Positions 1 to 64,000 of a DNA stretch of 64,000 nt are shown piece by piece; the stretch's first letter is position 1, and every line of letters starts with the position of its first letter. The DNA lies in assembly GCF_003352185.1 (NCBI RefSeq), contig NZ_CP029608.1, positions 496,001 through 560,000 on the forward strand, read 5' to 3'. The translations under genes were made by a program, and so were the position numbers. The DNA is from Pseudomonas kribbensis. Lineage in GTDB: Bacteria; Pseudomonadota; Gammaproteobacteria; Pseudomonadales; Pseudomonadaceae. The notes under the pieces are model-generated. The model had not been told where the DNA came from and ran no database searches. It saw nothing but the letters and a program-made list of their open reading frames with translations.

Positions 1-207
1 ACGATTTCCAATGCCTCCGGTTCCTTTGCGCTGCTGCGCGGGGCGGGCGGGGTGCATCGGCTGAAAGTCGGCGATTACCTGGGGCGCAACGACGGACGCA
101 TCGTCGCGATCAGCGCCTCCCAGGTCGATGTGGTCGAAATCGTTCCCGATGGCGAAGGCGCCTGGCTGGAGCGACCGCGCACCATTCCTTTGAAAGAGCA
201 CTCATAG
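1..207 (+). CDS. pilP: PilP, type IV pilus inner-membrane lipoprotein (3' end only)
   Basis: Only the C-terminal 68 residues are inside the window. The reading frame is open from base 1 and stops at TAG 205-207. The tail contains VGDYLGRNDGRIV and VEIVPDGEGAWLERP, typical of the beta-rich C-terminal domain of PilP. That domain links the PilM-PilN-PilO inner-membrane platform to the PilQ secretin in the periplasm. pilQ begins 13 bases downstream, as in the usual pilMNOPQ operon. The lipobox and N-terminus are off the window, so lipidation cannot be checked. Confidence 0.88.
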   Translation, partial: TISNASGSFALLRGAGGVHRLKVGDYLGRNDGRIVAISASQVDVVEIVPDGEGAWLERPRTIPLKEHS

Positions 208-220
208 TGGAAGTCGAACA

Positions 221-2299
221 ATGAACAGGATTTTCTCCACCCTCGGTTTTTCGCTATGGATAGCGCTGCTTTCACCGATGGTTCACGCGGCCAACCTGAA
301 GACGCTGGACGTTGCCGCGCTGCCGGGTGATCGCGTCGAGCTGAAGCTGTCGTTCGACGGCCCGCCGCCGCAGCCCAAGGGTTACACCACCGACTCGCCG
401 GCGCGGATCGCCCTCGACCTGCCGGGAGTGGCCAGCCAGCTCGCGACCAAGACCCGCGACCTCGGTAGCGGCAATGCGCGCTCTGCCACGGTGGTCGAGG
501 CCAATGACCGTACCCGGTTGATCATCAACCTGACGCAACTGGCGCCGTATGACGCCCGGGTCGAGGGCAACACGCTGTTCGTGGTGGTCGGGCAGGGCAC
601 CAAGGCCAGCGCACCGCGACCTGTCGCGAAGACAACGCGTGCCACGCCGGTGGCAGCGCCGGCGCGGACTTACGCCCCCGTCGCCAGGGCCATTCGTGGT
701 GTGGATTTCCAGCGCGGCACGGCGGGTGAGGGCAATGTGGTCATCGACCTGTCCGACCCGACCATCGCGCCGGACATTCAGGAGCACGACGGCAAGATCA
801 TCCTCAATTTCGCCCGCACCCAGTTGCCCGAGCCGTTGCGGGTGCGTCTCGACGTCAAGGATTTCGCCACCCCGGTGCAGTTCGTCAACGCCGGCGTGAG
901 CGGGGATCGGGCGACCATCACTGTAGAGCCCGGCGGCACGTTCGACTATTCCACCTACCAGACCGACAACAAGCTGACGGTGAGCATCCGTCCGCTGACC
1001 ATCGACGACCTGCAAAAGCGCAATGCCGACCGCAACAGCTACAGCGGTGAAAAGCTTTCGTTGAATTTCCAGGACATCGATGTGCGTTCGGTACTGCAAC
1101 TGATCGCGGACTTCACCAATCTCAATCTGGTGGCCAGCGATACGGTGCAGGGCGGGATCACCTTGCGCCTGCAAAACGTACCGTGGGATCAGGCGCTGGA
1201 TCTGGTGCTCAAGACCAAAGGCCTGGACAAACGCAAGGTCGGCAACGTGTTGCTGGTAGCACCGGCGGATGAAATCGCCGCCCGCGAACGGCAGGAACTG
1301 GAGTCGCAGAAGCAGATCGCCGAGCTGGCGCCGCTGCGCCGTGAACTGCTGCAAGTGAACTACGCCAAGGCTGCGGACATCGCCAAGCTGTTCCAGTCGG
1401 TCACCAGCGCCGAGGCGAAGGTCGATGAACGCGGCTCGATCACCGTCGATGAGCGCACCAACAACATCATTGCCTACCAGACCCAGGATCGCCTCGACGA
1501 ACTGCGGCGGATCGTGGCGCAGCTGGATATCCCGGTGCGTCAGGTGATGATCGAGGCGCGGATCGTCGAGGCCAACGTCGATTACGACAAGAGCCTGGGT
1601 GTGCGCTGGGGCGGGTCAATCCAGAACAAGGGCAACTGGAACACTTCCGGGGTCAGCAATGGCTCGTCGACCACCATCGGCACGCCGGGCAGCACCAGTA
1701 CCAACTCGCCGTTCGTCGACATGGGCACGGTCAACAACACATCCGGGATCGGCATTGCGTTCATCACCGACAACGTTCTGCTGGACCTTGAACTGACGGC
1801 GATGGAGAAGACCGGCAACGGCGAAATCGTCTCGCAACCCAAGGTGGTCACCTCCGACAAGGAGACCGCGAAAATCCTCAAGGGCACCGAGATTCCGTAT
1901 CAGGAAGCCAGTTCCAGCGGCGCTACGTCGGTGTCGTTCAAGGAGGCCTCGCTGTCGCTGGAGGTCACGCCGCAGATCACCCCGGACAATCGCATCATCA
2001 TGGAGGTGAAGGTCACCAAGGACGAACCGGACTACCTGAACAAGGTGCAGGATGTACCGCCGATCAAGAAAAACGAGGTCAACGCCAAGGTGCTGGTGAA
2101 CGACGGCGAGACCATCGTGATTGGTGGGGTTTTCTCAAATACTCAAAGCAAGGTCGTAGATAAGGTGCCATTTCTTGGCGATGTGCCGTATCTTGGCCGC
2201 CTTTTCCGGCGTGATGTGGTTTCGGAGAAAAAATCCGAGCTGTTGGTATTCCTCACTCCGCGTATCATGAATAACCAGGCGATTGCTGTGAGTCGTTGA
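221..2299 (+). CDS. pilQ: PilQ, type IV pilus outer-membrane secretin
   Basis: PilQ forms the gated outer-membrane pore through which type IV pili extend. The 692-residue protein starts with a signal peptide ending near VHA (residues 22-24). Two AMIN-type domains follow at about 25-120 and 160-260; these bind peptidoglycan. An STN/secretin N0 domain (about 285-350), an N1 domain (about 370-440) and the secretin beta-barrel domain (about 520-690) follow. The C-terminus has the secretin signature [16 protein letters not shown] followed by [12 protein letters not shown] Gly/Ser/Thr-rich stretch near 470-500 lies in the gate region. The ATG at 221 is chosen because it gives the signal peptide; an upstream GTG at 207 is out of frame. 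It is in an operon with pilP, and aroK follows after 4 bases. Confidence 0.95.
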
Positions 2300-2303
2300 T
2301 TCT

Positions 2304-2822
2304 GTGCGAAATTTGATTCTTGTAGGACCGATGGGCGCTGGAAAAAGCACCATCGGCCGATTACTGGCCAAAGAGCTGCGCCTGCCGTTCAAGGATTCCG
2401 ACAAGGAAATTGAACTGCGTACGGGCGCCAATATCCCGTGGATCTTCGACAAGGAAGGCGAGCCCGGTTTTCGTGATCGTGAGCAGGCGATGATCGCCGA
2501 GCTGTGCGCGTTCGACGGCGTAGTGCTGGCGACGGGCGGCGGCGCGGTGATGCGCGATGCCAACCGCAAGGCCCTGCACGAGGGCGGGCGGGTGGTGTAT
2601 CTGCACGCCTCTGTCGAACAGCAGGTCGGCCGCACCTCCCGCGACCGCAATCGCCCGCTGCTGCGCACGGCCAATCCCGAGAAAACCCTGCGCGACCTGC
2701 TGGCGATCCGCGATCCGCTTTATCGGGAAATCGCCGATCTGGTGGTGGAAACCGACGAGCGGCCGCCACGCATGGTGGTACTCGACATTCTTGACCGTCT
2801 GGCGCAACTTCCACCCCGTTAA
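2304..2822 (+). CDS. aroK: Shikimate kinase I
   Basis: Cytoplasmic kinase that phosphorylates the 3-hydroxyl of shikimate with ATP in the chorismate pathway. The 172-residue length is normal. The P-loop GPMGAGKST is at residues 8-16, the metal and substrate region DSDKEIE at about 32-38, the shikimate-binding FRDRE near 57-61, and the GGG loop ATGGGAV near 76-82. The lid region holds [10 protein letters not shown]. The start codon is GTG at 2304, four bases after the pilQ stop, giving the expected N-terminus [10 protein letters not shown]. pilQ-aroK-aroB order is classical in gammaproteobacteria. A 142-base gap with no gene follows before aroB. Confidence 0.95.
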
Positions 2823-2964
2823 AGCGCCGCCCGAAATGCGCTATCCTCGGCGTCCTGTCGAGGGTTGTGGCGGATCGCACGCAAGCGGCGTCACACCTCT
2901 CAAGACCGGGGACATCCGATAATTCAAGGCAGGACGCCTGCTTCCATCTTCACTGTGGGGACAC

Positions 2965-4065
2965 ATGCAGACACTCAAGGTCGATCTAGGCGAGCGCAGC
3001 TACCCGATTCATATTGGCGAAGGACTGTTGGATCAGCCTGAATTGCTGGCTCCGCACATCCATGGGCGGCAAGTGGCAATCATCTCCAACGAGACCGTTG
3101 CGCCGCTCTATCTCGAGCGTCTGACCCGCAGCCTGTCGCAGTTCTCGGTGGTTTCCGTGGTGCTGCCGGACGGCGAAGCCTTCAAGAACTGGGAAACCTT
3201 GCAACTGATCTTCGACGGCCTGCTGACCGCCCGTCATGACCGTCGCACCACGGTGATCGCCCTCGGTGGCGGTGTGATCGGCGACATGGCCGGTTTTGCA
3301 GCCGCCTGCTACCAGCGCGGCGTCGATTTCATCCAGATTCCTACCACGCTGCTGTCCCAGGTCGATTCGTCGGTGGGCGGCAAGACCGGGATCAACCATC
3401 CGCTGGGCAAGAACATGGTCGGCGCCTTCTATCAGCCGAACGTGGTGCTGATCGATACGGCGTCCCTGAAAACCCTGCCAGCGCGAGAGCTGTCGGCAGG
3501 CCTGGCGGAAGTCATCAAGTACGGCCTGATCTGCGACGAGCCGTTCCTGACCTGGCTTGAAGACAACGTCGACGCCCTGCGTGCACTGGACCAGAAAGCC
3601 CTGACCTATGCCATCGAGCGTTCCTGCGCTGCCAAGGCGGCGGTGGTCGGCGCCGATGAGAAGGAAACCGGTGTACGCGCCACGCTCAACCTCGGCCACA
3701 CCTTCGGCCACGCCATCGAAACCCACATGGGCTATGGTGTCTGGTTGCACGGTGAAGCGGTCGCTGCTGGCACGGTAATGGCGATGGAGATGTCCGCGCG
3801 CCTCGGCTGGATCAGCGAGCAGGACCGCGATCGCGGCATTCGTCTGTTCCAGCGTGCCGGCCTGCCGGTGGTTCCGCCGGAAGAAATGACCGAAGCCGAT
3901 TTTCTCGAACACATGGCAATTGACAAAAAAGTGATCGACGGTCGTCTGCGCCTGGTGCTGCTGCGCCGGATGGGCGAAGCGGTAGTGACCGACGATTATC
4001 CGAAAGAGATTCTACAGGCCACGCTGGGAGCGGATTACCGCGCTCTGGCTCAGCTTAAAGGTTAA
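2965..4065 (+). CDS. aroB: 3-dehydroquinate synthase
   Basis: NAD- and metal-dependent cyclase that converts DAHP to 3-dehydroquinate, the second shikimate step. The 366-residue protein has the glycine-rich NAD site [11 protein letters not shown] near residues 95-105, the [11 protein letters not shown] substrate loop near 132-142, and the metal-ligand blocks [19 protein letters not shown] and HGEAVAAG. The ATG at 2965 follows GTGGGGACAC, a usable ribosome-binding site. The gene is followed after 10 bases by the DamX-like gene, so aroK-aroB-damX is probably one transcript, as in enterobacteria. Confidence 0.96.
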
Positions 4066-4075
4066 TAAGATTCCG

Positions 4076-5674
4076 ATGACTAGTTTGCATGCCGACGAGG
4101 CGTTCCTCGGCCATTTCCAGTTAAGTCATGACCCTTTCGCTCCACGGGTCCCGGGCTTCAAATTCTTCCCGGCCCAGCGCAAACCGGTGCTGGGTCAACT
4201 GCATCACCTGGCGCGTTACAGCCAGTTGCTGCTGGTGGTCACCGGCCCTCAGGGCAGCGGCAAGACGTTGCTGCGCCAGGCGCTGGTGGCCAGCACCAAC
4301 AAGCAGTCGGTTCAGAGTGTTGTCGTCTCGGCCCGTGGCGCCGGCGATGCAGCCGGTGTGCTGCGTCAGGTCGCTCAGGCGCTGAATGTGGCCCAGGCCG
4401 AAGTCGGGGCGATCCTCGATCAGGTCGTACAGCTCGCGCTGACTGGTCAGGAGGTCTACCTGCTGGTGGATGATGCCGAGCAGCTTGACGAATCTGCCCT
4501 CGAAGCCCTGATGGCTTTGGGTGCCGGCGCGCCGGAAGGACGTCCGCATGTGTTCCTGTTCGGTGAGTCGTCGCTGATCGCCCAGCTCGAGGCCCTGCAC
4601 CTCGAGGAAGAGCGCTTCCACGTCATCGAATTGCAGCCGTACACCGAAGAAGAAACTCGCGAGTATCTCGACCAGCGGCTCGAAGGTGCAGGCCGCGGTG
4701 TCGAACTTTTCACCGCGGATCAGATCTCTGATATTCACGAAAGCTCCGAGGGTTGGCCCGGCAACATCAACCAGGTCGCTCGCGATGCACTGATCGAAGT
4801 CATGATTGCCAGCCGCTCTGCGGTGAAGCGTCCAAGTATGGGGTTCAACATGCCGAAGAAACACGTATTGGCGATTTCCGCCGTCGTCGTGGTGGCGGTC
4901 GCTGCCGCCTGGCTGATGCCCGGTCGCAACAAGGCGCCGACCACCGGCGCGCCGGCCAATGAACAGGCTCAACTGCCATTGGGCCAGGGTGGTGCGCCGA
5001 ACGTGGAGTTCGCCGGTAACACCCAGCCGATGCCGTTGCCGCTGGTCGGCAATTCGCAACCGGTCATGCGCAAGCCATTGGCCGAAGCGGCCGGCGGGAT
5101 CACCGAAGGTGACGACGGCGTACCGCTGGAAGGCTCGAGCAATACACCGCCGACCGTGACCACCACCGCGCCACCGGCGGGCGTGCCTGCCGGTCCTGCA
5201 CCAACGCCGGTTCCGGTCCCTGCGGCCAAACCGACACCGGCACCGACCCAGGTTGCCACGGCCAAGCCAGCGCCTGCTCCGGCTGCGCCAGTTGCGAAGC
5301 CAGCCCCCGCACCTGCCAAGCCTGTCGCTGCGGCCAAACCGGCCGAGAAAGCCGCCGAGAAGCCGGTCACCGTCGCCAAGGCCGCCGGTGGCAGTTGGTA
5401 CGCCGGCCAGGCCCCGGGCAACTACGTGGTGCAGATCCTCGGCACCAGCTCCGAAGCGGCTGCGCAAAGCTTCGTCAAGGAGCAGGGCGGCGAGTACCGT
5501 TATTTCAAGAAAGTCCTCAACGGCAAGCCGCTCTACGTGATCACCTATGGCAGCTTTGCCAATCGTGATGCGGCCGTTTCTGCCATCAAGGCCTTGCCAG
5601 CGAAGGTTCAGGCTGGTAAACCTTGGCCTCGCACTGTCGCCAGCGTCCAACAGGAACTGGCAACAACTCGCTGA
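4076..5674 (+). CDS. damX: DamX-like protein: AAA ATPase domain, one membrane segment, SPOR domain
   Basis: The 532-residue protein has three parts. The N-terminal half is an AAA-type ATPase of the ExeA/DamX type with Walker A GPQGSGKT at residues 57-64 and Walker B-like VYLLVDDAEQL near 127-137. A single hydrophobic segment follows at about 262-280. The outer part has a low-complexity Ala/Pro/Lys linker (about 350-440) and a SPOR domain (about 450-525, NYVVQILGTSS) that binds denuded septal peptidoglycan. By family the protein acts at the division septum. Its place directly after aroB matches damX of E. coli, but E. coli DamX lacks an obvious ATPase half, so the two may not be fully equivalent. 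No dam methylase gene follows. Confidence 0.8.
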   Translation: MTSLHADEAFLGHFQLSHDPFAPRVPGFKFFPAQRKPVLGQLHHLARYSQLLLVVTGPQGSGKTLLRQALVASTNKQSVQSVVVSARGAGDAAGVLRQVAQALNVAQAEVGAILDQVVQLALTGQEVYLLVDDAEQLDESALEALMALGAGAPEGRPHVFLFGESSLIAQLEALHLEEERFHVIELQPYTEEETREYLDQRLEGAGRGVELFTADQISDIHESSEGWPGNINQVARDALIEVMIASRSAVKRPSMGFNMPKKHVLAISAVVVVAVAAAWLMPGRNKAPTTGAPANEQAQLPLGQGGAPNVEFAGNTQPMPLPLVGNSQPVMRKPLAEAAGGITEGDDGVPLEGSSNTPPTVTTTAPPAGVPAGPAPTPVPVPAAKPTPAPTQVATAKPAPAPAAPVAKPAPAPAKPVAAAKPAEKAAEKPVTVAKAAGGSWYAGQAPGNYVVQILGTSSEAAAQSFVKEQGGEYRYFKKVLNGKPLYVITYGSFANRDAAVSAIKALPAKVQAGKPWPRTVASVQQELATTR

Positions 5675-5886
5675 AGATTCGGCGGCCTTACCCAGGCCGC
5701 CTCTCCAAGCACCTCAAAATCTCTACAAGTGCGCGCCGTCTCTACAGACCGCGTGCCTTGTGGTGTCTGCGTCACAGTAGTCTTTGAGTCGTTGCGGTCA
5801 GAATTAAAAAAGTTTTGACTAGCACAGCATATCGCTTTAAACCTTTCACAAATGCGACATGGATTTGCGACATTTCGTCGTCAAAT

Positions 5887-5915
5887 TTGTGAGCGTCTGT
5901 GTCGCTGTGTACAAT
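5887..5915 (+). promoter_or_regulatory. Sigma70-like promoter for gltBD
   Basis: TTGTGA at 5887-5892 and TACAAT at 5910-5915 are separated by exactly 17 bases, giving a predicted start about 7 bases downstream and a leader of roughly 100 bases before gltB. The whole gene-free stretch 5675-6024 is AT-richer than its surroundings and holds no ORF of note. Its first part (to about 5780) is the region after damX and shows no clear terminator. A ribosome-binding site GGTGAGA sits at about 6010-6016. The motif match is read by eye and not tested. Confidence 0.55.
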
Positions 5916-6024
5916 GACCACCCTTTTGCCCCCGCAAAGCCGGCGTACGTTCGGCGCGAGATGCAAGTGGTTGAATTGAAAAGAAATTTGCCTCGAAAAG
6001 AGGCAGCCTGGTGAGAAAGTGTCT

Positions 6025-11922
<5,898 letters not shown>

Positions 11923-11951
11923 ACCCGAATACTGAACCAAACGCTGTAACC

Positions 11952-12043
11952 CTGTGGGAGCGAGCCTGCTCGCGATAGCGGTGAATCAGTCACCAGATGT
12001 ATTGGCTGACAATCCGCTATCGCGAGCAGGCTCGCTCCCACAG
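11952..12043. repeat. REP doublet (REPIN)
   Basis: Two inverted copies of a REP element, CTGTGGGAGCGAGCCTGCTC and its complement, each extended by GCGATAGCGG, are separated by a short AT-richer spacer. It lies between gltD and hemE, both on the plus strand. The arms would form a long hairpin in RNA, which could end or stabilise gltBD transcripts. Such doublets are non-autonomous elements moved by a RAYT transposase elsewhere in Pseudomonas genomes; no RAYT gene is in this window. Confidence 0.92.
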
Positions 12044-12175
12044 TTGTTTCTCGCTGTTGCTGATGCCCCGTATTTATTGCGACAAATTGACCCGATAGAC
12101 AAAAGGCTGACCTGCATCCGTGCCTTTTGCGTCGCGCTCTGAGAAAATGCCCGCACTTTTTTTCCGGATGCCGAC

Positions 12176-13243
12176 ATGACTGCCCTGAAGAACGACCGTT
12201 TCCTCCGCGCCCTGCTCAAGCAACCCGTAGACGTCACCCCAGTGTGGATGATGCGCCAGGCCGGCCGCTACCTGCCGGAATACCGCGCCAGCCGCGCCCA
12301 GGCCGGTGATTTCATGAGCCTGTGCATGAATCCGGAATTCGCCTGCGAAGTCACGCTGCAACCCCTTGACCGCTATCCGCAACTTGATGCGGCGATCCTG
12401 TTCTCCGACATCCTCACCATTCCCGATGCCATGGGCCAGGGCCTGTACTTCGAGACCGGTGAAGGTCCGCGCTTCAAGAAAGTCGTCAGCACCCTGGCCG
12501 ACATCGAAGCCCTGCCGATCCCGGATCCGCACAAAGACCTCGGCTACGTGATGGACGCGGTCAGCACCATCCGCCGCGAACTGAACGGCCGTGTGCCGCT
12601 GATCGGTTTCTCCGGCAGCCCGTGGACCCTCGCCACCTACATGGTCGAAGGCGGCTCGTCGAAAGACTTCCGCAAGACCAAGGCGATGCTCTACGACAAC
12701 CCGCAAGCCATGCACCTGCTGCTGGACAAGCTGGCGCAGTCGGTGACCTCGTACCTGAACGGCCAGATCCAGGCCGGCGCGCAAGCGGTGCAGATCTTCG
12801 ATACCTGGGGCGGCAACCTGTCGGCGGCGGCGTATCAGGAATTCTCGCTGGCCTACATGAAGAAAATCGTCAGCGGCCTGATCCGCGAGCACGACGGTCG
12901 CAAGGTGCCGGTGATCCTGTTCACCAAGAACGGCGGCCTGTGGCTGGAAAGCATCGCCGACGCTGGCGCCGACGCACTGGGCCTGGACTGGACCTGCGAC
13001 ATCGGCAATGCCCGTGCCCGCGTCGGTGACAAGGTTGCGCTGCAAGGCAACATGGACCCGACGGTGCTCTACGCCAAGCCGGAAGCGATCCGCACCGAAG
13101 TCGGGCGCATCCTCGCCAGCTACGGCAAAGGCAGCGGCCACGTGTTCAACCTCGGCCACGGCATCACGCCGGAAGTCGATCCGGAACACGCAGGTGCGTT
13201 CCTGCGTGCGGTACACGAGCTGTCGGCGCAGTATCATGAGTGA
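12176..13243 (+). CDS. hemE: Uroporphyrinogen decarboxylase
   Basis: Cytoplasmic enzyme that removes four carboxyl groups from uroporphyrinogen III to give coproporphyrinogen III in heme synthesis. The 355-residue protein has the family signature [16 protein letters not shown] at about 22-37, the second signature [16 protein letters not shown] near 144-159, and the C-terminal [15 protein letters not shown]. The catalytic Asp lies in AILFSDIL. The ATG at 12176 gives the expected length. The gene is monocistronic and followed by a strong terminator. Confidence 0.97.
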
Positions 13244-13256
13244 TCATGTTTCAATA

Positions 13257-13288
13257 AAAAACGCCCGGCTTATGCCGGGCGTTTTTTT
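13257..13288. terminator. Bidirectional intrinsic terminator between hemE and the MFS gene
   Basis: A perfect 9-bp stem ACGCCCGGC/GCCGGGCGT with a TTAT loop (13261-13282) has an A-run before it and a T-run after it. It can therefore end both hemE on the plus strand and the convergent MFS gene on the minus strand. Confidence 0.92.
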
Positions 13289-13299
13289 GTGGGCGGGAA

Positions 13300-14574
13300 T
13301 CAGGCTTTGACGCCACCCAGCGGCGGCAACTTCGCCAGCTTCAACGCCACCAACAGCGCCACCAGCAGCAACGCGCCAATGAACAGACCAATCCCGTTCC
13401 ATCCGGCCATGTGCCAGAACACCCCGCCCGCCGTCCCGGCAATACTCGAACCGGCGTAATAGCTGAACAGGTACAGCGACGAGGCCTGGCCCTTGGCCTT
13501 GAGCGCCCGGCGGCCGATCCAGCTGCTGGCCACCGAGTGTGCGCCGAAGAAGCCGAAGGTGAAGATCAGCATGCCGATGATCACCAGCGGCAGCGGTGTG
13601 AACATCGTCAGGGCGAGGCCGGCGAACATCAGGGCGATGGTGGCCCACAACACCTTGCGGCGGCCCAGTTTGTCGGCCAGTGAACCGATTTTCGCCGAGC
13701 TGTAAATGCCCGACAGATACACCACCGAAAGCAGCCCCACAAACACCTGATCCAGGTGATACGGCTCGGCCAGCAGGCGGTAACCGATGTAGTTGAACAG
13801 CGTGACGAACGCGCCCATCAGCACGAACGCCTCAAGGAACAGCAGCGGCAGGCCGGCGTCGCGAAAGTGCATGGTGAAGCCGTCGAGCAGGCTGCGCGGA
13901 TGCAGCGAACGGGAGCGAAAGTTGCGTGACTCCGGCAGGATCTTCCAGAACACCGCCGCCGCAATCAGCGCCAGGCCACCAATCACCATCATCGCCGTGT
14001 GCCAGCTGACGAAGTCGATCAATACGCCAGTGATCAGACGCCCGCTCATCCCGCCAATCGCGTTGCCGCCGATGTACAGGCCCATCGCCAGACCGATGTG
14101 CTGCGGATGGATTTCCTCGCTCAGGTACGTCATCGCGACCGCCGCCAGGCCGCTCAACGACAGCCCGATCAGCGCCCGCATGATCAGCACGCCGTGCCAG
14201 CTCGGCATCATCGAACTGGCGATGGTGCACAGGGCCGCAGCAAACAGTGCGGCGACCATCACCGGCTTACGCCCGACCCGATCGGAAATCGGGCCGGTGA
14301 TCAGCAGACCGAAGGCCAGCATGCCGGTGGCCACAGACAGGATCAGGCTGCTCTGCGCCGCGTTGATCGAATATTCGTGGGACAGCAGCGGCATCATCGG
14401 CTGCACGCAGTACAGCAGGGCGAAGGTCGCGAAGCCGCCGCTGAACAGCGCGAGCACCGTGCGCATGAACGCGGGCGTGCCTTTCTCGATGTAGATCTCT
14501 TGCAGTTCGGTCAGTACATCGTCCGCCGCAGCGGGCGGGACTTCATGGGCCAGTGGAGCGACGGCGGTTTTCAC
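13300..14574 (-). CDS. MFS transporter (YnfM/AraJ-type drug or sugar efflux family)
   Basis: A 424-residue major facilitator with about 12 hydrophobic segments beginning near residue 40 (LALFSGGFATFALLYCVQ). The loop 2-3 motif is GPISDRVGRKPVM, with a second copy-like GSLADKLGRRKVL in the C-terminal half. The substrate cannot be told from sequence. The frame is open further upstream, but the start is placed at a GTG (14574) because GAGG lies 6 bases before it. It is divergent from an adjacent LysR gene over 118 bases, the usual layout for a regulator controlling a transporter. Confidence 0.85.
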   Translation of the reverse strand: MKTAVAPLAHEVPPAAADDVLTELQEIYIEKGTPAFMRTVLALFSGGFATFALLYCVQPMMPLLSHEYSINAAQSSLILSVATGMLAFGLLITGPISDRVGRKPVMVAALFAAALCTIASSMMPSWHGVLIMRALIGLSLSGLAAVAMTYLSEEIHPQHIGLAMGLYIGGNAIGGMSGRLITGVLIDFVSWHTAMMVIGGLALIAAAVFWKILPESRNFRSRSLHPRSLLDGFTMHFRDAGLPLLFLEAFVLMGAFVTLFNYIGYRLLAEPYHLDQVFVGLLSVVYLSGIYSSAKIGSLADKLGRRKVLWATIALMFAGLALTMFTPLPLVIIGMLIFTFGFFGAHSVASSWIGRRALKAKGQASSLYLFSYYAGSSIAGTAGGVFWHMAGWNGIGLFIGALLLVALLVALKLAKLPPLGGVKA

Positions 14575-14692
14575 ATCAGACCTCGGAGGGCGCGGACAAG
14601 CAGGCAATGAAAAAATCATATAGCTGGCTAATGTTTCTATCCAATATATTGTTCGACCTGTTTGATAGCTTTCACGACCTAATGGGGTGCCC

Positions 14693-15589
14693 ATGGAATT
14701 GCGTCACTTGCGTTACTTCATCGCCGTCGCCGAAGAACTGCATTTTGGCCGCGCCGCACAGGTGCTGGGCATCTCCCAGCCACCGCTGAGCCAGCAGATT
14801 CAGGCGCTGGAACAGGAGGTCGGCGCACGGCTGTTCGAGCGTACCAATCGTCGGGTCGAGCTAAGTGAAGCCGGGCGATTGTTTTTGGAAGAGGCGCGGC
14901 TGGTGCTGGCTCAGGTCGACAAAGCGGCGGACGTTGCCCGGCGCGCGCAGCTTGGAGAACTGGGGGAGCTGAAGATCGGCTTCACCTCCTCGGCGCCGTT
15001 CAACTCGACCATTCCTCAGGCGATATTCTCCTTCCGCCAGCGCTTCCCGGCCGTGCATCTGAATCTGCGGGAGATGAGCAGCACCATGGTGGCTGACGCA
15101 TTGGTGGACGAATCGATCGAGGTCGGCATCATGCGCCCGCTGGGCCTGCCGGATTCGCTGAGCGTGGTCGAATTGATGCGAGAGCCCTTGGTGGCGGTGC
15201 TCAGCTCCAAGCATCCGCTGGCCCAAGGCAGCGAGGAAGGCCTGTTTCTTTCGGCGCTGGCCCTCGAGCCGTTCGTGTTCTTCCCCCGCAGCTACGGCAG
15301 TGGTCTGTATTCGCAACTGATCAGCCTGGCCCGAGACGCGGGTTTCAGCCCGCACTTCGCTCAGGAGGCGGGGGAAGCCATGACCATCATCGGCCTTGTG
15401 GCGGCAGGCCTGGGCGTGTCGGTGATGCCGGCCTCGTATCAACGGATGCGCATCGACGGCGTGGTCTATCGGCCGCTGCTGGATCCCGAAGCTGTAACGG
15501 CGGTATGGCTGGTGCAGCGCAAGGATCAGAAATCGCCGATGGCCAAGGCGTTCGTCGAGTTGCTTACACGCAAGGTCGAAGCCGGCTGA
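14693..15589 (+). CDS. LysR-family transcriptional regulator
   Basis: The 298-residue protein has an N-terminal winged helix-turn-helix (residues 1-60, MELRHLRYFIAVAEELHFGR and ISQPPLSQQIQALE) and a periplasmic-binding-protein-like effector domain (about 90-295). The ATG at 14693 is preferred over the in-frame GTG at 14687 because family members start MELRHLRYF. It probably regulates the divergent MFS gene, with operators in the shared AT-rich 118-base region. The stop codon abuts the stop of the convergent small gene with no spacer. Confidence 0.92.
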   Translation: MELRHLRYFIAVAEELHFGRAAQVLGISQPPLSQQIQALEQEVGARLFERTNRRVELSEAGRLFLEEARLVLAQVDKAADVARRAQLGELGELKIGFTSSAPFNSTIPQAIFSFRQRFPAVHLNLREMSSTMVADALVDESIEVGIMRPLGLPDSLSVVELMREPLVAVLSSKHPLAQGSEEGLFLSALALEPFVFFPRSYGSGLYSQLISLARDAGFSPHFAQEAGEAMTIIGLVAAGLGVSVMPASYQRMRIDGVVYRPLLDPEAVTAVWLVQRKDQKSPMAKAFVELLTRKVEAG

Positions 15590-16027
15590 TCAAGGCAGCC
15601 GCACCAGATCTCCCTTCAACGCCACCCGCGTCACAAACACCCCGGCCCGGCACTCGTACGTGTTCAGATCCTTGCGCACATGCTGGTCGTAGTAGCTGAC
15701 GATATTGGTCACCGCGTTGGCCCCGACGCGCTTGGCCTGGGCCTGCAGCGCAATCAGATTCGACTGCAACACCCACTCGCAGGAATCGTGATCGCTCTTG
15801 TTGAAGCCGTTGGTCTTCAGATCGCTGACGACCCCGCGCTGCAACATCCGCTGAGTCCCCAGTGGTCCATTGCCGATCAGGTAAAACTTCACACTGCCAT
15901 CCAGCCGGCCGGCACGAATCGCATCCGACAGTACGGTTTCGAACGGCATGTACATCAGGTTGGTGGCGTGGCTGGCGCTGGGGAGCAGGCTGAAAAGGGC
16001 GGCGGCGATCAGGGCTTTCGCTTGCAT
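15590..16027 (-). CDS. Small secreted protein, paralogue of the gene at 16535-16975
   Basis: The 145-residue protein has a signal peptide ending near SHA (residues 18-20). The mature part carries LDGSVKFYLIGN, SCEWVLQSNLIALQ, VGANAVTNIVSYY and YECRAG, with two conserved Cys. Homologues in Pseudomonas are sometimes labelled excinuclease ATPase subunit, but there is no Walker motif and that label looks wrong. The function is unknown; the location is predicted to be periplasmic. The second of two possible ATGs is chosen because AAGGAG lies 6 bases before it. About half of the mature residues match the product at 16535-16975. Confidence 0.8.
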   Translation of the reverse strand: MQAKALIAAALFSLLPSASHATNLMYMPFETVLSDAIRAGRLDGSVKFYLIGNGPLGTQRMLQRGVVSDLKTNGFNKSDHDSCEWVLQSNLIALQAQAKRVGANAVTNIVSYYDQHVRKDLNTYECRAGVFVTRVALKGDLVRLP

Positions 16028-16142
16028 GGTCATCTCCTTGACGTAATGCGCAGCAAATTACGGGTATGACGAGTGTAGACGCCGTATATCGGACAGAGAG
16101 AAGTCCATGTAGAGTGCGTGTAGCTCAACGGCTACGGCTGAC

Positions 16143-16202
16143 TCTCGAGACATCAAGCAAGCCAGGCTCATAGCGGAATCCTGGCAGGAGCAAAACCCAT
16201 GA
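16143..16202 (+). pseudogene. C-terminal remnant of a HigB/RelE-like toxin gene
   Basis: The frame reads SRDIKQARLIAESWQEQNP and stops at TGA 16200-16202, overlapping the antitoxin ATG as ATGA. This is the usual tail and coupling of small RelE/HigB (Gp49-like) toxins placed upstream of their antitoxin. The frame is open only back to 16113, has no start codon, and the upstream codons do not look like a toxin. About 70-80 residues of toxin are missing. Confidence 0.5.
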
Positions 16203-16486
16203 CCGAACAATTCACTCGTTGGGACTCAGCCGAGTACCTCAAGACAGAAGAGGACATGGCCAACTATCTGGACGCCTGTATGGAAGAGGCGGGTGACGAC
16301 CCGGCTTTTATTGCCAAGGCACTTGGCACTATCGCTCGGGCGCGTGGCATGACGCAGGTTGCGCGCGATGCTGGGCTATCAAGGGAAAGCCTTTATCGCG
16401 CACTGTCAGGCGAGGTAAATCCTGAGTTTGGGACGATCCTCAAAGTCATGAAGGCGCTGGGGCTGAAGTTGCATGCCAGCACATGA
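16199..16486 (+). CDS. HigA-like addiction-module antitoxin, XRE/COG3636 family
   Basis: The 95-residue protein has a short N-terminal acidic part and a helix-turn-helix at about 45-90 (GMTQVARDAGLSRESLYRAL, then NPEFGTILKVMKALGLKL). This matches the probable addiction-module antidote family, which binds its own operator and neutralises a toxin encoded just upstream. Here the upstream toxin is reduced to a stub, so this is an orphan antitoxin. AGGAG lies about 9 bases before the ATG. A terminator follows after 10 bases. Confidence 0.85.
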   Translation: MTEQFTRWDSAEYLKTEEDMANYLDACMEEAGDDPAFIAKALGTIARARGMTQVARDAGLSRESLYRALSGEVNPEFGTILKVMKALGLKLHAST

Positions 16487-16496
16487 TCTGAACTGA

Positions 16497-16520
16497 AAAG
16501 GGCGCCGAAAGGCGCCCTTT
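16497..16520. terminator. Bidirectional intrinsic terminator
   Basis: A perfect stem AAAGGGCGCC/GGCGCCCTTT with a GAAA tetraloop. It separates the antitoxin gene from the convergent end of the pigment operon and can serve both strands. Confidence 0.85.
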
Positions 16521-16534
16521 GTCGTTTCTGGCGA

Positions 16535-16975
16535 TTACTGAACCGTCGCCAGATCACCCTTCAACGCAACGCCGGCCATGATCGCGCCCGCGTGGCATTC
16601 GTAGTTCTTCGCATCCTTGCGCTCGTTGCTCTTGTAGAAGCTGACGATGTTGGTCACGGCGTTGGCGCCGGCGTTTTTCGCCGCCTGGTGCAGGCTGATG
16701 ATGGCCGATTGCACGACCCACTCGCAGGCTTCCTGGTCAGTCTTGTTGAAGGCGTTGGTCTTCTTGTTGGTCACCGCGCCAGGGCTGACGACGCTGACTT
16801 TGCCGGCCGGGGCATTGCCCGCCAGATAGAACTTCACGCTGCCGTCGATCTTGCCGGTGCGGGTTGCCTCTGCGACCGCTTTGTCGAATGGCAGATAGAC
16901 CGCCGTGTCACGGGCCTGGCTGACGGCCGGCAAGGCACAGATGAGCAGGGCGGCAGCGAGTTGGTTGAAGCGCAT
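16535..16975 (-). CDS. Small secreted protein at the end of the aryl polyene operon
   Basis: The 146-residue protein has a signal peptide ending near SQA (residues 18-20). The mature part carries IDGSVKFYLAGN, ACEWVVQSAIISLH, AGANAVTNIVSFY and YECHAG, paralogous to the product at 15590-16027. The ATG has AAGGAG 6 bases upstream. It starts only 20 bases after the ketosynthase stop at 16996 with no terminator between, so it is probably the last gene of the pigment operon. The function is unknown; a periplasmic role is inferred from the signal peptide. Confidence 0.8.
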   Translation of the reverse strand: MRFNQLAAALLICALPAVSQARDTAVYLPFDKAVAEATRTGKIDGSVKFYLAGNAPAGKVSVVSPGAVTNKKTNAFNKTDQEACEWVVQSAIISLHQAAKNAGANAVTNIVSFYKSNERKDAKNYECHAGAIMAGVALKGDLATVQ

Positions 16976-16995
16976 GGAGGTCTCCTTGACCTGGA

Positions 16996-18231
16996 TTAAT
17001 TCGGTGGCGTCCAGCGGCGGAAAATCAGCGAGGTATTGACCCCGCCAAACGCGAAGTTGTTGTTCATCACGTAGTCGTGGTGCATCTGGCGGAACTCGCC
17101 GCGCAGGTAATCGAGCTTGCCGCAGTGCGGGTCGACTTCGTCGAGGTTGAGCGTGTGCACGTACAGGTCGCGGTTGAGCATTTCGATGCTGAACCACGAC
17201 TCCAGCGCGCCGCAGGCGCCCAAAGTGTGACCGAGGAAGCTCTTCTGCGAGCTGATCGGCATGTGTTCGCCGAACAGGCTGCTGGTGGCCAGGGTCTCGG
17301 CGATATCGCCCTGTTCGGTGGCCGTGCCGTGACCGTTCACGTAACCGATGGCGTCAGGCGTGAGGCCGGCGTCTTCCAGTGCCAGCTCCATCGCACGGCG
17401 CATGGTGACCTGTTCCGGCCGGGTGGTGTGCTGGCCGTCGGCGTTGCTGCCGAAGCCGACGATTTCGGCGTGGATGCGCGCACCGCGAGCGAGGGCGTGT
17501 TCCAGTTCTTCGAGCACCAGCATGCCGCCGCCTTCACCGATCACCAGGCCGTCGCGGCCCTTGTCATACGGACGTGGCGAGGTTTGCGGTGCATCGTTTT
17601 TCAGGCTAGTGGCGTACAGCGCGTCGAACACCATGGCTTCGGTCGGGCACAGCTCTTCGGCACCGCCGGCGAGCATCAGCGGCAGGCGGCCGAACTTGAT
17701 CGCCTCGTAGGCGTAACCGATGCCCTGGCTGCCGCTGGTGCAGGCGCTGGAGGTCGGGATCAGGCGACCGGTGAGGCCGAAGAAGATGCTGATGTTCGCC
17801 GCCGTGGTGTGCGGCATCATCCGCACGTAAGAGTTGGCGTTCAGGCCTTCGGCCACCGAATTCAGTAGCATGTTGCCGAACGCCTTGATCTCGTCGGTGC
17901 TGCCGGTGGATGAGCCACAGGCCACGCCCATGCGCCCGTCCTTGATCGACTCATCGCCCAGCAGTCCTGCATCGGCCAGCGCTTTTTCCGCCGCGCCGAC
18001 CGCGAGCCGCGAGACCCGGCCCATGCTGCGCAGTTGTTTACGTGTCCAGTGCGTCGGCACCAGAAAATCATCGATCGGCCCGGCCAGTCGGGTGTTCAGC
18101 TCGCTGAAGCGATCCCACTCGTCCATCCGGCGGATGCCGCTGCGGTTGGCGGCGAAATTGCCGGCGATGGTGTCCCAGTCGCTGCCCAGCGAGGTGATGC
18201 CGGCCATGCCGGTGACGACAACGCGCTTCAT
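16996..18231 (-). CDS. Beta-ketoacyl-ACP synthase (FabF-like), aryl polyene cluster
   Basis: Condensing enzyme expected to extend the polyene chain on ACP. The 411-residue protein has a complete Cys-His-His triad: Cys164 in SSACTSGS, His301 in HGTATEQ and His335 in GHTLGACGA. The N-terminus is MKRVVVTGMAGITSLG. The ATG at 18231 overlaps the stop of the upstream ketoreductase as ATGA and is preferred over an in-frame GTG at 18237. Aryl polyene clusters normally carry two or three ketosynthases, with another here at 19413-20609. Confidence 0.93.
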   Translation of the reverse strand: MKRVVVTGMAGITSLGSDWDTIAGNFAANRSGIRRMDEWDRFSELNTRLAGPIDDFLVPTHWTRKQLRSMGRVSRLAVGAAEKALADAGLLGDESIKDGRMGVACGSSTGSTDEIKAFGNMLLNSVAEGLNANSYVRMMPHTTAANISIFFGLTGRLIPTSSACTSGSQGIGYAYEAIKFGRLPLMLAGGAEELCPTEAMVFDALYATSLKNDAPQTSPRPYDKGRDGLVIGEGGGMLVLEELEHALARGARIHAEIVGFGSNADGQHTTRPEQVTMRRAMELALEDAGLTPDAIGYVNGHGTATEQGDIAETLATSSLFGEHMPISSQKSFLGHTLGACGALESWFSIEMLNRDLYVHTLNLDEVDPHCGKLDYLRGEFRQMHHDYVMNNNFAFGGVNTSLIFRRWTPPN

Positions 18232-18959
18232 CAGCACAAGCCTCCGTTGACCGCCAGGACCTGGCGGGTGATGTACGACGCTTCCGCCGACATCAGGAAA
18301 TTCACCGCACCGGCCACCTCTTCAGGGGTGCCCATGCGTTGTGCCGGGATCATTTTCATCAGTTCTTCCACCGGCACGTTTTCGTCGAGCATGGCCGTGT
18401 CGATCAGGCCCGGCGCGACACAGTTGACTGTAATTTTGCGCTTGGCCAGTTCGATCGCCAACGCCTTTGCGGCACCGATCACACCGGCCTTCGAAGCGCT
18501 GTAGTTGACCTGTCCCCGGTTGCCGATCAGCCCCGAAACCGAAGTGATGCAAACGATGCGACCAGCGGCGCGGCGACGGATCATCGGCATCATCACCGGA
18601 TGCAGGACGTTGTAGAAACCGTCGAGGTTGGTGCGCAACACCACGTCCCAATCGTCATCGCTCAGCGCCGGAAACGCGCCGTCGCGGGTCAGTCCGGCAT
18701 TGAGCACCACGCCGTAATAGGCACCGTGGGCTTCAACGTCTGCTTCAAGGATGGCTTTGCAGGTTTCGCGGTCAGCCACGTCGAATTGCAGGATGCGTGC
18801 ATTGCGCCCCAAGGCTTCGACTTCGGCTTTCACCGCTTGCGCTTCGGCCACGCCGCTGCGGCAATGCAGGACGATATCGTGGCCGGCCTTGGCCAGGCGC
18901 AGGGCGATGGCGCGGCCGATGCCACGGCTGGAGCCGGTGACCAGTACGAATTCAGTCAT
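18231..18959 (-). CDS. 3-oxoacyl-ACP reductase (FabG-like SDR), aryl polyene cluster
   Basis: NADPH-dependent ketoreductase of the polyene elongation cycle. The 242-residue short-chain dehydrogenase has the cofactor motif TGSSRGIG at residues 8-15, NAG near 87-89, and the catalytic set Ser140, Tyr153 and Lys157 in YSASKAG. The C-terminus ends with the usual YITRQVLAVNGG. It overlaps the dehydratase upstream by 8 bases and the ketosynthase downstream by ATGA. Confidence 0.94.
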   Translation of the reverse strand: MTEFVLVTGSSRGIGRAIALRLAKAGHDIVLHCRSGVAEAQAVKAEVEALGRNARILQFDVADRETCKAILEADVEAHGAYYGVVLNAGLTRDGAFPALSDDDWDVVLRTNLDGFYNVLHPVMMPMIRRRAAGRIVCITSVSGLIGNRGQVNYSASKAGVIGAAKALAIELAKRKITVNCVAPGLIDTAMLDENVPVEELMKMIPAQRMGTPEEVAGAVNFLMSAEASYITRQVLAVNGGLC

Positions 18960-19416
18960 CGTTCGACTCCTTCAATTGTTCAAGATATTGCGCCGCGTGC
19001 GGCGGGCGGAACACGTTCAGCCGGGCACTGGCTTCGATGCCCGGCGCATTGATGTGGCATTCGAACACGCCCATGCCGTTGTCATCTTCCAGCGAGCGGA
19101 TGCCGTGGATGGTCAGTTCACACCCGACGGGAAACGCCTCGACATTGCATTCGAATTTGCGGGTGCCGAGCAGAAAGCCCAGCTCCACCGCATTGCCTTT
19201 CTGCCGTGCATGGCAGCCGGCGAACGCGGCAACGCTCTGCGCCATCAGCTCGACGCCGACCCACGCCGGCAGACTGCCGTCGGGCAGACTGAACAGGCCA
19301 TCGGGTTTGACCGTCAGGGTGGTGTGGATCTGCTCGTCGTCGAAGCTGAGGATCCGGTCGATCAGAATCATGTCGCCAGCGTGGGGCAGCAATTCGGCGA
19401 GCGGCCAGTCAGTCAT
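18952..19416 (-). CDS. Hotdog-fold 3-hydroxyacyl-ACP dehydratase, aryl polyene cluster
   Basis: The 154-residue protein has LLPHAGDMILIDRI at about 9-22, the start typical of the ApeP-type hotdog dehydratases, and WVGVELMAQSVAAFAGCHA on the central helix (about 52-70). It should remove water in each round to build the conjugated double bonds. A second dehydratase domain is fused to the AMP ligase at 30851-32530. ATGA overlap with the upstream ketosynthase shows tight coupling. Confidence 0.85.
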   Translation of the reverse strand: MTDWPLAELLPHAGDMILIDRILSFDDEQIHTTLTVKPDGLFSLPDGSLPAWVGVELMAQSVAAFAGCHARQKGNAVELGFLLGTRKFECNVEAFPVGCELTIHGIRSLEDDNGMGVFECHINAPGIEASARLNVFRPPHAAQYLEQLKESNDD

Positions 19417-20609
19417 GGGGCGTCTCCGATAATCAGGCTGACGTTATTGCCACCGAAGGCAAACGAATTGCTCATCAGGTAGCGGGGAGCAATGGACGCC
19501 AGGCGTTCGCTCGCGGTCACCCACTTCAGCGCTGGCAGGTCGGGATCGGCCTGGCCGTCCCAGACGTGCGGCGGCAAGGCATGGTCGGGGTTGTCGGCAC
19601 TCAGGCTCAGCCAGCAGAACGCGGCTTCCAGTGCGCCGGCAGCGCCGAGGGTGTGGCCGGTCATCGGTTTGGTCGAAGAACAGGCCACGCCCTGCGGGAA
19701 CAGGGTGGCAACGGCCAGGCTTTCCATGGCGTCGTTGTGTTGGGTGGCGGTGCCATGCAGGTTCAGGTAACTGATTTGTTCGGCTTGCAGTCGGGCGCGA
19801 TCCAGCGCCTGTTGCATGGCTTGCAACGCGCCTCGACCTGACGGTTCCGGTGCGGAAATGTGGTGAGCGTCGGAACTGGCGCCAGCGCCCAGCAGGGCGA
19901 TGGCCGGGCCGTCGCCGCGCTGTCTGCTCATCACGAACAGCACCGCAGCCTCGCCGATATTGATGCCGTTGCGGTTGGCAGAGAACGGATTGCAGCGCTC
20001 CCCGGAAACAGCTTCCAGCGACGAAAAACCATTGAGCGTCAGTTTGCACAGGCTGTCGACGCCGCCGCACAGCACCGCGTCGCACAGCCCCAGATCGAGC
20101 AGGCGCTTGGCGCTCATCAGGGCCCGGGCGCTGGAGGTGCACGCCGTGGAAATCACGTAGGTCGGGCCGCTCAGTTGCAGCCAGTCGGCGAGGAAGGTCG
20201 CCGGGGCGCCGAGCTCCTGTTGCCGGTAGTCGTAATCGTCCGGGAACTGCTGGTTGCGAATGTAATGCGCCAGCCCCTGGCTGGCCTCGTCGATACCCGA
20301 GGTGCTGGTGCCGAGCACCACACCAATACGCTCACGGCCGTAGGCCTGAATGGCAGCGTCGATGTCGTCGCGAATCTGCAACGCCGCTTCCAGCAGCAAC
20401 TGATTGTTGCGGCTCTTGTGCGCCGCCATCTGCGGCGGAATGGGCGCCAGATCACCGCGTACTGCGGCCACCGGCAACTCGCGTTCCGGCACCCAGCCAG
20501 CCTCGTGGCGCATGCCCGAACAATCGCCGGCGAACAGGTGGCGGGCGACTTCTTGCTTGTCACGGCCCAGGGCGCAGATCACGCCGAGGGCGTTGAGGTA
20601 AGCGGTCAT
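19413..20609 (-). CDS. Beta-ketoacyl-ACP synthase, aryl polyene cluster
   Basis: The 398-residue condensing enzyme has an intact triad: Cys157 in STACTSSA, His286 in HGTATQHND and His320 in GHTLGAAGA. The C-terminal SNSFAFGGNN is typical of the family. Substrate preference cannot be read; in aryl polyene systems one ketosynthase pairs with a chain-length partner and another starts the chain. ATGA overlaps on both sides place it inside the operon. Confidence 0.92.
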   Translation of the reverse strand: MTAYLNALGVICALGRDKQEVARHLFAGDCSGMRHEAGWVPERELPVAAVRGDLAPIPPQMAAHKSRNNQLLLEAALQIRDDIDAAIQAYGRERIGVVLGTSTSGIDEASQGLAHYIRNQQFPDDYDYRQQELGAPATFLADWLQLSGPTYVISTACTSSARALMSAKRLLDLGLCDAVLCGGVDSLCKLTLNGFSSLEAVSGERCNPFSANRNGINIGEAAVLFVMSRQRGDGPAIALLGAGASSDAHHISAPEPSGRGALQAMQQALDRARLQAEQISYLNLHGTATQHNDAMESLAVATLFPQGVACSSTKPMTGHTLGAAGALEAAFCWLSLSADNPDHALPPHVWDGQADPDLPALKWVTASERLASIAPRYLMSNSFAFGGNNVSLIIGDAP

Positions 20610-21088
20610 GGCGTCGATTCACCTAAGGGAGACACGCGATAGTGCGGGCCTTGGGGCAGATTCAATTCGAAGCTCGATGGTTGTGAATAGCGGATGTCCC
20701 AGCGTGCCGGCAAGGAACGTTGCCCGTCGTGTTGCTGCGCGGTGGGGTAATTGCGTGACAGCTCGTCGGCAGGCGTCAGGGCGAACAGCAGCGCGGCGAA
20801 CAGTTCTCGGGCTTCCGGATTCGGTGGCAGCAGGCCGTCGGCCTGCCAGCGTCCGTCGATCAGTTGCTGACGGGCCTGGGGAATGCCCAGCGGATCCATC
20901 ATCGACCAGCGGATGCCCGGGCCCTCGCGCTGGATCACCAACAACCAGTCCTGACGCTGTCCGGCTTGCTGGCGCTCGATGTGCAGTTGCAGCGGCAGCG
21001 GCAGGCTCGGGTTGCCGGCCGGCAGCGGTGCCTGACTGGCGCAGGCGCCGAGCAGGCTGATGCAAGCCAGCAGAATAAGCCGTATCAC
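20606..21088 (-). CDS. DUF3261-type lipoprotein, aryl polyene cluster
   Basis: The 160-residue protein has a lipoprotein signal with lipobox LLGAC near residues 13-17. The mature part includes LLVIQREGPGIRWSMMDPLG. Members of this family recur in aryl polyene clusters and are thought to help place the pigment in the outer membrane; the exact role is not known. The start is set at GTG 21088, because the upstream part of the open frame runs through a REP doublet. No strong ribosome-binding site is seen. The stop overlaps the ketosynthase ATG. Confidence 0.8.
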   Translation of the reverse strand: MIRLILLACISLLGACASQAPLPAGNPSLPLPLQLHIERQQAGQRQDWLLVIQREGPGIRWSMMDPLGIPQARQQLIDGRWQADGLLPPNPEARELFAALLFALTPADELSRNYPTAQQHDGQRSLPARWDIRYSQPSSFELNLPQGPHYRVSPLGESTP

Positions 21089-21097
21089 CGCGGACAA

Positions 21098-21187
21098 TGT
21101 GGGAGCGAGCCTGCTCGCGATGGCGTCGGAACATCCAGCACTGATGCAAGCTGATCCACCGCTATCGCGAGCAGGCTCGCTCCCACA
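21098..21187. repeat. REP doublet (REPIN) inside the aryl polyene operon
   Basis: Inverted arms TGTGGGAGCGAGCCTGCTCG and the complement are at 21098 and about 21168-21187, of the same family as the doublets at 11952 and 56069. It fills the only sizeable gap in the operon, between the methyltransferase stop (21202) and the lipoprotein start (21088). In the mRNA it would fold into a long hairpin. Confidence 0.92.
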
Positions 21188-21201
21188 AGTAAAGTGCGAC
21201 A

Positions 21202-21927
21202 TCAGCAAATCCCTTCCAGCGGTTTGCGCGCCACGACGTTGACCAGGGTTTCTTCACGCTGGCCAAACGGCTTCGGCTGGCGCAGGCCAAAGCGTTCAAG
21301 CAGACCGAAATCCTTCGCCCGGCTCCACCACAGGTACGGGTAGGAAACATTCCGTTCGCCGAACTCGAAGCCCTGCTGGCGAATCATTTCCAGATACTGC
21401 GCCGCACTCTTCTGCACGTGCATCGGATGGCGGAACAGCCAGCGGATGACCCACGTATCAATGTAAGCCTCGGTGGACTCGGCGAACAGCAGATAACCGC
21501 CCGGTTTGAGCACCCGGTAGAACTCGGCCAGGGCCTTTTCCTGTTCCACCAGATGATGAAAGGTCTGGTGACAGAACAGTAGATCGACGCTCGCATCCGG
21601 CACATTGAGTGTCGCGCAGTCGCTGCCAATCAGCTCGACGGTGAAACCCTGGCGCGCCGCTTCTTCAGCGCTCAGCTCCAGGCTGTGCGGGTCGGCATCG
21701 ACGCCGATCAAACGCTGTGGGGCGAAGGTCTGGCGCAGGTGGCCGAAGGATTTGCCCTGGCCGCATCCGGCATCCAGCAGCACCGGATTGGCCGGCAGAG
21801 CTTCGCTGAACAAGCCGCGCAAATCGTTGATCGCCACGCGCAACACATGGTGCTGCCAGGTGTGGCTGCGCAGGAACCAGAAGCCGAAACGGGTTTCCTC
21901 GACGTAGCTGTCGCTCAAGTAATTCAT
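21202..21927 (-). CDS. SAM-dependent methyltransferase, aryl polyene cluster
   Basis: The 241-residue class I methyltransferase has motif I LDAGCGQGKS at about 51-60, an acidic residue after strand 2 in IGVDADPHS, and a post-motif LKPGGYLLFAEST. It probably methylates a ring hydroxyl or carbon of the aryl head group, as known for aryl polyenes, but the acceptor cannot be read from sequence. ATGA overlap with the upstream flavoenzyme. Confidence 0.85.
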   Translation of the reverse strand: MNYLSDSYVEETRFGFWFLRSHTWQHHVLRVAINDLRGLFSEALPANPVLLDAGCGQGKSFGHLRQTFAPQRLIGVDADPHSLELSAEEAARQGFTVELIGSDCATLNVPDASVDLLFCHQTFHHLVEQEKALAEFYRVLKPGGYLLFAESTEAYIDTWVIRWLFRHPMHVQKSAAQYLEMIRQQGFEFGERNVSYPYLWWSRAKDFGLLERFGLRQPKPFGQREETLVNVVARKPLEGIC

Positions 21928-23156
21928 GGGGCGTCCTTTGCACAGAGTTCGGAAATCGTCTTCAGTCGGCGGCGGGCCTCACTGACGAACGGGTTGCGTT
22001 CGTCCCAGGCATAACCGGCGAGAATCGAACAGATCATGCGACGGATGTCCGGGGAGGCCTGCTCATGGAAAATCACGTCCTGGAAGGTGCCGGCGTACCA
22101 GCCCTCGACGTAGGCGCGGAAGGTGTCGACGCCGCGTTTCAACGGCTCGGCGAACTCGCTTTGCCAGTTCACGGTTTCGCCCTGCAACTGTCGGTGCAAT
22201 ACACCGGCGGCCATGCTCGCCGAGCGCATGGCGATGGTCACGCCGGAAGAGAACACCGGATCGAGAAACTCGGCGGCGTTGCCTAGCAGAGCAAAACCCG
22301 GACCGTGCAGGGTTTTGACGTTGGCGGCATAGCCGCCGAGGGTGCGCGCCGGGGTGTCCCACACGGCGTTGTTCAGCACCTTCGCCAGGCTCGGGGTTTC
22401 AGCGATGAAACCGCGCAGGCAGGCATCGAGATCGGCGTCGCGACCGTTGAAATGTTCAGCAGCAGCGACAACGCCCACCGAGCAGCGACCGTTGCTGAAC
22501 GGGATCGTCCAGAACCAGATATCGCGATGCTGCGGGTGGGTGGTGACGAGGATCTTTTCGCGGTCGAAGGCCGGGTGATCGATGTGATCTTCGACATGGG
22601 TGAACACGGCCTGGCGCACCGGGAAATTCGACGGTGCTTCCAGATCAAGCAAGCGTGACAGTACGCGGCCATAGCCGCTGGCATCGAGAACGAAACCGGC
22701 CTCGACACGGTACTCGCTGCCGTCTTCGCGACGCACATCGAGTTGCGGACGCGGGCAGTCGAAATCGACGCTGACGATGGCATCGCCATAACGGATTTCC
22801 ACACCTTGCAGCGCGGCTTGATCGGCCAGCAGTTTGTCGAAGTCGGCACGTTGCACCTGGAAGGTGGTCGGTTTGCCGCCGGTGAACGTATCGCCGAAAT
22901 CGAACGCGCTGTAGCGCTCGCCCCAGGCGAATGCCGCGCCGGTCTTGCGCTGGAATCCGGCGGCGTTCACCGCATCGAGCATCCCGGCCTCTTCGACGAA
23001 GTCCAGGCAATGGCTGAGCAGGCTTTCGCCGATGGAAAATCGCGGGAAATGCTGGCGCTCGATGACCAGCACGTCGTGCCCCTTGCGCTTGAGCAACGCA
23101 GCGGCAATGGCGCCGGACGGGCCGGCGCCGATGATCACGACCTGACGGGATTCCAT
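21924..23156 (-). CDS. FAD-dependent oxidoreductase, halogenase-like, aryl polyene cluster
   Basis: The 410-residue flavoprotein has the dinucleotide motif GAGPSG at residues 10-15, FPRFSIGESLL near 38-47 and FVLDASGYG near 155-163. WFWTIP at 214-219 matches the WxWxIP motif that marks flavin-dependent halogenases. A lysine at 71 in FQRKTGAAF could fill the catalytic Lys position, but this alignment is by eye. It may halogenate the aryl head group, as reported for xanthomonadins; a hydroxylase or reductase role remains possible. The ATG at 23156 starts 1 base after the upstream stop; an upstream in-frame GTG is possible. Confidence 0.78.
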   Translation of the reverse strand: MESRQVVIIGAGPSGAIAAALLKRKGHDVLVIERQHFPRFSIGESLLSHCLDFVEEAGMLDAVNAAGFQRKTGAAFAWGERYSAFDFGDTFTGGKPTTFQVQRADFDKLLADQAALQGVEIRYGDAIVSVDFDCPRPQLDVRREDGSEYRVEAGFVLDASGYGRVLSRLLDLEAPSNFPVRQAVFTHVEDHIDHPAFDREKILVTTHPQHRDIWFWTIPFSNGRCSVGVVAAAEHFNGRDADLDACLRGFIAETPSLAKVLNNAVWDTPARTLGGYAANVKTLHGPGFALLGNAAEFLDPVFSSGVTIAMRSASMAAGVLHRQLQGETVNWQSEFAEPLKRGVDTFRAYVEGWYAGTFQDVIFHEQASPDIRRMICSILAGYAWDERNPFVSEARRRLKTISELCAKDAP

Positions 23157-23157
23157 T

Positions 23158-24318
23158 TCAACGATTGGCACGCGAGCTCCTGGGTACGGCAATAGGGTTC
23201 AGAGACGCACGGTGCAGGCCGATGAAGGCCGGCAGCAGCGTCGCGATCAGGCCCATCAGCATCAGCGCAAAGTACAGCGCCGGGCTGATGAGCTGTTGTT
23301 GCAATAGCAGGTTGAGAAAGACGATTTCACTCAAGCCGCGAATGTTCAGCAGCACACTCTCGCGCCAGCGGCTGGCGCCTTCGAAGGATTCACCGGCCCA
23401 GCCGAGGCCCAGCCAGTTGCCGAGCAATTTGCTGGCAATCGGCAACAGCAGCAGCGCTAACCATTGCACCGCGCCGAGGCTGACGAGGGCGCTGTGCACA
23501 TCGATCTGCACGATGCCAAAGGTGAGGATCAGCGGAATCGCGATCCACGTCTGCAAACGATTCATCCAGCGTGCCGGCAACGGCAGCACCAATGGCACCT
23601 TCAACGCGGCCATGCACAGCAGGTAGCCGATGCCGAAAATCAGCGCATTGAGTTTGTAGTGTTCGGCCAGCACCAACAGCGCAAAAAAGCCGAGGCTGTA
23701 AGTCAGCGGCCGGCGGATGCCGAACACCCGCAGCAGCAACGGCACGCAGGCCAGCCCTAGCGGCAGCAACAGACTGCTCAGGTGCAGGCTGCCCTGGGCG
23801 AGGCCGAACAGGGTCCAGCAGGTCAGGTCGATCAGGATCGCGGTCTGCACCAGACGCCGGGTGGCGGCGGGCGGATAGTCGATATGGCGCAGGTACAGAT
23901 ACAGCACCGGGATCGCGGTGATGGCGAACACCAGACCGATGGCCAGCGAATTGATCCACGGTTGCGCTGGCAGCAGCCAGTACGCTGTCGCCAGCCCGCA
24001 GGCGAACGGCACGGCGAAACTCGGCAGGGCAATTTTCACGCTCTGGCGATCCAGACGCAGGTCGATCACATCGCTGAGGATGTGCCCGAGCAGCAGCGCG
24101 AAGCTCAGGCTGTAGACGTTTTTCAGCCAGTCCGGCGCAATCAGATCGGCGCCGCTGAGCTGCCAGCCCGGTTCGATCCAGAAATACATCAACAGCGGCA
24201 GGATGAAGCTGGCCAGCAGCAACTGGCTGACAATCGGAATCAACCCGAAATGTCGGCCGACACGGGTGGCCACCGCGAACAGCGCCAGGGCCATGACCCA
24301 GAAGACTGCGACCATCAT
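23158..24318 (-). CDS. Sodium/proton antiporter-like membrane protein, aryl polyene cluster
   Basis: The 386-residue protein has about 11-12 hydrophobic segments and resembles the CPA2-type cation:proton exchanger fold (PIVSQLLLASFILP near the start, GLSEIVFLNLLLQQ near the end). The role in pigment production is not known; a transport or pH function is inferred from position only. The start codon lies in the sequence ATGATG overlapping the exporter stop. Confidence 0.7.
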   Translation of the reverse strand: MMVAVFWVMALALFAVATRVGRHFGLIPIVSQLLLASFILPLLMYFWIEPGWQLSGADLIAPDWLKNVYSLSFALLLGHILSDVIDLRLDRQSVKIALPSFAVPFACGLATAYWLLPAQPWINSLAIGLVFAITAIPVLYLYLRHIDYPPAATRRLVQTAILIDLTCWTLFGLAQGSLHLSSLLLPLGLACVPLLLRVFGIRRPLTYSLGFFALLVLAEHYKLNALIFGIGYLLCMAALKVPLVLPLPARWMNRLQTWIAIPLILTFGIVQIDVHSALVSLGAVQWLALLLLPIASKLLGNWLGLGWAGESFEGASRWRESVLLNIRGLSEIVFLNLLLQQQLISPALYFALMLMGLIATLLPAFIGLHRASLNPIAVPRSSRANR

Positions 24319-26654
24319 GCTGCCGGCTCCACGACTGTCGCGGTGTGGGCATGTCGCCCGGCCCACGGCGCCAGCATGAAGCTGAAGGCCAACCCGAGGC
24401 TCACCGACAGACCGAAATTGCTCACCGCCGGTGTACTCGACACCGCCAGCAGACCGAACGACAGCCAGGTCGTCAGCGCCGCCAGCAAGGTGCCGAGCAG
24501 GCTGACGGCCGCGCCGCCGACCTGTTCGCGCATGAGAATCGCGTAATCGACGCTGATCGCCGTCACCAGCAACAGTCCGAACAGGCTGAACAGGGTCAGC
24601 GGCTGACCGAGCCAGCCGAGGCTGGCCAGACTGCACAGCGCGGCGAGCAGCGGCAGGGAAACGATGCGCAACGCGCCGCCGAAGCCGAACGGCAGGATCA
24701 GCACCAGCACGATCAGCACGCAGGAGGCGAGTTTCAGCTCGGCGGCGCTGATCTGGGTTTCGGCAAACACCCGGTTCAAGTCACCGAGGCGATCCACCAG
24801 CTCCACGCCGGGCAGGTCCAGCGCCTGCACCCGCAGCAGCGCCGAGTTGTTCAGGCCTTGCAGGCTGACCATTGCCGCCACACCGCCTTCGACCGGGCCG
24901 AGCCACAAGGTACGGTAAGGCTCACCGAGCGGACCGCTGAGCGCGGTGTCGATGTCTTCGGCGGGCAGGGCTTGCAGTTGCGCGAGTTCGGTTTGCAGGG
25001 CCGCGAGCGGAACGCCGACTTCAAGCATTGGCTGCCAGAACTGCGGCAATTTGTTCAGTGCTTCGCGCACCTGCTGTTGTTGGCTCGACGGGCTGACCAG
25101 TTGGTTGAGCGCCAGAAAACCCTGCAACTTGTCGAGGTTGACCAATTGCTCCAGGCGCTCACTCAACGCGGCCTGACGTTCCAGCAGTTGCTCCTGGTTT
25201 TCCGCGCGCACCAGGAAGAACTGGCTGGTCGGTTGATAACCGGTGATGCGGGCGATGGCCTGCGCCTCATCGGTCAGATGCTGCGGTGCGCCGACCCACT
25301 GGCGGATGTCGTTTTTGCTTTGCAGTTGCACCAGACCGCCGGCGCAGAAGGCGATCAGCAGGGCAAACAGAATCGGTGTGCGTACGTGTTCCAGCAGGGT
25401 TTCCCGAAGGCTGACCATGCGTTCAGCTAGACGTAGCGGCCACTGCGCCGGGCGCAATTCAACGCTGCTCAACAGTGCCGGCAGCAGGCACACCGCCGAC
25501 AGGTAAGCGCCGAGCAGTCCGGCGGCGGAGAACACGGCGATCTGGGTCAGGGCCGGGAACGGTGTCCAGGCCAGCGCCAGATAGCCGATGGCGCTGGTGA
25601 TCAGGCTCAGGGTCAGGCCCGAGACGGTCAATCGCAGCGCCGGCCAGCTGCGCCACGGCTTGAGGCTCCAGCTCTTGGACAGATAGTGCAGCGGGTAATC
25701 CACCGCCACACCGATCAGGCTCGAACCGAGCACCAGTGTCATCACATGCAGGTGCCCGAACAGTGCCACGCAGGCCACCGCGCCGAACAGCATGCCCACC
25801 AGCACCGGAATGAAGGCCAGCAACACCCGCCAGCGGCGGAAGGCGAGCAACAGCAGCAACAGAATGCCGAGAGTAGCGCCGCCGCCGACCCAGGAAATTT
25901 CCCGGGTCGCTTGCTGCTGACCGTTGGCCGCGTAGAGCAGTCCGCTGGCGGCCAGCAGTTGCACATCGGATTTCGCTGCTTGCTCGCGGCTGTGTTGCAG
26001 CAGCGTGGCGACTTGCAGCGGCAGGTTCATGTCGAAGGCGTTGCCGGTGGTGCGCGCGCGCAGCAGCACCCAGCGCTTGCCGTCGGCATCGGCGATCAAC
26101 GCGCCGCTACCGATGTCGAGTTGCACCGCGCCGTGCTGTGGCTGGCTGTTCTGGATGCGTCCGGTCAGGCCCAGCCAGTCGTCCTGGCTCGGCACCAGAC
26201 TGAAACCGGTGAACGGATCGAACAGCGCCTGCACCCGTTGCTGGATGAAGGCGTCCGGGTGTTCGATCAGCAGTTGCCGATCATCCGCCGAGAGCATTGC
26301 CATTCGCCCTTGCAGCAATTGTGTGCGCAGGGCGGGCAGGTCGGCTTGCAGGTTCCACTGCACTTTTTCGAACAGCCCGCTGGCCTGCCATTGCTCGCCC
26401 AGCGTCTGGGCCATGGCGACGGCTTGCTGGCGATCGGTGTGGCCGACCAATACCAGCATTTCCCGGTTGAGCGGTTCCTGCATGCGTTGTTCTGCACGTT
26501 GCTCGACCGCGTCCGGATGGGTGCCGGGCACCAGCTCCATCAGGTTCGCCGACAACGGTGCGCCGTCGCGCCACTGCCAGGCGCCCAGTGCGACGACGGC
26601 CAGCAACAGGATCAGGAACAGCCAGGGCAGCCTGCGTTCACTCGGCAAAGTCAT
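24315..26654 (-). CDS. MMPL/RND-type exporter, aryl polyene cluster
   Basis: The 779-residue inner-membrane protein has two repeats of a large periplasmic loop followed by a helix bundle: one helix near residue 10-28, helices from about 250-430, a second loop, then helices from about 615-775. This is the MMPL family, used for lipid-like cargo. It probably moves the finished aryl polyene lipid out of the inner membrane toward the LolA-like carrier encoded next to it. The ATG at 26654 has GGAG about 4 bases upstream and overlaps the LolA-like gene by 17 bases; an in-frame start at 26669 is less likely. Confidence 0.85.
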   Translation of the reverse strand: MTLPSERRLPWLFLILLLAVVALGAWQWRDGAPLSANLMELVPGTHPDAVEQRAEQRMQEPLNREMLVLVGHTDRQQAVAMAQTLGEQWQASGLFEKVQWNLQADLPALRTQLLQGRMAMLSADDRQLLIEHPDAFIQQRVQALFDPFTGFSLVPSQDDWLGLTGRIQNSQPQHGAVQLDIGSGALIADADGKRWVLLRARTTGNAFDMNLPLQVATLLQHSREQAAKSDVQLLAASGLLYAANGQQQATREISWVGGGATLGILLLLLLAFRRWRVLLAFIPVLVGMLFGAVACVALFGHLHVMTLVLGSSLIGVAVDYPLHYLSKSWSLKPWRSWPALRLTVSGLTLSLITSAIGYLALAWTPFPALTQIAVFSAAGLLGAYLSAVCLLPALLSSVELRPAQWPLRLAERMVSLRETLLEHVRTPILFALLIAFCAGGLVQLQSKNDIRQWVGAPQHLTDEAQAIARITGYQPTSQFFLVRAENQEQLLERQAALSERLEQLVNLDKLQGFLALNQLVSPSSQQQQVREALNKLPQFWQPMLEVGVPLAALQTELAQLQALPAEDIDTALSGPLGEPYRTLWLGPVEGGVAAMVSLQGLNNSALLRVQALDLPGVELVDRLGDLNRVFAETQISAAELKLASCVLIVLVLILPFGFGGALRIVSLPLLAALCSLASLGWLGQPLTLFSLFGLLLVTAISVDYAILMREQVGGAAVSLLGTLLAALTTWLSFGLLAVSSTPAVSNFGLSVSLGLAFSFMLAPWAGRHAHTATVVEPAA

Positions 26655-27240
26655 GTTGCTCCGCGTCACTCAACGGTTGGCCGGCAGTGCTGTCCTGCAT
26701 GCGCAGCACAGTGCTGTCGCCCTGGGTTTCCAGCAGTTCGATGGTGTTCACCAGCGTGCCGCCGGTGATGTTGATCTGGTTGAAAACCTGCTTGAGCAGC
26801 ACCGAGCGCGGGGTCAGTGTCAGGTGCCATTTTTGCGCGTCGCCGCTCAGGGTCAGTTCGAAATCCCGTTGCAGGCCGCTGCTGTCACCTTGCAGCACGG
26901 CGAGGAACAGACGGTTCTGTTCGGCGCCGGCGCTCTTGCCGGGCAACAGTTGCCAACCGCTGACATCACGACGGGCGATGCCTTTGGCGTTGATGCGGTA
27001 GTCCTGCTGCAGCGGGGTTTTCAGCAGCCAGAGCAGACCGTAATGCTTGGCGAGGACAAAGTTGCCCTTGCTGATCAGCGGCTGGGGCAGGGCACGCAGG
27101 TGCTTTTCCTGGATGAACTGGCCGTGGATCACGTCCGGTTTCGCCAGTTGATCGCTCAACTGTTGCAGGTCGAAGGCATTGGCCAGCGACGACAGCGTCA
27201 GCAGCGCCAGGGCCCCAAGGGATTTCACAAACACATTCAT
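26638..27240 (-). CDS. LolA-like periplasmic lipid carrier, aryl polyene cluster
   Basis: The 200-residue protein has a signal peptide ending near NAF (residues 21-23) and a mature beta-rich region like the lipoprotein carrier LolA (VIHGQFIQEKHLRALPQPL, then GLLWLLKTPL). The pairing with an MMPL exporter suggests it chaperones the hydrophobic pigment across the periplasm. It is distinct from the housekeeping LolA, which is encoded elsewhere in pseudomonads. ATGA overlap with the thioesterase gene. Confidence 0.82.
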   Translation of the reverse strand: MNVFVKSLGALALLTLSSLANAFDLQQLSDQLAKPDVIHGQFIQEKHLRALPQPLISKGNFVLAKHYGLLWLLKTPLQQDYRINAKGIARRDVSGWQLLPGKSAGAEQNRLFLAVLQGDSSGLQRDFELTLSGDAQKWHLTLTPRSVLLKQVFNQINITGGTLVNTIELLETQGDSTVLRMQDSTAGQPLSDAEQHDFAE

Positions 27241-27662
27241 CGCAGCATCCTTTCCACGGCATCGGTGAAGACTTTCGGCGACGCCAGTTGCATCTCGCGG
27301 CTGCTCACCTCGACGGCGACCTGCACCGAACTGGCGCGGGTCAGGCGCTCGCCGGTCTGGGCGTCGGTGATCAGGTAGTGAATCTTCAGGCGGTTTTCCC
27401 ATTCCACCAGGCTGGCGCGCACGTTCAGCCGCTGACCGAACACCGCGCCGCGCACGTAGCGCAATTGCAGGTCGATCACCGGCCAGGCATAGCCTGAATC
27501 GACCATCTGGTTGTAGTTGTGGCCGATCTTGTCGAGCAGCGCGCAGCGCGCTACTTCCAGGTATTTCACGTAATGGCCGTGCCAGACGACGTGCATGGTG
27601 TCGACATCAAAGAACGGCACGAGGATTTCCGTATCGGCGTGAAGCACTCCGGCGCTACGCAT
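27237..27662 (-). CDS. Acyl-CoA/ACP thioesterase (4-hydroxybenzoyl-CoA thioesterase type)
   Basis: The 141-residue single hotdog domain has the active-site region FFDVDTMHVVWHGHYVKYLE at about 17-36, with the catalytic Asp in the family position before the conserved His. It probably releases or edits acyl chains on the ACPs. It overlaps the end of the ammonia-lyase gene by 8 bases. Confidence 0.85.
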   Translation of the reverse strand: MRSAGVLHADTEILVPFFDVDTMHVVWHGHYVKYLEVARCALLDKIGHNYNQMVDSGYAWPVIDLQLRYVRGAVFGQRLNVRASLVEWENRLKIHYLITDAQTGERLTRASSVQVAVEVSSREMQLASPKVFTDAVERMLR

Positions 27663-29199
27663 GCAGCCTCCAGTGTTGTTCGGCGATACGTTGCAGGCAC
27701 AGGCGCAGTTCGCCTTCCAGGGCGCGGTCTTCGATCACCGGCGGGAAGTCTTTGGCCAGCGCTTCGTGCATCGCGGCCAGCGACGGAGGCAGTGGTCGTG
27801 CGTCTTCATCACGGCCACGCAGCCACACACCCTGATTGGCCGCGAGCAGCGTGGCGGCGGCCACCTGTTCGGTCAGCTCCAGCACGCGAATGGCGTCGCG
27901 GGCGGCGATGGTGCCCATGCTCACCTTGTCCTGGTTGTGGCATTCGGTGGAGCGCGAGAACACGCTGGCCGGCATGGTGTTTTTCAACGCTTCTGCAGTC
28001 CAGGCGCTGGCGCCGATCTGCACAGCCTTGAAGCCGTGGTTGAGCATCGCACGGTCGGCGCTGGCGCCGGACAGGTTGCTCGGCAAACCGTGGTTGTAAC
28101 GCTCGTCCACCAGCAGCGCGAGTTGGCGGTCAAGCAGGTCGGCGACGTTGGCCACAAGGTTTTTCAGGCTGTCCATGGCGAACGCGATGTGTCCGCCGTA
28201 GAAGTGCCCGCCGTGCAGCACGCGCTCGGCTTCGGCGTCGATGATCGGGTTGTCGTTGGCGCTGTTGAGTTCGGTCTCGATGAACGAACGCAGCCAGTTC
28301 AGGCTGTCGGCCAACACGCCGAGCACGTGCGGTGCGCAGCGCAGCGAGTAGCGATCCTGCAGGCGATGCAGCGGCGCGGTCGGCGCGTCGATCGCCAGAT
28401 CCTTGCGCAGCCACGCGGCGACCTGCATCTGCCCCGGATGCGGCTTGGCGGCGAACAGGCGCTCGTCGAAGTGCTCCGGATTGCCTTGCAGCGCCACCAC
28501 GTTCAGCGCGGTGATGCGGGTGGCCAGTTGCAGCAGGTAATCGGCGCGGGCGTAGGCCAGGCAGGCGAGGCCGGTCATCACGGCGGTGCCGTTCATCAGT
28601 GCCAGCGCCTCTTTCGGGCGCAGCACCAGCGGGGTCCAGCCGAGTTCGCGGTGCACGTCGGCGGACTGGCGGCGTTCGCCACGGAACATCACTTCACGTT
28701 CGCCGGACAGGGTCGCGGCGACGTAGGACAGCGGCGTCAGATCGCCGCTGGCGCCCACCGAACCCTCTTCGGGGATCAGCGGCAGGATGTCGTGTTCGAG
28801 GAAGGCATGCAGGCGTTCCAGCAGTTCGATGCGCACACCGGACACGCCGTGGCACAGCGACTGCAGACGCGCCGCCAGCACTGCGCGGGTGGCCTGGGCG
28901 TCGAGCAGTTTGCCCAGTCCACAACCGTGGAAGGTGTAGAGATGCTGCGGCAGCGCTTCGACGTGATGCAGCGGCACCGCCACCACGCAGGAGTCGCCGT
29001 ATCCGGTGGTCACGCCGTAGATCACGCCTTCCTTGTCCAGCAGCGAATCGAGGAAACGCGCGCCTTTGGCGATGCGTTCGCGGTAGGCGGCGTCGCTCTG
29101 CAACTGCACGGGCGCCTGACGGTTGGCCAGGGCCAGCACGTCTTCGATGCGCAAAGGGCGTTCGCCGAAGGTTACCGGCTCATGGGTTGGCGTCGTCAT
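27655..29199 (-). CDS. Aromatic amino acid ammonia-lyase (HAL/PAL/TAL family), aryl polyene cluster
   Basis: The 514-residue enzyme carries the Ala150-Ser151-Gly152 triad that cyclises into the MIO cofactor (GSVGASGDLTPL) and the catalytic Tyr61 in YGVTTGYG. The selectivity pair lies in HLYTFHGCGLG and reads Phe90-His91. By family, His-Leu here marks tyrosine lyases, Phe-Leu phenylalanine lyases and Ser-His histidine lyases, so this enzyme is mixed and its substrate is open. Its place in the cluster favours an aryl substrate giving cinnamate or coumarate as starter. Automatic labels of histidine ammonia-lyase are probably wrong. It overlaps both neighbours by 8-20 bases. Confidence 0.85.
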   Translation of the reverse strand: MTTPTHEPVTFGERPLRIEDVLALANRQAPVQLQSDAAYRERIAKGARFLDSLLDKEGVIYGVTTGYGDSCVVAVPLHHVEALPQHLYTFHGCGLGKLLDAQATRAVLAARLQSLCHGVSGVRIELLERLHAFLEHDILPLIPEEGSVGASGDLTPLSYVAATLSGEREVMFRGERRQSADVHRELGWTPLVLRPKEALALMNGTAVMTGLACLAYARADYLLQLATRITALNVVALQGNPEHFDERLFAAKPHPGQMQVAAWLRKDLAIDAPTAPLHRLQDRYSLRCAPHVLGVLADSLNWLRSFIETELNSANDNPIIDAEAERVLHGGHFYGGHIAFAMDSLKNLVANVADLLDRQLALLVDERYNHGLPSNLSGASADRAMLNHGFKAVQIGASAWTAEALKNTMPASVFSRSTECHNQDKVSMGTIAARDAIRVLELTEQVAAATLLAANQGVWLRGRDEDARPLPPSLAAMHEALAKDFPPVIEDRALEGELRLCLQRIAEQHWRLHA

Positions 29200-30127
29200 C
29201 GGTCTTCCAGAAAGGGTAAAAGTTGAACCATTGCCTGGGGGCTTCGAGGCAATAGTGACTCAGGCGTTCGGCGTAGCGGGTCGCCCACTGATGAATGACC
29301 TGTTCGCGGTCGCGGCGGGTCCAGGTCACGGCCTCGGTGAACGGCTCCAGAGTCAGGCGATAGTGTCCGTCAGGTTGCTTGAGGCACATCAGTAGATTGA
29401 CCGGGCATTTCAGCAGGCCGGCCAGCAGCCACGGGCCTTGCGGGAATCGCGCCGGATGACCGAGGAAATCCACGGTGACGCTGCGGCCGCCATGCAGCGG
29501 TACGCGATCACCGGCAATCGCCAGCCATTCGCCGCGCTCCAGGCGTTCGTTCAGTTGCAGCATGACCCCCGGGTCCAGCTCGCTGACCTGGATCAGCCGC
29601 AGATTGGTCGCCCCGGCTTCGCCCAGCAGGCGGTTGAATTGTTCGGCGTGCTTGGTGTGCACCAGCACGTTCATGGTGACCTTTTCGCCAATCTCCGCCA
29701 GCGCCCGGCACACTTCGAGGTTGCCCAGATGCGCACCCACCAGCATTTGCCCGCGGCTGCCGCGCAACTGATTGCGCAACAGCGCCGGGTCGATGATTTC
29801 GATCTGCTCGATGCTCAGCTTGCGGTTCCATACGTCGAGCTTGTCGAGCAGCGAATCGGCGAACGCCATGAACTGCCCGAACACGCGCCACAGGCTCGGG
29901 CGCAATTCGTGGCGACCGCTCCAGTCGGCGAGGCGCTGCTGATACTGCCAGGCACTGCGCCGGGCCGTGCGGCCGAACAGGAAAAAGTACAGGACGATGC
30001 CGTACAACAGCGGGCTCAGCAGGCGTCGGCCAAGGACCTTGGCGGCGAACGCGGTGAATTTCATCAGCAGGAAACTGCCGCGTTCTTCGCGGTCGGCCCA
30101 GTGCTTCTTGTCGGTCTCGACCGTCAT
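29180..30127 (-). CDS. Lipid A acyltransferase-like protein (LpxL/HtrB family), aryl polyene cluster
   Basis: The 315-residue protein has one N-terminal hydrophobic segment (about 37-53). The acyltransferase region has GAHLGNLEVCRAL near 127-139, in which His replaces the usual NHxxxxE/D context as HLGNLE, then LAIAGDRVP and FLGHPARFPQGP. It may join the aryl polyene acid to a lipid or sugar anchor. ATGA overlap with the glycosyltransferase upstream fixes the start at 30127, although the frame is open further. Confidence 0.82.
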   Translation of the reverse strand: MTVETDKKHWADREERGSFLLMKFTAFAAKVLGRRLLSPLLYGIVLYFFLFGRTARRSAWQYQQRLADWSGRHELRPSLWRVFGQFMAFADSLLDKLDVWNRKLSIEQIEIIDPALLRNQLRGSRGQMLVGAHLGNLEVCRALAEIGEKVTMNVLVHTKHAEQFNRLLGEAGATNLRLIQVSELDPGVMLQLNERLERGEWLAIAGDRVPLHGGRSVTVDFLGHPARFPQGPWLLAGLLKCPVNLLMCLKQPDGHYRLTLEPFTEAVTWTRRDREQVIHQWATRYAERLSHYCLEAPRQWFNFYPFWKTDDDANP

Positions 30128-30858
30128 GCGCGCCACCGTCGCCAGAGAATCGCGGGCGAGCGCAGCAACATGCCGAAGAACAGGCGCGTGTGCATGCTCG
30201 AAATCAGCACGTTGTCGTGGAACATCCGAAAGTGCGACACACCGTCCAGCGGGTAGTGCACGCTGGTTTGCAGCCAGCGCATCGGCTGGTTGCGCCAGGA
30301 CAGGCGCACGAGGATGTCCGAGTCGAAATCCATGCGCTTGCCGATCCGCGCCGAATCGATCACCGCCAGTGTCGGTTCCAGCGGATAGACGCGGAAACCG
30401 CACATCGAATCGCGGATCTGCAGCGACAGGGTGTTGATCCACACCATCACATGAGTCAGGTAACGGGCGTACAGGCGGCCCTTGGGCACGCTGGCGTCGT
30501 ACAGCGGATAACCGCAGATCAGCGCTCGCGGATGGGCGCGGGATTCTTCGACGAACCGCGCGACATCCTGCAAGTCGTGCTGACCGTCGGCGTCGACCTG
30601 CAAGGCGTGGCTGAAGCCCAGTCGCGCCGCTTCACGCAGGCCGGTCATCACTGCGCCGCCCTTGCCCTGATTGGTGGTGAGGCGCACCAGATACACCCGC
30701 TCGCGTTCGGCCAGCACATCCAGCACGGCTGCACAGAATTTGCTGCTGGCATCGTCCACCAGAATGCACGGCAAGCCCTGGGCGAGCAGGGCATCGACCA
30801 CCGTGGCGATCGCGGTTTCGTGGTTGTACACCGGGATGACTGCGCAAGGATTATGCAT
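30124..30858 (-). CDS. Family 2 glycosyltransferase, aryl polyene cluster
   Basis: The 244-residue GT-A enzyme has AVIPVYNHE at about 6-14, CILVDDASS near 32-40 and the metal-binding VDADGQHD near 87-94. It resembles dolichol-phosphate mannose synthase-type enzymes. In this cluster it could add a sugar to the lipid anchor of the pigment; donor and acceptor are unknown. The ATG at 30858 overlaps the end of the upstream ligase by 8 bases. Confidence 0.86.
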   Translation of the reverse strand: MHNPCAVIPVYNHETAIATVVDALLAQGLPCILVDDASSKFCAAVLDVLAERERVYLVRLTTNQGKGGAVMTGLREAARLGFSHALQVDADGQHDLQDVARFVEESRAHPRALICGYPLYDASVPKGRLYARYLTHVMVWINTLSLQIRDSMCGFRVYPLEPTLAVIDSARIGKRMDFDSDILVRLSWRNQPMRWLQTSVHYPLDGVSHFRMFHDNVLISSMHTRLFFGMLLRSPAILWRRWRA

Positions 30859-32530
30859 TGCCAGTCCCCAACAGAATCCGCCCGCTGGAGCAGGTGGCAG
30901 TGTCGTTGCGGTAGGCGAAATATAGTTTGCCGCGTTCAGGGTCGAAGCGCAGATGCAGCTGGATTTCATCGCCGGGGCGCACCAGTTGCTGGAACTTCAG
31001 TACTTCCATGCCGGCGAACGCGCCGGACAGGTTCAACAGTTGGCGACCAAGGTTCAGCGCCCACTCGACCTGCACCACGCCGGGCAATACCGGGGCCTTG
31101 GGGAAGTGACCGCTGAAGTAAGCGAGGTCTGGCAGCACGCTCAGTTGCAGGCTCCACTCGCCATCGGTTTCGGTCTGTTCCAGAACCTCCGGAGCCTTCG
31201 GGCGCGGTGCCAGCAGCAGCGCTTCGACATCGGCCTGGGGCAACTTGCCCTGAGGGTTCAGCGGCAGTTGTCGCAGCAAGCGCCAGCGCCGGGGCAGGGC
31301 GAGGGCTTCGCAATGCTCGCCGAGGTGACGGCGCAGGGTTTCGGTGAGGCTGCGGCGGCCGTGCTCACGCAGGGCAAACAGGCCTGATTCGCTGAGCACC
31401 AGCAAGGCGCCGAGGGACGCGCGGTTTTCCTGCACCACACCGAGCCGTGCTTCGGCGACCCAATCGTGGGCGACCAGGGCCTGTTCCAGCATCGGCAGGG
31501 AGATGCGTTTTTCTTCCAGTTTGACGATCCGGTCCAGCCGCCCGAGCAGTTCGAAGCGACCATCGGCTTCGATGCGTGCAGCATCCGCTGTGTGTTCGAC
31601 ATGCCCGGCGGGCAGGTACGGTGACGCGATCAGCAGTGCGCCGTCGCCATCCTGGCTCAGCTCGACACCAGCGAACGGCTGCCACAGCTGTTGTCCCTGA
31701 CGCCAGGCGATACCGCCGGTCTCGGAGCTGCCGAGGATTTCCGTCGGCCACTGCCGCAAGCGCTGGTGCAGGCTCTGCGCGGCATCTGCCGGCAGCGCGC
31801 CGCCGGAGGAAAACACCCGGTGTACGGCGCTCAGGGCCGGCCAGTCGAGATTGTCGCCCATGCGCTTGAGCAACGCCGGGCTAGCCACCCACGCGAAGGC
31901 CGGGTGTTCGCGGCTGGCGCGCTGCATGTCTTCGGGAAAGGCCAGTTGTTTGCGCAGGAACGGGCGCCCGGCACACAGCGGCCACAGCACACGGAATAAC
32001 AGACCGTAGATGTGCTGAGTGGCGACGCTGCCGATGATGCAGGCCTCACCGAGATCCGCGCCCCACAGTTGCTCCAGGGCTTCGACTTCATTGGCCAGTT
32101 GCCGCAGGGATTTGTCGATGCGTTTGGGCTCGCCGCTGGAGCCGGAGGTGCACAGGCTCAGGCGACACTGGTCGAGATCCAGTTCGGCACCCGTCAGTGC
32201 GGTGCCCTGCAAGTCGCTCAGGTGCACGTCGTCTGCGTGATCGGTCAGCCACAGGTCGACTTCATGCGACCAGCGCTGGCGGGTCTGCGCTTGCAGATCC
32301 GAAGGCAGCAACACGCTGACGCCGGCGCGCCAGGCACCCAGCAGGGCGACGGCCAGTTCTGCGGCATCTTCCAGGTGCACGGCCAGACGTTGCACGCCCC
32401 TGGCTTGCAGGCCGGCGGCCAGGCTCAGGGCCTGTTCGCGCAGGTGTGCGTGATCGAGTGCCGGCGCGACGGTGACGGCGCGCTGCGGCAGATCCTTGAG
32501 CAACAGCTGCTCAAGTTTTATCCAGTTCAT
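30851..32530 (-). CDS. AMP-dependent acyl ligase fused to a C-terminal FabZ-like dehydratase
   Basis: The 559-residue protein has two activities in one chain. Residues 1 to about 440 form an adenylating domain with the phosphate loop [10 protein letters not shown] at about 127-136; it should activate an aryl acid as the acyl-AMP and load it on an ACP. Residues from about 455 form a hotdog domain with [12 protein letters not shown], whose His475 is the expected dehydratase residue. In many aryl polyene clusters these are separate genes. The ATG at 32530 overlaps the upstream stop as ATGA, so the open frame extending to 32563 is not used. Confidence 0.87.
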
Positions 32531-33072
32531 GGGCGACCTCTTACCCGTTGTCGTATCAGCCATTCAATGGCAAACATCAGGCCGATCAATCCGTAGGAGA
32601 TCAGGCCGGTGTACAACATCCACCAGTGCAGCGGCGCCCAAAGGGTCAGCAGGGCCGCGCACAAGCCGTTACAGAAAAAAAACATGCTCCAGGCCACGGT
32701 GACCTGGCGGGTGTAGCGGATCGCCTCGGGCGGCAATTGCGGCTCGCGAATTCGCGCCAGACGTTCGACCATCGGCGGACCGTATTTCAGGCTCAGGCTG
32801 AACAGCACCAGCATGAAGCCGCTGATCAGCACCGGATACCAGCGCAGCAACAGCGGGCTGTCGATCAGCGCCAGCAGCAGGCAGAACACGATGGCCACGC
32901 AGGCCATCCACAGACTGCCGGGCTTGCGCTCGCCGGTCAGGGCACGGGCCAGCCACAGGCTGCCCAGCAGCAGGCCGAACTGCCACGGCGCAAAGTGCTC
33001 CATGCCGAAATACACCGCAAAGGGATACAACAGGCCCGCCAGCAGCAGGCCGAGGCCGATCAATCGGCTCAT
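32527..33072 (-). CDS. COG4648-type integral membrane protein, aryl polyene cluster
   Basis: The 181-residue protein has about five or six hydrophobic segments, starting at residue 4 (LIGLGLLLAGLLYPFAVYF) and ending before the basic tail RQRVRGRP. A conserved central loop carries KYGPPMVERLARIREPQLPP. Homologues occur in most aryl polyene clusters but their function is not known. ATGA overlaps on both sides. Confidence 0.8.
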   Translation of the reverse strand: MSRLIGLGLLLAGLLYPFAVYFGMEHFAPWQFGLLLGSLWLARALTGERKPGSLWMACVAIVFCLLLALIDSPLLLRWYPVLISGFMLVLFSLSLKYGPPMVERLARIREPQLPPEAIRYTRQVTVAWSMFFFCNGLCAALLTLWAPLHWWMLYTGLISYGLIGLMFAIEWLIRQRVRGRP

Positions 33073-33323
33073 GCGGCCGGTTGAACCAGACGGTAGACCG
33101 CCTCGACCACGTCGCCGACGGTACGCACCGACTTGAATTCCTCGGCGGCGATTTTCTTGCCGGTCTGGCGTTTGATGTGGTCGATCAGGTCGACGGCGTC
33201 GATGCTGTCGATTTCCAGGTCCTGATACAGATTCGATTCCAGGCTCACACGGGCCGGGTCCAGTTCGAACAGCTCGACCAGGGCATCGCGCAGGGTGTTG
33301 AAGATGTCGTCACGAGTTTGCAT
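33069..33323 (-). CDS. Acyl carrier protein 2, aryl polyene cluster
   Basis: The 84-residue acidic protein has the phosphopantetheine site DLEIDSIDAVDL with Ser40 as attachment residue. It begins 9 bases after the first ACP gene. Two ACPs are normal for aryl polyene synthesis, one often carrying the starter and one the growing chain. Confidence 0.93.
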   Translation of the reverse strand: MQTRDDIFNTLRDALVELFELDPARVSLESNLYQDLEIDSIDAVDLIDHIKRQTGKKIAAEEFKSVRTVGDVVEAVYRLVQPAA

Positions 33324-33332
33324 GGTCCGGTC

Positions 33333-33593
33333 TCAAGCTGCCTGTTTTGCCGTGACGAACGCCGCGAGGCTCGCCACGTTGGTGAAATGGTTGCGGGTGT
33401 CCTTGGCGTCGGCGTCGATCTTGATGCCGTACTTTTTCTGAATCGCCAGGCCGAGTTCCAGAGCGTCGACGGAATCCAGGCCCAGGCCTTCGCCGAACAG
33501 TGTCTGGTCGTCGCCGATGTCGTCGACGCTGATGTCTTCGAGGCCCAGGGCGTCGATGATCAGCAGTTTTATCTCACGGTGCAGATCGCTCAT
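33333..33593 (-). CDS. Acyl carrier protein 1, aryl polyene cluster
   Basis: The 86-residue protein has the phosphopantetheine site GLGLDSVDALEL with Ser41. The frame is open to 33677, but the ATG at 33593 gives the standard ACP length and N-terminus MSDLHREIKLLI. It overlaps the acyltransferase gene by 20 bases. Confidence 0.92.
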   Translation of the reverse strand: MSDLHREIKLLIIDALGLEDISVDDIGDDQTLFGEGLGLDSVDALELGLAIQKKYGIKIDADAKDTRNHFTNVASLAAFVTAKQAA

Positions 33594-34383
33594 CTTCGGC
33601 GAGCTCCTTGATAAAAAAATGGTGCAGAAAGTCGTTGAGCTTGCGCGAGGCCTGCGGTGCAGGGCCTTGTGCGGCAAAGGTCTGTGGGTCTATATCGGCC
33701 CCGACGCGAAAACTGAAGTGAACACGGCGGCTCGGGATGCGATACCACGGCTCGGCCTTGGTCAAAGTGGTCGGGCTGACCTTGATGATGACCGGAGTCA
33801 GGATTTTCGCACCGCGCAGCGCGATGGCCGCTGCCCCCCGATGAAAGGCCGGGGCCTGACCGGGCTGAGTACGCGTGCCTTCCGGGAAAATGATCAGGGT
33901 CTGGCCATCCTGCAATGCGCTGGCGGCGGCATCGAGCATGTCCATGCTGCCGTCGTTGCTGATGTATTCGGTGCTGCGCAGCGGGCCACGGGTGAAAGGG
34001 TTTTCCCACAGCGTTTTCTTCACCACGCAATTGGCGTGGCGCACCAAGCCGATCAGGAACACCACATCGATCAGCGACGGGTGGTTGGCGATGATCATCT
34101 GCCCCGGCCGACCGAGGCGTTCGGCGCCCTGGATGTCATAGGTCAGCACGCCGGTACGGGCCATGAACCGGACGAAAAACCAGAACAGCCGACTGACGGT
34201 CTGCCGCGCCCGTTCGCGATGGGTTTTTGCGTCGCCCGGCAGGCAGCCCAGCAGCGGAAACACCAGCAAGCGCAGGCACAGCCCGCCGAGCCCGAACAGG
34301 CCGAAGCTGATGGCGGTGGCCAGCAGGCGCCAGTAGTAGGCGTCGCGGTGCTTTTCGGTCACGGGTTGCGTTGCCAGGTCCAT
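33574..34383 (-). CDS. 1-acylglycerol-3-phosphate-type acyltransferase (PlsC/LPLAT), aryl polyene cluster
   Basis: The 269-residue protein has one or two hydrophobic segments (about 24-50) and the acyltransferase motifs NHPSLID (HxxxxD type) near 100-106 and FPEGTRT near 170-176. It may attach the polyene or a fatty acid to a glycerol-like anchor. The ATG at 34383 overlaps the upstream gene by 25 bases; the longer open frame runs back through that gene. Confidence 0.87.
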   Translation of the reverse strand: MDLATQPVTEKHRDAYYWRLLATAISFGLFGLGGLCLRLLVFPLLGCLPGDAKTHRERARQTVSRLFWFFVRFMARTGVLTYDIQGAERLGRPGQMIIANHPSLIDVVFLIGLVRHANCVVKKTLWENPFTRGPLRSTEYISNDGSMDMLDAAASALQDGQTLIIFPEGTRTQPGQAPAFHRGAAAIALRGAKILTPVIIKVSPTTLTKAEPWYRIPSRRVHFSFRVGADIDPQTFAAQGPAPQASRKLNDFLHHFFIKELAEDERSAP

Positions 34384-35084
34384 ACACGATTTTTCCAGGC
34401 ATGTTGGCAAAGGGTTTGCTGGCCGAGCAGGGTTTGCAGCAGATTCAGTGCATGGGGCCATTGCGCTTTGGACAGTGCTTCGGGGGCGCTGTTCAGGGTC
34501 AGCCGCCAGTCGGTACCGGGAGTCAGCAGCAAGCCGACCGCGTACGGAAACGGCACATCATCGATCCACGCCGAATAGGCCTGGGGCGGTTGTTCTTCGG
34601 TGATCACCAACAGTACCGCGGGCGCGCCTTCCTCCAGCAGGGCGGCGGCTTCCAGCACGCCGTGTTCTAGACCGTCGCCAGCGGCGGCGAGGGCCGTCAT
34701 CTCGCTGGTTTCGCCGCGCATGATCGACCACAGGCCGATGATCGCGTTGTGCACGGAGAGGCTGAACTGGGTCGGTGACAGCGGTTGTTCGTTGGCCAGG
34801 TCGCTGAGGATGTCGAAGGTGCGCGGCGTTTCGCCGTGACGGGACACGAACACCAGCGGCAGGTTTTCCCGACTGTCGGCCAGTGGCCAGCCGACACTGA
34901 AGGCCATTCGCGCCAGGCGGCTGAGACGGCGGCGCTGCATGGCGGGAAGGAATGACACATCGGGCGCGGCATCGCTGCTCGGCAGCACGACCGGCTGTCG
35001 GCTCCAGGCTTGCCAGGCGTCCACGCTGTCGAGCCCGGGAGCCCAGGCGCGCCATTGGGCGATGTTGAAGTTGATCACGGACAT
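34359..35084 (-). CDS. Beta-ketoacyl synthase-like N-terminal domain protein, first gene of the aryl polyene operon
   Basis: The 241-residue protein resembles the ketosynthase-like N-terminal domain family: RRRLSRLARMAF near 51-62, LVFVSRHGETPRT near 77-89 and QFSLSVHNAIIGLWSI near 104-119. It lacks the Cys-His-His triad of a complete ketosynthase, so it is unlikely to condense alone. A chain-length or scaffold partner role is inferred. The ATG at 35084 follows CAGGGG by 8 bases. A promoter lies about 100 bases upstream. Confidence 0.78.
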   Translation of the reverse strand: MSVINFNIAQWRAWAPGLDSVDAWQAWSRQPVVLPSSDAAPDVSFLPAMQRRRLSRLARMAFSVGWPLADSRENLPLVFVSRHGETPRTFDILSDLANEQPLSPTQFSLSVHNAIIGLWSIMRGETSEMTALAAAGDGLEHGVLEAAALLEEGAPAVLLVITEEQPPQAYSAWIDDVPFPYAVGLLLTPGTDWRLTLNSAPEALSKAQWPHALNLLQTLLGQQTLCQHAWKNRVWTWQRNP

Positions 35085-35185
35085 TCATCCCGCCCCTGCG
35101 GGCTGTTTTTGACGCGGTTCTGCCAAAGCCACAGAGGAGCTGACCTTGCCGAAAGTGGCGTGGCGCTTGGCGCCGGGTGGCGCGC

Positions 35186-35214
35186 ATTATCCCGGTGCGA
35201 CGAGTGTGTAGCAA
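35186..35214 (-). promoter_or_regulatory. Sigma70-like promoter for the aryl polyene operon
   Basis: On the minus strand TTGCTA (35214-35209) and GATAAT (35191-35186) are separated by exactly 17 bases. The predicted start is near 35179, leaving a leader of about 95 bases before the first gene. The gene-free stretch 35085-35454 between this operon and parA holds this promoter, a small GC-rich hairpin near 35089-35102 and AT-rich sequence at 35215-35300 that could bind regulators. No gene is supported in it, although the parA frame is open through part of it. Confidence 0.5.
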
Positions 35215-35454
35215 ATGCTGGTTACATTTTGCGTTCTGAAATGGACCGAAGGGTACATGGCAAAAACTGTCACATGGCCATTATCCACGCTGATCGGGAT
35301 TTTTCTGTCAGGCATATCAGCGGCCAATGGCAGTCTTTGCGCCGTGTTGAATGAGAGATTGGCGTCTGACTCTGTAGTCCGCATCCATGAAGGTAGCGAA
35401 GCGGGGCCGGGCACCACTACACTCGGTCATTCTTTGATACACGGAGGTTTTGTC

Positions 35455-36225
35455 ATGCGGCGCGTGGTGTTCAATCAGAAAGGTGGCGTGGGCAAATCCA
35501 GCATCGCCTGCAATCTGGCGGCGGTCAGCGCCAGCGAGGGTTATCGCACGCTGTTGGTGGATCTCGATGCCCAGGCCAACTCCACTCAGTACCTGACCGG
35601 GCTCACCGGTAATGACATTCCGATGGGCATCGCCGACTTCTTCAAGCAGACCCTGTCCTCGGGCCCGTTCTCCAAGAAGAACAAGGCCGATATCTACGAA
35701 ACTCCGTTCGACAACCTGCACATCATCACCGCCACGGCGGAGCTGGCCGACCTGCAGCCCAAGCTCGAGGCCAAACACAAGATCAACAAGCTGCGTAAAT
35801 TGCTGGAAGAGCTGGACGGCGAATACGACCGCATCTACCTGGATACCCCGCCAGCCTTGAATTTTTATGCGGTATCCGCGCTGATTGCCGCTGATCGTGT
35901 GCTGATTCCCTTCGATTGCGACAGCTTTTCCCGTCAGGCGCTGTACGGGCTGATGTCGGAAATCGAAGAGTTGAAGGACGACCACAACGAAGGCCTGGAA
36001 GTCGAAGGCATCGTGGTCAACCAGTTCCAGGCCCGGGCCAGCCTGCCGCAGCAGATGCTCGACGAGTTGATCGCCGAAGGGTTGCCGGTGTTGCCGGTTT
36101 ACCTTGCCAGCTCAGTGCGCATGCGCGAATCGCACCAGGCCAGCACACCGCTGATCCACCTCGATCCGCGGCACAAGCTGACGCAGCAGTTCGTCGAGCT
36201 GCACAACCTGCTCGAAGACGCCTGA
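35455..36225 (+). CDS. ParA/MinD-family ATPase without a ParB partner
   Basis: The 256-residue protein has the deviant Walker [12 protein letters not shown] (residues 6-16), [12 protein letters not shown] near 37-48 and the Walker B-like [10 protein letters not shown] near 126-135. Such ATPases position DNA, chemoreceptor arrays or other large cargo. No parB gene is next to it, and the chromosomal soj/spo0J pair is normally near the origin, so this is an orphan. The ATG at 35455 is chosen because ACGGAGG lies 8 bases upstream. It is divergent from the pigment operon. Confidence 0.85.
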
Positions 36226-36231
36226 AAAAAG

Positions 36232-36261
36232 GCCAGCGTGGGAGCAAACTCCCACGCTGGC
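36232..36261. terminator. Hairpin terminator between parA and trxC
   Basis: A perfect 13-bp stem GCCAGCGTGGGAG/CTCCCACGCTGGC with a CAAA loop, preceded by an A-run and followed by TGGTTTTG. It sits between two convergent genes and can serve both. Confidence 0.82.
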
Positions 36262-36271
36262 TGGTTTTGTG

Positions 36272-36706
36272 TCAGATGCCCTGACTGCGCAACCACGCCA
36301 TCAGTTGCGGCAGCGGAAACGCACCACTCTGCCGCGCCACCTCCCGGCCATTTTTGAACAGGATCAGGCTCGGAATCGAACGGATCCCCAGCTGCGCCGA
36401 CAACTGCTGATTGGCCTCGCTGTCCAGCTTGGCCAGCCGGCATTTGCCCGCCAGTTGCGCCGCCGCCTGCTCGAACACCGGCGCAAACGACTTGCACGGC
36501 CCGCACCAGTCCGCCCACACATCCACCAGCAACGGCAGATCGCCCTTGATCTGGCTGGCGTAATCGCCTTGCTTGAGTTCGAACGGCTTGTTCAACAGCA
36601 CCTCGGACTTGCAGCGCCCGCATTTCGGGTGGTCACCGAGGCGCTCGGCGGGAATGCGGTTGAGGCCGTTGCAGGAGGGGCAGGGGATGAGGAGTGGGTC
36701 GGTCAT
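36272..36706 (-). CDS. trxC: Thioredoxin 2 (zinc-finger thioredoxin)
   Basis: The 144-residue protein has an N-terminal zinc module with Cys9, Cys12, Cys29 and Cys32 and a thioredoxin fold with the redox pair WCGPC (Cys68, Cys71). The cis-Pro lies in IRSIPSLILF. It reduces protein disulfides in the cytoplasm and is often induced by peroxide. It lies 81 bases downstream of selO on the same strand. Confidence 0.93.
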   Translation of the reverse strand: MTDPLLIPCPSCNGLNRIPAERLGDHPKCGRCKSEVLLNKPFELKQGDYASQIKGDLPLLVDVWADWCGPCKSFAPVFEQAAAQLAGKCRLAKLDSEANQQLSAQLGIRSIPSLILFKNGREVARQSGAFPLPQLMAWLRSQGI

Positions 36707-36787
36707 GTCGGGCTCGATGAAAAGAGTGTGATCGTACGGCTGATCTGGAGCCGTACGGATCGATTATCAAGGTTCAAGTCGTCGCAC

Positions 36788-38290
<1,503 letters not shown>

Positions 38291-38299
38291 TTAGCCCGG

Positions 38300-41200
38300 T
38301 TAGTCGAGTTTGGCGGGCGGCGGCTCTTGCAGCGGTTTTTGATCGCCGCTGACGGGCACGATGGTTTTGCTGTCGTCTTCGACCGGCACCAGTTTGTACT
38401 CCTGACCGTGAAGGTTCTTCAGGTACACCTCCATCTGCCGGAACGAGATGTTGATGTGCTGCTTCTTGAACTCGCGGTTGATGAAGCGGTTGACCTCGTC
38501 GATCACCGGGTTGCGGTCACCGAGGTCGCGCACGTGCATGCGCAGCTCGTGGTCGAGGGTGCTTTCGCCGAAGTTGAGGAAGTACACGTGCGGCTCGGGT
38601 TCTTTGAGCACGCGCGGGTTTTCCCGGGCGGCCTTGAGCAGCAGTTCCTTGACCAGATCCAGATCCGATCCGTAATCCACACCGAGTTTCAGGGTCACCC
38701 GGGTAATGGTGTCGGTCAGCGACCAGTTGATCAGTTGCCCGGTGATGAACGTCTTGTTCGGGACAATGATGTCCTTGCGGTCGAAGTCGGTGATGGTCGT
38801 GGCGCGGATGCGGATCTTGCTCACGGTGCCCGACAGGTTGCCGATGGTGATGGTGTCGCCGATCCGCACCGGGCGTTCGAACAGGATCATGATGCCGGAG
38901 ATGAAGTTCGCGAAGATCTCCTGCATACCGAAGCCGAGACCCACCGACAGCGCCGCCACCAGCCATTGCAACTTGTCCCAGCTCACACCGAGGGTCGACA
39001 GGGTCGAGACGAAGCCGACCCCGGCGATCACGTAGGACAGCAGCGTCGTGGTCGCGTAGGCACTGCCCTGGGCCAGATTGAGTTTCGACAGCACGAACAC
39101 TTCCAGCAGGCCCGGCAAGTTGCGTGCGAGCGCAAAGGTAATACCGATGATGATCAGCGCGCCGAGCATATCGCCGATGCTGATCGGCACCATGCTCATG
39201 TTGGCGCCGGTGCCGCTGGTGTATTCGTAGAGGGTGATGTTGTCGAGGTACGAGAACACCGTGATCAGGTCGGCCCAGACCCAGTACAGCGCGGCGATGA
39301 AACCGCCGAGCAGCGCCAGGCGGATCAGGCGCAGGGACTGTTCATTGACCTTCTCGATGTCCAGGGTCGGCTCTTCGATCACCGCTTCGCCGTCGCCGGC
39401 TTCTTTCGCTGCCTGGCGTTTGGCCAGGGCGCGCTGGTAGGCCAGACGGCGTGCTGCGACCGCGAGGCCACGGACGAACGTGGCTTCGATCACCAGCCAG
39501 AACATCAGCAGGTACAGGGTATTGATCAAACGGTCGCTGAGTTTCAACGCGGTGTAGTAGTAGCCGAAGCACACCGCGACGAACAGCGCGATGGGCAGCA
39601 GGGTGAACATGATCCCCACAGCCTTGCGGAACAGCGAGGCGTTTTCGTGGGTCGGGCTGCTGATCAGCAGGCGACTCAATAGCCACGCCATCAGCGCGTA
39701 GCAAGTCAGCACCACCGGCATGCCGATGACGTCATCGGCCAGCGCCGCCGGTTGCAGTTCGGCGACTGCCACCACCGCCACGAGAGCCATGACCACCAGA
39801 CCAAGGCGACGCACCCAGCCCTGAAGGAATTCAACCTGCGGCTTCTCCCAGCGGAAGTGCAGTTCAGCCACACCGCCCGGCGCAAGAATCCGGTAAGCGG
39901 TGTAGAACACCAGCCACGCCTGACCCATTTGCAGCAGGGCCGCGCCCATGTTGGCGTTCTGGCCCCGGGCGTCGATCTGCAGTGCCAGCCCGCACAGCGC
40001 GAGGCCCAGCGCCACCGGCATCGCCAGCAGGATGTTGATCAGGATCGCCTGCGGCGTGTGCCACTGGCTGTCGCGCTTGAAGTGGCCGATGTCCTGGTGA
40101 ACCTTGTTCAGTCGTGCATACAGCTGCTTGCGCCGCCACAGCAAGGCGCCGATCAGCAGTGCCAGCGGCAGGAACAACAGCGGACGCTGGGTCAGGCCGT
40201 CGGTCAGTTCGCTGAGGCTGGAGGCCAGCGGCAAGGTGTCGATCTGGCGTTTCAGGCGCTCCGGTACGCCGCGCAACCACTCAGAGTCCAGCGGCTTGTT
40301 GCTGGGAATCCAGAACATCTGCTCGTCGAGGGTCGCGCGCAGGCTTTGCGCGGTGCTCAGCAGTTGTTTCTGGTTCAGTTGCAGGGTGATCGACTCGTTG
40401 AGCATTGCGCTCAGTTCGCGACTCAGCCGTTCGAGCAGATCGACGCGAGTATTGGCCAGATCCAGCAGGTTTTTGCGAAGTTGCGGTGTGACTTGCTCTG
40501 GCGGCTGGGTGGACAGCAGGGTGTCGACGTAAGTCGCCGGATTGCTCAGTTGTTCGCGCTGTTGGTTGATTTCGAACTGGTACAGGCGAATGTCGGCGAT
40601 CTGGTCCGCCAGATCGCGGTCGACCTTGAGTCGTGGCAGCGCCTGCTTCTGTTTATAGAGAATCTTCGACAGCAGCAGGCTGCCCTTGAGCACGTTGATC
40701 TGCTCGTCGAGGGCTGAGTCGCTCTGGGTCACGCTGTCCAGTTGCTGCTTGGTCTGCAGGTTCTGCTGGGTCAGCTCGTTGAGGCGGTCGGTGCTTTTGA
40801 GCAGGTAGTCGGAAAGTTTGAGGTTGGCCGCGCTTTCAGTGGCGAGCAGGGTGCTGCTGCCGGACTTCTGAGCCTCGATCGACTGCTGTGTCACGGTTTC
40901 CTGAGACAGGGTCAGACGCTTCTGGTTGATCAGGGTCTGCAGTTCCTGGATCTCATGGTCCATCCGGTCGGATTTTTCCGTGAGCAGGTCATGCTGGCTG
41001 TTGCCCAGATCCTGCAACTGGTTGTTGCCGGCCAGTTCCTGGCGGCGCAACGGGATCAGTGCATTGAGCGCTGCCAGCTCGGCGTTGAGCAGGTCGCGTT
41101 GTTCGGCACTCAGGGTCTTGCCGCTGTCCTTGCCGGTCTTGAGGATGCTGTTGATCTGCTGGATGCGGGTCTGGCTGCTGGCGATTTCTGCCTGGGCGCG

Positions 41201-41653
41201 CTCCGGACGAGTCTGCGCGGTGATGATCAGGCTGTTGGCATCCGCCAGGGCTTTTTGCAGGTCGCTTTGCTGGGTCGAGCGCTCGGTGAGCATCTGTTCC
41301 AGTTGCTGGATGTTCTCTTTGGCGAAGCGCTGCGCTACCGGTACCACGGCAGTGGCCTTGAGGCGTGCCAGTTCTCGGGTGTTCTCGATGGTCTGCTTCG
41401 GCGCGGTGGCCAGTTGCTGCTTGAGGTCGATCAGTTTCTGATCGTAGTCACGCCGGTTGTTGAGCTGGTTCAGCGTGTTTTGCAGGAGCGTTTGCAGGGC
41501 CTTTTTGTCGGCCTCGGGCAGTTTGCTGTCGGTGAGCTTGTCCAGGTTCGCCTGCACGGCTTCGCTGGACGGCGGTTCTGCGGCCTGCAGCGGGCCGACA
41601 GTAAGACTCAGGCCCAGCAGGGCCGCAAGGAAAAAGGAGCGCAGGGTAGGCAT
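38300..41653 (-). CDS. Large mechanosensitive channel of the MscK/KefA type
   Basis: The 1117-residue protein has a signal peptide (cleavage near LQAA, residues 22-25) and a long periplasmic coiled-coil region (about 30-480). About ten hydrophobic segments follow (about 490-880), ending in the MscS core with the pore helix region and SVGLGFGMQEIFANFISGIMIL split over about 925-946, and the beta domain GDTITIGNLSGTV. It releases solutes under osmotic downshock. MscK and MscM of E. coli have the same design; which one is closer cannot be told by eye. Confidence 0.9.
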   Translation of the reverse strand: MPTLRSFFLAALLGLSLTVGPLQAAEPPSSEAVQANLDKLTDSKLPEADKKALQTLLQNTLNQLNNRRDYDQKLIDLKQQLATAPKQTIENTRELARLKATAVVPVAQRFAKENIQQLEQMLTERSTQQSDLQKALADANSLIITAQTRPERAQAEIASSQTRIQQINSILKTGKDSGKTLSAEQRDLLNAELAALNALIPLRRQELAGNNQLQDLGNSQHDLLTEKSDRMDHEIQELQTLINQKRLTLSQETVTQQSIEAQKSGSSTLLATESAANLKLSDYLLKSTDRLNELTQQNLQTKQQLDSVTQSDSALDEQINVLKGSLLLSKILYKQKQALPRLKVDRDLADQIADIRLYQFEINQQREQLSNPATYVDTLLSTQPPEQVTPQLRKNLLDLANTRVDLLERLSRELSAMLNESITLQLNQKQLLSTAQSLRATLDEQMFWIPSNKPLDSEWLRGVPERLKRQIDTLPLASSLSELTDGLTQRPLLFLPLALLIGALLWRRKQLYARLNKVHQDIGHFKRDSQWHTPQAILINILLAMPVALGLALCGLALQIDARGQNANMGAALLQMGQAWLVFYTAYRILAPGGVAELHFRWEKPQVEFLQGWVRRLGLVVMALVAVVAVAELQPAALADDVIGMPVVLTCYALMAWLLSRLLISSPTHENASLFRKAVGIMFTLLPIALFVAVCFGYYYTALKLSDRLINTLYLLMFWLVIEATFVRGLAVAARRLAYQRALAKRQAAKEAGDGEAVIEEPTLDIEKVNEQSLRLIRLALLGGFIAALYWVWADLITVFSYLDNITLYEYTSGTGANMSMVPISIGDMLGALIIIGITFALARNLPGLLEVFVLSKLNLAQGSAYATTTLLSYVIAGVGFVSTLSTLGVSWDKLQWLVAALSVGLGFGMQEIFANFISGIMILFERPVRIGDTITIGNLSGTVSKIRIRATTITDFDRKDIIVPNKTFITGQLINWSLTDTITRVTLKLGVDYGSDLDLVKELLLKAARENPRVLKEPEPHVYFLNFGESTLDHELRMHVRDLGDRNPVIDEVNRFINREFKKQHINISFRQMEVYLKNLHGQEYKLVPVEDDSKTIVPVSGDQKPLQEPPPAKLD

Positions 41654-41687
41654 AGAGACCGGTCAAGCAAGTGAGAGTGGAGGCAGT

Positions 41688-43430
41688 TTAGAGGAAGAGC
41701 CCGGGGCCCGGGCGACTTCCTTCGGGGAATCTGACGCCCACTTTGGCGATCTTGTTCCCGTCCATGACCGCCACCGTCCAGTGGGTATTGTTCCATTCCA
41801 CCTGGTCGCCAACGATCGGTGCACCGCCGACTTTCTGGGCAATGAAGTGGCCCAGAGTCATGTCCGGATCGATGCCTTCGGCCGATAGGCCATAAAGGGC
41901 CGCAACCGCTTTGAGCTGGGCGTCTCCTTCGAGTACGAAGTCGCCGAAGAAGCGCAGGTCGAGGCCCCGTTGCGGTGCCTGGCTGAACAGTTTTCCGAGG
42001 GCCGGAAGGTTGTGTTCATGGCCGATAACACACAGCAAATCATCGACTTCCAGCACCGTACTACCCGACGGATGGAGCAGTTGCTGGCCGCGAAACAGGG
42101 CAGCGATACGGGTGCCTTCGGGCATTTTCAGCTCGCGCAGGGGGGAACCGATGCACCATTTCTCTGCGCCGAGCTTGTACACGAACAGCTCCCACTCGCT
42201 GGTGATGTGCACTTCCAGGGCCGAGCGTGAGATCGGCGCAGGTTCCGGCGGCACCGTCACCTTGAGCAGTCTGGCCACCCACGGCAGGCTCGTGCCCTGC
42301 ACCAGCAAGGACACCAGCACGATGAAGAACGCGAGGTTGAAGTACAGCTGCGCATTCGGCAGCCCGGCCATCAGCGGGAACACCGCCAGAATGATCGGTA
42401 CCGCGCCACGCAGGCCGACCCAGGAAATGAAGGCCTTTTCGCGACCATGGAAGGCCTTGAACGGCAGCAGTCCGACCACCACCGACAAAGGCCGCGCGAA
42501 CAGAATCATCCACAGCGCCAGACCCAGAGCCGGCAAGGCAATCGGCAGCAAGTCATGCGGGGTGACCAGCAGCCCCAGCACCAGGAACATGCCGATCTGC
42601 GCCAGCCACGCCATGCCGTCGAGCATGTGCAGGATGCCGTGGCGGCTGCGCACCGGACGGTTGCCGATCACCAGACCGCACAGGTAAACGGCAAGGAAGC
42701 CGCTGCCGTGCAGGGCGTTGGTCAGGGCAAACACCACCAGACCACCGGCGATCACCAAGATCGGGTAAAGGCCGGTGGCGAGGTTGATCCGGTTGACCAG
42801 TTGCAGCATCAGCCAGCCGCCACCGAGACCGATCACGCCACCGATGCCGAACTCGCGGATCAGGTGGGTCAGCAGGCTCCAGTGCAGGCCGGTCTGGCCG
42901 CTGGCGAGCATGTCGATCAGGGTCACGGTGAGGAACACCGCCATCGGGTCGTTGCTGCCGGATTCGATTTCCAGGCTGGCGGTCACCCGTTCGTTCAGGC
43001 CCTTGCCGCCGAGCAGCGAGAACACCGCTGCGGCGTCCGTGGAGCCGACGATGGCGCCGATCAGCAGACCCTGAATCAGATTCAGGTCGAACAGCCAAGC
43101 CGCGGCCATGCCGGTGAGGCCGGTGGTTATCAGCACGCCGACCGTGGCTAGCGACAGCGCCGGCCACAAGGCCACGCGGAAACTGGATACCCGGGTGCGC
43201 AAGCCGCCGTCGAGGAGGATCACCGCCAGCGCGAGGTTGCCGACCAGATAGGCCGTCGGGTAGTTATCGAAAATGATGCCGCCGCCATCGACCCCGGCAG
43301 TCATGCCGACCGCGAGGATGATCACCAGAATCGGGATGCCGAGACGTGACGAAAGGGAGCTGACAAGAATGCTCGCACCTACCAGCAACGCGCCGATCAA
43401 GAACAGGCTGTTGATGGTCGTCGCATTCAA
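41688..43430 (-). CDS. cvrA: Potassium/proton antiporter, CvrA/NhaP2 type
   Basis: The 580-residue protein has about 12 membrane segments (residues 8-390) with the CPA1 core motifs [27 protein letters not shown] and [13 protein letters not shown] TrkA-C domain follows (about 405-490) and then a CorC/HlyC-like domain (about 500-575, [19 protein letters not shown]). It exports K+ in exchange for protons in this family. The start is a TTG at 43430, with CTGGAG about 10 bases upstream, giving the expected N-terminus [12 protein letters not shown]. It lies 34 bases upstream of the MscK-type gene, so the two may be cotranscribed for osmotic control. Confidence 0.88.
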
Positions 43431-43545
43431 AGGCAGTACTCCAGAAGCGGAAAGACGGGCACAAACTGACCATGCAGTCTGCGTGCCAGCGATTCTAACC
43501 TGTTGAAATGTGATGCTGTCAAAAAGGTTTTTCAGCGGGGTGAAA

Positions 43546-43573
43546 GATCGTCCCCACGAGCGTGGGAACGATC
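43546..43573. repeat. Short palindromic repeat of the GATCGTTCCCACG type
   Basis: GATCGTCCCCACG and CGTGGGAACGATC form an imperfect stem, closely matching the element at 48065-48097. It lies between two minus-strand genes and may act as a transcription stop for the chemoreceptor promoter side or as a mobile repeat. Confidence 0.7.
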
Positions 43574-43587
43574 AGTCTTGCGCAGGG

Positions 43588-45213
43588 TTAGAGGCTGAAC
43601 CGCCCAACCATATTGTTCAGATCCAGCGCCAGGCGCGACAGCTCGTTGCTCGCCGCACTGGTCTGATTCGCGCCGGTCGCCGATTGCACCGACAGATCGC
43701 GGATGTTCACCAGGTTGCGATCCACTTCCCGCGCGACTTGCGCCTGCTCTTCGGCGGCGCTGGCGATTACCAGGTTGCGCTCGTTGATCTCGACGATGGC
43801 GGTGTTGATGGTGTCCAGCGACAGGCCGGCGCCACGGGCGATGTTCAGGGTCGACTCGGCGCGCTCGGTGCTGTTGCGCATCGAATCCACGGCGTGCTCG
43901 GTGCCGCTCTGGATGCTGCCGATCATGCGCTCGATTTCGCTGGTCGACTGCTGGGTGCGGTGCGCCAGGGCGCGAACTTCGTCCGCGACCACGGCAAAAC
44001 CACGACCGGCTTCACCGGCACGGGCCGCTTCGATGGCGGCGTTGAGTGCCAGCAGGTTGGTCTGGTCAGCCAGGCCACGGATCACGTCCAGCACTTTGCC
44101 GATGTCGCGGGATTCGTTGGCCAGATCACCGATCAGGGTCGCGGTGCTCTGCACGTCGGCGCTCATGCGTTCGATGGCGCTGACGGTTTCCTGCACCAGA
44201 TCACGACCGTCGCCGGCGGAAGTGGTGGCGTTCTTCGAGGCTTCCGAGGTGCTGACGGCGTTGCGTGCAACTTCTTCCACCGCGCTGGTCATCTCGTTGA
44301 CCGCGGTGGCGGCCTGCTCGATTTCGTTGTTCTGCTGGGTCAGGCCACGGGCGCTTTCGTCGGTGACGCTGTTTAGCTCTTCGGCGGCGGACGCCAGTTG
44401 CGTGGCCGAGCCGGAAATCCGCTGCAGGGTGTCGCGCAGCTTCGATTGCATCTTGGCCATGGCCGCCAGCAGGCGCCCGGCTTCGTCGGTGCCGTCAACG
44501 TGGATCGGCTGGGTCAGGTTGCCTTCGGCGATGGTTTCCGCCGCGTCCAGTGCTTTGGAGATCGGCTTGGTGATGCTAAGGGTCAGCAACCAGGCGAACA
44601 GGAAGGTCAGGCCAGTGGCGATCACCAGCAGTGTCACCACCAGACTGAAGGCCGAAGAAAACTGCTCGGCGGCTTGCTGGTTGGTCTGGCTGATCTGCTC
44701 GCCGTTTATCTGCATCAGCCGGTTGAGCACGGTGTTCATTGCTTCGGAATTGTTCAGCAATTCGGTGTTCAGCAGGTTACGCAGCTCATCCACCTGATTG
44801 TTGCGCGACAGGGTTTTCATCCGGTCTTCGATCTGGCGGTACTGGCCCAGCAACTGCACGTATTGGTCATAGGCCGCACGTTCCTGCGGGCTGCCGATTA
44901 ACGGCTCGTACTCGGTCTGGGCCTTGCGGATCTGCTGGTTGCGCATTTCCAGCAGCTCGACGGTTTTCTGCTGGATATCCGGCTCGCGGTTCACCAGCAA
45001 GCGGTACGACAGCACCCGCAGGCGCAAGGTCAGCTGGGTGAACTCGTCGAGGTTCTTGATGCTCGGCACGCTGGTGGTGGTGATGTTTTCGGCGGCGCCG
45101 CGGATCTTGCTCATCTGGTTCAGGGCGAACACGCCGAGAATCAGCATCAGGCCGCCGATCAGGGCGAAACCGGTGAACGCCCGGGGGGCGATATTCATAT
45201 TGCGAAGGGACAT
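43588..45213 (-). CDS. Methyl-accepting chemotaxis protein, four-helix-bundle sensor
   Basis: The 541-residue receptor has a membrane helix near 14-33, a mostly helical periplasmic sensor (about 34-190, 4HB_MCP type) and a second helix near 193-213. A HAMP domain (about 214-266) and a signalling domain follow, with the conserved hairpin tip [19 protein letters not shown]. The ligand is unknown. The ATG at 45213 is chosen over an upstream in-frame start at 45240; no strong ribosome-binding site settles it. Confidence 0.9.
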
Positions 45214-45491
45214 GGTGCGATTACCAGGGAAGGGCCGCATCCATGCGGGCTGAGACTGCTGTTGGATGACTTATCGGTCATACGACTAAAGTCTTGAGGC
45301 GGTGCGCGCATTTGTCGCATAAGGGGTCGGGCGACGAAGTGCAGGAACCAGATCGGCAGATCACAGTCTCTAACACTCGCAGGAATGGTCGACTGCCAGG
45401 AAAATCAAGGCCTTGCGCCGGTTTAATCCTGGCATCCAAGACGACTTTTCTTTATCGTACGCGCCCTTTGAAAAAGCCCTGGAATATCAAA

Positions 45492-45722
45492 ATGTTGGAA
45501 GCATCCCTCAGCCAATTGGAACAGCTCGTCAGCGACCTGGTGCAACAGAACCAGACCCTGTCGGAAACCAACCAGACCCTGTCCACGGAACTGGCCCAGG
45601 CCAAGGATGAAAACGAAAGCCTGCAACTGAGCCTGATGGAACAGGAAGAAAAGCACGGCGCCACCGCCGCACGCATCCAGGCCCTGGTTGATCGCGTCAA
45701 CGCAGGTCCTGTCAGCGCATGA
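45492..45722 (+). CDS. Small coiled-coil protein, ZapB/TIGR02449-like
   Basis: The 76-residue protein is a nearly continuous heptad coiled coil (residues 1-65, LSQLEQLVSDLVQQNQTLSE and similar). Proteins of this type are encoded next to zapA in pseudomonads. The ATG at 45492 is chosen because it begins the coiled coil; the upstream open frame is low-complexity. It overlaps the next gene by ATGA, so the two are translationally coupled. Confidence 0.8.
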   Translation: MLEASLSQLEQLVSDLVQQNQTLSETNQTLSTELAQAKDENESLQLSLMEQEEKHGATAARIQALVDRVNAGPVSA

Positions 45723-46021
45723 ACCACGGCACAGCAGGGGTAAAAGTCATCTCCATCATGGGGGAGGACTATTCGATCAAGGCACCGGCCGGGGAAGAAC
45801 AGACCCTGCTGGACGCTGCATTGATGCTCAAGGCTGCGCTGGCCGACACCAAGCGCAAATATCCGACCCTGATCGGTGATCGCCTGCTGGTGCTGGCGGC
45901 GATGAATCTGTGCTCGCAGCAGATTGAAATGAAGAAGCAGCATCAGGAAGAACTCGAGCGTTACCAAGAGCAAGTCAGCGCCACGGTCGAGACCATCGCC
46001 AAGACCATCAATCAGGGTTGA
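45719..46021 (+). CDS. ZapA-like cell division protein
   Basis: The 100-residue protein has an N-terminal beta-rich part ([21 protein letters not shown]) with the ZapA pattern of xVxIxGxxYxI, and a C-terminal coiled coil (about 60-95). ZapA bundles FtsZ filaments. The usual Pseudomonas zapA lies upstream of ssrS and a formyltetrahydrofolate cyclo-ligase gene. Here the neighbours are chemoreceptors, so this may be a second, divergent copy. Confidence 0.78.
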
Positions 46022-46121
46022 TGGGGTTGCGCACAACCAAAGAGTAAGATTGTCGATTGCGCTGTATACAATCGGCACGGCTGTTGCAGTGTTTCAGCCT
46101 CTTATTCTTTGGGGGTGCTCC

Positions 46122-48059
46122 ATGCAGTTCTGGCGTCGCAGTATTCAATGGCAGCTGATCCTAGGCATGGGCACCGCTCTGCTGGTCAGCATCCTGATTG
46201 TGGTTGGCATTTATACCCTGGTGGTCAACCGCCTCGCCCAGAGCTATCTGGTCGAACAGGCGTTGCCGTCGAGCATCGAAGCGACGCGCAACGACATCGA
46301 GCGAATCCTCGTTCAACCCCTCACCGCCGCCAAGGACATCGCCAGCAACACCATGGTCCGCGACTGGCTGGCCACTGGTGAAGACTCCGCCAAAACAGCA
46401 GGCTTCGCGCAGTATCTGGAAGGCATCCGCGCCGAACACAAGGCGTTTACCGCGCTGATCATCGGCACCGAATCCAATCACTACATCACCGAAAAAGGCC
46501 TGGATCGCACTCTCAGTCGATCCAAACCGGCCGATGCCTGGTTCTACTCTTTCCTCGACAGCAATCAGCCACGCACTCTGAATATCGATAACGACGGGGC
46601 CACTGGAGAGCTGGCGCTGTTCATCGATTTGAAGGTCGAACAGGCCGGCAAGGTGGTCGGTGTCGCGGGGCTCGGATTGAGCATGAAGGAGCTGTCGGAG
46701 CTGATCCACAACTTCAGCTTTGGCGAGCGCGGCAAGGTCTATCTCGTGCGTTCCGACGGACTGATCCAGGTCCATCCCGAAGCGCAGTTCAGCGGCAAGC
46801 GCACCCTCACGGAGCAGATCGGCGCCAACGCGGCGCAAGCGGTCATGGGCCACAAAGTGGCGACCAACAGCAGCTTCCAGCGCGACGGTGAAGACTTCCT
46901 CGCCTTCAGCCTGCCTTTGCGTGACCTCGGCTGGACCCTGGTGGCCGAAGTGCCGCAGTCGCAGATCTACGCCGAAGCCCGACGGGCGATGTGGATGAGC
47001 AGCGGTATCGGTCTGGCGGTGGCGCTGGTTTGCTTGGCGCTGGTGATCTGGCTGGCCCAGGGGTTGGTACGACCGATTCGTCAGGTAACAGCTGCGCTGG
47101 TAGCAATCGGTAGCGGTGGTGGAGATTTGACCCATCGGTTAGATTCCAGCCGCGCCGATGAACTGGGCGACCTGGCTCGCGGTTTCAACCGTTTCCTCGA
47201 CAGCCAGCGCGGGATGATCGGCGAAGTGCTGACCACCAGCGAGCGTCTGCGTGTCGCCGTCGGCCAGGTGGCCAGGGTCGTGGATAACACCGCCGAGCGC
47301 TCCGGCCGCCAGCAGGAAATGACCGACATGGTCGCCACCGCCGTCCACGAGATGGGCCTGACCGTGCAGGAAATCGCCCAGAACGCCGGCAATGCCGCGC
47401 TCGCCTCGCAAACTGCCCGTGATGAAGCGATGCAGGCGCGGGAAGTGGTCGGCGGCTCGATTCGCCATATAGAAAGCATGTCCGATGAAATTGGCGTCGC
47501 GGCGGGGGCGGTGGGTGAGCTCGCGCATCAGGTGGCATCGATCGATCAAGTATTGGCGGTGATTCGCGGTGTGTCCGAACAGACCAATCTGTTGGCATTG
47601 AATGCGGCGATTGAAGCGGCGCGAGCCGGGGACATGGGGCGTGGTTTTGCGGTGGTGGCGGATGAAGTGCGCACCTTGGCGCGTCGTACTCAGGCGTCTA
47701 CCGATGAGATTCAGCAGATGATCGGCAGCCTCAAGCAGGGGGCGGAGAATGCCGTGTCTTCAATGCGTACCGGGCAGGCTGCGACGGGGACAGGCGTTGA
47801 ATCGAGCCAGCGTACCGGGGCGTCTTTGACTGCGATTACCGGGCAGGTCGAGCGCATCAGCGACATGAACCATCAGGTGGCGACGGCGACGGAAGAGCAG
47901 TCGGCGGTGACCGAAGAGATCAACCGCAACGTGCAGGGGATTTCCGATCTGGCCCGGGCGACGGCGGGGGAGGTTCGCGCCTGTCGTGAGGATTGTCAGA
48001 TGTTGCAGCGGCTGGCGGATGATCTGGCGCGGCAGATGGGTGGGTTCAAGTTGAGTTGA
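46122..48059 (+). CDS. Methyl-accepting chemotaxis protein with a dCache-type sensor
   Basis: The 645-residue receptor has a membrane helix near 12-34, a periplasmic Cache-type domain (about 35-285, with DAWFYSFL and [20 protein letters not shown]) and a second helix near 290-312. HAMP (about 313-370) and a signalling domain follow, with [19 protein letters not shown] at the tip. Such sensors often bind amino or organic acids; the ligand here is unknown. The ATG at 46122 follows GGGGGTG; the frame is open further upstream without a signal. Confidence 0.9.
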
Positions 48060-48064
48060 GTCGA

Positions 48065-48097
48065 CGATCGTTCCCGCGCTCTGCGTGGGAACGATCG
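48065..48097. repeat. Short palindromic repeat of the GATCGTTCCCACG type
   Basis: CGATCGTTCCCGCG and CGTGGGAACGATCG flank a 5-base loop, with one mismatch. It lies between the convergent chemoreceptor and acyl-CoA dehydrogenase genes and probably also acts as a transcription terminator, although the T-run is poor. Confidence 0.75.
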
Positions 48098-48105
48098 CTG
48101 TGGGA

Positions 48106-49908
48106 TCAGAACCACGTGTCCTGCATTGCAAGGCACGTATCATCCCGAGCCTCCAGCAACGCCAGCTCATGTTGGCAACCCGGCACTTCCCACGTCAGAA
48201 AATACCGCGCCGCCTGCAACTTGCCCTTATAGAAGTCGGCATCCGCCGCATTCCCCTTGGCCAACCCTTCCTCCGCCCGAATTGCCTGCTCCAGCCAGCG
48301 CCAGCCAATCACCGTGTGCCCGAACACTTTCAGGTACAGCGCCGAATTCGCCAGACTGCTGTTGACCTTGCCCTGAGCCAGATCGGTCAACAGACCGATG
48401 GTCACGCTCTGTAGGCGAGCGACCAGTTTCTCCAGGGGCTCACGCAGTGCGGTCAACGATTCGTACGCCACCGCGCGTTCGGCAGTGTCGGCAATCAGGC
48501 GGATCAGTTGCTTGAGCCCGGCGCCACCGTTCTGCGCCAGTTTGCGTCCCAGCAGGTCCAGCGACTGAATGCCGTGGGTGCCTTCGTGGATCGGGTTCAG
48601 GCGGTTGTCGCGGTAGTACTGTTCCACCGGGTATTCGCGGGTGTAACCGTGGCCGCCGAGAATCTGGATCGCCAGTTCGTTGGCCTTGAGGCAGAACTCC
48701 GATGGCCAGGATTTGACGATTGGTGTCAGCAAGTCCAAGAGTTCATGGGCCTGTTTACGCTCGGCTTCGGTTTCCAGCGTGGTGGTGTCATCGAACAGTC
48801 GCGCCGCGTATAACCCGAGATCGAACGCACCTTCGACGTAGGACTTTTGCGTCAGCAGCATGCGTCTGACATCCGCGTGCTGAATGATCGCCACAGGCGC
48901 CGTCGTCGGGTCCTTACTGTCCGGCACCCGGCCCTGTGGACGTTCGCGAGCGTATTCCAGCGAGTACAGATAACCGGCATAACCGAGCATCACCGCGCCC
49001 ATGCCGACGCCGATCCGCGCCTCGTTCATCATCTGGAACATGTAGCTCAAGCCGTGATGCGGCTTGCCCACCAGATAGCCGACACAATCACCGTTATCGC
49101 CGAAGTTCAGCGCCGTGGACGTCGTTCCGCGCCAGCCCATCTTGTGGAACAGCCCGGCCAGCAGCACGTCGTTGCGCTTGCCGAGGCTGCCGTCATCGTT
49201 GACCAGAAACTTCGGCACGATGAACAGCGAAATCCCCTTCACCCCGGCCGGTGCGTCCGGCAGCTTGGCCAACACCATGTGCACGATGTTTTCCGAGAGC
49301 GGGTGATCGCCGCCGGAGATGAAGATCTTGTTGCCCTTGAGGCGATAAGTGCCGTCGGACGCCGGTTCGGCGCGGGTACGAATATCCGACAGCGACGAAC
49401 CGGCATGGGGTTCGGTCAGGGCCATGGTGCCGAAGAAGCGGCCGTCGATCATCGGTTGCAGGAAGCGCTGCTTCTGCTCTTCGGTGCCGAAGCTTTCGAT
49501 CAGGTTGGCGGCGCCCATGGTCAGGAACGGATACGAGGTCGACGCCGCGTTGGCCGACTGGAAGTGGGCGAAGCAGGCCTGGGACAACAGTGTAGGAAGT
49601 TGCATGCCGTCAGCGTCGAAACTGCGCGCCGCGTTGAGGAATCCGGCTTCGAGGAAGGCATCCACCGCCGGTTTCACTTCGGGAATCAGAATCGCCTGAC
49701 CGTTCTCGTAGCGCGGTTCGTTCTCGTCGCCCTTGCGGTTGTGCGGTGCGAAGTACTTCTCGGCGATGTTGCGCGCCGTGCCGATGGCGGCATCGAAGGT
49801 TTCGCGGTTGTGTTCGGCAAACCGCTCGCGCCGGGTCAGACCCTCGGCATCGAGGACTTCGTACAGCTCGAAAGCCAGATTGCGGGAACTGAGCAGCGTC
49901 TCGGACAT
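48106..49908 (-). CDS. Acyl-CoA dehydrogenase, long form (DmdC-like)
   Basis: The 600-residue flavoenzyme has the acyl-CoA dehydrogenase signatures ALTEPHAGSSLSDI near 162-175 and LGGHGYTREYPVEQYYRD near 440-457, with the catalytic region NPIHEGTHGIQSLDLLGRK after it. A C-terminal extension (about 480-595) is typical of the 600-residue class related to 3-methylmercaptopropionyl-CoA dehydrogenase. The substrate is not known; a general fatty acyl-CoA or a methylthio acyl-CoA are both possible. Confidence 0.87.
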   Translation of the reverse strand: MSETLLSSRNLAFELYEVLDAEGLTRRERFAEHNRETFDAAIGTARNIAEKYFAPHNRKGDENEPRYENGQAILIPEVKPAVDAFLEAGFLNAARSFDADGMQLPTLLSQACFAHFQSANAASTSYPFLTMGAANLIESFGTEEQKQRFLQPMIDGRFFGTMALTEPHAGSSLSDIRTRAEPASDGTYRLKGNKIFISGGDHPLSENIVHMVLAKLPDAPAGVKGISLFIVPKFLVNDDGSLGKRNDVLLAGLFHKMGWRGTTSTALNFGDNGDCVGYLVGKPHHGLSYMFQMMNEARIGVGMGAVMLGYAGYLYSLEYARERPQGRVPDSKDPTTAPVAIIQHADVRRMLLTQKSYVEGAFDLGLYAARLFDDTTTLETEAERKQAHELLDLLTPIVKSWPSEFCLKANELAIQILGGHGYTREYPVEQYYRDNRLNPIHEGTHGIQSLDLLGRKLAQNGGAGLKQLIRLIADTAERAVAYESLTALREPLEKLVARLQSVTIGLLTDLAQGKVNSSLANSALYLKVFGHTVIGWRWLEQAIRAEEGLAKGNAADADFYKGKLQAARYFLTWEVPGCQHELALLEARDDTCLAMQDTWF

Positions 49909-49996
49909 GGCGGCCTACCTTAAAAAAAGTATGCCGCAGTGTAGGGAGGCTTATAAAAAGGGGGAAGGAAGATAGATGAGGGTGATGGGGCGGCAC

Positions 49997-50069
49997 AAGC
50001 TACAAGCTTCAAGCCGCAAGTAGGAGCAGTTTGCTTTTACTTGCAGCTTGTCGCTCGAAGCTTGCAGCT
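49997..50069. repeat. Imperfect long inverted repeat downstream of putA
   Basis: AAGCTACAAGCTTCAAGCCG with GCAAGTA is mirrored by TACTTGCAGCTTGTCGCTCG with AAGCTTGCAGCT around a loop of about 16 bases. The stem is about 27 bases long with several mismatches. It lies just after the putA stop on the minus strand and probably ends or stabilises that transcript. Similar AAGCTTGCAGCT-type repeats are common in pseudomonads. Confidence 0.72.
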
Positions 50070-50073
50070 GCTT

Positions 50074-53000
50074 TTATCCGATGGTCATCAGGCTGGCGTT
50101 ACCGCCCGCTGCTGCGGTGTTGACGCTCAAGGCGCGCTCGATCACCAGGCGCTCCAGCGCAATGTTGGTCTCGCCCTGGGACAGGCCCTGAACCCCGACG
50201 ATGGCGCCGGCACGTTTGGCGATCTGCTGGCAGACCGCACGCAATTGGTCGGAATGGCCGTGATGCAGAACTGCATCGAACACCACGTCGTCCTTGTTCC
50301 AGTCGGAAACCAGTTTGATCCGCGCCTGAATCTCCTTCGGCAGGCGTGCGAACAATGCCTTGCTGGTGTCGGATTCCGGCCAGACCGCCGAACCGCCCAC
50401 TGCCAGTACTGCCGCGAGTTGGGTCAACAGGTCACCTTCGATGTCCGCCAGGCACAGCACGTGCTCGCGCGGCAGGATCGCGTAGCTGTTTTTCTCGCCG
50501 GTCGGGCCGGCCAGCACGCGGGTGATACCGCTTTGCGACTGGGCTGCGTACTGCACACACAGTGTGCTCAGGTCGGCGAACTTGTTGCTGTCGGCCCAGG
50601 CTTTCAGGGCAACCAGCGGTTTGCTCAGGGCATCACGCAGACGAACGTCCGGTGCCACGGCCGCATCGCCGCGAGCGAAGGATTGTTCGATGGCGTCGGC
50701 AGGACGCGTCGACAGCAGACGGTACAGGTACAGCGGGCCACCGGCCTTCGGACCGGTACCCGACAGGCCTTCGCCACCAAACGGCTGGACACCGACCACG
50801 GCACCCACGATGTTGCGGTTGACGTAGACGTTACCAGCGTTGACGTTGTCGATCACCTTGGCGATGGTCTCGTCGATGCGGGTGTGCACGCCGAGGGTCA
50901 GGCCGTAACCGGAGGCGTTGATCTGGGCGATCAACTGGTCGATCTCTTTACGCTTGTAGCGCACCACGTGCAGCACCGGGCCGAAGATCTCGCGTTGCAG
51001 CTCGTCGAAGCTTTCCAGTTCGATCAGGGTCGGCATGACGAAGGTGCCGCGTTTGACTTCCTCGGCATCGGCGATCGCCACCTGGTACACGTTGCGACCT
51101 TTGTCGCGCATGCCCTGGATGTGTTTCTCGATGCCGGCCTTGGCTTCGGCGTCGATCACCGGGCCGATGTCCACGGACAGACGCTCCGGGTTGCCGAGAC
51201 GGCTTTCAGCCATCGCACCTTTAAGCATTTCGATGACGCGATCAGCGGAATCTTCCTGCAGGCACAGGACGCGCAGGGCCGAGCAGCGCTGACCGGCGCT
51301 GTCGAAGGCCGACGACACAACGTCGATCACCACTTGTTCGGTCAGTGCCGAAGAGTCGACGATCATCGCGTTCTGGCCGCCGGTTTCGGCGATCAGCGGA
51401 ATCGGACGACCCTGGTTGTCGAGGCGACCGGCAATGTTGCGCTGCAGCAGACGCGCAACTTCGGTGGAACCGGTGAACATCACGCCTTTGACGCGCTCGT
51501 CACCCACCAGACCGGCACCGACGGTTTCGCCGCGACCCGGCAACAGTTGCAGCACGCCTTCCGGGATCCCGGCTTCAAGCAGCAGGCGCACGGCTTGTGC
51601 GGCGACCAGTGGAGTCTGTTCGGCCGGTTTGGCCAGCACCGGGTTACCGGCGGCCAGTGCGGCGGCAACCTGACCGCTGAAGATGGCCAGCGGGAAGTTC
51701 CACGGGCTGATGCAGACCACCGGGCCCAACGGGCGGTGGGCGTCGTTGCTGAAATCGTTGCGAGCCTGCACCGCGTAATAACGCAGGAAATCGACGGCTT
51801 CACGGACTTCGGCGATGGCGTTGGCGAAGGTCTTGCCGGCTTCGCGGGCCAGCAGGCCCATCAGCGGCTGGATCTCGCCTTCCATCAGGTCAGCGGCGCG
51901 CTCCAGAATCGCAGCACGTTCGGCCGGCGGGGTGGCCTGCCAGATCGGTGCGGCGTTCAGGGCGCATTGAATGGCGTTGTCGACGTCTTCAACGGTGGCT
52001 TCCTGCACGTGGCCGACTACGTCACGCAGATCGGACGGGTTCAGCACCGGGGCCGGCGCTTCGTTGCTGGAGGCGCAACCGAGCATCGGCGCGGCTTTCC
52101 AGTTGTTGTGCGCGGTGGCCAGCAGGGCACAGGACAGCGAAGCCAGACGATGTTCGTTGGCCATGTCGATGCCGCTGGAGTTGGCGCGCTCGGAACCGTA
52201 CAGGTCACGCGGCAGCGGAATGCGCGGGTGCGGCAGGCCGAAACCGCCTTCTACGGTTGCCATCTGCTCGATCTGCGCAACGGGATCGGCCACCAGTTCC
52301 TGAATCGAAATCGACTGGTCGGCGATGCGGTTGACGAACGAGGTGTTGGCGCCGTTTTCCAGCAGGCGACGCACGAGGTACGCCAGCAGGGTTTCGTGGG
52401 TGCCGACCGGAGCGTACACACGGCACGGACGGTTCAGCTTGCCTTCGGAAACCTTGCCTACAACCTGCTCGTACAATGGTTCGCCCATGCCGTGCAGGCA
52501 CTGGAATTCGTACTGGCCCGGGTAATAGTTCTGACCGGCAATGTGATAAATCGCCGACAGGGTGTGGGCGTTGTGCGTAGCGAACTGCGGGTAGATGACT
52601 TCCGGTACCGACAGCAGTTTGCGCGCGCAGGCGATGTAGGAAACGTCGGTGTACACCTTGCGGGTGTAGACCGGATAGCCTTCCAGGCCTTCGACCTGGG
52701 CGCGCTTGATTTCGCTGTCCCAGTACGCGCCTTTCACCAGACGGATCATCAGGCGATGACGGCTGCGGCGAGCCAGGTCGATCACGTAGTCGATCACATA
52801 TGGGCAACGCTTCTGGTAGGCCTGGATCACGAAACCGATGCCGTTCCAGCCAGTCAGTTGCGGCTCGAAGCACAGGCGCTCGAGCAGATCCAGCGACAGC
52901 TCCAGGCGGTCGGCTTCTTCGGCGTCGATGTTCAGGCCGATGTCGTATTGCTTGGCCAGCAGGGTCAGCGACAGCAGGCGCGGATACAGCTCATCCATCA

Positions 53001-54027
53001 CGCGCTCGTACTGGGCGCGGCTGTAACGCGGGTGCAGGGCCGACAGTTTGATCGAGATGCCCGGGCCTTCATAAATCCCACGGCCGTGGGACGCTTTGCC
53101 GATCGAGTGAATGGCTTGTTCGTACGAGGCCAGGTACTTCTGGGCGTCGTGTTCGGTCAGCGCCGCTTCACCGAGCATGTCGTAGGAATAACGGAAGCCC
53201 TTGGCTTCGAACTTGCTCGCGTTGGCCAGGGCTTCGGCGATGGTTTCGCCGGTCACGAACTGCTCGCCCATCAGGCGCATGGCCATGTCGACGCCCTTGC
53301 GGATCATCGGCTCGCCGCTCTTGCCGATGATGCGGCTCAGGGACGAAGTCAGGCCGGCTTCGTTGTGAGTGGAAACCAGTTTGCCGGTCAGCAGCAGACC
53401 CCAGGTCGCCGCGTTGACGAACAGCGACGGGCTGTTGCCCAGGTGCGGCTGCCAGTTGCCGGTGCTGATCTTGTCGCGGATCAGCGCATCGCGAGTGCCC
53501 TTGTCCGGGATACGCAGCAGCGCTTCGGCCAGGCACATCAGCGCCACGCCTTCCTGGGACGACAGGGAAAATTCCTGCAGCAGGCCCTGAACAATGCCTG
53601 CACGACCGCCGGCACTCTTCTGGTTACGCAGTTTTTCCGCGATGTTTGCTGCGAGTTTGTTGGTGGCTTCGGCCATCGGCGCCGGCAGGCGAGCCTGCTC
53701 GATCAGCATCGGCACCACTTCCGGCTCAGGGCGACGGTAAGCGGCGGTGATCGAGGCGCGCAGCACCGATTGCGGCAGGATGCTTTCGGCGAATTCGAGG
53801 AAGCATTGGTGAGCGTGATCGGTGTGGACTTCACCCGCGTCGTCGGCGTCCTTGGCGGTCAAACCGTTCAGCTCGGTCAGGGTTGCACCACCCTCGAGTT
53901 TTTCCAGGTAATTGAAAATTGCCTGCTTGATCAGCCAGTGCGGCGTGCGATCAATCGAGGTTGCGGCGGCCTTCAGGCGCTCGCGGGTCGGGTCGTCAAG
54001 TTTGACCCCAAGGGTGGTGGTAGCCAT
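50074..54027 (-). CDS. putA: PutA: trifunctional proline dehydrogenase, P5C dehydrogenase and repressor
   Basis: Oxidises proline to glutamate in two steps at the membrane and represses the put genes. The 1317-residue protein has an N-terminal ribbon-helix-helix DNA-binding domain (residues 1-47, TTTLGVKLDDPTRERLK). The FAD-binding proline dehydrogenase barrel (about 190-560) and the NAD-dependent aldehyde dehydrogenase domain (about 640-1120) follow, with catalytic Cys in AGQRCSALRV and Glu in LIAETGGQN. The C-terminal extension is of the trifunctional class. The ATG at 54027 has GAGG 8 bases upstream and gives the canonical N-terminus; the frame is open to 54063. Confidence 0.96.
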   Translation of the reverse strand: MATTTLGVKLDDPTRERLKAAATSIDRTPHWLIKQAIFNYLEKLEGGATLTELNGLTAKDADDAGEVHTDHAHQCFLEFAESILPQSVLRASITAAYRRPEPEVVPMLIEQARLPAPMAEATNKLAANIAEKLRNQKSAGGRAGIVQGLLQEFSLSSQEGVALMCLAEALLRIPDKGTRDALIRDKISTGNWQPHLGNSPSLFVNAATWGLLLTGKLVSTHNEAGLTSSLSRIIGKSGEPMIRKGVDMAMRLMGEQFVTGETIAEALANASKFEAKGFRYSYDMLGEAALTEHDAQKYLASYEQAIHSIGKASHGRGIYEGPGISIKLSALHPRYSRAQYERVMDELYPRLLSLTLLAKQYDIGLNIDAEEADRLELSLDLLERLCFEPQLTGWNGIGFVIQAYQKRCPYVIDYVIDLARRSRHRLMIRLVKGAYWDSEIKRAQVEGLEGYPVYTRKVYTDVSYIACARKLLSVPEVIYPQFATHNAHTLSAIYHIAGQNYYPGQYEFQCLHGMGEPLYEQVVGKVSEGKLNRPCRVYAPVGTHETLLAYLVRRLLENGANTSFVNRIADQSISIQELVADPVAQIEQMATVEGGFGLPHPRIPLPRDLYGSERANSSGIDMANEHRLASLSCALLATAHNNWKAAPMLGCASSNEAPAPVLNPSDLRDVVGHVQEATVEDVDNAIQCALNAAPIWQATPPAERAAILERAADLMEGEIQPLMGLLAREAGKTFANAIAEVREAVDFLRYYAVQARNDFSNDAHRPLGPVVCISPWNFPLAIFSGQVAAALAAGNPVLAKPAEQTPLVAAQAVRLLLEAGIPEGVLQLLPGRGETVGAGLVGDERVKGVMFTGSTEVARLLQRNIAGRLDNQGRPIPLIAETGGQNAMIVDSSALTEQVVIDVVSSAFDSAGQRCSALRVLCLQEDSADRVIEMLKGAMAESRLGNPERLSVDIGPVIDAEAKAGIEKHIQGMRDKGRNVYQVAIADAEEVKRGTFVMPTLIELESFDELQREIFGPVLHVVRYKRKEIDQLIAQINASGYGLTLGVHTRIDETIAKVIDNVNAGNVYVNRNIVGAVVGVQPFGGEGLSGTGPKAGGPLYLYRLLSTRPADAIEQSFARGDAAVAPDVRLRDALSKPLVALKAWADSNKFADLSTLCVQYAAQSQSGITRVLAGPTGEKNSYAILPREHVLCLADIEGDLLTQLAAVLAVGGSAVWPESDTSKALFARLPKEIQARIKLVSDWNKDDVVFDAVLHHGHSDQLRAVCQQIAKRAGAIVGVQGLSQGETNIALERLVIERALSVNTAAAGGNASLMTIG

Positions 54028-54099
54028 ATTTTTATCCTCATAGGTGCCGCAGTTGCGCGACAACAGCTGGCGGCAAGATTAGCCGCGAGCCGAAAGAGG

Positions 54100-54446
54100 T
54101 GCAACCGGGTGCAACCCTTTTTTTGTCGGAATATTCGGCAACTTGTCAGGAATAAATTTCAGCTTCGCGATGATCGCTCTAGATAGGTGCTTTCAAGGCA
54201 CATGCCGGGGTGTGACTGTGCCGCAACGGTGCAAAAACGGCGGTTGGCGGCCGAAAAAACGACGTAGGTGCAACTAATTCTCAAGAAACTGGTTGCACCT
54301 GTTTTGCTTTGTTGCATAGGATTCGCGCCCAAGGTGCAACCGGGACAACCCGGTTTACCGGCCAATGGCTTTCCTGGGGAAACATTGGTCATAAATGCGC
54401 GGCCGTGCGAATCGTCTGTCAGACGTCAGTCTGCAAACGGTGCAAC
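54100..54446. promoter_or_regulatory. putA-putP regulatory region with seven GTTGCA PutA motifs
   Basis: The 459-base gap 54028-54486 has no gene. It carries seven copies of GTTGCA or its complement TGCAAC, the core motif recognised by PutA in E. coli. They begin at 54100, 54110, 54269, 54292, 54311, 54335 and 54441. The first two are exactly 10 bases apart, one helical turn, and sit near the putA side. Those at 54269 and 54292 form an inverted pair GGTGCAAC/GTTGCACC. When proline is low, PutA bound here would shut off both genes. Confidence 0.75.
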
Positions 54447-54486
54447 CGCCGCCGCTACATAAAAACAAAGCCAGGGCACGTACGTA

Positions 54487-55971
54487 ATGAGCGCAAGCAA
54501 TCCAACCCTGATCACGTTCGTGATCTACATCGCAGCAATGGTGCTGATCGGCTTCATGGCCTATCGCTCCACCAACAACCTTTCCGACTACATTCTGGGC
54601 GGCCGCAGCCTGGGCAGCGTGGTGACCGCATTGTCCGCCGGCGCTTCCGACATGAGCGGCTGGTTGCTGATGGGCCTGCCGGGCGCCATCTACATGTCCG
54701 GCCTGTCCGAAAGCTGGATCGCCATCGGCCTGATCGTCGGTGCCTACCTGAACTGGCTGTTCGTCGCCGGTCGTCTGCGTGTTCAAACCGAGCACAACGG
54801 CGATGCCCTGACTCTGCCGGACTACTTCGCCAGCCGTTTTGAAGATAAAAGCGGCCTGCTGCGGATCATTTCGGCAGTAGTGATTCTGGTGTTCTTCACC
54901 ATCTACTGCGCTTCCGGCATCGTGGCCGGTGCCCGCCTGTTCGAAAGCACCTTCGGCATGTCCTACGAGACCGCGCTGTGGGCCGGTGCTGCGGCGACGA
55001 TTGCCTACACCTTCGTCGGCGGTTTCCTCGCGGTGAGCTGGACCGATACCGTTCAAGCCACCCTGATGATCTTCGCCCTGATCCTGACGCCGATTATCGT
55101 TCTGCTGGCTACCGGTGGCGTGGACACCACGTTCCTCGCCATCGAAGCCAATGACCCGAGCAACTTCGACATGCTCAAGGGCACCACTTTCATCGGTATC
55201 ATCTCGCTGATGGGCTGGGGCCTGGGTTACTTCGGCCAGCCGCACATCCTGGCGCGTTTCATGGCCGCTGACTCGGTGAAATCCATCGCCAACGCCCGTC
55301 GCATCTCCATGACCTGGATGATCCTGTGCCTGGGCGGCACCGTAGCCGTGGGCTTCTTCGGTATCGCTTACTTCTCGGCCAACCCGGACGTGGCACTGCC
55401 AGTGAGCGAGAACCACGAACGTGTGTTCATCGAGCTGGCGAAAATCCTCTTCAACCCGTGGATTGCCGGTGTCCTGCTGTCGGCCATCCTGGCTGCCGTG
55501 ATGAGTACCCTGAGCTGCCAGTTGCTGGTGTGCTCGAGCGCCCTGACCGAAGACTTCTACAAGACCTTCCTGCGTAAATCCGCCTCGCAAGTCGAGCTGG
55601 TATGGGTCGGCCGCGCCATGGTGCTGCTGGTTGCACTGATCGCCATCGCGATGGCCGCCAACCCGGACAACCGCGTGCTGGGCCTGGTGTCCTACGCCTG
55701 GGCCGGTTTCGGCGCTGCCTTCGGTCCGGTCGTGCTGATCTCGGTGATCTGGAAGAAAATGACCCGCGACGGCGCACTGGCCGGCATCCTGGTCGGCGCG
55801 ATCACCGTGATCGTGTGGAAGCACTTTGAAGTGCTGGGCCTGTACGAAATCATCCCGGGCTTCATCTTCGCCAGCCTGGCCATCTACTTCGTCAGCCTGA
55901 TGGGCCAGCCAAGCACCGGCATGGTTCAGCGCTTCGAAGCGGCCGAGAAGGATTTCCATCTGAACAAGTGA
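54487..55971 (+). CDS. putP: Sodium/proline symporter
   Basis: High-affinity proline importer driven by sodium. The 494-residue protein has about 13 hydrophobic segments and the solute:sodium symporter blocks SDYILGGRSLG (about 33-43), LSAGASDMSGWLLMGLPG (about 49-66) and GYFGQPHILARFMA (about 240-253). The Ser and Asp in SAGASDMSGW are conserved ion-site residues. It is divergent from putA and shares its operator region. Confidence 0.95.
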   Translation: MSASNPTLITFVIYIAAMVLIGFMAYRSTNNLSDYILGGRSLGSVVTALSAGASDMSGWLLMGLPGAIYMSGLSESWIAIGLIVGAYLNWLFVAGRLRVQTEHNGDALTLPDYFASRFEDKSGLLRIISAVVILVFFTIYCASGIVAGARLFESTFGMSYETALWAGAAATIAYTFVGGFLAVSWTDTVQATLMIFALILTPIIVLLATGGVDTTFLAIEANDPSNFDMLKGTTFIGIISLMGWGLGYFGQPHILARFMAADSVKSIANARRISMTWMILCLGGTVAVGFFGIAYFSANPDVALPVSENHERVFIELAKILFNPWIAGVLLSAILAAVMSTLSCQLLVCSSALTEDFYKTFLRKSASQVELVWVGRAMVLLVALIAIAMAANPDNRVLGLVSYAWAGFGAAFGPVVLISVIWKKMTRDGALAGILVGAITVIVWKHFEVLGLYEIIPGFIFASLAIYFVSLMGQPSTGMVQRFEAAEKDFHLNK

Positions 55972-55997
55972 TGGGAATGAGCTGAGGCTCACAAAAG

Positions 55998-56034
55998 AAC
56001 GGCCCGTTTCCTGCCAGGAAACGGGCCGTTTTTT
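55998..56034 (+). terminator. Intrinsic terminator of putP
   Basis: A perfect stem of about 16 bp built on AACGGCCCGTTTCCTG and its complement with a short CC-containing loop, followed by a T-run. It lies 26 bases after the putP stop. Confidence 0.93.
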
Positions 56035-56068
56035 ATTGCCTGAGATTTATCGGGTTCACCCGAGCCAC

Positions 56069-56160
56069 CTGTGGGAGCGAGCCTGCTCGCGATAGCGTCG
56101 AGTCAGTCACCATCAATTTTGAATGTTCAATCGCTATCGCGAGCAGGCTCGCTCCCACAG
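56069..56160. repeat. REP doublet (REPIN)
   Basis: Arms CTGTGGGAGCGAGCCTGCTC and the complement are extended by GCGATAGCG and its complement around an AT-rich spacer. Same family as the doublets at 11952 and 21098. It marks the left edge of the vgrG island. Confidence 0.92.
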
Positions 56161-56324
56161 GGATTGGTGATGTTGTTGAAGGAAATGTCTGTAGTTGAAG
56201 GCGCCGATTGTTGAAGGGGAGATCGAAGTTTCAAGTAGGGAAAATCTGATTTTCCGGTCACCCAACCTGCACCCCTTGCCCCTCATGCAGAATCGCCCGC
56301 CTTCATACTGCAGAGAGACATCGG

Positions 56325-58340
56325 ATGTTCGCGCCTGCCAATCAACCGCGTTTCACGTTGACCGTCGAAGGCGCCCAATTTGACCTCAAAGTCCTTGAGT
56401 TCACGGGCAAGGAAGCCATCAGCCAACCCTTTCGATTTGACCTGGAACTGGTCAGCGAGCGACCGGATCTGGACCTCGAAAGCCTGCTGCACTGTCAGGC
56501 GTTTCTGGGTTTTGATGAAGACGGTTCCGGTGTTCACGGTCAGATCTATCGGGTCGGACAGGGGGATTCCGGCAAGCGTCTGACCCGTTATCACGTCAGT
56601 CTTGTTCCACGCTTGGCCTATCTCGGCCACCGGATCAATCAGCGGATTTTCCAGCACCAAAGCGTGCCGCAGATCGTGACGCAGATCCTCAAGGATCACG
56701 CGATCCTACGCGATGCCTTCGAATTTCGCCTCGGCAGCGATTACCCGCCCCGTGAATATTGCGTGCAGTACGCGGAGAGCGATCTGGCGTTCATCCAGCG
56801 CTTGTGTGCCGAGGTCGGTATTCATTTCCACTTTCAGCACAGTCCGGACGGGCATCTGTTGGTGTTCGGCGACGATCAAACGGTGTTCCCGCGTCTGGCC
56901 GAACCGACGCTGTACCTGCCGGGCAGCGGCATGGCTGCGGCGGCACCGGCGATCAAGCGCTTCACCGTCCGCGTGGAAACCCGAACCAGCGTGGTCACCC
57001 GCCGTGATTACGACTTCACCAAGCCACGCCTGCCGTTGCAGAGCCGGGTGGAAAGCGAACAGCGCCCGGTGCTGGAGGATTACCACTTTCCCGGCCAGTT
57101 CACCGAACGCGAAACCGGCAAGCAACTGGCCCGGCGCACCCTTGAGCGCCATGTCGCCGATTACCGTCAGGCCGAGGGTCGCAGCGATCAATCCACCTTG
57201 GTCAGCGGACATTTCCTGCAACTGACCGAGCATCCGCGCCAGGATTTGAATGACCTCTGGTTGCTGACCTCTGTCGAACACCATGGCCGGCAGCCGCAAG
57301 TGCTGGAGGAATCGGTCACCAGCGATGGCGACGAATTCCAGGGTTACCGTAATACCTTTCTTGCGACGCCGTGGGACGTATTCTTCCGTCCGCCGATGGG
57401 CCCGGAAAAGCCTCGGATGCTCGGTTATCAACCGGCCGTGGTCACCGGCCCGAAAGACAGTGAAATCCATTGCGACGAGTACGGCCGGGTCAAGGTGCAA
57501 CTGGCTTGGGATCGTGACGGCGAACTCAACGAGCACTCCAGCTGCTGGCTGCGGGTCGCCAGCGGCTGGGCCCATGACCGTTATGGCAGCGTGCTGATTC
57601 CGCGGGTCGGTATGGAAGTGCTGGTGGGGTTCATCGATTCCGACGCCGACAAACCGCTGGTCATGGGTTGCCTGCCTAACGCCGCCACGCCGGTGCCGCT
57701 GGATCTGCCGGCCGACAAGACCCGCAGTATTTTCCGCAGCCAGAGTAGTCCGGGCGGCGGCGGTTACAACGAATTGCGCATCGAGGATCGCAAAGGCGCC
57801 GAGGAAATCTACCTGCGCGCCCAACGAAACTGGACGCAGCATGTGCTGAATGATCAGCAGGTGCAGGTGGATAACCAGCGCAGCGTCGTGGTGACCGGTC
57901 TCGCCAAGCATGAACTGAAAGCCGATGAGCAACGCATCACTCACGGTCAGCGCCAGACCGAGGTGAAGCAGGACGACCACCTCACGGTGACCGGCGACCG
58001 GCACATCCGCGTGAGCAATCAGGCGATCAACGCCAGCGCCCAATTCCACGTCAGCGCCGGCCAGCAAGTGGTGATCGACGGCGGGGCGAGCGCGACGATT
58101 CAGGCGGGCGGGCAGTGGATCAACATCGGCCCCGGCGGGATCTTCAGCAGCGTGCCGATTGTGGTGGGTGGTGCGCCGATGACGGCGATGAGCGCCGCGC
58201 CGACCGTGCCGGGGTTGCCGGAGAAACTGGCGGCGGCACCGGCAGCGATTTTGACTGCTGCGCAAATCATGAGTCTTAAACGAGATGCGCCGTTCTGCGA
58301 AGAATGCGAGCGCTGCAAGGAGGGTGTCTGTGCGGCCTGA
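56325..58340 (+). CDS. vgrG: VgrG, type VI secretion spike protein (orphan)
   Basis: VgrG trimers form the tip of the type VI secretion needle and carry effectors. The 671-residue protein has the gp27-like base (residues 1 to about 370, RDAFEFRLGSDYPPREYCVQ and YAESDLAFIQRL), the gp5-like OB domain (about 375-465, CDEYGRVKVQLAWDRDG and RVGMEVLVGFIDSD) and a beta-helix spike with VTGDRHIRV-type repeats. It ends with a Cys cluster CEECERCKEGVC. No other type VI structural gene is in the window, so it is an orphan serving a secretion system encoded elsewhere. The next gene overlaps it by 11 bases. Confidence 0.95.
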   Translation: MFAPANQPRFTLTVEGAQFDLKVLEFTGKEAISQPFRFDLELVSERPDLDLESLLHCQAFLGFDEDGSGVHGQIYRVGQGDSGKRLTRYHVSLVPRLAYLGHRINQRIFQHQSVPQIVTQILKDHAILRDAFEFRLGSDYPPREYCVQYAESDLAFIQRLCAEVGIHFHFQHSPDGHLLVFGDDQTVFPRLAEPTLYLPGSGMAAAAPAIKRFTVRVETRTSVVTRRDYDFTKPRLPLQSRVESEQRPVLEDYHFPGQFTERETGKQLARRTLERHVADYRQAEGRSDQSTLVSGHFLQLTEHPRQDLNDLWLLTSVEHHGRQPQVLEESVTSDGDEFQGYRNTFLATPWDVFFRPPMGPEKPRMLGYQPAVVTGPKDSEIHCDEYGRVKVQLAWDRDGELNEHSSCWLRVASGWAHDRYGSVLIPRVGMEVLVGFIDSDADKPLVMGCLPNAATPVPLDLPADKTRSIFRSQSSPGGGGYNELRIEDRKGAEEIYLRAQRNWTQHVLNDQQVQVDNQRSVVVTGLAKHELKADEQRITHGQRQTEVKQDDHLTVTGDRHIRVSNQAINASAQFHVSAGQQVVIDGGASATIQAGGQWINIGPGGIFSSVPIVVGGAPMTAMSAAPTVPGLPEKLAAAPAAILTAAQIMSLKRDAPFCEECERCKEGVCAA

Positions 58341-59037
58341 TCAATGGTTGAAGGGAGAGCCGCTGAAACCGTCGGAGCAGCTGTTCGCGATTTTCAGTAG
58401 CGCGAGTGCGGTGGAACCGTTGAAAGCCTGGCCGTCGAATGCGCAGACGCCGAAACCGGTCTGGGCGGAAACGATCTATGCCGAATGGGATGCGGTGATG
58501 CCCTACGTGGGAATCGTCGACGCGGGCAGTGAGTTTCTGGATTGGGTGGCGACCACGGAGTCTCGGGACTGGGGCTGGCTGGCGATTTCTTCGGCCGGGC
58601 TTAATGCGGTGGTCGAGCACTTTCGCAGTTTGACTCAGGTGTTGATGCCGGACGGGAAAGCGGTGTTCTTCCGGTTCTGGGATGGGCGGTTTTTGTTGCC
58701 GATCCTTGAGTCGTCCGAGATGGATGCCGGGCAATTGCTGCCGGTCCTTACGCGAGGATTGGTCAACGGTCAGACCGTGGAGATCGAGGGCAGGGCGCAG
58801 GTCTCGGGTCGGGAGTTTCCTTGGTGGTCGGTGCCGGAAAAGCTGCTGGCGCAATTCGGCGATGAAGCCCGGATCAACAACGCCTTGCAGTGGTTGAGCG
58901 AGGAGCAGCCGGCGTTGTTCGAAGCATTCCCTGCCGATGTCTTGCGCTGCAAGGTTGTCAGGTGTTTTGCGGTTACGGCGTCGGACGAATCGTCGGCTTC
59001 GGCATTGCTGGACTACTTGCGGGACGAGTCAGAGTGA
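58330..59037 (+). CDS. DUF4123-type type VI effector adaptor
   Basis: The 235-residue protein matches the DUF4123 pattern: LFAIFSSASAVEPL near 20-33, YAEWDAVMPYVGIV near 50-63, WGWLAISSAG near 81-90 and FFRFWDGRFLLPIL near 112-125. These adaptors bind VgrG and load a cognate effector onto it. The start is GTG 58330, because AAGGAGG lies 6-7 bases upstream; it overlaps the end of vgrG. The frame is open upstream inside vgrG. Confidence 0.86.
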   Translation: MRPDQWLKGEPLKPSEQLFAIFSSASAVEPLKAWPSNAQTPKPVWAETIYAEWDAVMPYVGIVDAGSEFLDWVATTESRDWGWLAISSAGLNAVVEHFRSLTQVLMPDGKAVFFRFWDGRFLLPILESSEMDAGQLLPVLTRGLVNGQTVEIEGRAQVSGREFPWWSVPEKLLAQFGDEARINNALQWLSEEQPALFEAFPADVLRCKVVRCFAVTASDESSASALLDYLRDESE

Positions 59038-59225
59038 AATTTCCGGGCAAAGGCTTCGGACGTTTCCTGCGAGTTGCGGCGGTTTGCGTGAACTGGTGGG
59101 CGCGGTGGTGCGGGGATAGTCTTTGGTTGTCTCCGCAAGTGTGGAGACAGGGCGTAGGAGCCCTGATTTCAGAGCAGTGCATAAGCGTCGTTGCCCGATT
59201 TGCGGCAGTCTTCGCTCGACCGTAA
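59034..59225 (+). CDS. Doubtful small ORF after the DUF4123 gene
   Basis: A GTG overlapping the adaptor stop (GTGA) opens a 63-residue frame starting KFPGKGFGRFLRVAAVCVNW. It is where the effector gene is expected in such islands. It resembles no effector family I know, and its last part runs into the structured RNA at 59180. It is either the surviving start of a lost effector gene or not a gene at all. Confidence 0.25.
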   Translation: MKFPGKGFGRFLRVAAVCVNWWARWCGDSLWLSPQVWRQGVGALISEQCISVVARFAAVFARP

Positions 59226-59328
59226 GATCTTTTGCGGCGGTTATGCGCGGGCACGCTTCGGCGTGGCTGAGTGCTCTGGTCTCAGTCCTCCTACCCCGCG
59301 CATGGCTGCCACCCAATCCTGTAGGAGG
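59180..59328 (+). ncRNA. Structured RNA leader upstream of the small gene at 59369
   Basis: The stretch folds on paper into a three-way junction. A 9-bp closing stem pairs ATGCGCGGG (59243-59251) with CCCGCGCAT (59295-59303). One arm is CACGC-TTCG-GCGTG (59252-59265), a perfect stem with a UUCG tetraloop. The other is CTGAG (59267-59271) with CTCAG (59281-59285). An alternative 8-bp pair CCTCCTAC (59287-59294) with GTAGGAGG (59321-59328) would break the closing stem. Similar leaders recur, in my memory, upstream of short genes in other pseudomonads, but no family name can be given with confidence. Confidence 0.55.
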
Positions 59329-59368
59329 GAAACGGTGTGCGCCTCTTTCACTACCAGAGGATTAAACA

Positions 59369-59686
59369 ATGAGCACGCTTCATCCAGATCCACCCTACGA
59401 ACCATTCATCCCTCACCCCAACAACCGCCTCATGGCGCTGACCAGCAACTGCAACGACATGCCCACCCTGTTCATCGACACCCACGCCCCGCTCGATGTC
59501 CTGATGGACGCCGCCAACTACCGCATCCGCGCCGTAATCCAGGTCCTGGAAAACATGTGCATGCGCGGCTCGGTCGAGTGCGACTCGGTCATCCTCAGCG
59601 ACTTTGCCCAGCTCTGTGTGATTCCGTTGCGTGACGGTTGTGATGTGCTGGATGTGATTGGCAAGCGCCTGCGCGCACAGCCCTGA
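59369..59686 (+). CDS. Small protein of unknown function, DUF3077/DUF6124-like in layout
   Basis: The 105-residue protein has a disordered Pro-rich N-terminus (about 1-25) and then LFIDTHAPLDVLMDAANYRIRAV, a pattern like the short Pseudomonas proteins with an LFxV...LLxxA core. It has five Cys in the second half. AGAGGA lies 7 bases before the ATG. The structured leader ends 40 bases upstream and may control it. The function is unknown and the family link is tentative. Confidence 0.6.
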   Translation: MSTLHPDPPYEPFIPHPNNRLMALTSNCNDMPTLFIDTHAPLDVLMDAANYRIRAVIQVLENMCMRGSVECDSVILSDFAQLCVIPLRDGCDVLDVIGKRLRAQP

Positions 59687-59760
59687 CAGACGATGCAGAC
59701 TCCCTCGCCAAAACAGCGAACTCAAAGCATTGCTCGAACGCTACCTCTCCTGTTGGGTGA

Positions 59761-60174
59761 TCATTCCGAGATGTAAGCATCCTGGGTCTTGATGAAGCTG
59801 TCGAAAGCTTGGGAGTTGTAAACCTCAAGGCACGCGTAAAACACGACTTTCCGATTCGAGTGCTGGCTGGCCGAGGATGTCTGATCGTAGGCAGCGAGTA
59901 TGTAGTTTTCGGTTTCCTTGTAAGGATCGTGCACGACTTGCAGCGTGTCCTCATTCTGAACAACGGTGTGCAGGCCTTTGCCCATGAACGAGTAGGCTCC
60001 GGCGGACAGAACGATGTCTTTTTCCAGTGCAGATTGTTCTTTGAATGGCGCCAGAATGCAGTGGCTCAAACCGTAGTTCTTCAGATTCTGGCGTGCCTGT
60101 TCGGTGTGTTCTTCGCCAGCGAAGGCGTGTAATGAACCCGGCAGGCACAGGAGGGCAATGATCCGGCGGTACAT
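59761..60174 (-). CDS. Tai4-like type VI amidase immunity protein
   Basis: The 137-residue protein has a signal peptide ending near HAFA (residues 16-19). The mature part has LKNYGLSHCILAPF near 31-44, SAGAYSFMGKG near 57-67 and YACLEVYNSQAFDSFI near 112-127, the pattern of the Tai4 family. That family sits in the periplasm and blocks Tae4 peptidoglycan amidases delivered by type VI secretion. No Tae4 gene is adjacent: the upstream side is rlmJ on the other strand. Base composition is clearly AT-richer than the neighbours, suggesting transfer. Confidence 0.68.
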   Translation of the reverse strand: MYRRIIALLCLPGSLHAFAGEEHTEQARQNLKNYGLSHCILAPFKEQSALEKDIVLSAGAYSFMGKGLHTVVQNEDTLQVVHDPYKETENYILAAYDQTSSASQHSNRKVVFYACLEVYNSQAFDSFIKTQDAYISE

Positions 60175-60296
60175 GATTTTCAGACTTCCTGTCAGGTGGT
60201 TGCGGCCAGTGTAACGCCGGGAACGCCCACTCAGCCCCCAACCCCTGACTTGCCGCCCGGTAAAAGGTAAACTTCACGGCCCTCGCAGGAGCAGCC

Positions 60297-61136
60297 ATGA
60301 ATTATCGTCACGCCTTCCATGCCGGCAATCACGCCGATGTGTTCAAACACCTGACCTTGACCCGCCTCATCGCCCTGATGTCGCGCAAGGAGCAGCCGTT
60401 TGCCTATCTCGACAGCCACGCCGGCATCGGTCTGTATGACCTGCAGGGCGATCAGGCCAACCGTACCGGCGAGTACCTGGAAGGCATCGCACGCTTGTGG
60501 GACCAGCCGGATCTGCCGGCGCTGACCGCCGACTACATGAACGTGCTGCACGAGATGAACCCGGATGGCCAGTTGCGCTATTACCCGGGTTCGCCGGAGC
60601 TGGCGCGGCGTCTGACCCGTTCCCAGGATCGCGTGCTGCTCAACGAGAAGCACCCGGAAGACGGCGTGCTGCTCAAGGACAACATGAAGGGCGACCGTCG
60701 TGTGGCGGTGCATCTGGGTGAGGGCTGGCACGTGGCGCGGGCGTTGCTGCCGGTGGCCGAGAAGCGTGCGGTGATGCTGATCGATCCGCCGTTCGAGAAA
60801 CTCGACGAGATGCAGCGTTGCGCGGCGTCCTTGAAAGAGGCGATCTCGCGCATGCGCCAGACCGTGGCCGCGATCTGGTACCCGGTGAAGGACCAGCGCG
60901 CGCTGCGTCGTTTCTATCAGGATCTGGCCGGCACCGGTGCGCCGAAGTTGCTGCGCGTCGAGTTGCTGGTGCATCCGCTGGACACGCCGAACAGCCTGAA
61001 CGGCTCTGGCTTGGCGATTGCCAATCCGCCGTGGGGGCTGGAGGAAGAATTGCGTGAGCTGCTGCCGTGGTTGTCCAAGAAACTTGGGCAAACCCAGGGT
61101 GGATGGCAGATGGACTGGTTGATCGCCGAGAGCTGA
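60297..61136 (+). CDS. rlmJ: 23S rRNA (adenine2030-N6)-methyltransferase
   Basis: The 279-residue protein has the RlmJ N-terminus MNYRHAFHAGNHADVFKH, the SAM-site block YLDSHAGIGLYDL near 37-49, and motif IV DPPFE near 163-167 typical of adenine-N6 methyltransferases. It modifies A2030 of 23S rRNA before ribosome assembly is complete. AGGAG lies 6 bases before the ATG at 60297. Confidence 0.95.
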   Translation: MNYRHAFHAGNHADVFKHLTLTRLIALMSRKEQPFAYLDSHAGIGLYDLQGDQANRTGEYLEGIARLWDQPDLPALTADYMNVLHEMNPDGQLRYYPGSPELARRLTRSQDRVLLNEKHPEDGVLLKDNMKGDRRVAVHLGEGWHVARALLPVAEKRAVMLIDPPFEKLDEMQRCAASLKEAISRMRQTVAAIWYPVKDQRALRRFYQDLAGTGAPKLLRVELLVHPLDTPNSLNGSGLAIANPPWGLEEELRELLPWLSKKLGQTQGGWQMDWLIAES

Positions 61137-61146
61137 TCAACCGTCA

Positions 61147-61175
61147 ATCGCTCCCGCGCCAAGCGCGGGAGCGAT
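61147..61175. terminator. Palindromic hairpin between rlmJ and msrA
   Basis: A perfect 13-bp stem ATCGCTCCCGCGC/GCGCGGGAGCGAT with a CAA loop separates two convergent genes. There is no T-run, so termination is inferred from position. The stem resembles the GATCGTTCCC repeats elsewhere in the window. Confidence 0.65.
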
Positions 61176-61185
61176 CAGGACGGGC

Positions 61186-61851
61186 TCAGTTACCCGCCAG
61201 GCTCGGTGGCATGCAAACGCCAGTGCCGCCAATTCCGCAGTAGCCTTCCGGATTCTTCGCCAGATACTGCTGGTGATAGGTCTCGGCGAAGTACACGGTC
61301 GGGGCCTGTTCAATCTCGGTGCTGATTTCACCCAGACCTGCCTTCGACAATTCCGCCTGATAGACAGCCTTGCTCTTCAACGCCGCATCCAGTTGCTCCG
61401 GGTGGGTGGCGTAGATCACCGAACGGTACTGAGTGCCGATGTCGTTGCCCTGACGCATGCCCTGGGTCGGGTTGTGCAATTCCCAGAACATTGCCAGCAG
61501 CTCTTCGTAGCTGACCTTGGCCTTGTCATACACCACCAAAACGACTTCAGCGTGGCCGGTCAGGCCCGAGCAGACTTCTTCGTAGGTCGGGTTCGGCGTG
61601 TAACCGCCGGCGTAACCGACCACGGTGCTGACCACACCTTCGCGCTGCCAGAAGCGGCGTTCTGCACCCCAGAAGCAGCCCAGACCGAAAATCGCGAAGT
61701 CGACGTCCTGAAAGAACGGGCCCAGCAACGGCGTTTCGGTGAAAACAAAGTGTTTTTCAGGCAGGGCCATCGGGGTTTCACGGCCAGGCAGAGCTTGTTC
61801 TTTAGTCGGTAGCACGTTTTTGTTCACCAGAATTTCCGAGCGCAGAACCAT
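61186..61851 (-). CDS. msrA: Peptide methionine (S)-S-oxide reductase
   Basis: Repairs oxidised methionine in proteins. The 221-residue protein has the active-site motif [11 protein letters not shown] with Cys59, the substrate block [18 protein letters not shown] and HNPTQG, and resolving Cys candidates in [11 protein letters not shown] near the C-terminus. The N-terminal extension of about 50 residues is normal for the long bacterial form. GAGAGGA lies 6-7 bases before the ATG. Confidence 0.95.
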
Positions 61852-61933
61852 GATCGTTCCTCTCAGTCAGGATGGGATGTAAAAAGTCAGACCGTCAGTG
61901 TGCCCAATGATGCCCGATTTCGCACTATTCAAA

Positions 61934-62023
61934 TGTGGGAGCGAGCTTGCTCGCGAAGGCGGCGCTCCATTCAATATTTGCAGTGACTGACTCACCGCTT
62001 TCGCGAGCAAGCTCGCTCCCACA
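61934..62023. repeat. REP doublet (REPIN), second variant
   Basis: Arms TGTGGGAGCGAGCTTGCTCG and the complement are extended by CGAAGGCGG and CCGCTTTCG. The core differs from the other three doublets by T for C at position 14 of the arm and by the inner extension, so it is a different subfamily. Confidence 0.9.
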
Positions 62024-62046
62024 GGGTTAGGGGGGGATTATGGGAT

Positions 62047-64000
62047 TTAGAGGCAGAGCGGGCCGCGCGGGTAGCGCTTGAGCGCCTGGATCAGCTCGCC
62101 GCCCGGAATCGGCCGGTCGAACAGGTAGCCCTGGCCGACATCGCAGCGGTGCCGGCGCAGGAATGCCAGCTGCTCGGCGGTCTCGATGCCTTCGGCCACG
62201 ACCTTGAGTTTCAGGTTGTGGGCCATGGCGATCACGGCGGAGGTGATTTCCATGTCGTCCTGGTTGTCCGGGATTTCATGGATGAAGCTGCGATCGATCT
62301 TGATGATGTCGATCGGGAATTTCTTCAGGTAGCTGAGCGACGAGTAGCCGGTGCCGAAGTCGTCCATGGCCAGGGTCAGGCCCAGGCGCTTGAGCTGGTC
62401 GAGCTGCAAGTGGGTGTCTTCGGTGGCTTCCAGCAGCAGGCCTTCGGTCAGCTCCAGCTCCAGCAGATTGGCCGGCAGGGCTTCTTCCTTGAGGATGTTG
62501 GCGATCGAGGCCACCAGGTCCGGGTCGGAGAACTGCTTGGGTGACAGGTTGATCGCCACTTGCAGATTGCCCATGCCGGCGGCGGTCAGCGCTTTGCTCA
62601 TGCGGCAGGCCTGGCGGGCGATCCACTTGCCGATCGGAATGATCAGGCCGGTTTCCTCGGCGACGCTGATGAACTGGTCCGGGCGGATCATGCCGCGTTC
62701 CGGGTGATTCCAGCGCAGCAGCGCTTCCATGCCCAGCAACCGACCGCTGCGCAGGCACAGCTTCGGCTGATAGAACACGTCCAGCTCGTTCTGGGTCAGG
62801 GCGCGGCGCAGGTTGTTCTCGACGAACAGTTTGTAGCTGGCCTCGGCGTTCAGCGCTTCGGTGAACACCTGCACCTGGTGTTTGCCGTTGGCCTTGGCCT
62901 TGTGCAGGGCGAGGCCGGCGTTGCGCATCAGGGTCTGCGGGTCGCGGCCGTGCAGCGGCGCGCAGGCCAGGCCCACGGAGCCGGTGACGCTGATCAGCTG
63001 GTTGTCGACGAACATTGGCTTGTCGAGGGTCATCAGCAGCTGGCTGGCGATCTGCTGGCCGGCCTCAAGGTCAGTGTTGTCGAGCAACACCGCGAATTCG
63101 TTACTGGCGAACCGCGCCAGACTGCCGCTCGGGCTCAGGCTGTTGCGCAGGCGTCGGGCCAGACTGATCAGCAACTTGTCGCCGGTCTGGTGGCCGAGGC
63201 TGTCGTTGATCCGCTTGAAGTTGTCGATGTCCACCAGCAGCAGGCTGATCGGGGTATCGCTGTCTCGGGCGAAGCGTTCGTCCAGATTGCGGATAAATGC
63301 AGGCCGGTTACCGAGGTTGGTCAGGTTGTCGGTGTAGGCCAGGCGCTCGATGCGCTGCTGCGCCAGTTTGGTCTGGGTGATGTCTTCGTAGATGCCGATG
63401 TAGTGCGTCAGCTCACGGTTGTCGCCATAGACCTTGGAGATCGACAACTGGCCCCAGTAGGGTTCGAGGTTCTTGCGGCGGCTCTTGAACTCGCCCTGCC
63501 AGCTGTTGCTCTTGGCCAGCGCGGAGGGGGCGTCGAACAGCAGCTCGCTGAGGTTTTCCAGGGCCGGCAGCTCCGACAGGCGCTGGCCGTGGACTTCCTC
63601 GGTGGTGTACTGGGTGATCGCGGTGAAGCTCGGGTTGACGTACTCGACCACACCATCGCAGTTGACCAGCAAAAAGGCGTTGGCACTTTGCTCGACCGCA
63701 CGCTGGAACAGGTGCAGGGCGCTGGTGGCGGTGCGGCGATTGTGATTATTGATGACCTGGGCGAACTGATCCGCCAGCTCGCCGGCAAAGGCGATTTCGT
63801 CGGATTGCCAGGCGCGTGTCACGCCGGTCTGTTCCAGGCACAGCACGCCGACTACCTGGCCGTCGACACGGATGCTGGCGTCGAGCATGGCGTTGACATC
63901 ACGGGGGCGCAGCGCTTCGGCCATCTCCCGGGTACGCGGGTCGCGCATCGCGTTGTGCGCGTCGATGGCGCGACTGCCGTGCAGCGCCTCCATGTAATCG
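62047..64000 (-). CDS. GAF-PAS-GGDEF-EAL cyclic di-GMP protein (N-terminus off the window)
   Basis: The frame runs open to the window edge; the first ATG at 63993 is probably internal, since DY precedes it and it falls inside a GAF domain. After the GAF part comes a PAS domain (about 95-215 of the visible part) and a GGDEF domain whose signature is degenerate (ASNEF in FASNEFAVL). The EAL domain keeps EALLRW, NLSPKQF, ELTEGLLLE, DDFGTGYSS and KVVAEGIE. It is therefore likely a phosphodiesterase with an inactive or regulatory GGDEF part. The N-terminus must lie beyond base 64000. Confidence 0.92.
   Translation of the reverse strand, partial: DYMEALHGSRAIDAHNAMRDPRTREMAEALRPRDVNAMLDASIRVDGQVVGVLCLEQTGVTRAWQSDEIAFAGELADQFAQVINNHNRRTATSALHLFQRAVEQSANAFLLVNCDGVVEYVNPSFTAITQYTTEEVHGQRLSELPALENLSELLFDAPSALAKSNSWQGEFKSRRKNLEPYWGQLSISKVYGDNRELTHYIGIYEDITQTKLAQQRIERLAYTDNLTNLGNRPAFIRNLDERFARDSDTPISLLLVDIDNFKRINDSLGHQTGDKLLISLARRLRNSLSPSGSLARFASNEFAVLLDNTDLEAGQQIASQLLMTLDKPMFVDNQLISVTGSVGLACAPLHGRDPQTLMRNAGLALHKAKANGKHQVQVFTEALNAEASYKLFVENNLRRALTQNELDVFYQPKLCLRSGRLLGMEALLRWNHPERGMIRPDQFISVAEETGLIIPIGKWIARQACRMSKALTAAGMGNLQVAINLSPKQFSDPDLVASIANILKEEALPANLLELELTEGLLLEATEDTHLQLDQLKRLGLTLAMDDFGTGYSSLSYLKKFPIDIIKIDRSFIHEIPDNQDDMEITSAVIAMAHNLKLKVVAEGIETAEQLAFLRRHRCDVGQGYLFDRPIPGGELIQALKRYPRGPLCL

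Follow-up and report, generated by a model that had tools for sequence, protein, structure and literature searches.

Gene content and order of a twenty-gene operon in Pseudomonas kribbensis point to complete aryl polyene biosynthesis and export in a Pseudomonas form

Background

The functions of the ape genes of Escherichia coli have been tabulated in the accessible part of PMC8253772, where 4-hydroxybenzoate is the predicted substrate of the ligase ApeH and the aryl polyene (APE) pathways of E. coli and Xenorhabdus are described as starting from this acid. The consulted sections of PMC8719888 and PMC5851621 count an ammonia lyase among the genes characteristic of APE clusters, and the accessible text of PMC8041823 does not mention a lyase. 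In the flexirubin lyase FlxA the first motif is HAL-like and the second TAL/PAL-like, and the enzyme converts tyrosine to 4-coumarate; according to the same source, sequence is not a safe guide to the specificity of ammonia-lyases (PMC3992019, in the portion available).

Operon organisation and conservation

The window analysed is a stretch of 64,000 nt from P. kribbensis (contig NZ_CP029608.1, 496,001-560,000), in which 20 genes follow each other on the minus strand from 35084 to 16996. These genes very probably form a complete operon for APE biosynthesis and export, of the E. coli/Vibrio type and in a Pseudomonas form. Fifteen of the 20 proteins were matched by tblastn in the ape cluster of E. 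coli CFT073 (apeA-apeR) in the same order, with the arrangement C-D-E-F-G-HI-J-K-L-M-N-O-P-Q-R kept; the five others are the lyase, the antiporter, the flavoenzyme, the methyltransferase and ApeN. This comparison with a characterised cluster had been put forward as a check in the original prediction, and it supports the aryl polyene type proposed there.

The 19 junctions comprise 16 overlaps (1-25 bases) and gaps of 9, 1 and 113 bases, lengths that are approximate because a later start was chosen by the analyst wherever the longest ORF entered the previous gene. The 113-base gap (21202 to 21088), the sole long intergenic gap of the operon, contains a REP doublet, so that the compact layout described beforehand (overlaps or gaps of at most 9 bases, except for one REP-filled gap) was confirmed. 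The following non-coding features could be identified:

35186..35214, minus strand: candidate sigma-70-like promoter 5' of the operon (9 of 12 consensus positions)
21099..21186, no strand: REP doublet (inverted pair) inside the 113-base gap

The 20-base REP unit occurs eight times in the window, as four doublets, against 0.01 copies expected by chance. The candidate promoter is proposed from its consensus match only, with 0.1 such matches expected in the 301-base region; over 16000-35300 one sigma-70-like match was found versus 2.6 expected.

The lyase gene is present in 116 of 149 genomes of the same genus, and 80 loci were fetched by means of it, which places a lyase in all 80 by design. All 20 genes were found in order in 44 of these loci (queries with trimmed starts), while 24 lacked the antiporter only, six lacked the methyltransferase only, three lacked two or three accessory genes and three were cut by contig ends. 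The operon is complete, widespread and of a well-known kind in Pseudomonas, and not rare.

Core biosynthesis, lipid attachment and export genes

The core genes other than those for lipid attachment and export are listed below.

34359..35084, minus strand: ApeC-like chain-length factor (Ketoacyl-synt_2, PF13723, 268.9 bits)
33333..33593, minus strand: ApeE-like acyl carrier protein (NF006617 over cut-off; DSVD motif)
33069..33323, minus strand: ApeF-like acyl carrier protein (NF003757 over cut-off; DSID motif)
32527..33072, minus strand: ApeG-like membrane protein (43% to the E. coli protein at the ApeG position; no family in Pfam or NCBIfam searches)
30851..32530, minus strand: ApeH-ApeI fusion, an AMP-dependent ligase (PF00501) with an ApeI-type dehydratase (PF22818, ApeI-like)
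27237..27662, minus strand: ApeK-like thioesterase (PF13279; 49% to the E. coli protein at the ApeK position)
19413..20609, minus strand: ApeO-like elongating ketosynthase (NF006618 over cut-off; top solved match 6qsp_A, E 1.3e-107)
18952..19416, minus strand: ApeP-like dehydratase (PF22817; 6qsr_B is the sole solved match)
18231..18959, minus strand: ApeQ-like ketoreductase (TIGR01831 FabG2 over cut-off; top solved match 7caw)
16996..18231, minus strand: ApeR-like initiating ketosynthase (NF006587 over cut-off; 54% to E. coli ApeR)

Hence the traits of E. coli/Vibrio-type APE clusters are present: an ApeO-type ketosynthase with a half-length ApeC-type chain-length factor (6qsp_A, 6qsp_B, PF13723), ApeI and ApeP dehydratases, an ApeQ reductase, an ApeR ketosynthase, two acyl carrier proteins and an ApeH ligase. 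Both the ApeI-like and the ApeP-like Pfam families score over their cut-offs, and the ketosynthase Cys/His and acyl carrier protein Ser motifs are present in the operon proteins. The chain-length factor has two solved-structure matches only, 6qsp_B (E 2.4e-31) and 7f28_A, each paired within its structure with one of the ketosynthase's two best matches (6qsp A/B, 7f28 A/B). We take 6qsp and 6qsr to be Xenorhabdus Ape proteins, 6qsp being ApeO/ApeC; with these best solved matches, the two dehydratase families again favour the aryl polyene type.

The second group of genes is related to lipid attachment and export.

33574..34383, minus strand: ApeD-like lysophospholipid acyltransferase (PF01553; 38% to the same-position E. 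coli counterpart)
30124..30858, minus strand: family 2 glycosyltransferase that corresponds to the first part of ApeJ (PF00535; 54% to that part of E. coli ApeJ)
29180..30127, minus strand: LpxL-like acyltransferase that corresponds to the second part of ApeJ (PF03279; 35% to that part of E. coli ApeJ)
26638..27240, minus strand: ApeL, LolA-like periplasmic carrier (PF03548; 30% to E. coli)
24315..26654, minus strand: ApeM, MMPL/RND-type exporter (30% to E. coli ApeM)
20606..21088, minus strand: ApeN-like lipoprotein (DUF3261, LolB-like; PF11659 E 0.0029, under cut-off)

Genes for lipid attachment and LolA/MMPL/LolB-like export are present, and ApeD, J, L and M have counterparts in the E. coli cluster. 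For ApeM, the NCBIfam HpnN/HAE3 matches are partial and under cut-off, and PF03176 appears at E 0.22 only. The assignment of ApeN is based on the DUF3261 match under cut-off and on position only, a DUF3261 gene being found at the equivalent place in the E. coli cluster; the protein has a lipobox-like stretch, and a loose lipobox pattern occurs in 48 of 78 loci (a count that includes the own-genome locus, L091).

All activities listed in the original prediction were found, with some amendments. A single fused gene (30851-32530) encodes both the ligase and a dehydratase (ApeI), the three ketosynthase-type proteins include a chain-length factor (34359-35084), and ApeJ is split into two genes, its halves being the glycosyltransferase and the LpxL-like acyltransferase. 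The components resemble those of fatty acid synthases and lipid export systems, and could also be read as a different lipid pathway (for a specialised fatty acid or glycolipid) that merely resembles APE synthesis, but the gene order as a whole, the half-length chain-length factor and the two dehydratase families (ApeI-like, ApeP-like) fit an APE pathway, which makes this reading extremely improbable.

Ammonia-lyase and the starter unit

27655..29199, minus strand: aromatic amino acid ammonia-lyase, probable tyrosine ammonia-lyase (PF00221, 535.9 bits)

The lyase contains the MIO motif ASG (150-152), F90-H91 and Q423, the last being Glu in the histidine-type lyases shown from the same genome. 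The MIO ASG and the Gln of the second motif, which is presumably a sign of the lyase type, were found in 84 of 84 loci (the 80 fetched via the lyase itself and four from other genera). The NCBIfam FlxA model matches the lyase at 319 bits, under the FlxA cut-off of 700 bits. From its MIO motif and Gln423, and with FlxA as a characterised precedent, the enzyme is a probable tyrosine ammonia-lyase, and 4-coumarate is the starter that we favour, with fair confidence.

Alternatively, a chorismate lyase could supply 4-hydroxybenzoate as the primer of the same APE pathway, and the ammonia-lyase would then have another part, e.g. providing cinnamate or serving a second product. The E. coli and Xenorhabdus pathways are described as starting from this acid (accessible part of PMC8253772). 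Two matches to the chorismate-lyase family were found in the genome, which makes 4-hydroxybenzoate probably available. The ligase also resembles E. coli ApeH in its family matches: its best NCBIfam match is a 4-coumarate ligase model at 92.6 bits, far below the cut-off of 334.7, and this match does not decide the starter, because E. coli ApeH, a predicted user of 4-hydroxybenzoate, matches the same model (75.1 bits). Against this alternative are the position of the lyase gene inside the operon and its frequency in the genus (116 of 149 genomes, besides the 80 loci that hold it by design), the lack of a lyase in the E. coli cluster, and the difference in motifs from the histidine-type lyases of the genome. 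Both 4-hydroxybenzoate as the starter and this alternative as a whole therefore appear unlikely.

Flavoenzyme and methyltransferase

21924..23156, minus strand: flavin-dependent halogenase-like enzyme (PF04820, 90.1 bits; WFWTIP and GAGPSG motifs)
21202..21927, minus strand: SAM methyltransferase, presumed functional equivalent of ApeB (PF08241)

Among solved structures the nearest to the flavoenzyme is 3nix, which is not named a halogenase, and halogenases come next. The GxGxxG motif, the WxWxIP motif and a Lys at the halogenase position, which we take to be marks of halogenases, were found in 81, 81 and 80 of 81 matched loci, respectively (77 Pseudomonas-type loci and four others, with own-genome locus L091 left out; locus L097 fails the Lys pattern).

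Antiporter and a probable 21st gene

23158..24318, minus strand: cation/proton antiporter-fold membrane protein, Pseudomonas accessory gene (predicted fold)
16535..16975, minus strand: probable 21st gene, 20 bases after ApeR, a secreted-looking protein annotated 'excinuclease' with a YbjQ/RcsF-like fold

The antiporter is the operon's most unusual gene. Its product has a predicted sodium/proton antiporter fold over the full length, while no Pfam family was matched at E 0.05, including the Na_H_Exchanger profile; the assignment is therefore one of kinship at fold level, not of Pfam family membership. The gene is present in 79 of 149 same-genus genomes, always together with the lyase, and among the 80 fetched loci it is intact in 52 and without a match in 28. 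No match was found in four APE clusters from other genera (Pseudoalteromonas, Caballeronia, Burkholderia, Acinetobacter), and in the data searched it looks to be the sole Pseudomonas-specific gene of the operon.

The suggestion that the mix of a lyase, a halogenase-like enzyme, an LpxL-like acyltransferase and an antiporter may give a variant product has weaker support, these parts being mostly ordinary. The lyase is characteristic of APE clusters in print (PMC8719888, PMC5851621, as far as consulted), the LpxL-like protein belongs to the core as part of a split ApeJ, and a halogenase-like gene occurs in all four other-genus clusters; in the data searched, only the antiporter looked special to Pseudomonas.

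The gene at 16535-16975 is probably the 21st gene of the operon. Genes of this type occur in 69 of 149 same-genus genomes, in 66 of them on the lyase contig and within 16.2 kb, and also downstream of the APE core in all four other-genus clusters; on the other side, the gene lies directly downstream in only two of the 22 fetched Pseudomonas loci with room for it. No Pfam family was found up to E 1 and no NCBIfam family at 1e-10. The name 'excinuclease' appears to be a mislabel, as no nuclease or ATPase family was matched and the fold is YbjQ/RcsF-like. The region outlined in the original prediction starts at 16535 and already takes in this gene.

A literature search of limited reach returned no paper combining aryl polyene, halogenase and antiporter; aryl polyenes are mentioned together with an antiporter in 17 papers and with an excinuclease in one, so these genes may already have been described. 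A more speculative reading, which we consider improbable, is that a dedicated antiporter was added in Pseudomonas to act together with the MMPL-type exporter, e.g. by adjusting the proton gradient nearby or transporting a counter-ion while the pigment lipid is loaded into the outer membrane, that the RcsF/YbjQ-fold periplasmic protein would monitor or assist loading, and that the product would be an uncharacterised 4-coumarate-primed, ring-halogenated APE. For studies of APE-lipid export, clear targets are offered by the antiporter gene and by the gene mislabelled 'excinuclease'.

Proposed pathway

By analogy with characterised relatives, we propose the following steps for the APE operon. The lyase probably deaminates tyrosine to 4-coumarate, and the ApeH part of the fusion would load the aryl acid on ApeE. 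ApeR would start the chain, and ApeO/ApeC would extend it with malonyl units on ApeF, each unit being reduced by ApeQ and dehydrated by ApeI/ApeP to yield a conjugated polyene acid. Modification of the ring is the probable task of the methyltransferase and of the halogenase-like flavoenzyme. Lipid attachment would fall to ApeD and the split ApeJ, and ApeM, ApeL and ApeN would transport the resulting polyene lipid to the outer membrane, its expected site of action as a quencher of oxidants. The pigment is expected to be yellow, membrane-held and antioxidant in many Pseudomonas. The Pseudomonas layout is widespread, and knowledge of the starter and the tailoring would therefore describe a pigment belonging to much of the genus.

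Comparison with known systems

The halogenase-like gene, together with a lyase as in flexirubin clusters, could indicate a xanthomonadin- or flexirubin/arcuflavin-type pigment (with a brominated ring, or as a dialkylresorcinol ester) instead of the E. coli/Vibrio type. The flexirubin cluster of Chitinophaga pinensis (flxA-Y), however, has dialkylresorcinol partner genes, the trait of flexirubin/arcuflavin hybrids, and none were seen in a scan of the 20 genes and of flanking ORFs. The xanthomonadin-like cluster of Lysobacter enzymogenes shares a type II PKS, a half-length chain-length-factor-like ketosynthase partner, two dehydratases and exporters, but its chain-length factor and ketosynthase are adjacent and one acyl carrier protein is listed (available part of PMC3691225), whereas here the two lie near opposite ends and there are two acyl carrier proteins; one is also the number in xanthomonadin clusters in the accessible part of PMC8253772. 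In addition, APE clusters of marine Pseudomonadaceae have been put in the E. coli/Vibrio class, although APE-resorcinol hybrids occur there too (PMC10165715, in the sections consulted). With a gene order that follows E. coli, a xanthomonadin or flexirubin type is very improbable, and the E. coli/Vibrio type is retained.

The four clusters from other genera (L094-L097: Pseudoalteromonas sp. THAF3, Caballeronia insecticola, Burkholderia multivorans and Acinetobacter junii) share the core order, the lyase (61-64% identical), the flavoenzyme (52-56%) and the downstream 'excinuclease'-type gene. The Caballeronia and Burkholderia clusters have both flavoenzyme and methyltransferase beyond the core; those of Pseudoalteromonas and Acinetobacter gave no methyltransferase or ApeN match, and Pseudoalteromonas has an annotated DUF3261 gene.

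Compared to E. coli CFT073, the Pseudomonas operon has H and I fused and J as two genes, the methyltransferase is located after M and before N and not at the front of the cluster, there was no sign of ApeA, and the lyase, antiporter and flavoenzyme are added. Common to both are the single strand, the overlapping genes, the two acyl carrier proteins, and the separate half-length chain-length factor and ketosynthase.

Organization of the operon

The twenty minus-strand genes running from 35084 to 16996 constitute an ordinary, widespread aryl polyene (APE) operon, located in a 6.32 Mb genome that forms a single contig. Neighbouring genes overlap by 1–25 bases at 16 of the 19 junctions and are separated by 9 and 1 bases at two others, as counted with start codons that we chose wherever the longest ORF overran the adjacent gene. 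The original prediction of an operon of 20 overlapping genes was correct. It had also described a single gap filled by a REP element, and the remaining junction is indeed a 113-base gap containing a REP doublet (21099-21186), one of four such doublets in the window. The 20-base REP unit has 8 matches in the window versus 0.01 expected. The other three doublets (11954-12041, 56071-56158 and 61935-62022) have the same 88-base layout.

Genes of the operon, in operon order (all minus strand; families assigned by Pfam and NCBIfam profile searches)
1, chain-length factor
2, acyltransferase, phospholipid type
3 and 4, acyl carrier proteins
5, membrane protein, no family matched
6, ligase fused to ApeI-like dehydratase
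7, glycosyltransferase, family 2
8, LpxL-like acyltransferase
9 (27655..29199), aromatic amino acid lyase
10, thioesterase
11, LolA-like carrier
12, exporter
13 (23158..24318), membrane protein, predicted antiporter fold, no family matched
14 (21924..23156), halogenase-like flavoenzyme
15, methyltransferase
16, lipoprotein, DUF3261 (match below cut-off)
17, ketosynthase
18, ApeP-like dehydratase
19, ketoreductase
20, second ketosynthase

Distribution in Pseudomonas

The lyase was found in 116 of 149 same-genus genomes (E 1e-120; own genome counted, one match partial), and the nearest relatives by both lyase and antiporter are from Pseudomonas species. The loci around the closest lyases were compared (best 80 of 591; by title 79 Pseudomonas and one Pantoea). 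All 20 genes are present in order in 44 of these 80, the antiporter alone is missing in 24, and the methyltransferase alone in six. Three loci lack the antiporter together with the flavoenzyme (L064), the methyltransferase (L078) or both (L090), and in L029, L030 and L043 the operon is cut by contig ends; a reordered operon was seen in none of the 80. Among the 80, the operon is found on three contigs (L072, L073 and L074) that belong to a single Pseudomonas costantinii assembly; these may be real copies or the result of assembly duplication. Pseudomonas APE clusters have been reported, in the portions consulted of two papers, with an ammonia lyase as characteristic gene (PMC8719888; PMC5851621).

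The lyase and the starter unit

The lyase has the ASG triad at residues 150-152, and its patterns HGCG and HNQDKVSMG occur in all 84 loci inspected (the best 80 of 591 plus four of other genera). The genome encodes three further lyase-family matches (near 6.30 Mb, 450 kb and 448 kb). The first two, histidine-type lyases, were used for comparison; both display Ser-His in the selectivity loop and Glu, versus F90-H91 and Gln423 in the operon lyase. According to the sections consulted of PMC3992019, the flexirubin lyase FlxA combines a HAL-like first motif with a TAL/PAL-like second motif and converts tyrosine to 4-coumarate and phenylalanine to cinnamate, and specificity of such lyases is not predictable from sequence. 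Because of this precedent and this warning, tyrosine is predicted only as the likely substrate. The family matches of the operon ligase do not discriminate between starters. 4-Hydroxybenzoate is probably also available to the cell, since the genome has two matches to the chorismate-lyase family. The stronger of these is at 6192809, the weaker at C1:872167-872661.

The flavoenzyme, the antiporter and flanking genes

The nearest solved relative of the flavoenzyme is 3nix (377 bits), followed by halogenases (162 bits and less). All 81 loci in which the enzyme is matched carry the GxGxxG and WxWxIP motifs, and 80 of them the loop lysine pattern. Halogenation by this enzyme is plausible.

The search of the 149 same-genus genomes revealed one in-frame stop in the antiporter gene in five genomes, and a partial or split match in three, which could mean that the gene is decaying in places or that the stops sit at its end. 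Near the operon (41688-43430, minus strand) lies the gene for another protein, distinct from this antiporter, that combines a Na_H_Exchanger domain with TrkA_C and CorC_HlyC domains. Downstream of the ApeR gene lies a probable 21st gene annotated as 'excinuclease' (16535-16975, minus strand). Neither this gene nor the antiporter was found discussed in the part of the APE literature consulted. A paralogue of the 'excinuclease' gene, whose product shares 51% identity with that of the probable 21st gene, lies 501 bases further downstream (15590-16033, minus strand), and between the two paralogues, on the opposite strand, lies a gene for an HTH addiction-module antidote-like protein (16199-16486, plus strand; PF21716).

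At the far end of the window, a C4 antisense RNA was identified (59230-59316, plus strand; RF01695, 62.4 bits). As this RNA is known from immunity regions of P1/P4-like phages, a prophage may be located nearby.

Comparison with known aryl polyene systems

Fifteen of the 20 operon proteins match the ape cluster of E. coli CFT073 (tblastn, E 1e-4 or better), with identical order of the shared genes, and the original assignment to the aryl polyenes is thereby confirmed. At this threshold no match was found in the CFT073 cluster for the lyase, antiporter, flavoenzyme, methyltransferase and lipoprotein; in E. coli a DUF3261 gene occupies the position of the lipoprotein, and a methyltransferase sits at the front of the cluster. 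The flavoenzyme is present, as in our operon, in all four APE clusters compared from Pseudoalteromonas, Caballeronia, Burkholderia and Acinetobacter. The LpxL-like acyltransferase, earlier suggested as a possible contributor to a variant product, is no extra component, as it and the glycosyltransferase both correspond to one E. coli gene, ApeJ. The fused ligase has its E. coli match in ApeH and resembles ApeI in its C-terminal part.

Solved structures point the same way: 6qsp_B and 7f28_A are the only solved relatives of the chain-length factor, 6qsp_A and 7f28_B the two best of the ketosynthase, 6qsr_B the sole match of the ApeP-like protein, and 7caw the best match of the ketoreductase. Of these structures, 6qsp is the ApeO/ApeC complex and 6qsr the ApeI/ApeP complex of Xenorhabdus, while 7caw is ApeQ of Acinetobacter.

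In E. coli, the ape genes have been tied to the pigment by deletion, and APE protects against oxidative stress and has a role in biofilm, according to the portion consulted of PMC8253772. APE clusters of marine Pseudomonadaceae have been assigned to the E. coli/Vibrio class (PMC10165715, consulted in part).
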